Assembly: GCA_017506865.1 (NCBI GenBank)
Contig: JAFCMP010000006.1
Span: forward strand, 434,001-498,000
Direction of reading: 5' to 3'
DNA length: 64,000 nt
Source: Tribonema minus
Taxonomy: Eukaryota; Sar; Xanthophyceae; Tribonematales; Tribonemataceae
The notes under the pieces are model-generated. The model did not search any database, was not told the DNA's origin, and saw only the letters and a list, made by a program, of their open reading frames with translations. The position numbers and the translations under genes are program-made. Positions 1 through 64,000 of the stretch are shown here, piece by piece (positions within the stretch are counted from its first letter, which is position 1; the number at the start of each line of letters is the position of its first letter).

Positions 1-65
1 CAGCCAGCGGCTGCAACTGCCTTCTAACTGCGTGTGTACGCTGCTTGCTGCTCGTTCGACTGCAG

Positions 66-3000
66 TGTGAGGCACTGGCGAGCGACTATGCAGGGCCGAG
101 CAACGGCAACACTCATGGCAGCGGCGCTGGCGCTGCTGTGAACAACGGCAGCGCAAGCCCCGGACCCGGGTCGGTGCGAGAGGCGCTAGCGGCAGTTCAA
201 GACTCTATCTACTACTTGCAGGCAAGTTGAACTTCAACATGAACTTAAGTGCTTGCATTCGAGGCACTAGCGGCAGTCCAAGACTCTATCTACTACTTGC
301 AGGCAAGTTGAACTTCAACATGAACTTGAGTGCTTGTATTCGAGGCCTAGTGGCAGTTCAAGACTCCATCTACTACTTGCAGGCAAGGATTTGAACTTCA
401 ACATGAACATAAGTGCTTGCATTTCACCAGGTTAGAGGCACTAGCGGCAGTTCAAGACTCAATCTATTACTTGCAGGAAAGTTGAAGTTTAACACTTGCG
501 TTCTACCAGATAAGCGAGAGCACTGCTGCGAAGTGGCACTCACGGATGGCGTGTGCGCCGTAGCTGTGTGGCAGCTTGTCTCTTTGAAGTCCTACACAGG
601 GTATATTACGTCTTACACAGGGTATGTTATGTGTGGTTACGCCAAACCAGCGCCCACATAAAGGGTTAGGGTTAAGGTCAGGAAAGCGGTCTGGTTGTTT
701 ACTGATGATGCACTTGCAGGCTCAGTGGGTTGATCCATGTGCGCTGCTAACAGGCGATATGGTGCCCATTCACTTTGGTGACCGCGTCCCCCTGTGCCGA
801 CGTCTGACATCACGTTAGTGCGCGCATCAGACTCATGCACAGTCAACTTGACCGTTGTTGCAAAGTCAAACCCTAAATTCAATCAGGACGGATGCATAGT
901 CAACTTGACCGTTGTTGCGAAGGCAGGCACTTGAGTGGTCCTGCGCGCCTGTGCTGACGTCTGACATGATGTTTGAGCGCGCATCGAACTCGTACGCTAC
1001 CTTGCATAGCCTACAGAGGTCAACTTTTTGTGACGAAGTTCAACTCTAGCTCAATTGGACGGAGCGCTCACGATAGGTACTTGACAAATTTGTGACAGTG
1101 CTCGTCCCACTACGACCATGCACGGGCACCCGTCAGCGCTTTCTGCTCCTGCGGCATAGTCAAGTGCTGCTTGAAGTGCAGCATGAAGACACTTCATGAT
1201 TTCAAGCACTGCTGGTAGCGTGCTTCCATACCGTCCAGGCCTGTATACTAGCCCACGGCCTTGACTGCGCATGCGCATCAGTGCTGTGTCACCGCCGATC
1301 ACACCATTCAAGCCTGTAGTCAGGGCGCCCAAGTTCAAAGGTGACGTGCCATCTTGCGCATAGAATCGTCCGCAGCTCCAGCGCTCAGCACCACCTGACC
1401 CCAGCGCTGCTGTTTTGTTGCGCAGGACGTCATTTGCATCATGCGCCCATGTTCAAAGGTGAAGGTCAGAGGTGATGTGCGATCCTGTGCATGGAACAGT
1501 CCGCAGTGCCACATCTTGACCACGGCGCTGTTTTTTTTTTCCGTTGTGCAGGACGTCTTTGAAGCTGCGGTGGACAGGCTGCAGGTGTGCGAGGGCTTGG
1601 CCAGGCACATCATTGACACGTGAGCCCTGACGTAATTGACCCAATTGCCACCCTATGCTTAACCGCTTCTTGGCGGGGGCACGCAAGCCCTTATGCCAGC
1701 CTAACAAGGCCAACGACACGTGCGCCCCAGATGTAACTGACCCGAACTGCAGCCCTAGCCCTAGCCGTTTTTTGGCCAGACACGCAAGCTCTCACCGGAA
1801 TTGACCTGAACTGCAAGCCTACCCCTAGACGCGATTTGGCCGGGGCACGAAAGCCCTAACGCTAGACCTGGCAAACAACCCCAACTTCTTGCGCGGTCAG
1901 GCATGGACGTGAACCGTAACACCGAGTAGCCCGGACTGCAACTCTGAGTTGAACGAGTTGATCGGCGCGCGCAGCTGACTCTGCTTTCTTCACGTAGTGC
2001 CAGTCGCTGGGTGAACGCGGCAGTTGATCTCAGTACACACACAGGCTGAACGTAGCGGGGCTTACGATTGCGCCATGTACCAGAGTGCCCGATGACGCAG
2101 CTTGTGCAGCAGCGCACGGACGGTTTGGTTGCGAGGGATGAACGATGGCTGGTGCTGATTGGCAGCTGGTTGTAACTGTCTTTTGTGGGCGCCACTTAAA
2201 AAAAAAAAAAAAAAATTGCTTGAATCTCCAGCATGTGTTCACGCTGCGGACAGTCTGTTCAGCGCTGCAGCTGCACTTGTCAACAAATTTCAAGTAACCG
2301 TTTTGATGAGCGCAAAGCGTATCAGCTGCAGCGCACCAACAGCAACCACAGTCTCCGTCATTGGCTGCATTGGAAACGCTGTTGGTATGTCGTCTTGGCT
2401 GGGTCCTCTGCAAGCCTACGCGCTGCTGCTCCAGTGCTGAGCATCACCACACACTCACTGCACACTGCCGCCCTGCGCCAACTGCCCTCATAAACCACCA
2501 GCACTCCACACCGGGCTGCCTTGGCTGTCATGCTGCCTTTCCAGTCGTGCATCAGCGCTGCCCTGCAGTTCTACACCCTGTCATTCCTCGTGTTGTCGCG
2601 TCGAGCATTGCCATCATCACGCTTCAACTGAGCTCTGCCACTGTAACCTTCCCCCCTCCCCCCCTTAGGTTTGTCAAAGCGCTGCTCTTGGATGGCATGC
2701 TTGCCAGCTACACACACACCGCAGCAGCCAGCCCATGTCACAGCCGGCGCAGCGCGCACCAATCCCTGAGCGTTGCCACAGCTACTGCCCCCGTTGCAGC
2801 AGCGCTCAGGCCGCCCAAGCTCAACAAGGACGGTGCGCTACGACATCACTGCGAGGCGTCGCTCGCTGCGCCGGTGTCCAGCGTCACCTCCGTGCTGCCC
2901 CAACAAATGACAGAGTTGAAGTTTGCCCGCAGTACGTCCGCCGCCTGTCCCAGCAGCAGCAGCAGCAGCAGTGCCCTGCCGCTGCATGGCAGCGCCCCCT

Positions 3001-6000
3001 CCCTCAGCAGCAGCAGCGCTCAATTTCCTCCATTGGCTAATGGCGGTGGCGGTCGGCACTGCGGTGCAGCAGCAGCAGCGGCGCTCCCGCCGGCGCTGGC
3101 GGCGGTGCGCGCGTCCGTTGCGCTCTTTGCGCTCGCACAGCTCTTTGACATACTGCGCTACCCCTCGCTGGTGCGTGGGATGGCGGCGACAGTGCTGCTG
3201 CGGCGGCAGGGGCAGGGGGACGGGGAGGGGGAGGGGGAGGGGGGGGGGCAACAGGGAGCGCTGCCGCCGCTGCTACTGTGCCTCTACAGCGACAGCGAGC
3301 AGGTGCGTTGTGCGGGAGCTTTCTGGTGCTGTTCATGTAATTTATTAGATTTCACTGCTGCATGGTCGTTAGCCTTGTGTTCACTCTTGGATGTCCATGT
3401 ACATGTGCTCAGGGGGGGGGGGTTGAACTTTGCTCCATCAGTTTCTTGAAGACTATGCAAGCCTTTCCCACCCAAGAATCCTGTATGCCACCACGGGAGT
3501 TCTGCACTTGAGCGAGTATCGGTTTTTGCCACGCCAGCGGCAGTGAGCTGACTCAGCCCGCGCACAAACGTTGCACCTCTGCGCACGTACCTGCCAAGGT
3601 ATATGTACTGCCGCGTCGGCAACACCAACATGTGTGCTAATGCAGCAGTGATCATTCACGGGCACGCCAGAGCTTTGGCACCATCAACCAGTCATCTACG
3701 TATGCACGCGTTTCCATGCGCTGCATTTGCAGTTGTCGGCTTGCCTCTGAACCGCTCACAGGAGCTCACCCACAACCCTAACTTCAACTTGAGAGCTTGC
3801 CCCACATCCTGCTGTGCAGATCTCTCTGGGCGCATCGCACCTGCTTGCAGCACTCTCGCTGCACCCCCTGATTGTCTCACAGGCTCGGGCCAATAACTTC
3901 AAGTTGCACTTCCCCACCATCTATGCACTGCCCCGCCGCACAGATCTCTCTGGGCGCGTTGCAGGTGCGTGCGGCGGTGTGGCCGACACCCCAAACCTCT
4001 CGTCGACGCTTGCCACAACTTCAAATCCAACTTGAACTTGCCCCGCAACTTTCGCACTGCCCCCCCCCGCACGCAGATCTCTCTGGGCACGTTGCTGGCG
4101 CTTGCAGCGCTCTCACACAACCCCGCGTCCGCGCCTGATAGCGCCACACCGGAGGCGATGCCGCGTGATAACTTCAACTTGAACTTATCCCCACCACCTC
4201 CGCACTGCCTCCCCGCGCGCAGATCTCTCTGGGCGCGCTGCTGGTACTCGCGGCGCCCTCACATAACCTCGTGAACGTCTCAGAGGCGCACACCAATAAC
4301 TTCAACTTGAACTTGCCCCACTGCTTTTTATCTGCACTGCCCCCTCGCAGATCTCTCTGGGCGCGTTGCTGGTACTCGCGGCGCTCTCACATAACCCTGC
4401 CGCCGCGCCCGATGGCGCCACACCGGAGGCGATGCCGTGCGAGCTGCGCGCCGCCGCCGCTGAGCCGCTGCTGCGCTTTCTGGGCCGGCGACCCTCGTCC
4501 GACAGGTTGAGGTTGCGGCTGTGCGGCAAGGCGGTGGCAGCGCTCATGCTACGGCCCCCCTGCCCCGTTGCGCGCGCAGATGAGGCAGTTTCTATGAACG
4601 CTAGCCAGGGTAATCAATCCAATGATTTATCCGTGCAAGTAGGGCGGAAGGACCACCGTGCCTCTGGCGTCAACGGCAATGGCAACGGGCAGGTGTTGTG
4701 GGGCTTGTTCGGGGACAAGACGCCCAAATTCAACCGCAAGACTGCACAGGTCCTTCAACCGTCCGCCGCCAACTCAGAAGATCTGTGGGGGGGGCTCGTA
4801 GGGGGTCACGCAGGGACTCTCAGGGGGGTATTGGACGACTCACTGGGGGCAGCTGCGGCGGCGTTGCGGCTACGCGTGCCGACTGCTGATGGCGGCGGCA
4901 GCGGCAGCGGCGGCGGTGCTGGCGAGTTTCACGCGCAGCGCGGCGCGTTTGTGCTGGCGTTTGAGGCGGAAGCGCGCGAGTGGCTCCGGGGGAGGAGCAC
5001 TGCTGACAGGGCCATCACCAATTTGCCAAAAGTGAGTCTCTCTCGCGGTTGTCGGGATGGTGGGGTGTAGTGCACCTGGTGGTGCTTGAAATGCTGATAG
5101 AGACTTATGGCAGCGGGCCCCGCCTGTATTGCATCGTGCTTTCAAGCATCGTGGTGTAGGTGATGATTGCTTCTATGGGGTGTTTTCAAAATCGCTGGGA
5201 GGGTGGTCTGACTTGCTCTCCTAGTGACCTCATCTTCATCCAGCACTGTACTTCACCATCAGTCCAGCAGAACGAGTTGAACGGATTATCTTGGCTTAGG
5301 GTTGGGGTTAGCGTTAGGGTGAGGTGTATCTTCCGGTTGCGACACGTTATCGCTCGGCGCTTTCCTTGCCACATGCACACGTGCTTCCTGCTGGCACCAC
5401 GTGGTGTAAGAAATTTCGATTATTGACCTGATGCGCCTGGGCGTGCTGGTGCAGATGTCAAGCATGGTGGTGCAGTGGAGCATGGCGGAGGCAGCGGGGA
5501 GCACTGGCGACGGCGGTAGCAGTGCTCAGAAGGATGCGCTAGGCGACAGCACGCACAGCAGCCTCATGGCCGGTGAGTATGCAACATGCATTTACGCCTG
5601 GCGCTTGGAATCTTGGCATGATGCTGATCCGCAGCAGGCCAGGTAGGGTCAGCAGTGAACTGTATTTCGGCTGGATTACCCTAGCACTACCTAGCGTACA
5701 TTGGCGCTGCGTGCTGTCATGCAATGAGACAGGTGACGTAGTCGACACTGAGCATCATAGCCGAACGTGCGCTGTGTGTGCAACAGCCAAGGACTGATGT
5801 TGTAGCGACAAGATTTCCTACGGAATCTGGTACCCCCGCATACCCCAACCCTAATGTTAGCGTTGGGACACAGCGCACGGCCATGTGCAAAACAGCAGGT
5901 TCCCGCGTGCACAAGAAGTGGTATTACACCTCCTACTTACCATAGGCATAAGCTGCTGCTGCCCAGCAGAACGCCGTCACAGCGTGCTCTGGTCGATTGC

Positions 6001-9000
6001 AAGCGAGTGCGCGTGCACTTGTGTTGCGCGCGAACGTCTGCTGACACGCGCCGTTCTGAAGTTGCCCCATGTCATCATCATGTCATCATCAGCCACGGCC
6101 CTCCATAAAACGTTGGCAGCGACACCTCTGCAGGCTTTGAGCACCTGAGAATGGTCACCGCTTGCGGCCATGGACATGACATGCACCCTCTCATGGTTGA
6201 CATTGATGAGTTAATCATTGCTCAAACATCGGTGACTCCACAGTGCTCAAGCACGGCCGCTAACCCCACCCCTAATCCTAACAGTCTTCTGGCCTTTGAC
6301 TCTGCCTGTTCCCCTGTGCCGGCAGCCTCCGCCGCGGACGAATCGCTGCGCGAGAGCATACACTGGCTGCTGGAGGTGCGGCACGCGTACCGGTTGCTGA
6401 GCGGCGCTGCCTCTGCCGCCGCCACTGCTGCTGCTGCTGCTGCTGCTGCTGCGGAGGTCGACGAGGAGTTGGCGACGCTGGCGGGAATGCACGCGTCGGC
6501 GGAACACGAGGTGAGCTGAGCGTCGCTGCACGTGCGCTTGAGGCATCAATCAGCCTGTTGCGTACTCTTGGAATTACTGGTGGTAGCATCGCGTGTGCCC
6601 TAGGCTTAGGGTTTGCTGAGCAGTGACAAGTGGGAGCGTCACCTGCCTTGCCTGCGTCTCCTTGCTGGCCTCCTCCTGTGGGGGCCGAAAGGCCTCGTGT
6701 TCAAACATTACTCTTGTGGGAAAGCCCTACCTTCCACCCCCTACTTGATTACAACACCACTGATTCCAGAGAATTGGCGTTGTGTGACTGGGTGTGGCAG
6801 CGCTCCGAGTGTACATACCTACCTGAACGCGTCGGTGCTTCAGGGAAATCCCCTGAGAGAAGGTGAGGTGTACATGGCACTGCTTGTATGCGCTTTTTGG
6901 CGGAGCACGAGGTGAGCTGAGCGTTGCTGAACGTGGAAGCAGTGTGCTCGAGGCATTGCTCAGGATGGTGAGAGGCACCAGTGTGCATGGAAGTGAATCA
7001 AAAGATTGTAGAGCTCTAGGTGACAAGGAGTGGTTAGCCGCAAGTGCCTTCCCCCAATGACCGTGGTCGCCGCTGCTGCTTTCACTGGCCACGAGTCAAA
7101 CAGTGCCATCATATCCGCAGTTGTAAAAAACTTATGTGTGCAAGCTTTTGTGTGCATCTTTTGTCTTTCTGGCAGCGCTCCAGGTGTGGCCGCTATTTCT
7201 GTCTCTGTGACAGCGTCACTGACATTCGTGGCGACGCTCGGGGCACAAGCGCAGCAGCACAGCAGTGCTCAGGATAGTGCTGTCATAGATAGTGCGCGCC
7301 GCAGAGACACGAAGATAAGGCTTGGGGGCTAGATTAGGGTTAGGGTTAGGGTTGGGTTAGGCTAACCCTAACCCTAAAGGTGCAGAGCGGCGCTCGCAGA
7401 CGCGTGCGCATCAAGTGCTGCAGGCCCCGTGTGTGTCGCCGCAACAGGACGGTTATGTTAGGGTTAGGGTTAGGGTTAGGATTAGGGTAACCTAATAGGG
7501 TTAACCCTAACCCTAACCCTAAGCCGCGACCCACTGAACTCACAGTGCACTGAGGTACTGGAGAAGCAGGGCGCTGCCCTGTCCTCCGCACCGAATAATC
7601 TCTGATTCAAAACAGCTCGTTTAGTGGACATCACATTTCTGGAACAGTTTTCTTCAGTTTTCTTCACCTCAGACATCACCTGACCACCACTCTCAATTAA
7701 CTGCAACACCAACTTCAATATATGTCTGCAGGTGCCCACAGACGGCGTTGTGCTCCTCGAAGGCAGAGACGTCGTGTTCTGCGAAGTTGTCCCCCCTTCC
7801 CCTCTCATCAGGGGGGCAGCCAAGCATCACCACCAGCACGCCTCCGCAAAGCAGCGCGACAAGGCGTCAACTTCAACATCAAGTGTCACCCCCACCCTGG
7901 ATGCATACGTGGTTCTCGATGAGGAAGCTCTGGTCATTGCCGTGCCGGAGCGGAATCGCATGACTCACGGCCAGGTGAGCTCACTAACTGTAGTTGAATG
8001 CGCGCACTCACGCATGTGCTGCTTTACTTCAATCCGTGCCCTGTAGCTGCGACTCACACTGCGCGCCCTGCCTGCACCCAAAAATACGGCGTGTCATCGC
8101 TGTTACAGACAGACTGAACGATGGCGCTGCTGCGATGGATGAACTACCGGAAAGTGTGGAATTACCACATAGCTGTCGAGCTTTGCTCCTTGAACACGGG
8201 CGTTTCCCGCGCCAGATGGGGGCTATCAATTTGTCCCACCGAGCCCAAACTTCAAGTACTCGGTGTAACCCTTGACAATGTGCAACCCGAGTCTGCACAT
8301 TGCCTTGGCTGTGGGGCTGTGTTGGGATTTCTGCAGAAGAACACATCTACCTCTGTACTCCTACTTGGATTACATGCACAAAATGGCTTGCAGAAAACTG
8401 CTTGGAAGTAGCTCACAAGTTCTGTGTATGCGCAAGTCAGGTGAATGTCAACATCAACCTCCTTTGCACAACACTGCCTGCTCTCTGGAAACCTATTCAT
8501 GATTCAGTAACAAATTTCTGCAATAACTGCAGAAGACCACTGCGTTTCGCCTGTCGTGCTGCGCAGGCAACATCTGACCCTACGTCTCATGATCACTGCC
8601 TACTCTCCTCTCACTTGTGACCTTGCAGGTCAAGGCGTGGGTGCCACTGCACCACGTTCGCACCGAGTCACAGGAGGTGCTGATGCTAGAGGCTGCTTAC
8701 GGCTCAGCTGATGCGGCCGACGCGACATCGCACGACAGGAGCCCCGACAGCAGCAGCGTTGCCTCTCAAGACGGGCAGGCCATTACTGCAGCAGGTGGAA
8801 TTTGATATTGCCTGTGATGATCACGCAGGCTTTGCTTCGCACTCCCACAGTGCATGGCCAATGCAGCAAGTAGCATGCGCGCTCTGCCTTGTACCTGTAC
8901 TTCAAATAAGTATCTCTGACAGCTGCTCGCTGCTTTAGCGCCCCAATGCTGCTCTGCATTGTAATTGACAGCTGTTAAATACCGTCCCGATGCTGGCACT

Positions 9001-9930
9001 GCGCACTGCTTCCACACTCCAAGATGCAGTTCGAGTGACGTCCTCAGCAGCGCCCTTGCTCCGCCATGCCCCCCCCCCTACTGCCCTCTTCACTTGTCAA
9101 ACATGATCAGACACAGCGCAGCTGCACCAGTCACCGCCACCGCCACAGCAACAGCAACTTGAGCTGCAGATAGTGGCCAGGTCACACAAGCCTGTGGCAC
9201 TGCTGCCGTTTTTGCGCGATGGTGCCGGTGCGGGCGACGCGGGCGTTTTGGCTTCCGGACAGCAGTGGAGCTGCACACTGCGCTTCGAAAATGCAACTAG
9301 CAGGTGTGTACTTTCATGCCCATCTGCAACCAAAGACACATTGACGTAGCTACTTCAACAATACTTTCAAGTACCTCTTGAGGGGTGGCATTGCTAGACA
9401 AGAAGTGGAGGGAAAGGCCCTTTTTTGGTACCCAAGAAAGCGTCATCAACCAAAGTGTACTAACCCTAAGTAGGAAGCAGTGTAGCCAGCCATTGTCCCT
9501 GTCAGCAAGCAAGCCAACTGAGAGGACAACAAAGCAAATCCCTCTTGACCTTGCACAGGCAAAAGGTGTTACTTTCAGTTGCTGACGTTGACATGAACTG
9601 CACACTTTGGATGCATAAAACAGCGCTCAAGACGGAGCGCTTGTGTCAGTGCCCATTGCTGCCGCCCCCGCATCATAGCCTCTTGACCGCCTGACATTAA
9701 TGGTGAGCTCTCAAGTGCGCCTCAGCAGGATCTGCAGCGTGCCCTAAAGCTGTGCCTGACGCTTTGTCTCACAGTGTGATGATCTGCACCGCTGTGTTGA
9801 GCGCTGCTGCAGGCGCGTCGTTCGAGGCCACATCGAGAGCAGGCGCCTCATGATCGAAGCCCACAGGCACGGCCGCATTCTGCAACTGCTCGAAGACTGT
9901 CAGCACGCGAAAACCAAAGCACCGACGTGA
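66..9930 (+). CDS. CLEC16A: CLEC16A/GOP-1-family protein (5' partial), ten exons in window
   Basis: Likely exons: 66-221, 1552-1619, 2669-3302, 4351-5031, 5455-5572, 6326-6510, 7732-7974, 8629-8794, about 9111-9307 and 9775-9930 (stop TGA 9928-9930). Phases agree throughout; only the ends of the ninth exon are uncertain. About 867 residues are in the window and the N-terminal FPL domain lies upstream. From memory of human CLEC16A, blocks match in order: EALAAVQDSIYYLQDVFE with its LDHLHYLNDILII region; VALFALAQLFDILRYPSLV with SLYLLSQVFLIIHHAPLV; ESLRESIHWLLEVRHAYRL with the RRAIRVFFMLRSLSLQL region; and the last exon DDLHRCVERCCRRVVRGHIE, then RRLMIEAHRHGRILQLLED, with DHIRCIIAKQRLAKGRIQARRMKMQRIAALLDL. 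The family acts on endosomes and lysosomes in autophagy, mitophagy and Rab7 activation. The Ser/Ala/Gly-rich inserts (2940-3080, 4890-4930, poly-Ala 6414-6455) are lineage-specific. The first intron has a GC donor (CAG|GCAAGT at 222). Confidence 0.82.
183..500 (+). repeat. Tandem copies of the exon 66-221 donor junction
   Basis: The last about 40 bases of the exon (GCGGCAGTTCAAGACTC onward through the CAG|GCAAGT donor) plus about 40 bases of intron recur about four times: 183-260, 261-338, 339-420 and 430-500, with few differences. Only the first copy is in register with the upstream exon. The later ones look like duplicated exon ends now lying in intron 1. Confidence 0.85.
661..680 (+). repeat. 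Short interstitial telomere-like repeat
   Basis: AAGGGTTAGGGTTAAGG in CLEC16A intron 1: about two TTAGGG-type units. Weaker pieces lie at 5293-5325, 5835-5865, 6264-6284, 29120-29146. Confidence 0.55.
1325..1560 (+). repeat. Twofold tandem copy of the acceptor junction before exon 1552-1619
   Basis: The segments 1325-1437 and 1441-1560 share GTTCAAAGGTGA, a gap with CCGCAG, a T-rich tract and a TTG(C/T)GCAG|GACGTC acceptor. The downstream copy is the working acceptor because it continues in frame as DVFEAAVDRLQVCEGLARHI. The upstream copy has lost the frame after a few bases. Confidence 0.75.
1595..1870 (+). repeat. Tandem copies of the donor junction of exon 1552-1619
   Basis: Three diverged units of about 95 bases carry TTGGCC/TTGGCG, then GGCACGCAAGCCC or its exon counterpart, GACACGTG, and GAC-CC-AACTGCA-CC-TA-CC. 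The first unit contains the real donor (GACAC|GTGAGC at 1620). Confidence 0.6.
3815..4410 (+). repeat. Five tandem copies of the acceptor junction of exon 4351-5031
   Basis: The block CAG|ATCTCTCTGGGCGCGTT plus GCTGGTACTCGCGGCG and its upstream stretch AACTTCAACTTGAACTTGCC appears around 3828, 3940, 4075, 4219 and 4351, about 130 bases apart. The last copy opens the true exon. Upstream copies keep the AG acceptor but soon leave the frame. Confidence 0.9.
6898..6940 (+). repeat. Intronic copy of the donor junction at 6510
   Basis: Positions 6898-6938 repeat 6495-6535 (CGGAGCACGAG|GTGAGCTGAGCG), a copy of an exon end and its donor placed about 400 bases into the intron. Confidence 0.75.
6983..7127 (-). 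repeat. Dispersed about 140-bp repeat, copy 1
   Basis: The reverse complement of this stretch matches 32178-32312 closely. Shared blocks include CACTGTTTGACTCGTGGCCA, GGAAGGCACTTGCGG and TGTCACCTAGAGCTCTAC. The copies lie in introns of two different genes and in opposite orientation, as expected of a small transposed element such as a SINE or MITE. No ORF is seen. Confidence 0.75.
7328..7374. repeat. Head-to-head interstitial telomeric repeat 1
   Basis: Three to four TTAGGG units are followed at once by CCCTAA units in the other orientation, making an imperfect palindrome inside a CLEC16A intron. Confidence 0.9.
7453..7524. repeat. Head-to-head interstitial telomeric repeat 2
   Basis: About five TTAGGG-type units, a short spacer (GTAACCTAATAGGG) and about three CCCTAA units form a second telomeric palindrome, 80 bases after the first. 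Confidence 0.9.
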
Positions 9931-11394
9931 TGGCACTTTGGCAGCGTGTGGTCTTGTCCGTGACTGTCTGTGTAGCCGGCGGCCTCTGCAAAGGCTGCTT
10001 GGTGCAGAGCCTAGTTTGCTTGTACGTCCTTCACCAGACATGCAGCGCTCGCTCTGCACAGCGTGCGCCCAGAAACAGCGCTAGTTTGCCTGTATGTGAC
10101 AACACCCTGTACTTACCTACCCTGTAAGCATTTGTGTACATGTTTGATGCTGTGTATGCAACAGTGGCTGTGCGGCGCGCCAAGGCGCATTTTGATACAA
10201 ATCACGCACGCACGTCAATACACAACGGCGGGTCTCATCACGAGCTGATTTCAATAGTCTTTGCTGTTTGTGTTTTGTCCACCATGAGTGTGAATGGCAC
10301 ATGACTGCGATCGTCACTCGGACACACAGTGTTTGCTGTTGTTGTATTGTTCGCCATGACTGTTGATGGCACGTGATTGCGATGGTCATTCAGACTCGGC
10401 ATGCCTTTGTCGTATAATCACATGAGGAGCATTGCGTGTGTGATGATAGCACGGTGCAAGCACAGCAGATTGGTCCTCATTAAGGCTGCATTTTGTGTTG
10501 TTAGCCATGACCGTTGATGGCGTGATTGCAATGGCCACATAGACACTGCATGCCTTTTTCGTCCGCAGGTCCGGCGCAGCTGCTCAATGGCAACGTTTGA
10601 ACTCAGGATGCCTGATGACCATCGCCAGGTGTGCGAAAGATGCAATGGAGATGATGGACGTGGTCGTCAAAGCCTGGGTATAGAAAGGCTCTAATTTACG
10701 TGTCCCAAAAAGTATATCAATTTAGTATTTTCAAAGGCAGAGGGTGAATGCAATAGGCTGTTGCAAGGGGGCTGATTGACAATCAGCATCCCATGATCAT
10801 GTGACCAGTCGAAAATCATGCGTGCTCTACAGGCCAAATATTTGCGTCCATGTGCCATCAGACTGCAGTGCATGCCTTGTCTGTTGAAAGCTAAGCATAC
10901 ACTGGCATCATAAGCATACCAGCTCTCCGCAGTCTCCAACACATGCAGCCAAACGCGCGCTGCGAGGACATACTTTGAAGAATTGTCATGCTTTAGGGGC
11001 ACTGTGTTGCTGACAAGTGCCTAACAACAGCACCGCGCACAAACCCTGAACAACATGTGAACATGTTTGTGTGATGATACGCATGTTGACAATGCACTAT
11101 GGCAGTGAAAGCGGTTGAAAACATCACCTTGCTGCTGATGTAATTACAATGCCAGCCCGAGAAGTTTGAGTGGCGATGTGCGTTGAACATCTGTGCAGTG
11201 AACACGCCATGTCACAGCAACCAGGTAGCAATTGTCATGGCGCACAGCCAGAAACCCCCTGTCTGAAGTATCAATATTGCGAGAACTCAGAACTCACATC
11301 GTGCGGCGACAACAGGGGACATGAACCACGAATGTGTGCACATTGCATATGCTTTGACAAAACGCTATCCGAATACTACTTTGATTGATTACAA
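9931..11394. other. Intergenic stretch between CLEC16A and the minus-strand gene
   Basis: I recognise no gene. The stretch 10250-10560 holds three diverged copies of a unit of roughly 70-110 bases (GCCATGACTGTTGATGGC and variants, GTGATTGCGATGGTCA, CGGCATGCCTTT). The last copy ends in an acceptor-like TCCGCAG at 10568, followed by a 55-base open stretch (MATFELRMPDDHRQ) and a GT. That could be an orphan exon. The rest shows nothing. Confidence 0.5.
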
Positions 11395-12457
11395 TCAATT
11401 GTCGTGCAAGAGGAGGTTGATGGCTTCCTGCAGAAACCTGCCCCGCTCTTCACTGTCGTGCACATCCCTCTCATACTCTGCAAGCAGCTCGGCAGCCAAC
11501 TTTTCCGGGCTTTGCATTGGCAAATCAACAACGCTGTAACGCTCCTTTGCAACGGCCGAAACTGGTGAATCGCCCCTTTCACGCTGCCCAAAACCAACCC
11601 TCTGTTCAACAACTGGCGGAGCGAACCCAGCCAGCGGTGACAGCGGACGGGATGGCGCCTGTATCAGACTAAATCGTCTGGAAGCGTGTGGGGAGGTGCT
11701 ATGCCGTCGCAAAGGGCTTACTGGCGCCCGCTGTGTTCCGTGATGCGAGAAAAATGGCTGCACTCCCGCCTTGTCTGCGTTCTGGTGCAGCAGCTCAGCA
11801 GCATCGACCTGCACCTCCACGCTGGCGCTTGCGGGTTTTACTGGGGGCTTGAGCGTATGCGCTGCAGTGAGAGGGAGAGGCCAATACGAGAATGGTCCAT
11901 CAGCTGTGCGTCTGCTACCATGTTCTGTGTTGAGAGGTCGAGAACGGTCACTTGCGGGTCTGCTGCTATGTTCTGTGTAGCAAGCTGAGTAGACGCTGAC
12001 AGCAGAATACGGAAGTTGATGTTGCGGTGTCCGGGAGGGGGCATTGTGTGAAAGTGATGACTCGAAGGTGCTGGAGCTAAACCGTGTGCTGCGTATGCGC
12101 GTGTGTGACAGCAATATTGACCAGCATGCTCTGGCCGCCAGCTTTGCGCAGACAGAGTGCGCACCGAGTAGCCATGAACAGGCCCTTTGAACAAGATGCT
12201 GAGGCAAGCCCCAGAATCAGCAATAATCCAGGCTTGCTCCAGCAATGACCGTCATGCTATGTAGCGATGCACTGACCTGACTCGGCTGCGGTGCCCTCAT
12301 CGACTGCTGCCGGATACCGGTACCTCAGACGCAGCAGCGTGTCATCCATGACCTGACACAGCTCCTGCAGCCGCTGTACCTCTCCCTCCAGAACTTTCTC
12401 TGCATTGTTGCTGCCGCTGCGCTGCGAGCCCGGTGTGGTTGACCGGGTGAGCGGCAT
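11395..12457 (-). CDS. Unknown protein, two exons, divergent from PPAN
   Basis: Read on the - strand. Exon 1 runs 12457-12277, starts MPLTRSTTPGSQRSG and carries an amphipathic helix (AEKVLEGEVQRLQELCQVMD) before a CAG|GTCAGT donor. Exon 2 probably begins near 12150 (GAG|CATGCTGG keeps the phase) and ends at the stop 11397-11395. The second exon is Ser/Pro/Arg-rich and looks disordered, with a charged helical C-terminus (EKLAAELLAEYERDVHDSEE, then FLQEAINLLLHDN). I recognise no domain. The layout of two helical ends joined by a disordered linker fits a scaffold or basal-body type protein, but this is only a guess. Start codons of this gene and PPAN lie 472 bases apart. Confidence 0.5.
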
Positions 12458-12929
12458 TGTCAGTGAGTGCAAAGCAGTAGCGCTTGTCGCGATTATGTAA
12501 CAGATACGGTGTAGTGAGATTCCAATCTGACCTGATCTGGAGAGGGAGACCGGCGTCGTCGCCGTCTGGATGTAAAGTCGCTCATGGAACTGACAGATGG
12601 CAGTTGCCCTCAACGTTGAGGACTCAATGTGCTGACCACCTCTGTGTATGGAAGCCTCCAGAATGATCGCAAGAGCGTGTGCTGGCTTTATCAACAGATG
12701 CAGCAGTAGCGAGGGTGGGTCCTGATGTCTCCACCTCTTGTTTAGCTCAACGTTGAAGTTGATGTGAAGTTGGAGGAGAGTTTTGAAGTTGGTGGTTGCG
12801 AGGAAGAGAGGCAAAATCACAGCGTACCAGCTTTCTTTTGTGTGGTCAACAGCATTGCAACGCATATTCCATAGGCTCCATAGCACTGCACAGCTGCAGC
12901 TACCTGTAGCTACTTAAAACATTTGAAGG
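12458..12929. promoter_or_regulatory. Candidate bidirectional promoter
   Basis: This 472-base gap separates two divergent start codons. It contains an AACGTTGAAGTTGATGTGAAGTTGG motif region near 12750 but no clear TATA box. The call rests on gene geometry only. Confidence 0.4.
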
Positions 12930-15900
12930 ATGCCTCGCAAGGGTGGCAAGCGAAAGAAGACACACACCCATGTTGTGCCACCACCGGAAGGCACCCCCGG
13001 CGCTGAGGAGGACAAGGTGCCACGCAGCTTCGTCTTCAAGCTCGGGAAGGTGGCCAAGCAGGTCAATGAGCTGGTGGAGGAGATGCGCGGCGTCATGGAG
13101 CCGAACACAGCGCGCAAGCTGCGAGAGCGGTCGAGCAACTCGCTGAAGGATTTTGCAGTGGTGTCAAAGCCATTTGGAGTCACGCACTTGATGGCGTTTG
13201 GGCAGACGGAGAGGAGCTTGACCTACAGAATAGCACGAGCCCCAGATGGGCCAACTCTCACGTTCAAGGTGAGTGCCCACGCACAGAGGAGTGTGATGGT
13301 TATTTGCAGTTGTAGACGTTGCTGAAATTTCTGTGAACATTGATGCTGTGAGGGCGCAACATTCGTTACGTCATCACAGTTTGAGCTCATGACGAGCCTG
13401 CATCGTACCCTGATGCAGTGATGCTGAGTTGCCTGCTGCCTGCATGGGCTTGTGCCAATGCAGCCTGCATTTGGTTTTGCCAAACTGCACCATACAACCG
13501 TCTAGGTACAATGCATGAGCATTGTGTAAGCTCCGTGCCGTCAGTATTGGATGCATGATGTTCCCAGTGGTAACCTGCTTGGTGTAATTGTGCTATTCAT
13601 GCACTAGAAAGATGATTCAATGCACGGTGTGTAGACCTGATTTGCCGCTCCAATATACACATCCCAATTGGGCTATGCAAATTGTCTCGCAGGTCAACCA
13701 GTACTGCCTGCGGCGGCACGTGCGCGCACTGCAGCGGCGCCCCGTAGAGACGACGCAGGCATTCAAAACGGCGCCGCTGGTGGTGCTGAACAACTTCGGC
13801 GACGCCTCCGCGCCGCAAGAGTTGAAGTTGATGAAAGTGACGCTCCAGAATATGTTCCCCACCATCAACGTCGCCGAGGTGAAGCTGGCGGACTGCCGGC
13901 GCATCGTGCTGTTCAACTATGACAAGGCCACTAAGAGCGTGGAGATGCGGCACTACGCCATCCGCGCCATGCCCACGGGCATCAACAAGGCCATCAAGAA
14001 GGTGATTTCACTTTGCACCTTGCCTCTAAGCGCGCATGTTGCACAATGTGTGTGGTGAATGAATTGTATAGTCTTATTTATGTACACGCATGCATGTGAA
14101 GAGGTGCATGCACAAAGGCGCAACCCCTTGCTGTTATGCCAGACAGACGTACATGCCAGACATCCGTGCATGACTCTTTGGCCACCAATGTTTTTTGTCG
14201 TGGTGTCCAAGGGTCCAACTTTCCTCCACCGCATCTAACGGCCCACTTTGTTAGCAGATTCAAGCGAAACTGCATACGCCAAGTCTACGGCAGCGGTCCG
14301 CAGTATCTGGCTCAGTGCAGCGTGTGCTTTCTGTGTGTGTACACGATGTCAGTGCTCAGCAAAGGTGCGTCACGCTTGCGGTTATACCTTCACTTCACGC
14401 CATCTCATGCAGTTGCCCACTGTGTATTACATCCTTGTATACTCGCAGGTGGTGCAAGCCAAGGTCCCGAATCTGCACAATCTGGACGATATTGCGGAGT
14501 ACGTACAGGGGGGCGGAGGTGCGGCTTCGGACAGCGAAGTAGATGACGAGGAGAGCAAAGTGGTCTTGCCCGATAGGTGAGCGCCTGTCACAGTACTTCA
14601 AATGCGTACTTACAACGGCTCTGAGTGTGATCAGGAGGTCCGCAGTGTATTGTGCTGCCTTGTTGTTGTCGCCGCCCGTATGCGCACGGTGAAGCTTCTA
14701 AAAAGGAGTTGCGGGCTGAAGCCAAATCAACACCTCTGAAGAACTTGGCAGTAGTTGGCGGCTTGCTGCTTTGCTGTGCACAGACTTAGGGTTAGGGTTA
14801 GGGTTAGGTAACCCTAACCCTTAGTCCCGCGACGGTGCCTTTTGCTGCACCTGTACGTAGTTCGTGCCTTGAGGTACACACACACATGACCTCACTGCGG
14901 CGGCGAATGCGGCGACGCTCCGCGCAGGTACGGCGGGCGCGGCAACGCCAAGGCGCAGCGCAGCAGCACCGAATGTTATGAATATACTCAAAGCATTTGA
15001 GAGCTTCGAGATGTCCACTTCGCAAAGCATGTATACATGGAATCTTCGCCGCATGATCAAGTATCTGTAGATAAATAAGCGCTTACGGAAATGTGGCCAC
15101 ACTTTTCGCAGGTACGGCGGGCGCGGCAACGTCAAGGCGCAGCGCAGCAGCATCCGCCTGCACGAGCTCGGCCCGCGCGTGAGCATGTCGCTGTACAAGG
15201 TGGAGCGTGGTCTCGCGTCGGGCGACGTTCTCTACCACTCATACATCACCAAGGTCAGGGGAGGGGCCGTGCTGCTGAGCCGTGCCGCTGAGCTGTGCTG
15301 CTCAAACTGTGCTGCCGAGCCGTGTGCCGCTGAGCCGTGCTGCTGAGGCGTGCTGCTGGCTGAAACGGTGCTGTTGAGCGCTGCTGTTGACGTGTGTCGC
15401 TGAGGCGTGCTGCTGAGCCATGCTGTCCGGCAGCCGCGTGCGCACGCGCGCCATGCAGCTAGTGGGGGACTCAATGCAGTGGGCTGGCTGGGTGTGCAGC
15501 TGTTGCCTAAGCGCATGCGCACCACAGGGGGTTTTGAAGTTGTGGGGGCCAGCGGCGCACCTGCGGCTATTGTGGTCATGTCGAACGTGTGCATGTGAAG
15601 CTGTGTGACTGTAACTGGCGCGTGATGTGGCGGGGCAATCTGTGAATGCAACTGGTGTGGCGCCAACATGCAGTGATGTTGCCATTATGGGGCATGGTCA
15701 CAGGTGTCAACAGCCCCTCATTTTGCTAATTCAGTGGTGCTCAGAGATTGAATTGCATGTTCACATGGGCGAAAGAATTCCCTAGCTGCTATGACACCTC
15801 TCAATCAACAAACAAGCAGCCTTTTGTTGGATCAACTTCCAACTATTTCATGCTGGCGGTGCCCAGAGCAAGTTGCATCGCTGCCACTTCGCAAGGGCGT

Positions 15901-16370
15901 TTAATCACTTTACTCAACTTAACTTTACTCGAACTTTAAATCTCCCCCAACTTCAACCTGTGACGACCCCCCCCCCCCCCCCCCCAACCTTCCCCTTATC
16001 CACACAGACTGCAGAGGAGGTGGTCGCGCTCAAGAACAAGTTCAAGGAGCAGGACACCCTCAAGCGCAAGCGCAGAGAAGAGCAGGAGGCCAATGTCGCA
16101 CGCAAAAAGGCGGCACTGGAGGAGAAAAAGGCTCTCAAGGCGGAAAAGCGCGCAGCGAAACTGGCAGCAAATGGCGGGGAAGTGGGGAGCGCCGATGGCG
16201 ATGATGATGACGATGAAGTTGAAGACGATGTTGAAGATGCAATGGACGAGGGGGATGAGGAGGAAGCAGGGGATGCCGGTGCAGGGGATGGTGCTGGGGA
16301 GTATGCTAATGGTGAAGGCAGTGGCAGCGCTAGCGAGGGCGACGATGATGATGGTGATGAAGATGAATAG
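12930..16370 (+). CDS. PPAN: Peter Pan/SSF1 homologue, Brix-domain ribosome biogenesis factor
   Basis: Five exons join in phase: 12930-13268, 13693-14001, 14449-14576, 15112-15253 and 16008-16370, giving 426 aa (human PPAN about 470, yeast Ssf1 about 450). All donors are GT. The N-terminus has a basic stretch (PRKGGKRKKTHTH), then VPRSFVFKLGKVAKQVNELV, EMRGVMEPNTARKLRERSSN, SLKDF and GVTHLMAFGQTE, the Brix-domain signature of SSF1/PPAN. Exon 4 encodes the typical late Brix segment (VKAQRSSIRLHELGPRVSMS). The C-terminus is a Lys/Arg/Glu coiled-coil stretch followed by an acidic tail (DDDDDEVEDDVED). The family works in the nucleolus on 27S pre-rRNA processing and early 60S assembly. The 15112 acceptor has a partial copy of itself 180 bases upstream. 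Confidence 0.95.
14787..14823. repeat. Head-to-head interstitial telomeric repeat 3
   Basis: Three TTAGGG units meet CCCTAA units through GGTAACC, again a palindrome, here in PPAN intron 3. Confidence 0.9.
14930..14978 (+). repeat. Intronic partial copy of PPAN exon 4 start
   Basis: The segment CGCAG|GTACGGCGGGCGCGG through AGCGCAGCAGCA repeats 15107-15152 with one or two differences and keeps the acceptor. It breaks off after about 45 bases, so splicing to it would not reach a complete exon. Confidence 0.9.
15955..16007 (+). promoter_or_regulatory. Acceptor with a long C tract
   Basis: A run of about 19 C residues sits directly before the CACACAG acceptor of the last PPAN exon. Similar C-rich tracts precede acceptors at 2669, 26130 and 33302, so C-rich rather than T-rich polypyrimidine tracts appear usual here. 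Confidence 0.6.
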
Positions 16371-16949
16371 CTCACTGTTTGTCATGTCCATGCCGGCCGT
16401 GTGCTCTGGTCGTTATTTTGTGTCTGCCTGAATCTTAGCCAGCATGTGCTGCAGCGCTCGAGCGCGCGCAGATAAACACAAGTGCTACTGCTTGTGACCA
16501 TGCAACCCGCCCGCCCCTGCAAGGATACTCCGTGTACCCTGGCTGTCCGCCTTTTGCGGTCTTAAAATCATTACATGTTTCTCACTTGGGCTTGCCCCCT
16601 TCTCACCCCCCCCTCCCCCCCTAATTAACTATGCCACCAGCTCCCCAGAGTAAAACTTGCCTGGTCAAGCGGCCGGTCTTGTCTCGCCTTGTAGGTAACT
16701 TCCAACGGCAGGCGGGTCCTAGGCACCACCGGCCGCAGCTAGAGCAAATGACATTGTAGCTGTAGAAACTCAAAAAAGAACAAGTCAACAACTCCTTACA
16801 TTTTCCTATGTCTAAGTTCAATTCCAGCTCACAGCTGCCACGTGGCAAACTCACACCAGACCTGTGGCAGTGCGCTTCCTCTCGGCAGCTGGATCCTGTT
16901 CTTGAGATAGCAGCTGGGCGCCGTTGCAGCAACAGCAGCAGCAAGTAGC
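16371..16949. other. Intergenic, PPAN 3' side and adenylate kinase 5' side
   Basis: No gene seen. It holds the probable PPAN 3' UTR, a C-rich stretch at 16605-16620, and probably the adenylate kinase promoter and 5' UTR. No clear TATA box or AATAAA signal was found. Confidence 0.4.
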
Positions 16950-23569
<6,620 letters not shown>

Positions 23570-24729
23570 GCGTTGTGGACAAGTTGAAGTTGAAGTGCGA
23601 CTTGTCCACTGGCACTGGCAGTTTTGATTCGAGGGGTACTCAGGGCGCCATGCATGGTGCTGGCGGACAAATGTGTCGGCGGAGACTGCCACGGGTGCAG
23701 CAGCAACAAGACGCAGAGTCGGCAGCAGCAGCTGCTGCTGCAGCGGCGGCGGCGGCAGCGGTACATCGGCAGCAGTCACTGAATGTTTGGCAAAAACAGC
23801 AATACTGTACGGTTCTGTTCTGTGCGTGCTGGCTTGACACGGCACTCTGCTGAGCGGTGCTGCGGATCACACCTTCATCACAAATTCACATCACCACAAT
23901 CCGCCGGTTTTGTCTTTTCTCTGAGTGCTGCTGCTGCGTGTGCGGTTCTCACAATGCACATGTGCTCACTTGCTTGGCGCGCCGCTTCTACACACATCAC
24001 CTCTCCGCAGGAGAGGCATGCGTGCTTTTATGAATCTGCACTTGCAGTGCCCGCGCCTCTGTGCTATGAGCAACCGGTTGTGCAGTGACTTGCCACGAAT
24101 CACAAAAGCCTTGGTGGCAAGTCGGAACACTGGTTGAGCCGTTTGCGTTCTTGGTTGGCAAAATGGCAGCGACACGCCACCCTGCCATATATATGCAACA
24201 TTGAGCGGAGTGTGTGCATATGCAGGTAGCAGGCATACAATGCGCACACAGCGACGTCAAGCAAATGCAGGTAGCAGGCATACAATGCGGACGCAGCGAC
24301 GTCAAGCAAAGTCGCCGACACCGCAGCTGCAGCTCTTTAATCCCCCTTGTCTCCCCCTTCACACTGTTGGCCAACACTTGCTTGCAACGGAGGGAAACTT
24401 GGGCCGCTTCCCCGAGGCAGGTAAAGGGCAGGTCAGCCTGGCGTTCACGCGAGGCCCGTAGCCCCGTACGAAGCGTCGAGGGCGAGAGGCATGCGGTATC
24501 AGCAGAGAGACACTCACAGAGCACTCGTCAGGCACAGGCAGCTGCACTCCGTGCTTGCTGAAGCATATGAAGTGTCGGCAAACAGAGCAGAGAAGTGTGC
24601 AGGTGTCGGCAGCGCTGTGCAGCCCTGGTGCTGCTCTCTGAAGGCCTTCAACCTGACTGTAAGCTACTATGTACGCCTGCTGAGGCCACTCTGACAGCTC
24701 AAGAACTGCCTCTCTAGACTGGATACACC
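23570..24729. other. Intergenic between AK2 and myosin
   Basis: No gene seen. It contains a GCA/GCG-rich microsatellite (23698-23760) and a twofold 50-base tandem repeat (ATGCAGGTAGCAGGCATACA, 24221-24312). The CCTCTCCGCAG|GAGAGGCATGC at 24001 resembles the acceptor of the last AK2 exon and may be another displaced copy. Confidence 0.5.
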
Positions 24730-27700
24730 ATGGCGAAGGATACTGAAGACCTTTGCTCTCTGACGGACTGCAGCGGCGAGGCTGTCTTCGACAGACTCTG
24801 CAACCGGTACTTGAGGCACAAACCTTACACATCTGTGGGCGGCACCCTGCTCGTCGCATTCAATCCCTACGAGTGGCTGGACATTTACCGCAATGGTAAG
24901 CGCTGGATGCATATTGTCCGATGCTTCGCTGTTTAGCAGATCAGCTGCACGGTGCACGCTTCGTAGTTGCAGCCAGTGCACTGGCTCTATTGAACATTCA
25001 GCAGAAGCATGCGTTAGTCACCGACACTGTTTGTGTTAACTGTGTGTTCGCTGATGTTGCAGAATTGGATTACATGCGAGGGAAGGCCATGCCGGCGCAC
25101 GTGTACAAGATCAGCGCCAAGGCGTATCTGAATCTGGCGACGAGCGGGGGCAAAGATCAGTGCATCCTTGTCAACGGCGTTGCTGGATCTGGCAAGACCG
25201 AAACTGCCAAGCTTGTACGGGTGCGTTGTGATTGACAGACGCGAATTTGCAGGCAACGCTGCTGCACGTGGACGCAAGAACTTGAACATGGTCTCAAAGG
25301 GCCAGTAGCACTGGCAATAGCACACCAGCTCCAGCAATGTTGAACATCTGGTATGCATACTCAACAATTCAAGCAGCTGTGCTGTACATCGCGACCAACA
25401 GGCTGATGTTACAGCGCCAACGGGTCGCTGTTCGGTCACTATCGGTCAATGAGTTGGTTGCTTGCAGGCAAAGTTACAGCCCTATTTTGGCATTGCTTGC
25501 GGCCTCGTACAGCTGCTCATGTTTCAATGCACAATGCCAGGTTGATGGAGTCCGATGTGATATTGTCATATCATGCTCCAGTCAAATCAAATCAAGGAAT
25601 CGCACTGCGGGTGCTAGCATGCACGCTGCCCGCCGTACTGTGTGTCGAAATGGTAGCTTCTGTACGGCAAATCTCGTGGCCATCGATATCCATATGAGTG
25701 GTACCCACCCAATTTGCTGCAACAGCTTCAAGGTAGCAATGCGGACACCTAGTTAACTCTGTGCCAGAGCTCCACGAAGGAAGAAAAAGCATGTCACATT
25801 GACGGCAGCTCCACCTGCACCACCATCACCGGCAAGGCTGACGCCGCAACCTCCACGGACACTGCTGCATTGCGCGTTGTCCTTTGCAAGCGGGCCACGA
25901 TTCTGCCCGCGGTCCAGGCATTATGCGCCAGCTACAAGCGTTTCGCTCAGGCATTTAGCCATCTCAAGTCCACTAATGACGCCACCGGTTCACACCGCAC
26001 CCAGTGCCCGCCGCGCAGCAACTGCACGCAGTCCACCGCTGTACACCGCTGTACACCACTGTACCCTCCTCAGTGTTCCCCCTTCTGGCCTGTCAGTCAT
26101 AAATCGCACCCCCCCCTCTCCCCCCGCAGCGCCACCTCACCACCCTCGCCGCAGAAGCCAATGCAGCAGCGCTCAGCAACAGCGCCGCCGCAGCCACGCG
26201 CCGCGAGCTCCTCGAGGCGAGCACGCTCCTCCTGGAGGCCTTCTGCAACGCGGCGACGACGTCCAACGCCAACAGCAGCCGCGCCGGGGTCACCACGGAA
26301 CTGCTGTTCGAGGGGGGGCGCGCGCCGCGCCTCGTGGGGTCGCGCATACGTACCTACCTGCTGGAGGAGACGCGCGTCGCGGCGCATTCCGAGGGCGAGG
26401 GAACGTTCCACATACTGCACCTGCTGGCGGACGCCGCGTGCGCCGGGGGGGGGCTGGAGGGGGGGCAGGGGCAGGGGGAGGGGGAGGGGGAGGGGGGGGT
26501 GGGGCTGAGGTTGGGGGGGCTGCAGATGGGGGAGCTCGTGCCGGGGCAGCTGCCGTACGTGGGGACGCCGTGGCTGGCGGCTGAGAATAGGTATGTAAGT
26601 ATGTATGGTGTTGTATGTAATGGTGTCGCATGGTTTGAATGCACGCATTCTGTGGCGTCACGTGGCAGCGGTGAACAAACCATGAGGTATATGTGATGGG
26701 ACACTGTAAAGCAGTCCTGGAGGTACAGTGGGTATGCCCGGGCCATTGAGGCTGTCGCTGCTCCTTTCATAGGTTGTCCAGTGGCGCTATGTACAGTCCA
26801 ATAAACTGCACTTGCTTGTCATGTGCCAATGCCAGTATTCATCACACAATCCTCGGTGAACAGCCGGACATGGGTACGTTGCTTCCTGAGAGGTGAGCAA
26901 TGCTCAACCTGCTGTGCCGCACGTGATGGCAGGTATGTGACCACTAATGGCGATGCGTTCTAGCGCAAAAACCAGCAGTTCTCGGTGCACCGCAAGCCAG
27001 ACCTTGTCCTTCCAAAGAAGCGGCGATTGCACCAATCAGGCACTCTCACGCTGGCAGGTGCACCAAGGCGGCAGAAGCAGTGCTCAGCTGAAGGTGCAGC
27101 ATCATCAGACCCCTCACACTCACTCTGCACACCCCCTTCTCCCATTCTCATGCTGGCAGGTGCACAAAGGCGGCAGACGCGCTGACAGCAGTGCTCAGCT
27201 GAATATGCCAGACGCCGACCACCACTGTACCACCGCTCGCAGTCACTCAGCACACTCCCTTCTCTCGCACTGGCTCTTGCACCAAGGCGGAGGACGCGCT
27301 GGCAGCAGTGCTCAGCTGAACGTGCACCATCGCCAGACCCCTCACACGCACTCTGCAACACCTCCTTTTTTCGCGCTGGCAGATGCACCAAGGCATCAGA
27401 CGCGCTGGCAGCAGTGCTCAGCGCGCTGGAGGCCATAGGGCTCGCCGACGCGCAGACGGACGACCTGCTGCGAGCGCTGGCGGGGCTGCTGCACCTGGGG
27501 AGAATCAACTTCAACAGCCCGGACGAGGGCGCCGCGCACCACATGGTGTCCCCCGATGGCTGCAGCATTGCGCCCAACAGCAAGGTTTGTCTGGCAGTGA
27601 ATTCTTCCTCAGTGGTTGCTTGCTTGCTGTAGCATAGCGCCGGACAACAAGGTTCGATCAGCATTGATTCATTCCTGGCATACTCATAGGTGCCCCCCGA

Positions 27701-30700
27701 TGGCTGCAGCGTAGTGCTGGAGAGCAAGGTGAGACCGGCAGTGATTTCTTTCCGTTGCAGCACAGCGCCAGACAGCACGGTTCGGTCAGCAGTGATTGCC
27801 TTCTCGTACATTCTTTCTGAAGGCAAAATGAGCAGTGTGTGCAGGCTCTGTATGTGGGAGAGTCCCTTTCATGACGCCTATGAGGAAAGCTGCCGCTGTT
27901 GCATGATAGTTGTGTCTGCTAGCTGCAACATACTGCCCGACAGAAGGCAGCAGGCATCTAGCACTGTGCTGACTGCACTGCGGGCAGGCAACATTGCCAC
28001 CCGCCTGTTGATTGGTGCTATCAGCAAGTCTGGCTCTCAGCAAGTACTGGCCGGCACTGCCTCAAGAGTTGGAGTCATTCGCACCTGGCATCGGTGTGGC
28101 CATAGCCGTCCATCTGCTGCGGCTGCGTGCAGCAGTGCTCACATGCGGCGTTGCATCCACCCCCTGACACCCCCCCCACACACACACCTGCGAAACAAGC
28201 GACTTCACCACCTCTCAAGGCACTCCATCACACCCTTACCTCACACGCGCGTGCCACCAACCTCGCCCCTACAGGAAACTGTCACAATCGCCGCGGAGCT
28301 ACTGGGTCTGGACCCGCTGCTGCTGTCGGCAGCGCTCACGCGTCGTCGCATCAAGGTGCGCGGCGAGAGTGTGGAGGTGCCATACGCGCCTGTGGAGGCG
28401 GCTGCTGCGCGCGACGCGCTGGCGCGCCTCATCTACGCCACAGCGCTCAGCAGCGTGGTGAGTCTCCCTTGCACTTGCTTACTTGAGAAGTTGAGTTCTT
28501 CAAGTTGAAGATGGTACGAGGTCTGAGCAGAAGTTGATGCTGATGTGGAGGTGCGCAATGCGCTCGCGGGAGGCAGCGGTCGCACGCGACGCGCCGGCGC
28601 GACTCATCTACGCCACAGTGCTCAGCACACGTACATTGCGAAAAGTCCACTCATGTAATTGCACTGCGACAGGTGGCACATGCCACTGCGCACCGGCTCA
28701 GCCACCGACTTACTTGCATATATACACATAGTTTGACAGGTTGAATCATTCGCTCATGTACTTGAACTGCGACAGTTGGCGCACATCAACACGGCGACAT
28801 CCGCCAAGGATTAAGTTGCATTCAATCACATTAAGGTTCACCAGCACTTACTCGCATTGCAACAGGCTGACTCACTCACTCTCTCATGTACTTGACCTGC
28901 GACAGGTGGCGCACATCAACGCGGCAACGTCCGCCAAGGGGCGGCGGCGTGCGGGGTCACGTCGCACCATCTCTGTTGTGGACATGTTTGGGTTTGAGAG
29001 CACCGCTCACAACGAGTTTGAGCAGGTACGAATTACAATGACTGTACAGTTCCATGCCATTGTTGCAGGCCATGACGTGTGTTGTCCGTGTATTCGTACT
29101 CGTGTCAAGGCACCATTGAGTTAGGGTTAGCATTGGGGTTCGGGTAAGCATATGCTTCTCATTGAATCCTGCACTGTTAACGTGTGTCTTGCCGCTACAT
29201 AGCTTGACCATGCAAGGCATGAGCATGTGCGTTGCATGCTGAATGCGCAGCTCAGTGTGTCTGTACTGCTCTCGCCTACCACCACGCACCCCAAGCGCAC
29301 ATCCGACGCCATAGAGTATGGTTGCGTCTGACGTGCTTGACTTCAACTTGAACTGCGCCCTGCAGCTGCTGATCAACTTTGCCAGCGAGAAGCTACAGCA
29401 GAGGTACCTGGATGACGTCTTCAGGGTGCGAGGGGTCAAGTGCAAGGAGGAGGGCATCTGCTACGAGCAGGTGAACGCCAACTGCAACTATTGTTGCAAT
29501 TTAACAAGTATGCATATTTTGTGTTGAGCGATGTCTTCTGATCTTGTTACATCGGTATTCAAGTATTTGAACTACTTGAACTACTACACATTGTCACATC
29601 CTGAAAGTACACAGTACGTTGGGGAGCAGATATAAAATGCCCTGGTTTGGGCTGCAGCTTAAAGCACTTGTTGAATCATTGCCTTACATCGCTGCACAGT
29701 CGTGCCTGCACAGGTATTGGTTGTCTGCAGCAGTGCGCGCGTGACGATCAACCGCCCAGTATGCCATGTAATCTGTAAGCAAACCAGATCACGGCGCCAT
29801 CAGATGTCACAGCATGCAGCACTTCAACCAAAGCCCTTCTCTGTAGCGTTGGGACGACTTGGTGGCAGTGCACAAATCCACTCTGCTAGTTTTTTGCTGA
29901 TCTCATGTCCTGGTGGCAGTGCACCTTGCTTCTGGCCAATGTGGCGACAACGCCCAAGTGCTGATTGCCCCCCGCCAACACATGTACCGTGCTGCTTGAC
30001 AGCCCATGCGCTGCCTGGACCACCACTACTGATCCACTGATCCCACACACCACAACTGCACATTATCCGGAATGCACAAACCTTCCCGCACTGATACCGA
30101 TACCCGCGCATACACGGGACCCCACCCCCTCAGGTCAAGATCCGCGACAACAGCGCGCTCCTCGCCGTCCTGACCGGCACCCTCGGGGTCCTCCCGCTCC
30201 TCGACCAGACCTCCCGCCTCAAGCGCGGCGACGGCGCGGGCTTCGTGTCAGCGCTGCGCTGCCAGCTCGAGCCCTACCACCCCAAGCTCGTGTGCACGGA
30301 CATGGCGCGCCTGACGGGGCGCGTCAGCGCTCAGGAGTTTGTGGTGCGCCACAGCGCTCAGCGCGTGGCGTACGACGCGCGCGCGTTCGTCGCGCGCAAC
30401 CGCAACCAGGGGCGGCGCACGGTGTCGGCGGCGCTGCGCGCGAGCACGAACGCCGTCGTCGCCGCCGCCGAGAAGCTGCAGAAGGTGATGGAGTTGATGG
30501 TGGTTTTTTTTTTGTGTGTGTCTGAAGGCGGCGCAGTATAAGTGAGATTAGCCAGGGGCAGCGCACGGTGTCGGCGGCGCTGCGCGCAAGCACGAACGCC
30601 GTCGTCGCCACCGCCGAGAAGCTGCAGAAGGTGATGGAGTTGATGTTGGATGGTTGGTTTTGGAGGTGGCGCGGCCATCGCTGCTCCGAATGCAAGCGCT

Positions 30701-33700
30701 ACGATAGTATGCATGTCAGACTGATCTCCACCACCATACCTACGTACATCATATTTTGTGAGCATTATGACGGCGGCAGTTGTCCCTGCGGCAGCGCTCA
30801 TCATATGTGCCTGAAACCGCAATGAGCATCAACAGCTGGCGCAGCTCAATTGCATGTTAACGCGACATTGTACAGCATTGCCAGAGCCAATGGTGCTGCG
30901 ATGGTCGTTGGACACTCGTTGAAACCAGCAAAACAAAACTTCAAAGTACATTTCGTTCGTTTTGCCAGGCACCAGCAACGCTCATCACCCTATCCCTCAC
31001 GCAATTGTGACGTCATCGACGACAACGCAGGAGTCCCTGCGAGTCTACGAAGCCGAGCTTGCGGCACAGGAGGAAGGCTCCACCAGCAGGCGCAACTGCT
31101 CTGACGCCGCATTCCACGATGCTCAGAACCAGCGATAGCCACATGCTGGTTGCTGCTGCCGCAAACCGGCAAAACCAGATGCGCATCCTCCCCCCCCTGA
31201 CATCATCGCCCCGTAATTGATCATTGACAACGCAGGAGTCCCTGCGGGTCTACGAAGCCGAGCTTGCGGCGCAGGAGGAAGGCTCCTCCAGCAGACGCAA
31301 TTCTTTTGACGCAGCATCCCACGCATCCGGCAAGACGGCAAAGACGGGAACCAGCTGGGGGGGCGGAGGCGGCAAGGACCCCAAGCACCCCACGGTGGCG
31401 GGTCGGTTCGGCTGCGAGCTGAACGCGCTGTGCCAGCGCATCGCGGATGCTCAGACGCAGTACGTGTGGTGCATACGGCCCAACCGGGCGTGCGCGCCGT
31501 TTGAGCTGGACGCGACGTACGTCGCCAAGCAGCTCAGGTGCGCGCCACTTCAACTTCAAACCCTACTTCAACCCTGATTGCGCGCCGAGCGCGGCATTCA
31601 GTCGGTCTCAGCTGTCGTTCCTCGGCACGGATTCTGCTGCTTCACGAGTCATTTGTGAACCTTGATTAAAGAGCTGTTGGGAACTGCTGCGGTGCAACAG
31701 CATCGCAGATTGCGCACCCGATGCGTGAACTGCGAGCATCCGTGTACAGGGCCAGTAAATACTTTGTCTTGTGCAGCCAGCATGCACTCTATTTCGGGAT
31801 CAAGCAAAATTTGTATATGACTCTTGCCACCGGGGACGGCCTGGCGCAGTAGCTTTAAAATTGTTCAAGGGCAATGTGTACGCTGACGTGCCAATGACAC
31901 ATCTGCTCCAATCAGGCCGCTATTGCAAGCCTGACTCGCTAATGCAAGCCTGACTCAGCACGTGCCTCCGCTGTCATCTGCACGGCAATGGCGCCGTGCG
32001 AAAATCATGATATCATGTGTTCTCCCTGATCTGTGCTGTTGTGTACTGCAGGTGTGCCAATATTGTGCAGGCGGCCAAGGTGCACCAGAGCGCAGGGGTG
32101 AGTGCACTGCTGCGTGCTTGTGTATTAATTTCATGCCTGTAGGCACGTATAGATTAGTGGAGTTATTATTACATAAAGACCTGTGGATATGATGACACTG
32201 TTTGACTCGTGGCCAATGACTGCAACAGCGGCGACCACGGTTATTGGTGGAAGGCACTTGCGGTTAACCATCCTTTGTCACCTAGAGCTCTACGATCTTT
32301 TGATTCGTTTCCATAAATATGAAGCCCAAAATTCACTTCAAAAAACTAATGGTATGTACATTAATGAAATATCTGCAAGCATAACGTACTGTAGGTAATC
32401 GACCCATCCGGCAATAGAGCTCCAATGTCACGAGTCGTGCCACGTCACGTAAACAGCAATGCGCGCCGTAAATGTGAGTTGTAAGGATGACTGCATCGCC
32501 GCAACTAATGCCGCCAAATACTGCAGCTCCACCACAAGCAGACAATCGGCAACAGACAATCTTCAGGTTTTATAAATGTTGACAAGGACATCGAGAGTCA
32601 TGACTAGTCCAAAGTGCTGACGCAAGTACTGCTGCTTTTTTGAGTTTTTTCCCGGCTCACAGAAATTAACAGAGTGGATGTACAATGTTCAGTCTTCAAT
32701 TTTGCAAAAGGAAACACCTGTAGGTATGCATTTTTCTCCCTAAGAAACCTACTGTATTAATGAAATGCGTTGAATAAAGAAATTGAACGCATGCACTCAT
32801 CCCTAAGAAATTAAAATTATCAGACAACATAAGTTGCGGCAATTGTCACAACGTTGATTTTAGGAAGAAAATGCCTTTGAAACTACTGTATTGAGATTGA
32901 GTGTGTTTCTCAATTCCCAGCATGGCGTCGGTATTCCTATAAAATTTTAAAAAGATATGATACGCCATAACATTTGAAAAAAGCAAGTGTGTTGTGCATT
33001 ACAAGACGTATTTCATAAATATTCACTTGTCATATTTTTGATTTTTAAATATAGTTCTGTGTACTACCTCGGACAGCGTTCCTAGATTTGGCCCTGTCAC
33101 TGTCTGACAGCACTCTTTCAAAACCTTGAGCAGTGTTGTACGGCAGTGGCAAGGGACCAACGTCCATTTAAATGTCGCCAGCACACACACTACCCCAAAC
33201 TTCAACCCCATGCCAACTTCAAATATGATGCCAGCGCTCAACAGCCATCGTGACAACCCCCTGCGCCCCCCCTCCCCCCCTCCCCCCCCCGTGCAAACCA
33301 GGAGTACATGTCCTTTGCGGACTTCTTCAAGGCCTTCAAGTGCATCACGCCTGCAGCAGTGCTCTTCAGGGGCGAGAGCCTCGCCTCAAGTTCAAGTGGC
33401 GATGGCGATACTTCAAGTGACAACTCCGTCGCCGTGGGCGCGGGCTATGACGGAGCGCTGCTGCGCGGCATGTGCCTGGCCATGCTTGAACATCTACTTG
33501 AAGTTGACCCGGCTGATCTGGCACCCAGGACCAGTGTGCAGCGACGAGGTCAGTACCTCAATCCCTGGTTGAAGTAGTAAAAGTAACAGTTCAAATGATG
33601 ATATCATGGCACCTGCATTTCAAAAGGTGCTGAGGAAGGCGCAAGCGTACTTCAGTTGCCTGAGGTGTACTTCGCATAACAAGCCACAATCAAGCACTGC

Positions 33701-36700
33701 TTCACGGCACCTGCCTGCCGATGTTTGCGCACCTACTGCCTGTAAATCAAAACTGCTCTTAAACTAATATACAGTAGTGTGCCTTACCAACAGGTGAAGC
33801 AGGGTACTATTTCACGGTGTGTGTCATAGGTTACAGCAGGGTGAGTGTGTATAGGCATTGGCAACGCCAGGCACTATGCGTCAATCTTTGATGTACTCAT
33901 GCCACAATTGAGTTTGAGCTATTAAATATTTGTGGCATCTTGTTGGAGCTGCTGCCTATACAGTAGTTCCTGTTCTGTCGTGCCTGTGAAGCTGTTGCAT
34001 GTCAGTCGAGAATTTTGAAGCACCGTGATGTTGTTACATTTCAGTCAAGAACATACTTCTATTGATCCAAACACACCGTTGCAGCTCAGCAGCAATCACA
34101 TGCTCCAATACTCCTCTGCAGCATACACGGATGCACTGTGGCAAATGCTATGCCTCACGCAGCACCAGACCACACACACGTCATTGCCACTCTCCGTATT
34201 TATGTACCACACCACCCTTCCTTCAGCCTACATGCTGTGTTGCGCGTGCTTTGTTAACCCCATGATCACGGACCAGCAGCAATGCTCTGACTGCTTCATG
34301 TCTCTCCGTTCCTACCGTCCATTTCTATCGGCCGTGCCTGTATTGCAGTGGCTGCGCTCATGGCCCGGGGCGACCTTGGCACGCCTGGAGTGCGCTATAA
34401 TAGCAATGTTCTCATAGCTTCACCGCGTCGTCTGTTCCCACTGTCTATTCTATCGGCTGTACCTGTACCACAGTGGCTGCGCTCATGGCTTGAGGCGACC
34501 TTGGCACGCCTGTCATGCGTTATAATCGCAATGTTCTCACAGCTGCACCGTGTCGTCTGTTCCCACCGTCCACTTCAATTGCCTTTACCTGTATTGCAGT
34601 GGCTGCGCTCATGGCTCGAGGTGACCTTGGCACACCTGGAGTGCGCTATAAGGTTGGACGCAGGGGCTTCTTTCTGCAGAGCAAGGATGCTGAGGTGAGG
34701 TGTTCACCCTAACTCTTGCCTTGGTCTTTGGTATGCTGTTGCAACGGCAGTCAGGCAGCATGTTGTCTGAGCATTGCCATTCTACCTCCTGTATTGATGG
34801 AACAAAGACTGGCCTCATGGTGAACGCCAATTACTATTTGAAAAACAGTGTCTCATGAGAGACAGTTGACCAGTGCAGCGCCCCATCATTGCTTTGTCAC
34901 CTCACGCGTTAGTGCATCGAATAGGTAGGTACCTCTATCTCATTTGATGTCAGCAGTCACCATAGACTCCCTTAACACAGTGTTCTGTCTCAGTTCATTG
35001 TGTTCATGTTTCGTTGCTACGGATGCAACTGAAGGGTGCCGTGAAATACGCAGGGTAGTCAGTTCATTGTGTTCATGTTTCATTGCTACGGATACAACTG
35101 AAGGGTGCCGTGAAATATGCAGGGTAGTGCTTCCACTGTTTTAGTACACGGAAGTGTAACTGCAATTTTGTTGACCTTGCAAAGGGCACAGACATGGCTG
35201 CAAATGCACACATACATAAGTACCATCATTGAAGGAGTGTCTTCTCAAGACCAGATTGCATGATGTCGCGACGCACGGCTTCATTCGCAGCGACGCAAAT
35301 GGTGTTGTTTCAAACAGGCCTGCAGTTAGACCCCCTTCCCAACTAACCCTGCACTTGCTTGTTGCGAATGTGACATACAGTTCCTGAGGTTGCAGCTGCT
35401 GCGCAAGAAGCACTTTGAGTTACAGGCCGTCTCTTCGCTGCTGCTGGCGTCGTCGCCGCGCCGTTCCGACCGCCGCTCAAGCTCGGCAAGCAGATCCCAA
35501 GCATCAGGTGAGCGAGTTGCAGACCCCTGCCTGACTTGAACTTTGTTTTTACAAGCGTTGTACAGCGGAATGCGCAGCACAAACTGCAGTCAGTTAGCAC
35601 TATATCCTCTCCGCGCCAAGCACTGATGTTGACGCGCTAGCCGTGTCATGGCTGCTGCTGACATTGTCGCTGTGCCCCTCGAACTGCTGCTTTAGAAAGT
35701 AAACTATAGTTATTCTTTGAAACAACACATACCAGAAGTCTGCTATGGACTGTGATGACCCAGCTAGTTTATTCTGCAGCGCATCGCCGCAAGCAGCCCA
35801 TGTTTAAACGTGGCGCTGAACAGGCATCAGACTGTCTTTGACGAGCCAGCCTGCTCTTCAATTGTGTTGGTGTGACAGAAGAGGGCACAGTCTCTGTAGC
35901 GGACAAGGGCGCGACAAGGGATAGGAAGCGCCTCATATCCGCAGGCGCCCTCAGGCGGGCAGGGCGCAGCACCAGCCGCAGCCGCTCAACCGCTGCGAAG
36001 GTGAGCTGATCGTGCAGTTGAAGTTGAAGCTGCTGGTTGGCGCTTGGATTTTGAAATGCTGCTCTCAGTGCTGCCGCTGGTGCAAAGAAAGTGCACACTG
36101 CCTGTCCTACACCGTGCAGTGGGTATGAGCTGTGATGCATTGTGTGTGGCATCTGTGCAGCACCGCTCCGTGCTGAGGGACGCGAACAACAAGCATGCGC
36201 AACTTGTCCTTTTGACATCAAGGGTAGGTCGGAATGTGAATGTGACGGCACCCTAACCCTAACCCTAAGCTGAGCAATCAGTCAGGCCAATACAGATCCT
36301 TCAGGGACCTGGCATTGGACAGTCGTTAACCCACATGTTAAACTCGCGACGTTTTATCGGCAGTACTGTACTTGTTCGCATTGCAAAAACAGGCACTGCT
36401 TGCTCCCACTGCAGGCAAACGTCAGAAGCCGGGGCGTCATGTGCTGCCTGCATCATCGTAATTGCCGCATAAAAACACCACTGTACTCACAGGCCGGTTC
36501 CTGGTACTTGTGATGCTGGGCGCAAATTGCTGTAGCAGGGTTCATCAGGTGCGGGCACTGAAGCTGACAGCAGTGCTCAGGACAAGGTCACAGACACTGC
36601 GGCAGGTAAGCAGACGCTGAGTCGTCAACATTTTGTGCTGCTGAAGTACCCGCTGAGGCCATGAAGCTGCCTTAACAAACCTACCTTGTGTTTGTCCTAC

Positions 36701-36782
36701 TAAACATTTAGTCGGCTGCGGTTTTCAGGGCCATCAACGTGGCATAGGTGCACTGTGGCTGGCGTTTGGAGGGCCTTGTTAG
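24730..36782 (+). CDS. Unconventional myosin motor protein
   Basis: Exons, phase-consistent: 24730-24895, 25063-25220, 26130-26590, 26773-26790 (micro-exon, tentative), 27383-27584, 27690-27728 (possible), 28275-28457, 28906-29025, 29366-29470, 30134-30484, 31236-31537, 32052-32097, 33302-33548, 34600-34694, 35381-35507, 35945-36000, 36161-36223, 36539-36605, 36712-36782 (tentative end). About 950 aa. There is no N-terminal SH3-like domain. Motor motifs: P-loop GVAGSGKT at residues 94-101 (usual GESGAGKT), switch I SNANSSRAG, TYLLEETRV, switch II VVDMFGFES, the relay-helix region LLINFASEKLQQRYL, actin-side YVWCIRPN, and QLRCANIVQ. The tail is short: one IQ-like helix (FLRLQLLRKKHFELQ), then Ser/Arg-rich low complexity. 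It should be an actin-based ATP-driven motor. The class cannot be assigned by eye. Confidence 0.9.
27035..27440 (+). repeat. Four copies of a myosin acceptor junction
   Basis: Units near 27050, 27160, 27285 and 27375, about 110-120 bases apart, carry GCTGGCAG, TGCACCAAGGCGGCAGA, GCAGCAGTGCTCAGC and CCCCTCACACTCACTCTGCA. The last copy opens exon 27383-27584; the others run into a stop within about 12 codons. Confidence 0.9.
27640..27800 (+). repeat. Copies of the donor side of myosin exon 27383-27584
   Basis: Pieces at 27634-27655, 27690-27740 and 27758-27795 repeat GATGGCTGCAGCATTGCGCC and AGCAAGGT-CAGTGATT. The middle one, 27690-27728, has both an AG acceptor and a GTGAGA donor. Confidence 0.8.
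28540..28905 (+). repeat. Copies of both ends of a myosin intron
   Basis: The stretch 28556-28628 repeats the end of exon 28275-28457 (GCGCGACTCATCTACGCCAC). Near 28666, 28772 and 28900 the following acceptor recurs (CTGCGACAG|GTGGCGCACAT). The last is used. Confidence 0.85.
30555..30640 (+). repeat. Intronic copy of the end of myosin exon 30134-30484
   Basis: CAGCGCACGGTGTCGGCGGC through GAGAAGCTGCAGAAG|GTGATGGAGTTGATG repeats 30410-30500 almost exactly (about 95% identity), donor included. Confidence 0.95.
31013..31125 (+). repeat. Upstream copy of the start of myosin exon 31236-31537
   Basis: GACAACGCAG|GAGTCCCTGC and the following 95 bases match 31226-31325 at about 90%. The acceptor and about 36 codons of open frame are kept before a stop, so this is a competing splice site. 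Confidence 0.95.
32178..32312 (+). repeat. Dispersed about 140-bp repeat, copy 2
   Basis: Inverted partner of 6983-7127. Shared blocks are CACTGTTTGACTCGTGGCCA, GCGGCGACCACGGT, AAGGCACTTGCGG and AGAGCTCTACGATCTTTTGA. Confidence 0.75.
32313..33130. other. AT-rich island in a myosin intron
   Basis: Base composition shifts sharply to AT-rich (for example 32750-33060), unlike everything around it. No long ORF, terminal repeat or recognised gene. It begins directly after the dispersed repeat. Confidence 0.55.
34340..34650 (+). repeat. Three copies of the acceptor junction of myosin exon 34600-34694
   Basis: CAGTGGCTGCGCTCATGG, CTTGGCACGCCTGGAGTGCG and CTATAA recur at about 34348, 34471 and 34598, 120-130 bases apart. 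Only the last carries on as VGRRGFFLQSKDAE. Confidence 0.9.
36249..36268 (-). repeat. Interstitial telomeric repeat (CCCTAA)3
   Basis: Three CCCTAA units begin 25 bases after the myosin donor at 36224, in the opposite orientation to transcription. Confidence 0.85.
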
Positions 36783-37628
36783 AAGGCATGCTCTTCTTTC
36801 TGGACAGGTTTCAGTTTGCAAGCCGCAAATCTGCACAACGGAAAAGCAAACAGTTGCTACCTGATGTTCACACCAAGTCAGAACTGTAGCTTCATCATCT
36901 AGCTCTACGAAACATCAGTTGAGCACATGCCAGTGCTGTGGCCTTGGAACGGCAACAGATACAGCCTTGCGCACATGCAAGGGTGGAGTCGGGGCTGAGC
37001 CTTGTCAAAACCATGCTCTTGTTTTTCAAAAGGTTCATGTCTCGTCAGTCGCAGCTCAGTTAGAATGACGTTGAATAAAAAGCGAGTGTCCTTGCTTCGT
37101 TGTATTCTGCTCAGGTTCTGAGACGGAGAAGCACACACTCTCCCTGATGTCCACTCTAGGAAGTACTGTAGCATCGCTTGAGCACATGCCAGTCTATAGC
37201 CCTTGTTACAATGGCCTTGCGCACTTGCGAGGGTGTATTCGGGCCTGAGCAGGCTACCCCATAGCTACCGCTTTGCGTGCAACTGCGCGCACTGCCGTCG
37301 CATCAACCAGTCACATCACACCGAGTCACATCGCAATCCTGTACACTGCCATTCTCTGTACCAGCTTCTGGCGACGGCAGCAGGGGTTGCGTTTCAGCAC
37401 CTTAAATCAGTGATTACAGAGCCGTTAGACGACCCCTGGCCACACAATCCGTGACTGTGCAGATATTGCAGCTTTGAACAAAATTGCACCTAAAGGAACG
37501 TTGAGCGCTGCGCGTGCACTCTTCCTCCACAGCTGCAAGCACTTCTCGCAACAGCCACAGCTTTCAACTGCCGCCAGCATACCTGCACTCAATAACCAAT
37601 GCCTGTATACACGTTTCTTTCACTTGCA
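36783..37628. other. Intergenic between myosin and Tubby-like gene
   Basis: No gene seen. Two diverged copies of a roughly 200-bp unit occur (36905-37000 and 37165-37250 share GAGCACATGCCAGT, GCCTTGCGCAC, GGGCCTGAGC). Confidence 0.45.
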
Positions 37629-40600
37629 ATGGGCATCTCCGCTACAGACACTGGCGCAGCGGTGCAAGCAGCAGCCGACACAGCGCCCACTGCTGCAGCG
37701 CCCCCCCAAGGCACCAGCAGCAGCACTCAACAAGGCAACAACGACAATGCTCAACTTCACGACAGCAGCAGTGCTTGCACAGCAGCTGCGCCTGCGCCAG
37801 CAGCATCAGTGCGGTTCAAGCCGGCTTTTGAAGTAGGGCTGGCCACTGTGGCCTCACAAACTCAAGCGCCGGTGTTCACCATACCTACCGTTGCTGCTGC
37901 AACTGCCGGCGGTGACGCGCTGAAACTGCCTGTGGTGCCCAAGGTGAGGATACCTCACTGCTGACTTTAGCTTACATTTCAGAAATCCGATCAGGTATAG
38001 TCCTAGAAGCTGGTCAGAGTTTGAGGCCGCTCGTGATGCTGTAATTTCAACGCTTGCACGCTGGGTTCCTGTGAGCTTGGTCATTACTGGCAGGGTCGCC
38101 AGCTTAAAAGAAAGATGCTGGTATGATCCCAATACCATGAGCGAGCTGCCTTGTTGCGGAGAGTGCTTGTCTGAACAGATCAGTAGCCTACAGCACATAT
38201 GCGGTCGCCCTTGCAAGATCCAACCTTCTAAGGTTGTGGCAGTCAAGTGACTGTGGTCCATCTGACCAGTCTACATCAATTTGCATCAGCAGCGGTCCGT
38301 TGAAGTTTTGATGCTCCGCCATCAGGGGGGCAACGTGCATACGCTGTTGCAAGAGTTGGGCACCTAGTGCGTGCAGACACAGCATGTGTCAAAGCAGCAG
38401 ATAGAGCAATGCGTGTGCAGACGTCAAAAAGTTGACCAACCCACGTCATTGGTCAAATGACGTGTCGTGAGATGGGCTGTAGATTCAAATGAAAATTCAT
38501 GCTTGATTTTTGCTACACCAGTGTCCAAACATAACACGCTGCAGCACTGTCACACATGTGCATCACAGGCCCTGGGGCGGGAGTTCCGCGCTGGCAGTTT
38601 CATGGACGCAAACCCACGCACGTCCGGCAACGACGCACGCCACTCACGCAACGCCAGCTATGGGGGCTACAAGTCAAGCGACATCTCCCCTGCAGAGCAA
38701 TTGACTGCCGCGCAGCAGGGCGCGCAGCAGCAGCAGCAGCAGCGCGCGGCAGCAGAGCTGCGCAGCACCGCTCAGCAGATGAGCACGCGTCAGCGCTCCG
38801 CGCAGGTCGACGCGTGGCAGCAGCAGCGCTCCACGCAAGTCGGCGCGCAGCAGAAGCAGCAGCAGCAGCAGCAGCAGCAGCGGTCCACTCAAGTCAGCGC
38901 ACAGCAGCAGCAGGGGCAGCAGCAGCGGCAGCAGCAGCAGCAGCAGCAGCAGCGCTCCACGAGACCCGCGCCCAGGGCACCGCAGCACGGCCGGCCGTAC
39001 GTGTCGCCTATCGCCAGCGTCCGCTCGGACTCGGAGGAGAAGTCAGAGGAGCCGGAGGGGGCGCTGAGCGTCAACTTCAACACCAACTTGAACTTGCTGG
39101 GGCGGCAGGAGAGGGGCCTGCTGGCCATGATGATGGTGCCCATGGGTACGATCGGCGTTCTGGAGTGTACTGTGGTGAGTGCCTGTGTGCAACAACTTGA
39201 AGGCTGGAGGTCCTTGCAGGTCGAAAAGGCGCAGCTTGTTGCAAGGCAGTGACGTCAAGTGCGAAGAGCGTGTGTGAAGGCTGGGCGTAATGGCAGTGCT
39301 TCAACCTTGTCACGCTCATGATGGCACGAGAACGTCACAACAGCAGGCAGAGATACATGCCTTTCTTCACAGGAGTACTCATATTTTTCTGGTCATACTA
39401 AAGCAACACATGGTCAACTGACGGATTGCGCAACTTCAAACAACGCTCCGCAGGAACGGTCCCGGCGCAGCGCGCTCGCCCTGCGGCAGCCCAAGTACAG
39501 CGTGTACTCGCAGTTCAACAGGCGCCTCATCATGACGGCAAAGCGCAGCGCCTTCAGCGGCAACGTCACCATCTGCGTCGTGGGATGCCTGCCCGCAGCA
39601 CTGGGCACCTTCACGTTGCGCTGCGCCATTGCCAACAGGCTGTACCTGCTGACGCGAAACCGCCCGCGCATCGGGCCTGCAGGGTGAGATAATATGTCCG
39701 CGATTTGATGAATTAAGCTGTGATCGTGCGTGCTGCCTACGGCCTGCACTTGCTGCTCTGCACGCCGTGCGCACTGTGGTTATGGTTCGGATGCAGCAAG
39801 TCATGGCCGGCAAGTGCACCGGCTTTGCTGAGCACTGGCTGTTGTTGATGGTAGGCAACAGTTGATGCCGGCCACGCTCTATATTTCGCTGATATGCTGG
39901 TAAACTGGGCGTCGGTCGTGCCAGCTTGCTGGTTCGTAGCGCATGCATGTGGCTTCACTCGCAGCTGCTGTCACTGCAGGAGGCAAAATTGGTCGAGCAC
40001 GCTGGCGCAGCGCCGCGGCTGGCGTCTGCTAGCACGCCCCCTGTTGACAACAAATGGAGCTCCATGATTATGATCATGTCACAGCATTGCAGCATGCCTG
40101 TTGACAACCAAATGGAGCTCCATGATTATGATCATGTCACAGCATTGCAGCATGCAGATATATATACCATCAAAATGCATTCATGACAGCCCAAATGTGG
40201 TAGATGAGCGCATGCTTCAATGATGCAAAGCTGCCGGACACCCGCTAAGTATGAAGGGCCGCGGTCATGCTATATGCGCATGCCATTCATGAACATGCTG
40301 TCAGTGCAAGCGCGCCTGACAACCTCACGTGTCGACTTGCTACGTGTTGCACGCAGCAAGAGGCTCTCCGGCAAAGCTGCAGACGAGGCTGTGTGTGCGG
40401 TGGCCGTACATGCCTACCAGCACCAGAACTCACAGGGGTCGCGCTGCATAGAGGTGAGTCAAACATCATGTCTAGCGCATTTGCTGGGTCTAGCATGCTG
40501 AGCACTGTGGCCAGGCTCACCGATGGCAGTCTATGTGGATGCGTGACATGTCAGCTGTGCAGATATGCAGTGAAAGATGCACATGCGCATCGCTGAGTTT

Positions 40601-42240
40601 ACCGCACCATGCATCTCCAGGCGGGGCCTATGGATGGTACTTTTGCAGTACAATTGTGATACTTGATACTTCAGACGTAATTTGTTGGAAGCATCAAACA
40701 GCAGGTCCATCACCATACCTTGGTCCAACCGCCAGCTCTCAGGTGCACCTTGAGGTTTGTGATCACGGGCGGTCGTTTATGCTCTTCTGTGATACAAGTA
40801 TCATGAGTCGATGCATGCGACCAGGCATCCTCCGACATCTCCAGGCCTTCCTCTCATTTCTGTGAGCACTCGTGAAGTGTGTGCTGACTGACCACTCTTG
40901 CGTGTTTCGTGTGTGCTGCTGTAGGTATGTTGGTGTTGTGAGTACGTAAAGCATCCTAGTTGTCTTGAGAGGTTCCACCCTTGCCCGCATTTTGTGATCG
41001 CCAGATCTCAGATGAGACCTCTGCACTTTGGTGCATGAGAGGCACGCACGAATCGAGCTCTGAACACTGGGGCCTACTTAGTGCATGCATAGAAGCCTCT
41101 CAACCCGTGATGTGAAGGTTGTTGCACGGCACTTGACACACACACAAGTCGCAGTGCAACCTTGGTACATGAACACCACATTCCACTTCCGAGCCACAAA
41201 ATGCCAGATTCTGGATTACTGTGGGTGTTGACACTGCATTGTCTGCGCATGCGTATTTGCTACACAGGTGGTAATCCCACGCGTCGCAATGGCGCCCAAG
41301 GCACTGGCGTCGTTGGTGGCGCCACACAGCAACGTGCAGACGCCGGAGCTGACCGTCATCAGGCCTGCCAAGACACAGCACGGCCGAGAGGTGTGTGAAT
41401 GCACATGTATTAAGCACCGCTCAGACTTGAACTCATCACGGTGCACGGTAACGTTGCGCGCTGTGTTGTGCATTGTATACAGGTTATACGCAGTGATTCA
41501 CCACTCAGCAAAAATTGCCGTATTGATAATTGCTGGAAGCAAGGCCTCCGGAAAAGTTGAATTTGCAGGCATGCAGGCCAGCAAGTGTAGGTTAGAACTG
41601 GTTGATGACTTGAAGGAAATCGAATCATTTCAGGATGACATAATTGAAGCTGCACTTGCAGTGCGCGTCTAGGTGTACGTACGTTGCTGATGTGCAGTTG
41701 TGCGTCACTGCCGTCGGCATCTCTGACAGAGAGCTGCAGCGACTGAGTCTATCGCGCAAGACTGAATGACTTCACATGTCATTGAAGCGCAGTTTCCATA
41801 TTACGCCCTTCCGTTGCCCCATGGCAACACGGCAAACCTTCAAGCAGCATATCGCCACCAACACCCGCACTTTCTGCTTGCAATAGCCCACTTATGCTGG
41901 TCCCCTGCGCACACCCTCGCACTGAAACCTTGCAAACCCACAGCACCGTGCGCCGGCAGCACTCTCACAGCAACTCACGCCCTTCCTCTTCATAGCAACT
42001 CACACCCTTCCTCCGCATATCGTGCATTGCGTACGCTTTTTTACACCGCAGCTGCTGGTCGACGGCCACCGCTCACTCGTCCGCGGCACGGCCAACATTG
42101 TGCTGCGCGGCGACGACGGCGCGCTGCACATGCAGTTCCTGCAGGTGTCGGAGAGCAACTTCATACTCGACGTGCAGCGCCCCATGGCGCCGCTCATGGC
42201 GTTTGCCGCGGCCATGGCCAACACCTGCTCGGCGCTGTGA
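37629..42240 (+). CDS. Tubby-like protein
   Basis: Exons: 37629-37943 (start MGISATDTGAAVQ), 38569-39174, 39454-39683, an exon from 39980 whose end I cannot fix, 40357-40453, 41268-41390 and 42052-42240. The N-terminal half is Ala/Ser/Gln-rich with a poly-Gln tract (CAG repeats 38717-38955) and looks disordered. The C-terminal half follows the tubby domain in order: GTIGVLECTVERSRR and YSVYSQFNRRLIMTAKRSAF (tubby GVTIKCRITRDKRG...YFMHLE...FLLAGRKRKKSK), AVCAVAVHAYQHQNSQGSRC followed by IEVVIPRV (ELAAICYETNVL...VIIPGM), and the C-terminal SNFILDVQRPMAPLMAFAAA (NFQ...DVQYPL-A-QAFAIAL). Tubby domains bind PI(4,5)P2, and animal TULPs deliver membrane cargo to cilia. A similar role is plausible but inferred. 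The ORF of exon 41268-41390 stays open through its intron to 41672. Confidence 0.85.
38710..38960 (+). repeat. CAG-repeat tract coding poly-Gln
   Basis: Interrupted (CAG)n blocks lie within Tubby exon 2, the longest pure run being about 9 units. They encode Gln-rich low complexity. Confidence 0.9.
40040..40155 (+). repeat. Twofold 56-bp tandem repeat at the edge of a Tubby exon
   Basis: TGTTGACAACAAATGGAGCT through CAGCATTGCAGCATG is repeated almost perfectly. It lies at or just past the exon starting 39980, so it may be another duplicated donor junction. Confidence 0.85.
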
Positions 42241-43379
42241 GGCGCACCTTCAATTCCTGTGGCAACTTCAATGATTGTGGGCAACGGCCGCATTGTGCCT
42301 TTGGCAGCGCTATCTTTTACATCCCGAGCAGTACAACACCTACAACATAGGTGCGGCTCTGCTGCGCTACTCAAGCGGGTGGCGCCTGGCAGTGCACACG
42401 ACGGTCATACGCGCCGTCCCTACAACAGCCGCCTCCTTTGGTGATGGGGCACGTTGCTCCTAGCAGCAAGGGCGGTGCGTCACGATTGCCGTTACGTCCG
42501 TGCTTACCTGAACAGTCAGTCCTTTCGGGAAACCTGCCAACAGCACGGACCTGCGCCTGAGTTGAGTTGCAGCAGTGATCAGCAGCTGCCTGGTGTCATA
42601 GGGATTGCAGTTCGTCGCCCACGGCAGCTGCACTGGCAATGTAGCACACAGTGATGCGAAGACACAGTTGCGGCATCACATGCAGCAACAGCATTTGCTG
42701 CTGCGCACTGCCAAACCATTTTGGGGGGGTACATCGATATTTACCCCCATCCCATCACATGCAGCATCTGCTGGTTGTAGGAAGACGTCTGTGTTTCTGT
42801 ACGTACTGTTGTCATTTTTTTAAGGCTCCAAAGCCTCATGTGCCCCTACAACCTGTGTCTGGGGCTCTGAGGAGGTCACTGAAAAAATGTTGCGCGGACA
42901 TTCCGGGTGCTCAGCATAGTCTGAGATGTTCATGAGTTTCAAGAACCAGAAGCTCTATGGAAGTGCATGAACAAGGGGGTTCAGCAGCTGCCTCTTGTGG
43001 CAGTTTGCAAAGTAATGTAATCTTAAGTGTGTGCAACTCTGCCCTCTCTTGATTCGTATGCTATCGTTCACTGCTTCTCTTTTTTTGCCTTCCTGTCAGA
43101 GCCTACCACAATGCAGTGCGCCACTGCAGGCATGACATGCATGTGCTGGTGCGCAATTAATCGCTGCTGACCTCATGAACGTCCTTGCTCTGTGCCAATG
43201 TATGGATACACATTGATATATGTGTTGATTTTCAGTATCAGATGCTTACTGTTCAAGGGCACGCATTGGTGTCAGCTGCCCAGCAGCGGAACTGTCCATG
43301 GGTGTTGCAGCCATGATTAATCAAACCCGACACTGTAGCATTGCTCAGGCGGTGCAGTGATTGGCCACGTATTGGGCAT
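42241..43379. other. Intergenic, 3' of the Tubby-like gene
   Basis: No gene seen on either strand. Composition drops in GC toward 43000. CACGACGGTCATACGC and GGCGCCTGGCAGTG near 42370 look exon-like but have no supporting frame. Confidence 0.4.
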
Positions 43380-44230
43380 CATGGGTGTTTGTGCTGCAAG
43401 CTGACGTTCACAAGGCGACTGTGTTCCAAGTTCATGCAAGTGTCTTCAGTTGATGAGCCGAGCTGCAAGATGCAAACATGACCAGACATCGCAGGATGCA
43501 CATGCCGCATTGCAGCAATCAAAAAATCATATTTAATGCACAATTTTGCAAGACGAACAAGGCAAGCAAGGGAAGTAAACCTCCTCACACCTCTGCAACT
43601 GCTGGAGCCAATCAATGCCATTGCGAGGTTGAGGCCGATAGGTCGCAACACGCTCCTAACTGGCCTCGGTCAAAGCGTTCCTGTTCACAAACATGGGAAA
43701 CACCTCCTAGTCTGGGACTTGGAGCTGCTCCGGCCAGCACTAGCTTGTCCTGCAGGTACAGGTGTGGACCCCATGCATGTTTGCGGCACAACAGCCCCGC
43801 CTCTTCTACAAGCTGACTGCCTCCGAGCGCCACAGGGTTGTTGCCTGCAGCTGCGGATGTCGTAGCGCAAAGGGAGGCTGTAGGGCAGTGCCAGCGCAGC
43901 GTGTACCCCCAACACCGCACGGTTTCACTAGCACTGCCACACGAGGTGGAGCGCTAGCATTGGGCTGAACGCTGCTGTCATTGTAGCGCCAAATGAACTG
44001 GCGCAACCCCAGTCTGGTGCCAATGGTCTCCTGCCACAGCAGCAGAGCGGCAGCAGCCTGGATGTGTAAGTTGAAGTCGGCTGCTGCAACAAGGAAAGAC
44101 AAAGTGAGGAAAAACTCATCAGCTGGGAGTTGAAGTGTTGAAGAGGTAAGTCATGACACAGCAATGCAGTAGGACTTGATGATGGCAAGTCACTGCATGC
44201 ATCTACAAGGAAGTTGAAAGCAGGCACGTG
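43380..44230. repeat. Segment X, copy 1 of a duplicated unit
   Basis: This segment aligns along its length with 48880-49690: TTGCAGCAATCA, AAGGCAAGCAAG, CATTGCGAGG-TGGAGC, TGGGCTGAACGCTGCTGT. Divergence is high. The + strand frame 43536-43865 is open but is not kept in the other copy, so I do not call a gene. Confidence 0.65.
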
Positions 44231-44429
44231 AGGATCACATGCAATGAAAACAAAGAAGCAGCACCTTACAGTCGCACAAGTGACTGCTCAAGACATGCAC
44301 CTAGGTCACAAGCACATAAGGGTACTCAAGTGCAAGATATGCAGCCAGGTCACAAGCACATAGGGGTACTCGAGTACACGCACCCGCCTGAGTTGCCCAC
44401 ATGGTCTTGGTTTTAGTGCTTGTGAGCGC

Positions 44430-46190
44430 TGCAGGTCACTATGTGTCCTGACATCAGCAGCGATTACAGTCCTTGACCGAATAAACTCCCTCCAGAGGCC
44501 ATGCATGCCTGCAATAAACCCCCTACCTCCCCTCGGGGAAGGAGGGGGGACAGTAAAATGAGAAGCAGAAGCATGGGGCATTAGTACAGGGTTGTCGGAG
44601 TTCAAGCTGGTACAGTCCTTCGTCGCATGCTCACGAATGAGTTCCACTCGCTCATCTGGTGACGAGCTTGGAAGTCTCGTGGGTCACACTGCCACGCACT
44701 TCACGAGTGGTGCAGCCCGCCTGAACACCACCAACTGTAAGATAAGCTGACGTCCCTGAGTGGTTCTGCCGGGGATTCAACGGAGCAGCCGTGCATGGCA
44801 CCCCCAGTGCCCCGGGTAGTGCTTCTACACAAGCTGCAGAACGTCACCAGATGCCGGCGACATCGAACAAAACCCAGCCTAAACCTTGCAGCTCGCGCAG
44901 ATCGCATGCCTTGGCACTCGAAATCGCTGTGATGTGCCAATGAGTCGCCAAAGGCTTCGTAAAGGCTGCTCTCGTCCTCCCTCGCGATGCCTCGCTCCTC
45001 ACGAAGCAATGCGCAGCAGGTGCTTGAGAGAGCAGAAGGCTTTTGTGCAAGCCGCACCGCACGTGCTGCGTAAGCGTGACTTCTATCTACCAATCACATA
45101 TTCGACGAGTGCAGGATGGCAGCAGCACTTGCCTTTGCGTGAGGCGCCCACACTTCCTCGCACTTTCCTAGAACACCTTTTAGATGTAGATATCAGAATT
45201 TACTGAGTAGCACGCTCGCGAACGCAACTGCGCGCAAGGCAGGACCACACGCGCTAGCTGCGCCATCGCCAGTAGGCTGACTGGCTCAACAGGTCCACAG
45301 CATGCGCATGCGCACACAAGGCCAAAATCTTTCTCGGCAGAACTCACCAACATCAACTTGAAGCACGAGCAGGAACAGGAAGGTTTGAAGTTATGCTCTT
45401 TCATTGGGCTGAGTTCGCAGCAGCAGCAGCGGCGATGGGCAATACACAGCGGCACCCGTTCGCCAATTTAGCATTACACCAACGCCTACTCGGGATCGGG
45501 CGTACCCTCTTATATGTTCTTGTTTCGTTCCAACACGGTGCAGCCACCGCACGAGCAACCTGTACGGCGTGTGGAAGCCATGGCAAACTTTCGCCTGGTT
45601 ATCCCCATCATCGCATACCTGCTTGTGCCAAGAGCGCCAAGCGAATTCGGAGACATGCACTCCTGGCCCGAGCATCCGGTCTTTTTTTATTTATAAGCAA
45701 GGCAAGTGACAATTGCTCTGTCTGTGTTTTTGTTCATTATTCTTCCGTGAACACATGCGTTACGTCTCTCACGCATCACATGCGGTGTGCCTTGCACAAG
45801 AGGCCTTCTGCTCTCTGAGCTTCTGCTGCGCAGTGCCCTCGTGGGGGCGAGGCATTGCGAGGGAAGTCGGAAGCAGCTTCTGCCGTGCTGTGGCGGGGCA
45901 TTGGCACACCACATAGCGAATTCGAATGCTACGGCATGCGATTGCGTGGGCTGCGAGGTTTAGGCTTGGGACTGTTCATGTCCGCCGGACGGCTCCTGAC
46001 CAGGCTTTCGAGTTCCGTCTTGAGTAACGCTTACAGTCTGAGCGGGTGCACTACCTGGGGCACTGGGAGTGTTATGCCGTCTGCTGCGTGGTATCCCGGC
46101 CAACACCAATCTGAACACCCAGTTTACCTTTGCAGTTGGTGATGTGTAGGCTGCAGGCCGGGCCGCCTGTGAAACGCGTGACGGCGTGTT
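44430..46190. repeat. Fold-back element 1: inverted arms A and B around a centre
   Basis: Arm A (about 44510-45090) and arm B (about 45740-46190) are inverted copies of one about 450-base sequence. A marker is GTGCCAATG...GCGATGCCTCGC in arm A against GCGAGGCATTGCGAGG...GGCATTGGCAC in arm B. The centre, 45180-45720, is not repeated within the unit but is matched at 51370-51960. Arm A ends outside in a C/G-rich hairpin. No transposase ORF was found, so if mobile it would be non-autonomous. Confidence 0.7.
44519..44551. repeat. C/G-rich hairpin, arm A
   Basis: CCCCCTACCTCCCC is followed by TCGGGGAAGGAGGGGGG, an almost perfect stem of about 14 pairs with a tiny loop. The same hairpin recurs at 47129-47161, 49954-49985 and 50688-50720, always at the same edge of an arm. 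Confidence 0.85.
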
Positions 46191-46199
46191 GCATATTGC

Positions 46200-46520
46200 C
46201 ACTCATTTATTGGCATGTGAGCAAGTGGAATCAACTTCGCAACCATATACAACCCTCGCCTTGGTGATGCTCACTGCTCTCGTTTCGTGTTTCTGTTTGT
46301 CCCCGAGGCGTGGGCTCGAGTTTCGGGTGTTTGAGTGCGGTTCAGGAGCTGCAGAGCCGGGGAATGAAGAAGGCCCTAGCGCCTCGCTTCTCCAGCCTTC
46401 GTCCGGACTGTTGAGCACACCTCTGTGTTTTCAGAGCACATCAACAAGGTTCAATCGCACGGCTGAGCAGCTGAGCCATGTGGAGCGATGTGCGTTCAAG
46501 GCAAGTGGCTGTTGCAGTGA
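46200..46520. repeat. Segment Y, copy 1
   Basis: Matches 52380-52690: GAGCAAGTGGAAT-AACTTCGCA, CTTCGTCCGGACTG, AGCTGAGCC, AAGGCAAGTGGCTGT. It follows arm B directly, as its partner follows arm F. Confidence 0.75.
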
Positions 46521-46549
46521 GCGCCAAATTTGGCGCCATCAGTACGTTG

Positions 46550-47190
46550 TTTGTGTACACGCATGCGTCATGACTCTCACGCACCACGTGCGGCGCGGCC
46601 TGCACAAAAAGCCTTCTGCTCTCTCAGCTTCTGCTGCGCAGTGCCCTCGTGGGGGCGAGGCAGTGCGAGGGAGGTGGGAAGCAGCCTCTGCCGTGCTTTG
46701 GCGGGGCATTGGCACATCACATAGCGAATTCGAATGCTACGGCATGCGATTTCGCGGGCTGCGAGGTTTAGGCTTGGGACTGTTCATGTCCGCCGGACGG
46801 CTCCTGACCAGGCTTTCGAGTTCCGTATTGAGTAACGCTTACAGTCTGAGCGGGTGCACTACCTGGGGCACTGGGAGTGTTGTGCCGTCTGCTGCGTGGT
46901 ACCCCGGCTAACACCAATCTGAACAACCAGTTTACTTTGCAGTTGGTGATGTGTAGGCTGCAAGGTCGGGCCGCCTGTGAGGCGCGTGACAGTGTGACAT
47001 GCGAGACATTCATACTCGTTGACAGATCAGCAAGTCGAATGCTCTCGTGAGCATGCAAAAGTGGGTTGTACCAGCTTTACATCCCATGACCAGTTGCTAA
47101 CACTCCGTGCTTCTACTTGTTGTTTTGTCCCCCCTCCTTCCCCGAGGGGAGGGGGGGGGGGTATAATGCAGGCACGGACATGGACTGCCG
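46550..47190 (+). repeat. Solo arm C
   Basis: Same orientation as arm B and about 95% identical to it over 46600-46990 (for example CGGACGGCTCCTGACCAGGC, GGGTGCACTACCTGGGGCAC). It ends in the C/G hairpin at 47129-47161. It faces arm D (49930-50540), so C and D form a larger inverted pair around 47200-49930. Confidence 0.85.
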
Positions 47191-47199
47191 CTGGTGTCA

Positions 47200-48880
47200 T
47201 AATGGGGCTGTGACGTGCGGTATCCACAGGCAACTCTTGCGACAAGACACTGAGCATGCAAGGTGCGGGCTGCTGTTTGCTTACCTATGCGCCTGACGCC
47301 AAGACGCGTGTTACCAAGAGTCACATGCGACCCATTGTGGCGCTGCTGTGTGTTCTTGGCTTGGATATGCATTTGTTGTAAATGATGCTCTGAACTTGCC
47401 ATGAAGACGCACATGCACTGCTATTTTGACTCACTGGTTTGTTGCAACTCTCCTTACCATACTGTTGCGTGTGATGCTTGCGTCTTTGACGTTTCCTCGG
47501 CTAATGAGCTTTCTTCCTCACTCGTCTTTCTCCGGTGCACTCGCTGTGACATCCACGCTCAGCTACCGCCTCACAGCTTGATGGCATGAGACCATGGGCG
47601 CCAGACCGAGGGCGCGCTGGCTTGCTTGGCGCGAACGACAGCAGCGCTCAGCATGATGCCGGCACTCAGCCTTGTGTGGGAGACCGACAGACGGCACTGC
47701 CTGCGCCTATTGACATTGGCGCATGCGGGCTTGGGGCATTCAAGGGGTCAACATCGCCACAGAGCCCCTCTTGAGCACTGCCGTCCACCACTGCCAGCGA
47801 TTTCCATTCCTTAGCTCAGACGCAGTGAGCTTGTGAGAGAATGGAAACTGGTGTCGCCAAGAGCAAGTGCAACGCGCACGGCGTACATTTCGGTCCGAGT
47901 CTGTTGTGCTCAGGTCGGGCAGCTCTATTAGACAAGTGTATGTACACTCTTCGTTGACCGCTGCATTGGTGAACGGAACCGCTTTGACCAGTCTTGACTC
48001 TGGCCAGTTGATCAGAGCAAGAAGAGGCCTGTGGCATGCCGCCAACTCCAACCAGATAATGCAACTATGTCAACACAAGCAGTCACAGCAGCCTGGTGAG
48101 CTTTATTTTGCTTGCGCGTCTTGTGCCTGTCCACATCTTGCATGTTTGTGCATGAAAACAGAGGCTTCAATTGCTGCACTGCAGCATTTGCACTCTGAGC
48201 TGTATGGTCACATCACAGGCGCATTTTGTGCTGCACTCCTCCTGAACTGTATCATGTACATTGCGGTCGCCCGCACTGGGCATATTGTTGGTCTCGGTGG
48301 TGACTTGGCAGCACGCAACATCATGGTGAATAAATGGGGGTGGCCATGAGTTCATGAAAAGCCAATGCTTTGCAGCCTTGTCTTCTGATATTGAGAGGTC
48401 ACAAGAAAAGATAGCCTCAATAGACATCGCAGTGCCCTGATGAATTGACGATATGCTGCAGTCATAATCAATCAAAGCAGGCCAGCAGGCCTCGCCTTCT
48501 GTCGCAGTGGAATTCATACTAAATAAAGAAATCAGAACCGCCGCATTTGAAATCAAGCACAATCAAGCACTGTCAAGGTACTTGAAGATTTGAAAGCAGC
48601 ATTCATTGGTACCAGTGGCAGCTGTTGCATTTGAAACTACTTTGAAAAGCTTCGTGAGTCAGTCGAGACTCCTGACTGAAAGCACTGACCAGTGCACTTT
48701 GTATAAACAGGGGCACCTATGTATGCATGTCTCAACAGCTGTACGGTGCTGTACTCTGCTTGAACATAACCTGTCGGGCTTGCATGCACCCCATTCACTG
48801 ATGCGCGATATATATATGGACATTGGAAACCGCGCAATTCTTAAGCGCAGTGGCCTTGTTGACATAGAAGTATCATGAAC
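47200..48880. other. Spacer between inverted arms C and D; no certain gene
   Basis: No complete gene recognised. The - strand frame 48562-48167 contains LISNAAVLISLF followed by ALIDYDCSISSIHQGTAMSI and EAIF, reminiscent of the catalytic and activation segments (DIS-NNIL, LIDFD, GT-FMAIE) of FunK1-like protein kinases. Catalytic Asp and upstream lobes are not evident, so this would be a fragment or a coincidence. A further - strand frame, 48051-47740, has no recognised domain. Confidence 0.35.
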
Positions 48881-49690
48881 CAAGGGCAACAATGCGCCTT
48901 CTGGGCAACCGCCATCAGCACATTTCAAGTTGACGAGGAAGCGCAGAATGACATGCACATGTGACCGTACAGCTCAGGATGCGCATATTGCATTGCAGCA
49001 ATCAATGCCTTCGTTTCAATGTACGAAACGGCGACATCAGGGCTCTCACAAGGCAAGCAAGTAGAGTAGAGCTCCTCAGGCTGTGTGCGTCAATACAAAC
49101 ATCAGTTCCATTGCAAGGCTGGAGCTGGTCACTTGACGCAAGTCAAACCTCATGCCGACACCACCGTAACCGGAGCCAGCAGCAGCCAGAGCCGCAGTAA
49201 CAAAGTCAGCCCGCTCGTGCATGCCGACTGCACATCACTACTGCTTCCCTATCAATCTGACTGCGTCAGAGCTCGCAATATCGACTGGTCTGCCCCCGTA
49301 GCTGTGGGCACCGGTGCTCAAGCAAAGACTGGGGAGCAGGAGCAGTGCCTCTATATTCCCAGCTCCAGGGCCTGCGCCCATGTTCCAGCATTGATAGACG
49401 CAGACGTGGCCGCCTGTCGCTCTGGGTGAGCGCGAACATTGGCCTGAGCGCTGCTGTTGTCGGTTTCACTGAGCAATCCAGCGCACCCTCAATCTTGTGC
49501 GCATGGTCTGCTGCCGCTGGTGGCACCGAAGCATGGGGCTATAGCGGGGCATGGAGTTTGGAGTCCGCAGCTGCAACAGACAAAGACGAGCGAGGAGAAG
49601 ATTAAACTCAGAGGAAAGAATAACAGACACAACGGTACGGCAGAAGTTGCTGCTGCTGCTGCTGCTGATGAAAGTGGTGAGTGATCACAA
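48880..49690. repeat. Segment X, copy 2
   Basis: Partner of 43380-44230 in the same orientation, strongly diverged. A short (TGC)n run lies at 49650-49668. Confidence 0.65.
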
Positions 49691-49929
49691 GTGCGCAGGT
49701 ACGTCAACATGAGGTTGAGAGCAATCGCATGACATACACACACGCAACAATATTTAGCCAGCGCCATGCAAGCACACACACAAGTATTGGTGGTGACCAG
49801 CAGACATGCAACAAAGAGAGAAACATGTAGAAGTATGCAAGCGCAAAGGCACACCTGAAACACTCGACTTGTCTCAATCAAGTTGCTTGGGAGCACCACA
49901 AGCCACAGCCCTGTCCTGGCACTAGCAAT

Positions 49930-50540
49930 AGTCCAAGTCCTTGCCTGCAATACACCCCCCCTCCCCCTCGGGGGAGGAGGGGGGACGAAGAAATGACAAG
50001 CAGAAATAACGGGCGTCAGTACAAGGGTATCAGAGGGCAAGATGGTAAATTCCAGGGTTGCATGCGCACGAAGTCGTTTCACTTGCTCGTCTGCTAACGA
50101 GCATGAGACTCGTGTGTCACACTGTCACGCGCTTCACAAGTGATCTGACCTGCAGCATACACATCACCGACTATAAGGTAAACTGGCTGTTTCGATTGGT
50201 GGTCGGGGGATTCATCACAGCAGCCGGCATGACACCTCCAGTGCCCCAGGCAGTGCACCCGCTCAAGCTGCATGCGAGACGGGCTATCGCCGACGACGTC
50301 CAACAGCACAGCTTTAACCTCACAGCTCGCGCAAATCGCATGCCTTGGCAACTGAAATCGCTATATGATGTGCCAATGCCCCGCCAAAGCGCGGCAAAGG
50401 CTGCTTCCGTCCTTGCTCGCAATGCCTCGCCCCCACGAGGGCACTGCGCAGCAGAGCATCAGAGAGCAGAAGGCCTTTGGTGCAAGCCACGCCGCATGTG
50501 CTGCGTGAGAAACATGACGCATGCATCCACACACATGTAC
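49930..50540 (-). repeat. Arm D
   Basis: Same orientation as arm A and highly similar to arm E (CAGTGCACCCGCTCAAGCTG and CATGCGAGACGGGCTATCGC are shared exactly). It carries the hairpin at 49954-49985. Confidence 0.85.
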
Positions 50541-50679
50541 TGATGGTACCACAGCTGGCGAACGTCATGGCCACTTGCCATGCACACATGGGACTGAGCT
50601 TCGCGTCCAGATTAACATAGTTGGCAGTTTCAGGCCGGTGCTGCAAGAAATCGCCTCCAGCCGCGATCGAAGTTGTGCA

Positions 50680-52360
50680 TGCAAGAAACCCCCTCCTCCC
50701 CCTTAGGGAAGGAGGGGGGACGAAGAAACAACAAACACAAACATGGGAAGTCACTACAGGATTTGAAGAGGATGAGCTGGCACAATCCACCGTTACATGC
50801 TCACTATCTTCCTTGTAAAGTTTGCTCGTCTGCCAATGAGTATGAAAAATCGTGTGTCACGCTGTCAACATTTCACGAGCGGCCCGACCTGCAGCCTACA
50901 CATCACCAAAGTGTAAAGTAATCTGGCTGTTTCGAATGGTGGTCGGGGGATTCAACGCAGCAGCCGGCATGGCACCCCCAGTGCCCCAGGCAGTGCACCC
51001 GCTCAAGCTGCATGCGAGACGGGCTATCGCCGACGACGTCCAACAGCACAGCTTTAACCTCAAAGCTCGCGCATATCGCATGTTTTGGCAATTGAGATCG
51101 CTGTGTGATGTGCCAATGCGCCGCCAAAGCACGGCAAAGGCTGCTTCCGTCCTTGCTCGAATGCCTCCCCCACGATCGTACGAGGGCATTGCGCAGCACT
51201 GCAGAACCAGAGCAGAAGGCCTTTGTGCAATCCAAGCCGCACGTGATGCACAAGCATGACACATGTGTCGACACCAGCACCATGTCTGATGAATCAGGAA
51301 TCGCAGCCCTTGCCTTTGCTTGAGGCTCCCGCACTTCCTCGCAAGGTTCTCCTCCTTTCCTCGAACACCTTCTGACTATGATTGAGGTCCACTGATGGCA
51401 CTCTCGCGAACGCAATGGCGCACAAAGCAGGACCACACGCGCAAGCTGCGCCATCGCCAATGGGCTGCTGACTGGCTCAACAGGTCAACAGCAAGCACCG
51501 CCAAGAGTCGTTCTCTCTTTCTCGGCAGAACTCACCAATATCAACTTGAAGTGCACGAGGAGGAACATGAAGTTGAAGTTCTGTTTGTTCTTCATTTATT
51601 TTCCGCCAAGCATGCATGGGAAGCGTGAGTACTCAGCAGCAGCAGGAGCGACGATGGGAAAGATACACAGCGGCACCGATTTGCCAATTTAGCATCACAC
51701 CAACGCCTACTAGGGATGGGGCGTACCCTCCTGTATATTCATGTTTCGTTCCAACAAAGTGCCACCGCACGAGCAACCTGCAACGGCGTGCGAAAGGCGT
51801 GGCGAGGTTTCGCCTGATTATTCGCGTCACCGCATGTTGACTCGTGCCAAGAGCGGCCAAGCGCCTTCGGAGACATGTGCTCCTGGCCCGAGCACCGTCT
51901 TTATTTCGGAGCAAGGCAAGTGACATTGCTCTGTGTTTTTGTTCATTGTTCTTCTGTGAAGATATGCGTCACATCTCTCATGCAGCACGACGGTGCCGCC
52001 TGCAAGAAAGGCCTTCTGCTACTAACTCTGCTGTGCAGTGCCCTCGCGGGGACGGGGCACTGAGAGCGAGGATGGGAGCAGCCTGGACGCATTGGCACAT
52101 CCATAGCGAATTCGAATGCCAAGGCATGCGATTGCGCGGGCTGCAAAGCTTAGGCTTGCGCTGGTTTATGTCGTCGGACTTCTCAGACTTTTCAGTTTTG
52201 AGTGCGCTTCACAGTCAGAGCGGGTGCATTACTTGGGGCACTGGGGTGCCATGCCGGCTGTTGCGGAAGAGCGCCGACCAACTCCAATGAACAACCAGTC
52301 TACTTTGCAGTTTGTGATGTGTAGGCTGCAGGCAGGGCCGTGTGTGTATGTGTGACACTG
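50680..52360. repeat. Fold-back element 2: inverted arms E and F around a centre
   Basis: Arm E (50688-51270) and arm F (51960-52360) face each other around the centre 51370-51960, which matches the centre of element 1 (GCGTACCCTC, GTTTCGTTCCAACA, GAGACATG-GCTCCTGGCCCGAGCA). Arm F is the most diverged arm. The order X-arm-arm-centre-arm-Y repeats element 1 with one extra arm. Confidence 0.75.
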
Positions 52361-52379
52361 TGGCGTACATATTGACACT

Positions 52380-52690
52380 CGTTCGCTTGAGCAAGTGGAA
52401 TGAACTTCGCAGCGGGATGTACTTGACCACCCAATCATATCATATACTAATGCTCAATGTTACTGTTTTCGTTTCTCGCTTTATCCTCGAGACACGGGAT
52501 GGAGTTTCTGGGTCAGCGTGCAGTTCAAGCTGCAACGCGGCAAGTTGAAGTTGGCCCTAGGCGCCTGCCTCGCTCTTCACCCTTCGTCCGGACTGCTCGG
52601 CACACTTCGTTGATTTCAGAAGACGTCGACAAGGCCGTTTCAATTGGACAGCTGAGCCCTGTGCGTGCAAGGCAAGTGGCTGTCGCTGCC
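52380..52690. repeat. Segment Y, copy 2
   Basis: Partner of 46200-46520. With X, the arms and the centre it shows that the block arose from a duplicated unit of 3-4 kb. Confidence 0.7.
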
Positions 52691-53716
52691 ATGCGCATGC
52701 ATGCTTGCCCTCAGCGTGGCGCTTCGCGCGCGCGCTTTGTATAGTGTCGGCGTGTATCTTGAAGTTCTTCGGAAGTACATATCGCGCCCTGAGCGAGAAT
52801 TAATAAAAAGTACATATTAGTGTTTGATGCCGACGGCACTCGTGCAGCATCCACCCAAGTGCGCCGTGATGGCAGCAAAACGAGCTGCATGCCACGTCGC
52901 CTGCAGCCACGCATCATGCTGCGCCCCGCTGCGGCCGCCATGAAGCCCGCAACGGCAGCAGGCGCACCTCGCAACCAACATGCGTGCTCCAGTGCCACGC
53001 ATGCAATCCTTTTTTGCAGTGCTGAAACGTGTTACAGAGCAGGACACCTGGCACTACACTGCATGTCAGGCAGGCACGGCGGCCTGTGCCTGCCGTGATT
53101 TTGCAATCTGAAGCAGCCAACCTATCAGAGTAACAAAATGCACACCTGATCTTCCTGCGCGAATCGCAATCGCCAGCCGCAATCAGGAGCTGCTTCGCCT
53201 GCGACATGGCTCAATATACGCCATGTCGATGTTTAAACTCAGAGCCTCGTCGTTGTCTCGGCGGCGCTTCTTCGCGCTGGCCCAGCGCCGGTGGTGCCTC
53301 TCACTTGTCATTTCCGGCTACAGTAGTTGCTTGCCTCACTCGGCTTGCTCGCCGCTGACTACTGACTGGGCTGGCCTGGCTGGCGCCTGACGGGCTCTTT
53401 GACCAACGTTGGCGAGGTGAAGGTAGAATAGCCTGCATGTCTACTAAAAACAGCAATCGACGAGGCTACCAAGCAATAACAAACAGCGAGAGCTGATCTT
53501 CAACACTGTGGCCTGAAGTTCAAGTTGACGAAAGCGTTCTAGAAAGAACTTGGGGGGGAGCGGTCGATTCGATCTCATTAAGACCCTTTCGGGTTGAGCC
53601 GGGATGGCGCGCATCGAGGATGGCGCGCGCAATGGCCCTGCTTCAACTGCTCGGCGGTAACCGTCGACCAGCTTCTCGCGGGTCTCGTAGTGTTGTACTG
53701 CAGCTCGTCGCCCCAC
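52691..53716. other. Intergenic, no gene recognised
   Basis: Nothing certain. A - strand frame at 53716-53444 is open for 90 residues (RPLPPKFFLERFRQLE) without a recognised domain. Confidence 0.35.
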
Positions 53717-54076
53717 ATGACGGACCTAGCGCAGCAGAACCTTCACGAACTTCAACTGGTGCAGCGCCTTGCGGGCAAGTACAACTGGCCTGCAAGCAAG
53801 CCCCCGTGTCGGCCAACGCAATACCACTTTCCGTGCCCAGTGTGTTGCCCTGAGGATGTGTTCAAGGACAGGAAGCAGTGGAAGCCAGCCGGAACGGTGG
53901 CCATCAACATCTACAATAGTCAGCGCAAAGAGCACGATCACTTCTGTGATGAGTGCTGGGACATAGCAGCTCGGGTTTGCCTGCCGAACCCCGCGAAGGC
54001 ACCTGCTGCTGCTGGCGCGGACCTGCACAACGCTGGCATTGCGAGCGTCGATTCTCAATGGCAGTCAGTTCCACAA
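53717..54076 (+). CDS. Cys-rich ORF cut by an LTR
   Basis: From ATG 53717 the frame reads MTDLAQQNLHELQLVQRLAG, then CPVCCPEDVFKD, NIYNSQRKEHDHF, CDECWDIAARVC. Two CxxC pairs about 45 residues apart could bind zinc as a ribbon or treble-clef type site. The frame runs directly into the LTR at 54077, so the C-terminus is not native. It may be a host gene or an older element that took an insertion. Function unknown. Confidence 0.4.
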
Positions 54077-54293
54077 TGTGGTGACACTGGATGTTGGGGT
54101 GTCACCTGTAACTGTTACGGTTGGCAGTTACGAGTTGTTCGTTGTTGTTTGTTTGGCTCAGACAAGAGCAGCAGCCCCAGAATACACATAGCACAGTTCG
54201 GTCAGCTGTGTTGTGTGTGGGTGTCTTCTCTGCATTGTTCCCTGCACTTGCTGAAGTGTAGTACGGAGACTAGTTGTTTCATCAGTTGGTTCC
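54077..54293 (+). repeat. LTR of the + element
   Basis: 217 bases starting TGTGGTGACACTGG and ending CAGTTGGTTCC. It begins with the usual TG but does not end in CA. Identical, in inverse orientation, to 62124-62340. Confidence 0.85.
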
Positions 54294-54842
54294 CGAGTAC
54301 GAAAAGACGACCTTTGACCAAATCCACCAGGCGATAGCGGTACGATGGCGCACGAGCAGGACTTGGCGCGTGGTGCATCAGGAGTAAACTCTCGCGCAAC
54401 GCGGAGCTCTGGAGTTGTGTTGGCCAAGCTGCCCTATGGCCACAACCCGGAGCCGAGGCGTGTGCAGAGGTCACGGAGTTTGTCCGTGGGACGCGCAGCA
54501 TCACTGGCAGATGCTGTTGCGATCAAGGCTGGAGGCGCTGCTGGTGGCGCAGTCGTACCAGCCCAGAGTGCGAACGAGCTAGCAAGCGGCAGCGCAGTGA
54601 GAACAGAGCCTGTGCCAGGGCCTGCAACTGACGCTGCAGCTGCGGCGGCTCCGCACCACTTGTCCACCATCGGGAGCAGCGACACCACTTCAGGTCCAGT
54701 ATCTGTCGCTGACCACGCTTTGGTGGAGTGGGCAGACAGTGCTGCTGCCGACTGGGGGCACGAGTCTGGCGGCAAGCCTTCTGGACCCACATGACTTCTT
54801 GGCGCCCTCGCCGACAACCCGAAGCACCTGGTCATCCGCCCG

Positions 54843-57236
54843 ATGGGATCTGGGCCCGGAATGGAGGCGGCGCCCTCTCCTAGGGAGCGTGAAATGGAGC
54901 AGGAGGAGCAGCGAAAGGAAGCTGCGACGGTGGGGCATATGACTGCCGAGGAGGACTTGGACTTGCAGCTCAACATGGAGTTGCAGTTCCTGCAGTCCGA
55001 GGTAACCAGCCTCAAAGGGGGGCTCGCAGGGGTGGCCAACACCACCTCTCTCATGGGGCAGGATCTGTGCATGGTAATTACGCACAACTTGCCCGGTATC
55101 GACACATCGCTGCGCAGGCACCAGATGCAGCTGACGGAGCACGCTAGTGCACTGGCGCAGATGGGGAGTGGCCCCACCATCGCAGGCGGTGCAGCATCAC
55201 AGCGCGACATGGACGCGCTGGTACAGGATGTGATTCCTGTCATACAAGGAGACATGGCGGCCATCGCGGGGAGCATCGCGGAGGTCGGTGAGAGGGTTGC
55301 AACTGCGGAGTTGCGGCTGATCCACATGGGTGAGCGCCTGTCAGGAGTGGCAGCGGAGGTTGCGCAGGGGCAAAAGCGCATGGAGGACTCCGAGGTGATC
55401 GCGCGGCAAGAGGATCTGCTGCGGCGGCACAACAACGCTGCAGAGGGCGTGGGGGACATGCGGCGCCAGCTACTTGAGGTGGGCACTAAAGGTGCGATGC
55501 TTGATGCGCAGCGTCGTACCACAACGGCGTATGAGACATCCTTCCACTCTGTGGGTAACAACTTTGGCAGCGCAGCACCCAGTGTGGCTCCCGAGGACAG
55601 CGTGTCAGTAGCAGACTTCAGCACCAGCGGCCCGGCAGTGCCGCTTAGTACGATCCGCAGCAGCAGCGTGGCACGACCGCCTATTGCGCCATACGCTGCA
55701 CCATTGGCTGGGCCTGGAAAGCACGTGTCGCCGAGCGGATCGGCGGCGCCGACCATTCCTGCTGGCGGCGCTGACGCCCGGCCACTGCGTCAACAACTGG
55801 AACGTGTAACAAGCAGCTACGCTGCTGACTCGTCGGATGCGACTTTGGCACCCACAGCGCAGCCTACTATGAAGCCCGACGCTCAGCTGCAGCTGCAGCA
55901 TGCAGCAGATCAGAGCTACTTCCATCAGGCTCTGATGACACTTACTATGCAGCGCGATGCAGCTACGGCAGAGGCTCAGCAGCTACGGAGGGCCAACGCT
56001 GGCCTATCGGCGGCGCCAACGGCCGCAATGGCGGCCGCCCCAGGTACTATGCAAGCAGCGGCTACCCAGCAGAGGCCATCGACGACTGCTGCGCCAACTG
56101 CCTTGCCTGCTGCCACCCTCGCGGACAGCGGCAGCAGCGACTTTGGCGCCGCAGCCCGCGGCGCCGGCAGCAGCGGCGGCGCCGGCAGCAGCGGCGGCGC
56201 TGCAGGCAGCGGCGGCGCCGGAGGCGGCGGCGGCGGCGATGGCGGCGGCGGCGGCGGCGGAGGCGGCAGCGGCCCCTCTAGATCGCCCCGGGGCAGTGTA
56301 CCGGTTGGCGCAGCCTCTGGCGGCGGCAGCGGCGGCGGCAGTGGAGGCGGCGGTGGTGCAGGTGGCGCTGGTGGTGGCGGCAGTGGAGGCAGCCGCGACG
56401 ACAACTTTGATCGTGATGGCTGGGCTCTGCGCCGTGTACCGGCAGACTTGGACAAGCTGTTCCATGGCCTCACGCCTGTAAACCGCGGCGACGAGTATGT
56501 CGTGTGGCAGATTGGCAGTCAACTGCTGGTGCACCTGCGCCACGCCTGCTCACTCGCGTGCCAGAAGGCCAAGCTGCCGCAGGTGCTCAACAGGGAGGAC
56601 GACTTTGGTTGCGAATGGCTGGCCCCCTTCACCATGGGCCTGTGCGTCGCCTTACGGGGCTCGCACCCTGCAGCAGCAACGGTGCGCGAGCAGGCAGAAC
56701 AATGGATCGCGGAGGGCGCACGGGGGGTGGCGGCTGGCACGAGAGACCTGCAGCTCTACAAGTGGCTCATGGAACAACTGGGGGAGCACTTCCAGCAAGG
56801 TCAGCCTTCTCGCATTGCGGCGGACCTGTTACGCGTGGCGGTGCGCAAAGACACGCCATTCCGTGATGCGCTCAACTACATGCAGTCCAAGTGCAACCTG
56901 TCCGCAATGATCGACCCGACAAACGACAACCTACGCGTCCAAGCTCTTACGGGCTTGGTGAACAGGCAATACCCAACGATTGCCGCGCAGGACAACATTC
57001 GGGACATCATCAACCGCCACACACGCTACAGCATGCACCAGGCGCTTGAGGCGCTCAAGGCGCACCGCTCCGTGCAGCATCTCGCCAGCGGCGCACCCGC
57101 CGGCTACTCTATATACCCGGAGACACTCAGCACGGGCTCAGGCGGAGGCGCCAGCGGTCTAAGTGGCGGCAGTGGTGGTGGTGGCACCAATGATTACGCG
57201 CTGGGCGACAGGAGGCGCAGGCAGCAGCGTGAATAA
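54843..57236 (+). mobile_element. Gag-like open frame of the + element
   Basis: A frame of 797 residues. The first half is Gln/Glu-rich with predicted coiled coil, the middle is a Gly/Ser/Ala linker (56160-56400), and the last about 280 residues form a helical domain (DRDGWALRRVPADLDKLFHG through YSMHQALEALKAHRSV) in the place of a capsid domain. The fold is inferred from position and from the zinc knuckle that follows. Confidence 0.65.
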
Positions 57237-57320
57237 GTAACACTGAACTCTATGGCTCTGTTGGCAGTGGTGGAGGAGAAATTCACCAGCTCGGAGCGGG
57301 CGCGGGGTAACGCGCTGGGG

Positions 57321-57359
57321 TGCTACAACTGCGGCGGTGATCACCTGTTCAGCGCATGC
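57321..57359 (+). mobile_element. CCHC zinc knuckle of the + element
   Basis: CYNCGGDHLFSAC fits C-x2-C-x4-H-x4-C, the nucleocapsid knuckle that binds RNA. Confidence 0.85.
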
Positions 57360-57734
57360 TCGGAGGCATTCAACCACGCAGGTTGGGCAGCGGCAGCAGT
57401 ACAACGCCCACAGGTGCAGAAATTTGCGCCTACGAACCAGACGACGTGGCAGGCACTCCGGTCGCGCGTACGTGCTTTCAACAGCGGCGATGCCTCCTCG
57501 CTTCAGGGCCCGCGCAGCAGAGATTCTGCAGATGGTGGAAGCGGAAGTGGCGCTGGCGGTGGCAGGAGCTACAACCGCTACGGGGGCGGCTACGGCTGCT
57601 GCGGCCGTGGCAACAGTGGCAACAGGGGCACCTAGGGGTGCGACCCCCAGCCCACTCCTGCCTGGGGGGGAGCACTTGGAGCCTCTAGTGTCACTGGGGG
57701 GGGGGAGTGACGCCCTCCCCCCGACGACAGTCAG

Positions 57735-58450
57735 AGACGCTGCGGCAGCAGCGGCGCCTGCGGGCGTCGCGCAAGCTGCAGTGCGCGCGACGTCTGCGGG
57801 GGCGACGGCGAGCGCCGCCCAAGCAGCTGACGCGCAGCTGAGCGCTGCGGTGGCAGCGGCGCCCTCGGGCGCCGCGCCAGTCGCAGCGCGTACTTCTGGT
57901 GTGGCGGCGCCGCGGCGCGCCGCGCACGCACCAGAGGCACTACGGAGTGCTGTGGCAGCAGCGGCGCCTACTGACGTCGCGCAAGCTGCAGCACGCGCGG
58001 CTTCTGCGGGGGTGCTGGTGAGCGCCGCCCAAACGGCCGACGCGCAACGAAGCGCTGCGATGGCAGCGGCGCCCTCGGGCACCGCGCCGGTCGCGGCGCG
58101 TGCTGCTGGTTTGGCGGTGCCTGCGCGCGCCGCGCACGCACCAACAGCACCACGGAGGGCTGCGGCAGCAGCGGTGTCTATGGACGTCGCGCAAGCTGCG
58201 GCGCGCGCAGCTTCTTCAGTGGCGCCGTCGAGCGCCGCCCAAGAGGATGACGCGCAGCGGGGCGTTGCGATGGCAGCAGCGCCCTCGGGCGCCGCGCCAG
58301 TCGCGGCGCGTGCTTCTGGTGTGGCGGCGCCGCGACGCGCCGCGCTCGCACCAGCAGCACCACGGAACGCTGCGGCAGCAGCGGCACCTTTGGGCGCTGC
58401 GCTGTCTGCAGTGCATGCAGCTTCTGCAGCAGCGGCGAGCGCCGCCCACG
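57735..58450 (+). repeat. Ala-rich coding minisatellite in the + element
   Basis: About four units of roughly 200 bases encode variants of AAAPSGAAPVAARASGVAAP and RSAA-AAAP-DVAQAAARAAS. A related array lies at 61440-62115. Codons are mostly GCG/GCA/GCC. Confidence 0.85.
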
Positions 58451-59505
58451 CAGCAGCTGCGCAGCAGAGCGTTACGACGGCGCAGCTTCCGTTGAGCGCT
58501 GCTGCTGAGGAGGCGCCCACGAACGCTGCTCAAGTCGCAACGGCGTGTTGGAGACCGGCGGCGTTGGCGGCGCCTGATGGTGCTGCACAGTCGCCGGCGA
58601 CAACAACTACGTCTGTACAGCGGTGGCCTATTTTGGGGCGACGTAAGTCCAGCGGCGCGCGGCTACGGCGCGCGCGCGCGGAGCGCCTGCAGCAGGAGCA
58701 GCGCGCTCGACAGCCGGTAGCACCCCTCAGCCCTATTCAGGAGCGTGGTACTCCAGCACGGAGACCCGTGCATGCTGCGGCGGGTCATGGAGTTGGCGCG
58801 CACGCGTCATCGCAAGGGGGGGTGAGGATACCACCAGCACCAGCAGTGAGTAGGTGCAGCACGGCTACAACTCAGTCACTTAAAGTTACTGCAACTTCTG
58901 TGCCGGCACATTTGGCGACTGCAGCAGCTGCTGCGACGCGACACACGACAACTCCATCTTCTACACCAACTTCAACTCTGACATCAACTGCGACTCCCAC
59001 ACATTCCTCAAGACCGCCTTCAGCACCACTCAGCGGCGGCGACGCTGCTGCGGCGGCGCACGCCGCCGACGACGCCGCCTTTGCAGCGGAGCAGCAGCGC
59101 AGGCTGATAGCTCTGCAGCGGCTTCATGCTTTCAAGGTGGATGGCACGGCTCAACCTGAGCCGCAGCGGCGGATGCGCAGCTGGGCGCCGGCGGCAGAGA
59201 CCCTTGGCGCCATCGACGAGGTGCTGGACGGCGAGGCGGGCCTGACAGCGGTGGAGACAGCCATGGCAGAGGAGGCGCGCACTGTTGAGCGCTGCTTCGA
59301 GATACTGGCGATGTGGGCGCCGGAGGACGGAGCTGATGACGGGGCGGTCTTGGCATACTACGCTGAGGTGGCAGCGATGGAGGCCGCAGTACTACCTGTA
59401 CCACAGCAGGCAAGCATGCCCAACGTAAGGGGCAAACTCTATACTGACGTGCACTCTAGGTTCAAGGCCCGTTTACGCTCTGCGCGCGCACTACGTTGCA
59501 AGTTT

Positions 59506-59800
59506 TCTAGGGACATTCTCTGGGACACTGGGGCCTCAATTACTGCCATCAGGGAGCAAGCATTCCGCAAATTAGTTGCATCAGGAGCCATAGAGCAACG
59601 GGATGTTCACCAACTCAGCAAACCTAGGGCAGTAGCCGGTGTTGACACATCCAAGAAGCCACAGCTCGTCACCCACGCTGTAGCGCTTCACTTTGAGGCT
59701 GATGGCCCAGACGGGGTAGCTTTCACTCAGCTGGCGCTCATTGTACCACATCTGCCACACGACATCATCATTGGGCGTGACCACATCAGCAGACATAAGT
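59506..59800 (+). mobile_element. Retropepsin-like protease region
   Basis: ILWDTGASITAI holds the DTG catalytic triad of an aspartic protease. LPHDIIIGRDHI about 80 residues later matches the conserved hydrophobic-hydrophobic-G-R-D/N end of the domain. Confidence 0.85.
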
Positions 59801-60239
59801 GGCATGCAAGTCATAGTGGCAGTGGGCCCACATACGTGTATGGCGAGCCATCAGCAGAGTCCACCCCCAGCTTCAGTCCCAAAGTCCCAGTGTACACCTA
59901 CGGAGAGGAACGCGATTGGGTGGCAGTAGTGCGCGTCGCAACAGAGCTAGATGGCCTTGAACATGGTGTGCAGACAGTTTGGGTTCAAGTGATGGAGTCT
60001 AATGGGATCACACCTGTCGTCTCCTGCCCGGGAGAACTGGACACAGCACATCTGACCATTGCGGAGGAATTCCTGAATCACATGTACACACGCGAGCTGA
60101 CGGTTGGGCTGCATGCCAAGCCGGTCAAGCTCGAGCAGCGGGGGGGGGCCCTCTCGCTGCCACATGGCACCGTGCTGGGCAAGGCGCGGCCGCTACGTGA
60201 GGTACCTGACAGCGTGCTGGAACGGGACCCGAACGCGCG

Positions 60240-61090
60240 CGCCACGGCGGTAGAGGTTTACTGCGGCGCTGGCGGCCTGGCGGAGGGGCTCCAGCCCTAC
60301 TTGAACGTCAAGCTAGCCGTTGACTCTGAGGAGCGCGCTCTTCGGATATACAAGGAGAATCACCCTCATACGGACGTCCGCCGCCGGGATATGGCGGACC
60401 CATCTACGCGCGCAGAGCTCATTGCAGATATGTGGCGGCTGCGCGCCGAGGTCTTATTAGGGGGCCCCCCCTGCCAGAAATTCTCAACAGCAGGGGAGGG
60501 GAGACGGCTTTGGGCATGGAGCACCTCTACTACATGCTGGAGGTAGCAATGGGCGCAGAGACCTGCCGACTACTGCAGATTGAAAATGTTCCGGGCCTTG
60601 GGGCGGCACCGGAGCTGGCGGAGTTTCTGCGCTGCGCAGCACACGGCGGCTTCACGGTGCAGCAGGAGCTAGTGATCACTGGTGCAGACAGCCGCATTGC
60701 TCAGACGCGCACGCATGTGTTTTGGCTGCTGGGGCGACCTGGCACTGGCGAGCACGACAGCGCGCGCATGCAGGCGTCTATGCACCAGGCAGTGCAGTTG
60801 CTGACATATGCCAAGCAGCACGCTGAGTACGACACCGTGCGCAACGTCACCAGCGACGTGCTTGACTCCAACGGTCAGCGGCGCGACTTCTTTGCAACAG
60901 TTGGCCGCAACACTAAGGCCAAACAGGTGCACTCTATGGACGGCCCGGCGCCGACCATTCGCGGCTGCACGTACCGCCGAAACCTGCAGCCTAACATCGA
61001 CGTGCGACCACAGGATGCTACGCAGGACCCGGCTGAGCACGCGCGCGCGGAGTACCTACCCTGGCATGCGCTGCGCGCCATCACAGCTTT
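60240..61090 (+). mobile_element. C5 DNA cytosine methyltransferase region of the + element
   Basis: Motifs in the usual order: I (VEVYCGAGGLAEGL, 60250), IV (GGPPCQKFS, 60461-60487, with the catalytic Cys), VI (IENVPGLG, 60580), VIII (QTRTHVFWLLGR, 60700) and IX/X (GPAPTIRGCTYRR and LPWHALRAI, 60940-61080). These belong to the Dcm/DNMT fold that methylates cytosine at C5 using SAM. The region is broken. It sits where a reverse transcriptase would be expected after the protease. Confidence 0.88.
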
Positions 61091-61439
61091 CCCACCTCGT
61101 ACAAGTGGGATGCTCCAGAGCCGCCTGACGTCACTGCCTACTCACAGATGCTGGCAAACGCGGTGTGCCCGCAAATGGCGGACCTACTGGGGGGGATCCT
61201 GCTGCAGAGCGGATTGCTGCATGATGTTGTGGACCAGGCGGCGGCATCGTCGCTGCCAGATCCAGTACAAACCCTCATCAATTCTGGCACCCACCACGCT
61301 TTCGGCAAGTATGGAGTGGCTCTTGCACAGGAGGCGCGCAGACGTGTGGCGCGCGGAGCGCGGGCGCCCCTCAAGCACAGGCTGCTGCAGCTGCGGCGGC
61401 GCCGGCGAGCGCTGCGACGGCGGCGCCGGCGAGCGCTGC

Positions 61440-62115
61440 TGCAGCAGCGCCGGTGAGCGCTGCTGCAGCGGCGCCGGCGAGCGCTGCTGCGGCGGCAGCA
61501 TATACAGGCATTGCGCGCAGTGCGCCGCGGGCTGCTGCCGCGGCGCCGCAGGGTGCCGCGCAGTCAGCGGCCGCGCCGCGGAGCTCTGCGACAAAAGAGA
61601 CGTCTTCTGGCCCCGTACACGGCGACACTGCTGCTGCTGCGCAGGCAGCGGCTGCACGCCGGGACGCTGCGGCGGCATCGGTGCCGGCTGGCACCGTGCG
61701 CGCTGCGGCCCAAGCTGCCTCAGGGGCGGCTCATAAGGATGTTGCGCAGGCAACAGTTGCGCGACGGAGCGCTGCGACGGCAGCGGCGCCCGAGGGCGCC
61801 GCGCCAGTCGCGGCGCGTGCTGCTGGTGTAGCGGCTGCGTCGGCGCGCGCCTCGCGCGCACCAGTGACACCAGGGCGTGCTGCAGCAGCAGCAGCGCCTG
61901 TGGGCGCCGCGCCAGCTGCAGCGCGCGCAGCCTCTTCGGTGGCGCCGACGAGCGCCGCCCAAGCGGCGGACGCGCAGCGGAGCGCTGCGGTGGCAGCGGC
62001 GCCTACGGGCGCCGCGCCTGTCGCGGCATACGCTGATTCTGCCGCGGCGCCGACCAGCGCCGCGCATGGAGTGGCAACACAACAGAGCACTGCGGCAGCA
62101 GCGGCGCATGCTGGC
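61440..62115 (+). repeat. Second Ala-rich minisatellite array
   Basis: Units like those at 57735-58450 (SAAQAADAQRSAAVAAAP), reaching the boundary with the inverted LTR. Confidence 0.8.
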
Positions 62116-62123
62116 GCTGAACC

Positions 62124-62340
62124 GGAACCAACTGATGAAACAACTAGTCTCCGTACTACACTTCAGCAAGTGCAGGGAACAATGCAGAGAAGACACCCAC
62201 ACACAACACAGCTGACCGAACTGTGCTATGTGTATTCTGGGGCTGCTGCTCTTGTCTGAGCCAAACAAACAACAACGAACAACTCGTAACTGCCAACCGT
62301 AACAGTTACAGGTGACACCCCAACATCCAGTGTCACCACA
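62124..62340 (-). repeat. LTR of the - element
   Basis: Exact reverse complement of 54077-54293 (217 bases). The purine-rich tract on its inner side marks it as a 3' LTR. Confidence 0.85.
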
Positions 62341-62522
62341 GTCACCCCCCCTAGATTGGAAAGGGTACTGCAAGGGGGACCCACTACACATATGCAACAT
62401 GACTCGCAAGCCAATGCTACACATTGCAATGACTCCTGTGCAAACGCAGTCAATATGCAAAGGCATGCCGCACAAGACGCCTCTCACACGCCGGGGTCTC
62501 TACCAAGCACATGACCGTGTGA

Positions 62523-63869
62523 CTACACATGCAATGATTCCAGCTGGGCTTGTGTGCCAACTAGGAACCAAGAACCATTCGATGCATCTGGGCGCGTGTT
62601 GTACAAGCTAGGGTCCAGTACTAGGGTCTGATACACCCCTTCAACAATCCAGAACACCCTATGAGCTATCTGTGTATGCCTTGTCTTCCCCTTTGAGACT
62701 ACGCCCGTGAGCTCGCCCTCACACCAAGTAAGGTGCTCTTCGCCGCTTGGCTCCGTGAACTTGAAAACAGCCATAAGCTGCAGTCCGCTGATAGCTGCAC
62801 TCTGCAACACCAATGTCGCAGGTGGCTGGAGTAACGCCTCCGCCAGAGGCGCAAGCTCATACGAGCCCGCACCACATTGGGCCAGAACGCCGCCAACGCC
62901 CCGCGCCTTGACGGCGCGTCGCAGCTGACGCTTGACCACCTGAGTGTTTGAGCCCGCCACTGTAATGTCGCGACAGGCAATGGCCTTGTTTAATGTAGAC
63001 CAGTACTCCTCGAGTACTTGGGGGCACTCATCTAGCTGCTCGGAGTCCTCCCACGAGTCAACTATCCCCCCACTGGTTGCACCCTCCCAGCGAATTAGGT
63101 ACTGTAGGCGGTGCCCCCGCCCGCGCGCTGCCGCCGCTACACGATGTTGAAGTATTGCCTCTACACCGTGCCGCTGGAAGTTGTGAGCAGCAACGTCGTC
63201 AGTATAGAGTTTGCCCCTTACGTTGGGCATGCTTGCCTGCTGTGGTACAGGTAGTACTGCGGCCTCCATCGCTGCCACCTCAGCGTAGTATGCCAAGACC
63301 GCCCCGTCATCAGCTCCGTCCTCCGGCGCCCACATCGCCAGTATCTCGAAGCAGCGCTCAACAGTGCGCGCCTCCTCTGCCATGGCTATCTCCACCGCTG
63401 TCAGGCCCGCCTCGCCGTCCAGCACCTCATCGATGGCGCCAAGGGTCTCTGCCGCCGGCGCCCAGCTGCGCATCCGCCGCTGCGGCTCAGGTTGAGCCGT
63501 GCCATCCACCTTGAAAGCATGAAGCCGCTGCAGAGCTATCAGCCTGCGCTGCTGCTCCGCTGCAAAGGCGGCGTCGTCGGCGGCGTGCGCCGCCGCAGCA
63601 GCGTCGCCGCCGCTGAGTGGTGCTGAAGGCGGTCTTGAGGAATGTGTGGGAGTCGCAGTTGATGTCAGAGTTGAAGTTGGTGTAGAAGATGGAGTTGTCG
63701 TGTGTCGCGTCGCAGCAGCTGCTGCAGTCGCCAAATATGGCGCCGTTGCCGGCGCAGAAGTTGCAGTTGTAGCCGTGCTGCAGCTACTCACTGCTGGTGC
63801 TGGTGGTATCCTCACCCCCCCTTGCGATGACGCGTGCGCGCCAACTCCATGACCCGCCGCAGCATGCAC
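62523..63869 (-). mobile_element. Open frame of the - element with chromodomain and unknown C-terminal domain
   Basis: 448 residues. The N-terminal part (LIALQRLHAFKVDGTAQPEP) is shared with the + element. The chromodomain is VEAILQHR, then RLQYLIRWEGATS and DSWEDSEQLDECPQVLEEYW: the VE-IL, Y-L-KW and TWE motifs of chromatin-reading chromodomains. The last about 90 residues (LTWCEGELTGVVSKGK, then HRVFWIVEGVYQTLVLD) look beta-rich and could be a small Tudor-like barrel, which is inference only. Confidence 0.75.
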
Positions 63870-64000
63870 GGGTCTCCGTGCTGGAGTACCACGCTCCTGA
63901 ATAGGGCTGAGGGGTGCTACCGGCTGTCGAGCGCGCTGCTCCTGCTGCAGGCGCTCCGCGCGCGCGCGCCGTAGCCGCGCGCCGCTGGACTTACGTCGCC

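What the first reader, a model, noticed from the sequence alone, without database searches (positions are those of the whole stretch)
1..36000. Introns grow by tandem duplication of exon-intron junctions in at least four unrelated genes
At about 15 splice junctions in CLEC16A, PPAN, AK2 and myosin, a unit of about 45-150 bases that spans the junction (exon edge, splice site, some intron) is repeated 2-5 times inside the neighbouring intron. The copy at the true exon stays in frame; the others decay. Both donor sides (183-500, 1595-1870, 18640-19395, 30555) and acceptor sides (3815-4410, 20575-21010, 27035-27440, 34340-34650) are affected. Units are bounded near splice sites rather than at random, which suggests a mechanism tied to splice-site sequence, transcription or RNA-mediated repair. 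I know of introner elements, but those do not copy the host exon edge.
Basis: seen in the sequence. Interest (0 to 1): 0.9.

Follow-up and report, generated by a model that had tools for sequence, protein, structure and literature searches.

The report
Intron ends grown by junction-spanning duplications
In the genome of this photosynthetic organism, short stretches spanning the border between an exon and an intron have been copied repeatedly into the neighbouring intron, more often than chance predicts, so some introns seem to have lengthened from their ends.

Summary
In the window, 14 blast-detected repeat arrays lie at splice junctions, and a more diverged fifteenth is confirmed by alignment; the adenylate kinase and myosin genes among them are Pfam-verified. 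The pattern recurs elsewhere. In 314 kb (window plus 25 other 10-kb pieces), 48 of 75 local direct repeat arrays straddle a predicted exon edge (5 exon-internal and 14 coding arrays set aside), against about 25% expected under uniform placement with simulated decay. The excess survives a local null (47 of 71 against 17.8), a same-intron null with twofold detection bias (39 of 53 against 28.1, P about 1e-4) and masking of confident exons (17 of 41 against 13%). Copies are direct (48 against 0 inverted at junctions), mostly locus-specific, and decay like unconstrained DNA. Spacers between copies are often unrelated, so not all are head-to-tail. Short-period tandem repeats and the youngest arrays show no clear excess. 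Best reading: repair-type local duplication, tolerated where it spans a splice site, and either formed or kept more often at exon edges. A splicing- or RNA-tied mechanism is not shown. Limits: my own HMM gene models, no RNA data, 0.2% of the genome.

The parts
180..494 (+). Donor-side array, 81-nt unit, 3.7 copies; predicted junction 221/222 (donor GCAAGT)
   Evidence: TRF; self-blast; three intronic copies differ from the exon part by 6 synonymous and 1 nonsynonymous change in all
1595..1880 (+). Diverged three-copy donor-side array next to the exon ending near 1618
   Evidence: pairwise z 10.4-13.2 against 500 shuffles
3816..4437 (+). Acceptor-side array, smallest period 124 nt, predicted acceptor at 4351
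6498..6935 (+). Weak pair (37 nt, 92%) spanning donor 6511
   Evidence: weakest member of the set
14906..15152 (+). Acceptor-side pair, predicted acceptor 15112; spacer 14969-15089 found once in the genome search
18301..18538 (+). Acceptor-side pair at adenylate kinase exon 18528-18674
   Evidence: exon matches PF00406 E 2e-18
18631..19131 (+). Donor-side array, four copies, period 144; donor 18675 (GC-AG intron)
20555..21004 (+). Acceptor-side array, three or four copies; acceptor 21000 (adenylate kinase exon 21000-21118)
   Evidence: exon matches PF00406 E 3e-12. Counted as interior by the mechanical test because my HMM missed this exon
22942..23366 (+). Array of 85-101 nt units in the last adenylate kinase intron, ending 17 nt before the acceptor at 23384; abuts but does not straddle
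27041..27422 (+). Acceptor-side array, period 102-117; acceptor 27383 (myosin)
   Evidence: PF00063 E 1e-4, below the family cut-off
27545..27797 (+). Donor-side pair, period 144; donor 27585 (myosin)
28370..28627 (+). Donor-side copy holding exon sequence up to just before donor 28458
   Evidence: class E
28746..28939 (+). Acceptor-side pair, predicted acceptor 28906 (within the myosin gene; this exon alone has no Pfam match)
30406..30649 (+). Donor-side pair, 96% identity, 48-nt gap between copies; donor 30485
   Evidence: counted as coding (X) by the mechanical test because the HMM also called the intronic copy an exon
31021..31323 (+). Acceptor-side pair, 90%; acceptor 31236; spacer 31119-31225 found once in the genome search and unlike the flanks
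34278..34651 (+). Acceptor-side array, period 124, 2.7 copies; acceptor 34600 read by eye from the myosin frame (no Pfam match for this 31-aa stretch)
   Evidence: counted as interior by the mechanical test because the HMM missed the exon
34990..35128 (+). Interior intron tandem pair, 69 nt, 96%; ordinary head-to-tail duplication, not at a predicted junction
40040..40155 (+). Interior tandem pair, 57 nt, 98%; not at a predicted junction

Best explanation
Local, same-orientation duplication of pieces of about 40-200 nt is frequent in the genes of this photosynthetic eukaryote. The likely source is error-prone repair of staggered breaks (both ends filled in and joined, sometimes with filler between), followed by further copies through slippage or unequal exchange. 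When a duplicated piece straddles a splice junction the gene survives, because splicing can go on using the outermost site that keeps the frame: the first donor or the last acceptor. The extra copies then lie inside the intron, decay neutrally, and the intron has grown from its end. Shown here: the arrays, their excess at predicted splice junctions on both donor and acceptor sides, direct orientation, mostly locus-specific sequence, and neutral-like decay. Inferred: the repair mechanism, which site is spliced, and the cause of the excess (a break hotspot at exon edges, or better survival of such copies).
For: Junction excess: 48 of 75 arrays against 24.7% expected after simulated decay, P 7e-13. 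Same-intron null with duplicated length removed 39 of 53 against 22.5, or 28.1 if junction copies are twice as detectable, P 1.4e-4. Confident exons masked: 17 of 41 against 13.1%, P 6.5e-6 (15 further arrays that are only intronic copies of junction arrays set aside). Coverage by one source piece per array is 11% at the junction, 2.0% at 60-100 nt into the exon, 2.6% at 60-100 nt into the intron, 0.7-1.8% deeper. Orientation: 48 direct against 0 inverted at junctions; 94 direct arrays against 4 inverted within 1 kb. Decay: 108 synonymous against 99 nonsynonymous differences, exonic part 10.6% and intronic part 14.2% diverged, as expected if only the true exon is constrained. Introns with a junction array are longer, median 734 against 494.5 nt, 39 of 189 introns. 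Spacers unlike the flanks in several pairs fit filler.
Against: The class at 92% identity or more shows no junction excess (2 of 7 against 1.4; Fisher P 0.04 against the rest, 0.11 if 30406 is added), so formation at junctions is not directly shown. Counting any copy with exons masked, coverage is not higher next to junctions (4.5% at 0-5 nt against 5.7-9.9% beyond 100 nt), though that measure credits the intronic copies of junction arrays to the interior. Exon edges come from an ab initio HMM without RNA data. A simple uniform fill-in process does not by itself predict the excess. Microhomology at breakpoints was not measured. The simulations assume uniform ages and exon constraint of 0.25.
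Confidence: 0.6

Rival explanations
1. Duplications are uniform. The excess is only ascertainment: the exonic copy is conserved, so straddling arrays stay detectable longer, and introns are short relative to the unit.
For: Exon constraint does raise detection (simulated crossing fraction rises from 19.4% placed to 24.7% detected). The youngest class shows no excess. The same-intron expectation is already 42% (22.5 of 53). Any-copy coverage with exons masked is not raised next to junctions.
Against: The excess remains with confident exons masked (17 of 41 against 13%) and with a twofold bias in the same-intron test (P 1.4e-4). Non-straddling arrays near junctions are not in excess: 13 arrays lie 11-100 nt away against about 12.8 expected.
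Confidence: 0.17
2. A mechanism tied to splicing or transcription (spliceosome-bound pre-mRNA as repair template, R-loops, or nucleosome edges at exons) makes or copies junction-spanning pieces. This overlaps with the hotspot branch of the best explanation.
For: The source-piece coverage peak lies at the junction, similar on both sides and at both donors and acceptors. Units of 120-160 nt straddle in 24 of 28 arrays against 7.7 expected, near nucleosome size. Gene ends without splice sites have 1 of 34 against 47 of 431 (Fisher P 0.24, not significant).
Against: No edge motif seen on inspection. No clear excess of short-period repeats. The youngest arrays show no excess. No RNA, chromatin or break data.
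Confidence: 0.13
3. Ancestral introns were very short, so any 130-nt duplication outside exons had to include a junction; the excess is a relic of recent intron growth.
For: Older arrays straddle more often than the youngest. Introns with junction arrays are longer. Removing the array length brings 8 of the 39 introns with a straddling array below 70 nt (one search list).
Against: For the rest the change is modest (median of the 39 from 690 to 507 nt), and the excess persists against that shortened length. Detected arrays make up only 8.6% (classes C and E) plus 2.9% (interior) of intron bases.
Confidence: 0.1
4. Introns were born by tandem duplication of a coding segment carrying AG|GT (Rogers model), so donor and acceptor units are the same repeat.
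For: Two introns fit in register: L019:7782-7897 (length 116 = period 116) and, less clearly, L033:884-1019 (length 136 = period 136). The L022 intron 4382-5064 may be a further case by eye. At any register, 34 of 235 introns have unusually similar donor and acceptor flanks.
Against: In register, donor and acceptor flanks of 235 introns are barely more alike than shuffled pairs (14.73 against 14.48 matches; 6 at 20 or more against 3.0 expected, 1 at 22 or more against 0.4). Most of the 25 top-scoring cases printed are out of register, many of them array copies called exons or introns too short for the two compared windows to be independent.
Confidence: 0.05
5. The intronic copies are functional alternative exons or splice sites under selection.
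For: Splice dinucleotides are kept in 27 of 29 donor and 31 of 39 acceptor copies.
Against: A synonymous share of 52%, against 26% for random changes, is about what neutral copies compared with a constrained exon should give when transitions predominate (my estimate, not simulated); frameshifting gaps (15) and stops (2) occur.
Confidence: 0.05

Closest known systems
[quoted passage not shown] Hellsten 2011; potato RdRp case PMC4974935, passages read)
   Same: Local tandem duplication in a gene with splice signals inside the duplicated unit; the potato case copied an intron-exon structure
   Different: Here existing introns lengthen; donor and acceptor flanks are not generally the same repeat; 46 of 431 sampled junctions lie in a duplicated piece instead of single cases
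Insertions in rice attributed to patch-mediated break repair (Vaughn and Bennetzen 2014, known only through review PMC7407515, passages read)
   Same: Tandem, partly tandem or non-tandem duplications of DNA within about 200 bp of a break
   Different: No splice-junction preference is described in the passages read; copies here also build arrays of several units
Repair-mediated duplications of proximal DNA in vertebrates (PMC2671141, abstract and passages read)
   Same: Short local duplications that can include intron splice sites
   Different: That study excluded pairs within 50 bp of each other and describes an inverted case; here 0 of 48 junction arrays are inverted
Introners (PMC9860276, passages read)
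   Same: Change intron content in protist genomes
   Different: Introners are repeated families across genes; these units are mostly locus-specific and include the host exon edge
Intronic minisatellites (recalled)
   Same: Tandem arrays with units of tens to hundreds of bases
   Different: Few copies, straddle exon edges, mostly old and diverged

Membership tests
Intron gain by tandem duplication (Rogers model) | Intron start resembles the next exon's start and the previous exon's end resembles the intron end, in register | tested here: not met
   235 introns: 14.73 matches against 14.48 in shuffled pairs; one clear in-register case (L019) plus one borderline (L033). Not met as a general rule
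Introners | Near-identical sequence in introns of many unrelated genes | tested here: not met
   One array and two spacers found once in the genome search, which scores only best candidates; non-coding parts of 40 of 48 straddling arrays match no other sampled locus, 8 match by pieces of 24-125 nt
Patch/fill-in repair duplications (features partly recalled) | Copies in direct orientation | tested here: met
   94 direct arrays against 4 inverted within 1 kb; 48 against 0 at junctions
Patch/fill-in repair duplications (features partly recalled) | Source within about 200 bp of the copy, with or without filler | tested here: met
   Smallest period of the 48 straddling arrays: 44 at or below 200 nt; spacers unlike the flanks in several pairs
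Patch/fill-in repair duplications (features partly recalled) | Little or no microhomology at the joints | not tested
   Edges listed but too decayed for a count
Minisatellite | Head-to-tail copies of one unit | tested here: inconclusive
   Contiguous in some arrays (81-nt unit at 180-494), displaced with a spacer unlike the flanks in others
Minisatellite | Copy number varies between individuals | not testable with these tools
   One assembly only
Alternative tandem exons | Copies keep an open, constrained reading frame | tested here: not met
   Differences fit neutral decay of the intronic copy; 15 frameshifting gaps, 2 stops over 652 codon comparisons, several of them against the same exon

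The most novel reading that the evidence does not exclude
A DNA-copying or break process focused on exon-intron borders (for example at the edges of exon-positioned nucleosomes, or coupled to splicing) repeatedly duplicates about 100-nt pieces centred on splice junctions, so that introns in this lineage grow from their two ends and keep decaying fossils of their own exon edges; about one sampled junction in nine carries such a record.
Probability: 0.27. Interest if true: 0.85.

Novelty: new variant of a known kind. Interest (0 to 1): 0.6.

Why it matters
Why introns are the length they are is an open question often answered with transposons. Here a measurable, datable part of intron sequence (8.6% of intron bases in the sample) is written as diverged copies of the intron's own exon borders. 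That gives a built-in clock for intron lengthening and many natural tests of how the spliceosome chooses among duplicated sites. If the junction excess reflects formation and not survival, it would point to a link between gene structure and DNA breakage that I did not find described in the papers I could search.

Tried and rejected
Rogers-type intron birth as the general cause: rejected. Introner or transposon origin: not supported. Assembly artefact: rejected by the divergence of the copies (best pairs of the 48 straddling arrays 67-98% identical). Conserved functional copies: not supported. The AACTTCAACTTGAACTT word as the signature of a mobile element: 87 exact copies genome-wide, but the reversed control word gives 55, so it behaves like a low-complexity intron word. 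Telomere-like TTAGGG tracts as the filler of these duplications: not associated (7 of 57 tracts lie in arrays, arrays hold 11% of non-coding DNA). Deletion protection near exon borders as the sole cause: it predicts an excess of near but non-straddling arrays, which is absent. The exon part being shorter than expected at first looked like a signal, but is also what pieces of about 90-100 nt would give. Two protein searches returned nothing at E 0.001, so the species and orthologues stay unidentified.

Papers: PMC4974935, PMC3488318, PMC7407515, PMC9860276, PMC7617258 (passages only); PMC2671141 (abstract, section list, passages); all others only as search listings. Rogers 1989, Hellsten 2011, Gao and Lynch 2009 and Vaughn and Bennetzen 2014 are known through those passages only. 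Searches listed no title or abstract start reporting genome-wide junction-straddling arrays; several lists were capped (for example 20 of 74, 8 of 1,784) and the library lacks most subscription journals.
Full report
WHAT WAS CHECKED. The window is G000:C6:434001-498000 of a 158.2-Mb assembly of 554 contigs. The genome has 92 matches to the chlorophyll a/b-binding family, so the organism is a photosynthetic eukaryote, probably an alga; I could not name it. Adenylate kinase and myosin exons match Pfam and follow each other in profile order across affected junctions, though three of the four myosin exons are below the family cut-off taken singly.

GENE MODELS. No annotation exists here, so I trained a hidden Markov gene finder on the sequence itself: 331 exons, 279 introns, 431 confident splice junctions (216 donors, 215 acceptors) in 314 kb. 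It recovers most of the adenylate kinase and myosin exons that I looked at and missed at least two (21000-21118 and 34600-34694); arrays at those two junctions were therefore scored as interior, against my reading. Pfam on 20 exons, 19 with a straddling array and one (L022:5065-5184) beside one at either end: 9 had no match; 11 had one at E 0.05 or better (adenylate kinase, myosin twice, EF-hand, CBS, Ku, PDZ, PPR, PA, and two that look spurious), but only 3 (adenylate kinase, CBS, PDZ) passed Pfam's own cut-off. In one search, 4 of 10 further stretches matched, 2 above the cut-off. Many exons thus rest on the HMM alone.

COUNTS. Sample: window plus 25 pieces of 10 kb (20 on contigs taken from the hit list at round positions, 5 picked from random places). 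One search finds 94 local direct arrays: 48 straddling an exon edge with another copy in non-coding DNA (26 acceptors, 21 donors, 1 gene end), 27 wholly non-coding, 5 with an exon-internal copy and a non-coding copy, 14 coding. By hand, at least two of the 27 (20693-21004, 34278-34651) and one of the 14 coding ones (30406-30649) are junction arrays too; I did not move them in the tests.

IS IT MORE THAN CHANCE? Three biases matter: introns are short relative to the unit, the exonic copy is conserved and stays detectable longer, and arrays cluster in some genes. Uniform placement with simulated decay (ages uniform to 70% divergence, exon constraint 0.25) gives 19.4% straddling when placed and 24.7% when detected; observed 48 of 75, P 7e-13. 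With placement within 5 kb of each array and duplicated length partly removed: 47 of 71 observed (one gene-end array and three arrays with spacing over 450 nt dropped), 17.8 expected, sd 3.5, maximum of 200,000 draws 34. In the same intron, using its length before duplication: 39 of 53 (18 arrays could not be assigned to an intron between confident exons; 8 of those straddle) against 22.5, or 28.1 if junction arrays are twice as detectable, P 1.4e-4. I argue that twofold is the largest bias that independent loss of copies can give, because an interior pair can lose either copy and a junction pair only one. With confident exons masked, so that exon conservation cannot help, 17 of 41 arrays touch a junction against 13.1% expected (P 6.5e-6; 8.4% expected if pieces are 60-120 nt), not counting 15 arrays that are only the intronic copies of junction arrays. 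A position-by-position profile of one source piece per array (for straddling arrays the shortest copy holding the junction, which narrows the peak) is highest at the junction: 11% of bases within 10 nt, 2.0% at 60-100 nt into the exon, 2.6% at 60-100 nt into the intron, 0.7% at 100-250 nt, 1.3-1.8% deeper. With any copy counted and exons masked the profile is not raised at the junction (4.5% at 0-5 nt, 5.7-9.9% beyond 100 nt); that measure counts the intronic copies of junction arrays in the interior and so cannot be compared directly, but it shows how much depends on counting sources and not copies. Restricting to strong exons does not weaken the rate (32 of 230 junctions at log-odds 20 or more, 17 of 162 at 30 or more, 47 of 431 over all).

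ANATOMY. Straddling arrays have smallest periods of 57-401 nt, median 133.5 (from the list); 24 of 28 arrays with units of 120-160 nt straddle. The exon part is 11-92 nt in the 38 clean cases. Copies are direct: only 4 inverted pairs lie within 1 kb and none straddles a junction. Units are mostly specific to their locus: the 183-500 array and two spacers were found once in the genome search, which scores only best candidates, and 40 of 48 arrays have no match in another sampled locus. Of 8 junction arrays at 88% identity or more whose copies lie 20-300 nt apart, 7 have a spacer with similarity to the flanks below z 3 (5 below z 2), so a purely head-to-tail process does not describe them. Edges show no shared motif on inspection.

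DECAY. Against the true exon, the exon-like parts of intronic copies differ by 108 synonymous and 99 nonsynonymous changes in 652 codon comparisons (several copies share an exon), with 15 frameshifting gaps and 2 stops; exonic divergence is 10.6%, intronic 14.2%. If only the true exon is constrained, roughly equal numbers and a lower exonic divergence are expected; I take this as neutral decay, an estimate that I did not simulate. Of 69 aligned copies, those covering the splice dinucleotide keep it in 27 of 29 donor and 31 of 39 acceptor cases, near or slightly above the neutral expectation. Introns with a junction array are longer (39 of 189; median 734 against 494.5 nt), and junction-linked arrays make up 8.6% of intron bases, interior arrays 2.9%.

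WHAT SPEAKS AGAINST A SPLICE-TIED MECHANISM. Short-period tandem repeats (7-50 nt) show no clear excess: 3 of 109 against 1.8. The class at 92% identity or more has 2 straddling of 7 against 1.4 expected, lower than older classes (Fisher P 0.04; 0.11 if 30406 is added). Gene ends, exon edges without splicing, have 1 of 34 against 47 of 431 (P 0.24), which is too few to decide. The excess may therefore arise by better survival of copies that include an exon edge, or by formation; the data do not separate these.

KNOWN RELATIVES. Tandem duplication is a recognised route to new introns, and in potato a duplicated intron-exon structure made one (PMC4974935, passages). Here the in-register donor/acceptor homology that this model predicts is absent as a rule, with one clear and one borderline exception; at any register 34 of 235 introns have unusually similar flanks, and most of the 25 printed are out of register, many of them array copies called exons. 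Rice insertions attributed to patch-mediated break repair include tandem, partly tandem and near non-tandem duplications within 200 bp (PMC7407515, passages, citing Vaughn and Bennetzen 2014), and vertebrate repair-mediated duplications can copy splice sites (PMC2671141, abstract). Mechanistically this is where I would place the arrays; the concentration on splice junctions in one genome is the new element. Searches listed no such report, in capped lists from a library that lacks most subscription journals.

LIMITS. 0.2% of one genome; ab initio exons; no RNA, no relatives, no population data; most of the extra pieces come from contigs in a motif hit list; ages assumed uniform in the simulations. 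Confidences of the rivals overlap, because the hotspot branch of the best explanation and the splicing-tied rival are not exclusive.

Noticed in passing
introns of the 314-kb sample; for example a cluster in window 7334-7525: Telomere-like TTAGGG/CCCTAA words are the most over-represented 8-mers of predicted introns (e.g. TAGGGTTA 55 seen, 0.6 expected); 55 of 57 tracts of 9 nt or more lie in introns, in both orientations. Not linked to the duplication arrays.
   Followed up: partly
introns throughout: Words of the type GTTGAAGT / AACTTCAA are about 10-20 times over-represented in introns; AACTTCAACTTGAACTT has 87 exact copies genome-wide (reversed control 55).
   Followed up: partly
window 18675 and others: GC donors are common: 26 of 279 predicted introns, including the adenylate kinase intron (GCAAGT).
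   Followed up: no
L022:4382-5064: Intron of a possible Ku-type gene (PF02735 match below cut-off) whose donor-side and acceptor-side units look alike by eye; possible intron born from a duplicated coding segment.
   Followed up: partly
L019:7782-7897 and L033:884-1019: Introns whose length equals the repeat period and whose two ends match in register, as expected for intron birth by tandem duplication, unless one flanking exon is a mis-called copy.
   Followed up: partly
window 57737-58507 and 61635-62117: Long tandem repeats of a 105-nt unit inside predicted coding sequence, related to each other; probably alanine-rich, not translated.
   Followed up: no
window 44500-47250 and 49870-52690: Cluster of direct and inverted repeats of 0.2-2 kb, transposon-like.
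   Followed up: no
window 58637-59449 / 63197-64000 and 54077-54293 / 62124-62340: Inverted repeat pairs at 97% (813 nt) and 100% (217 nt) identity, recent or conversion-maintained.
   Followed up: no
L030 about 2620-2940: Inverted-repeat element of about 300 nt within a predicted intron, MITE-like by eye, beside junction arrays.
   Followed up: no
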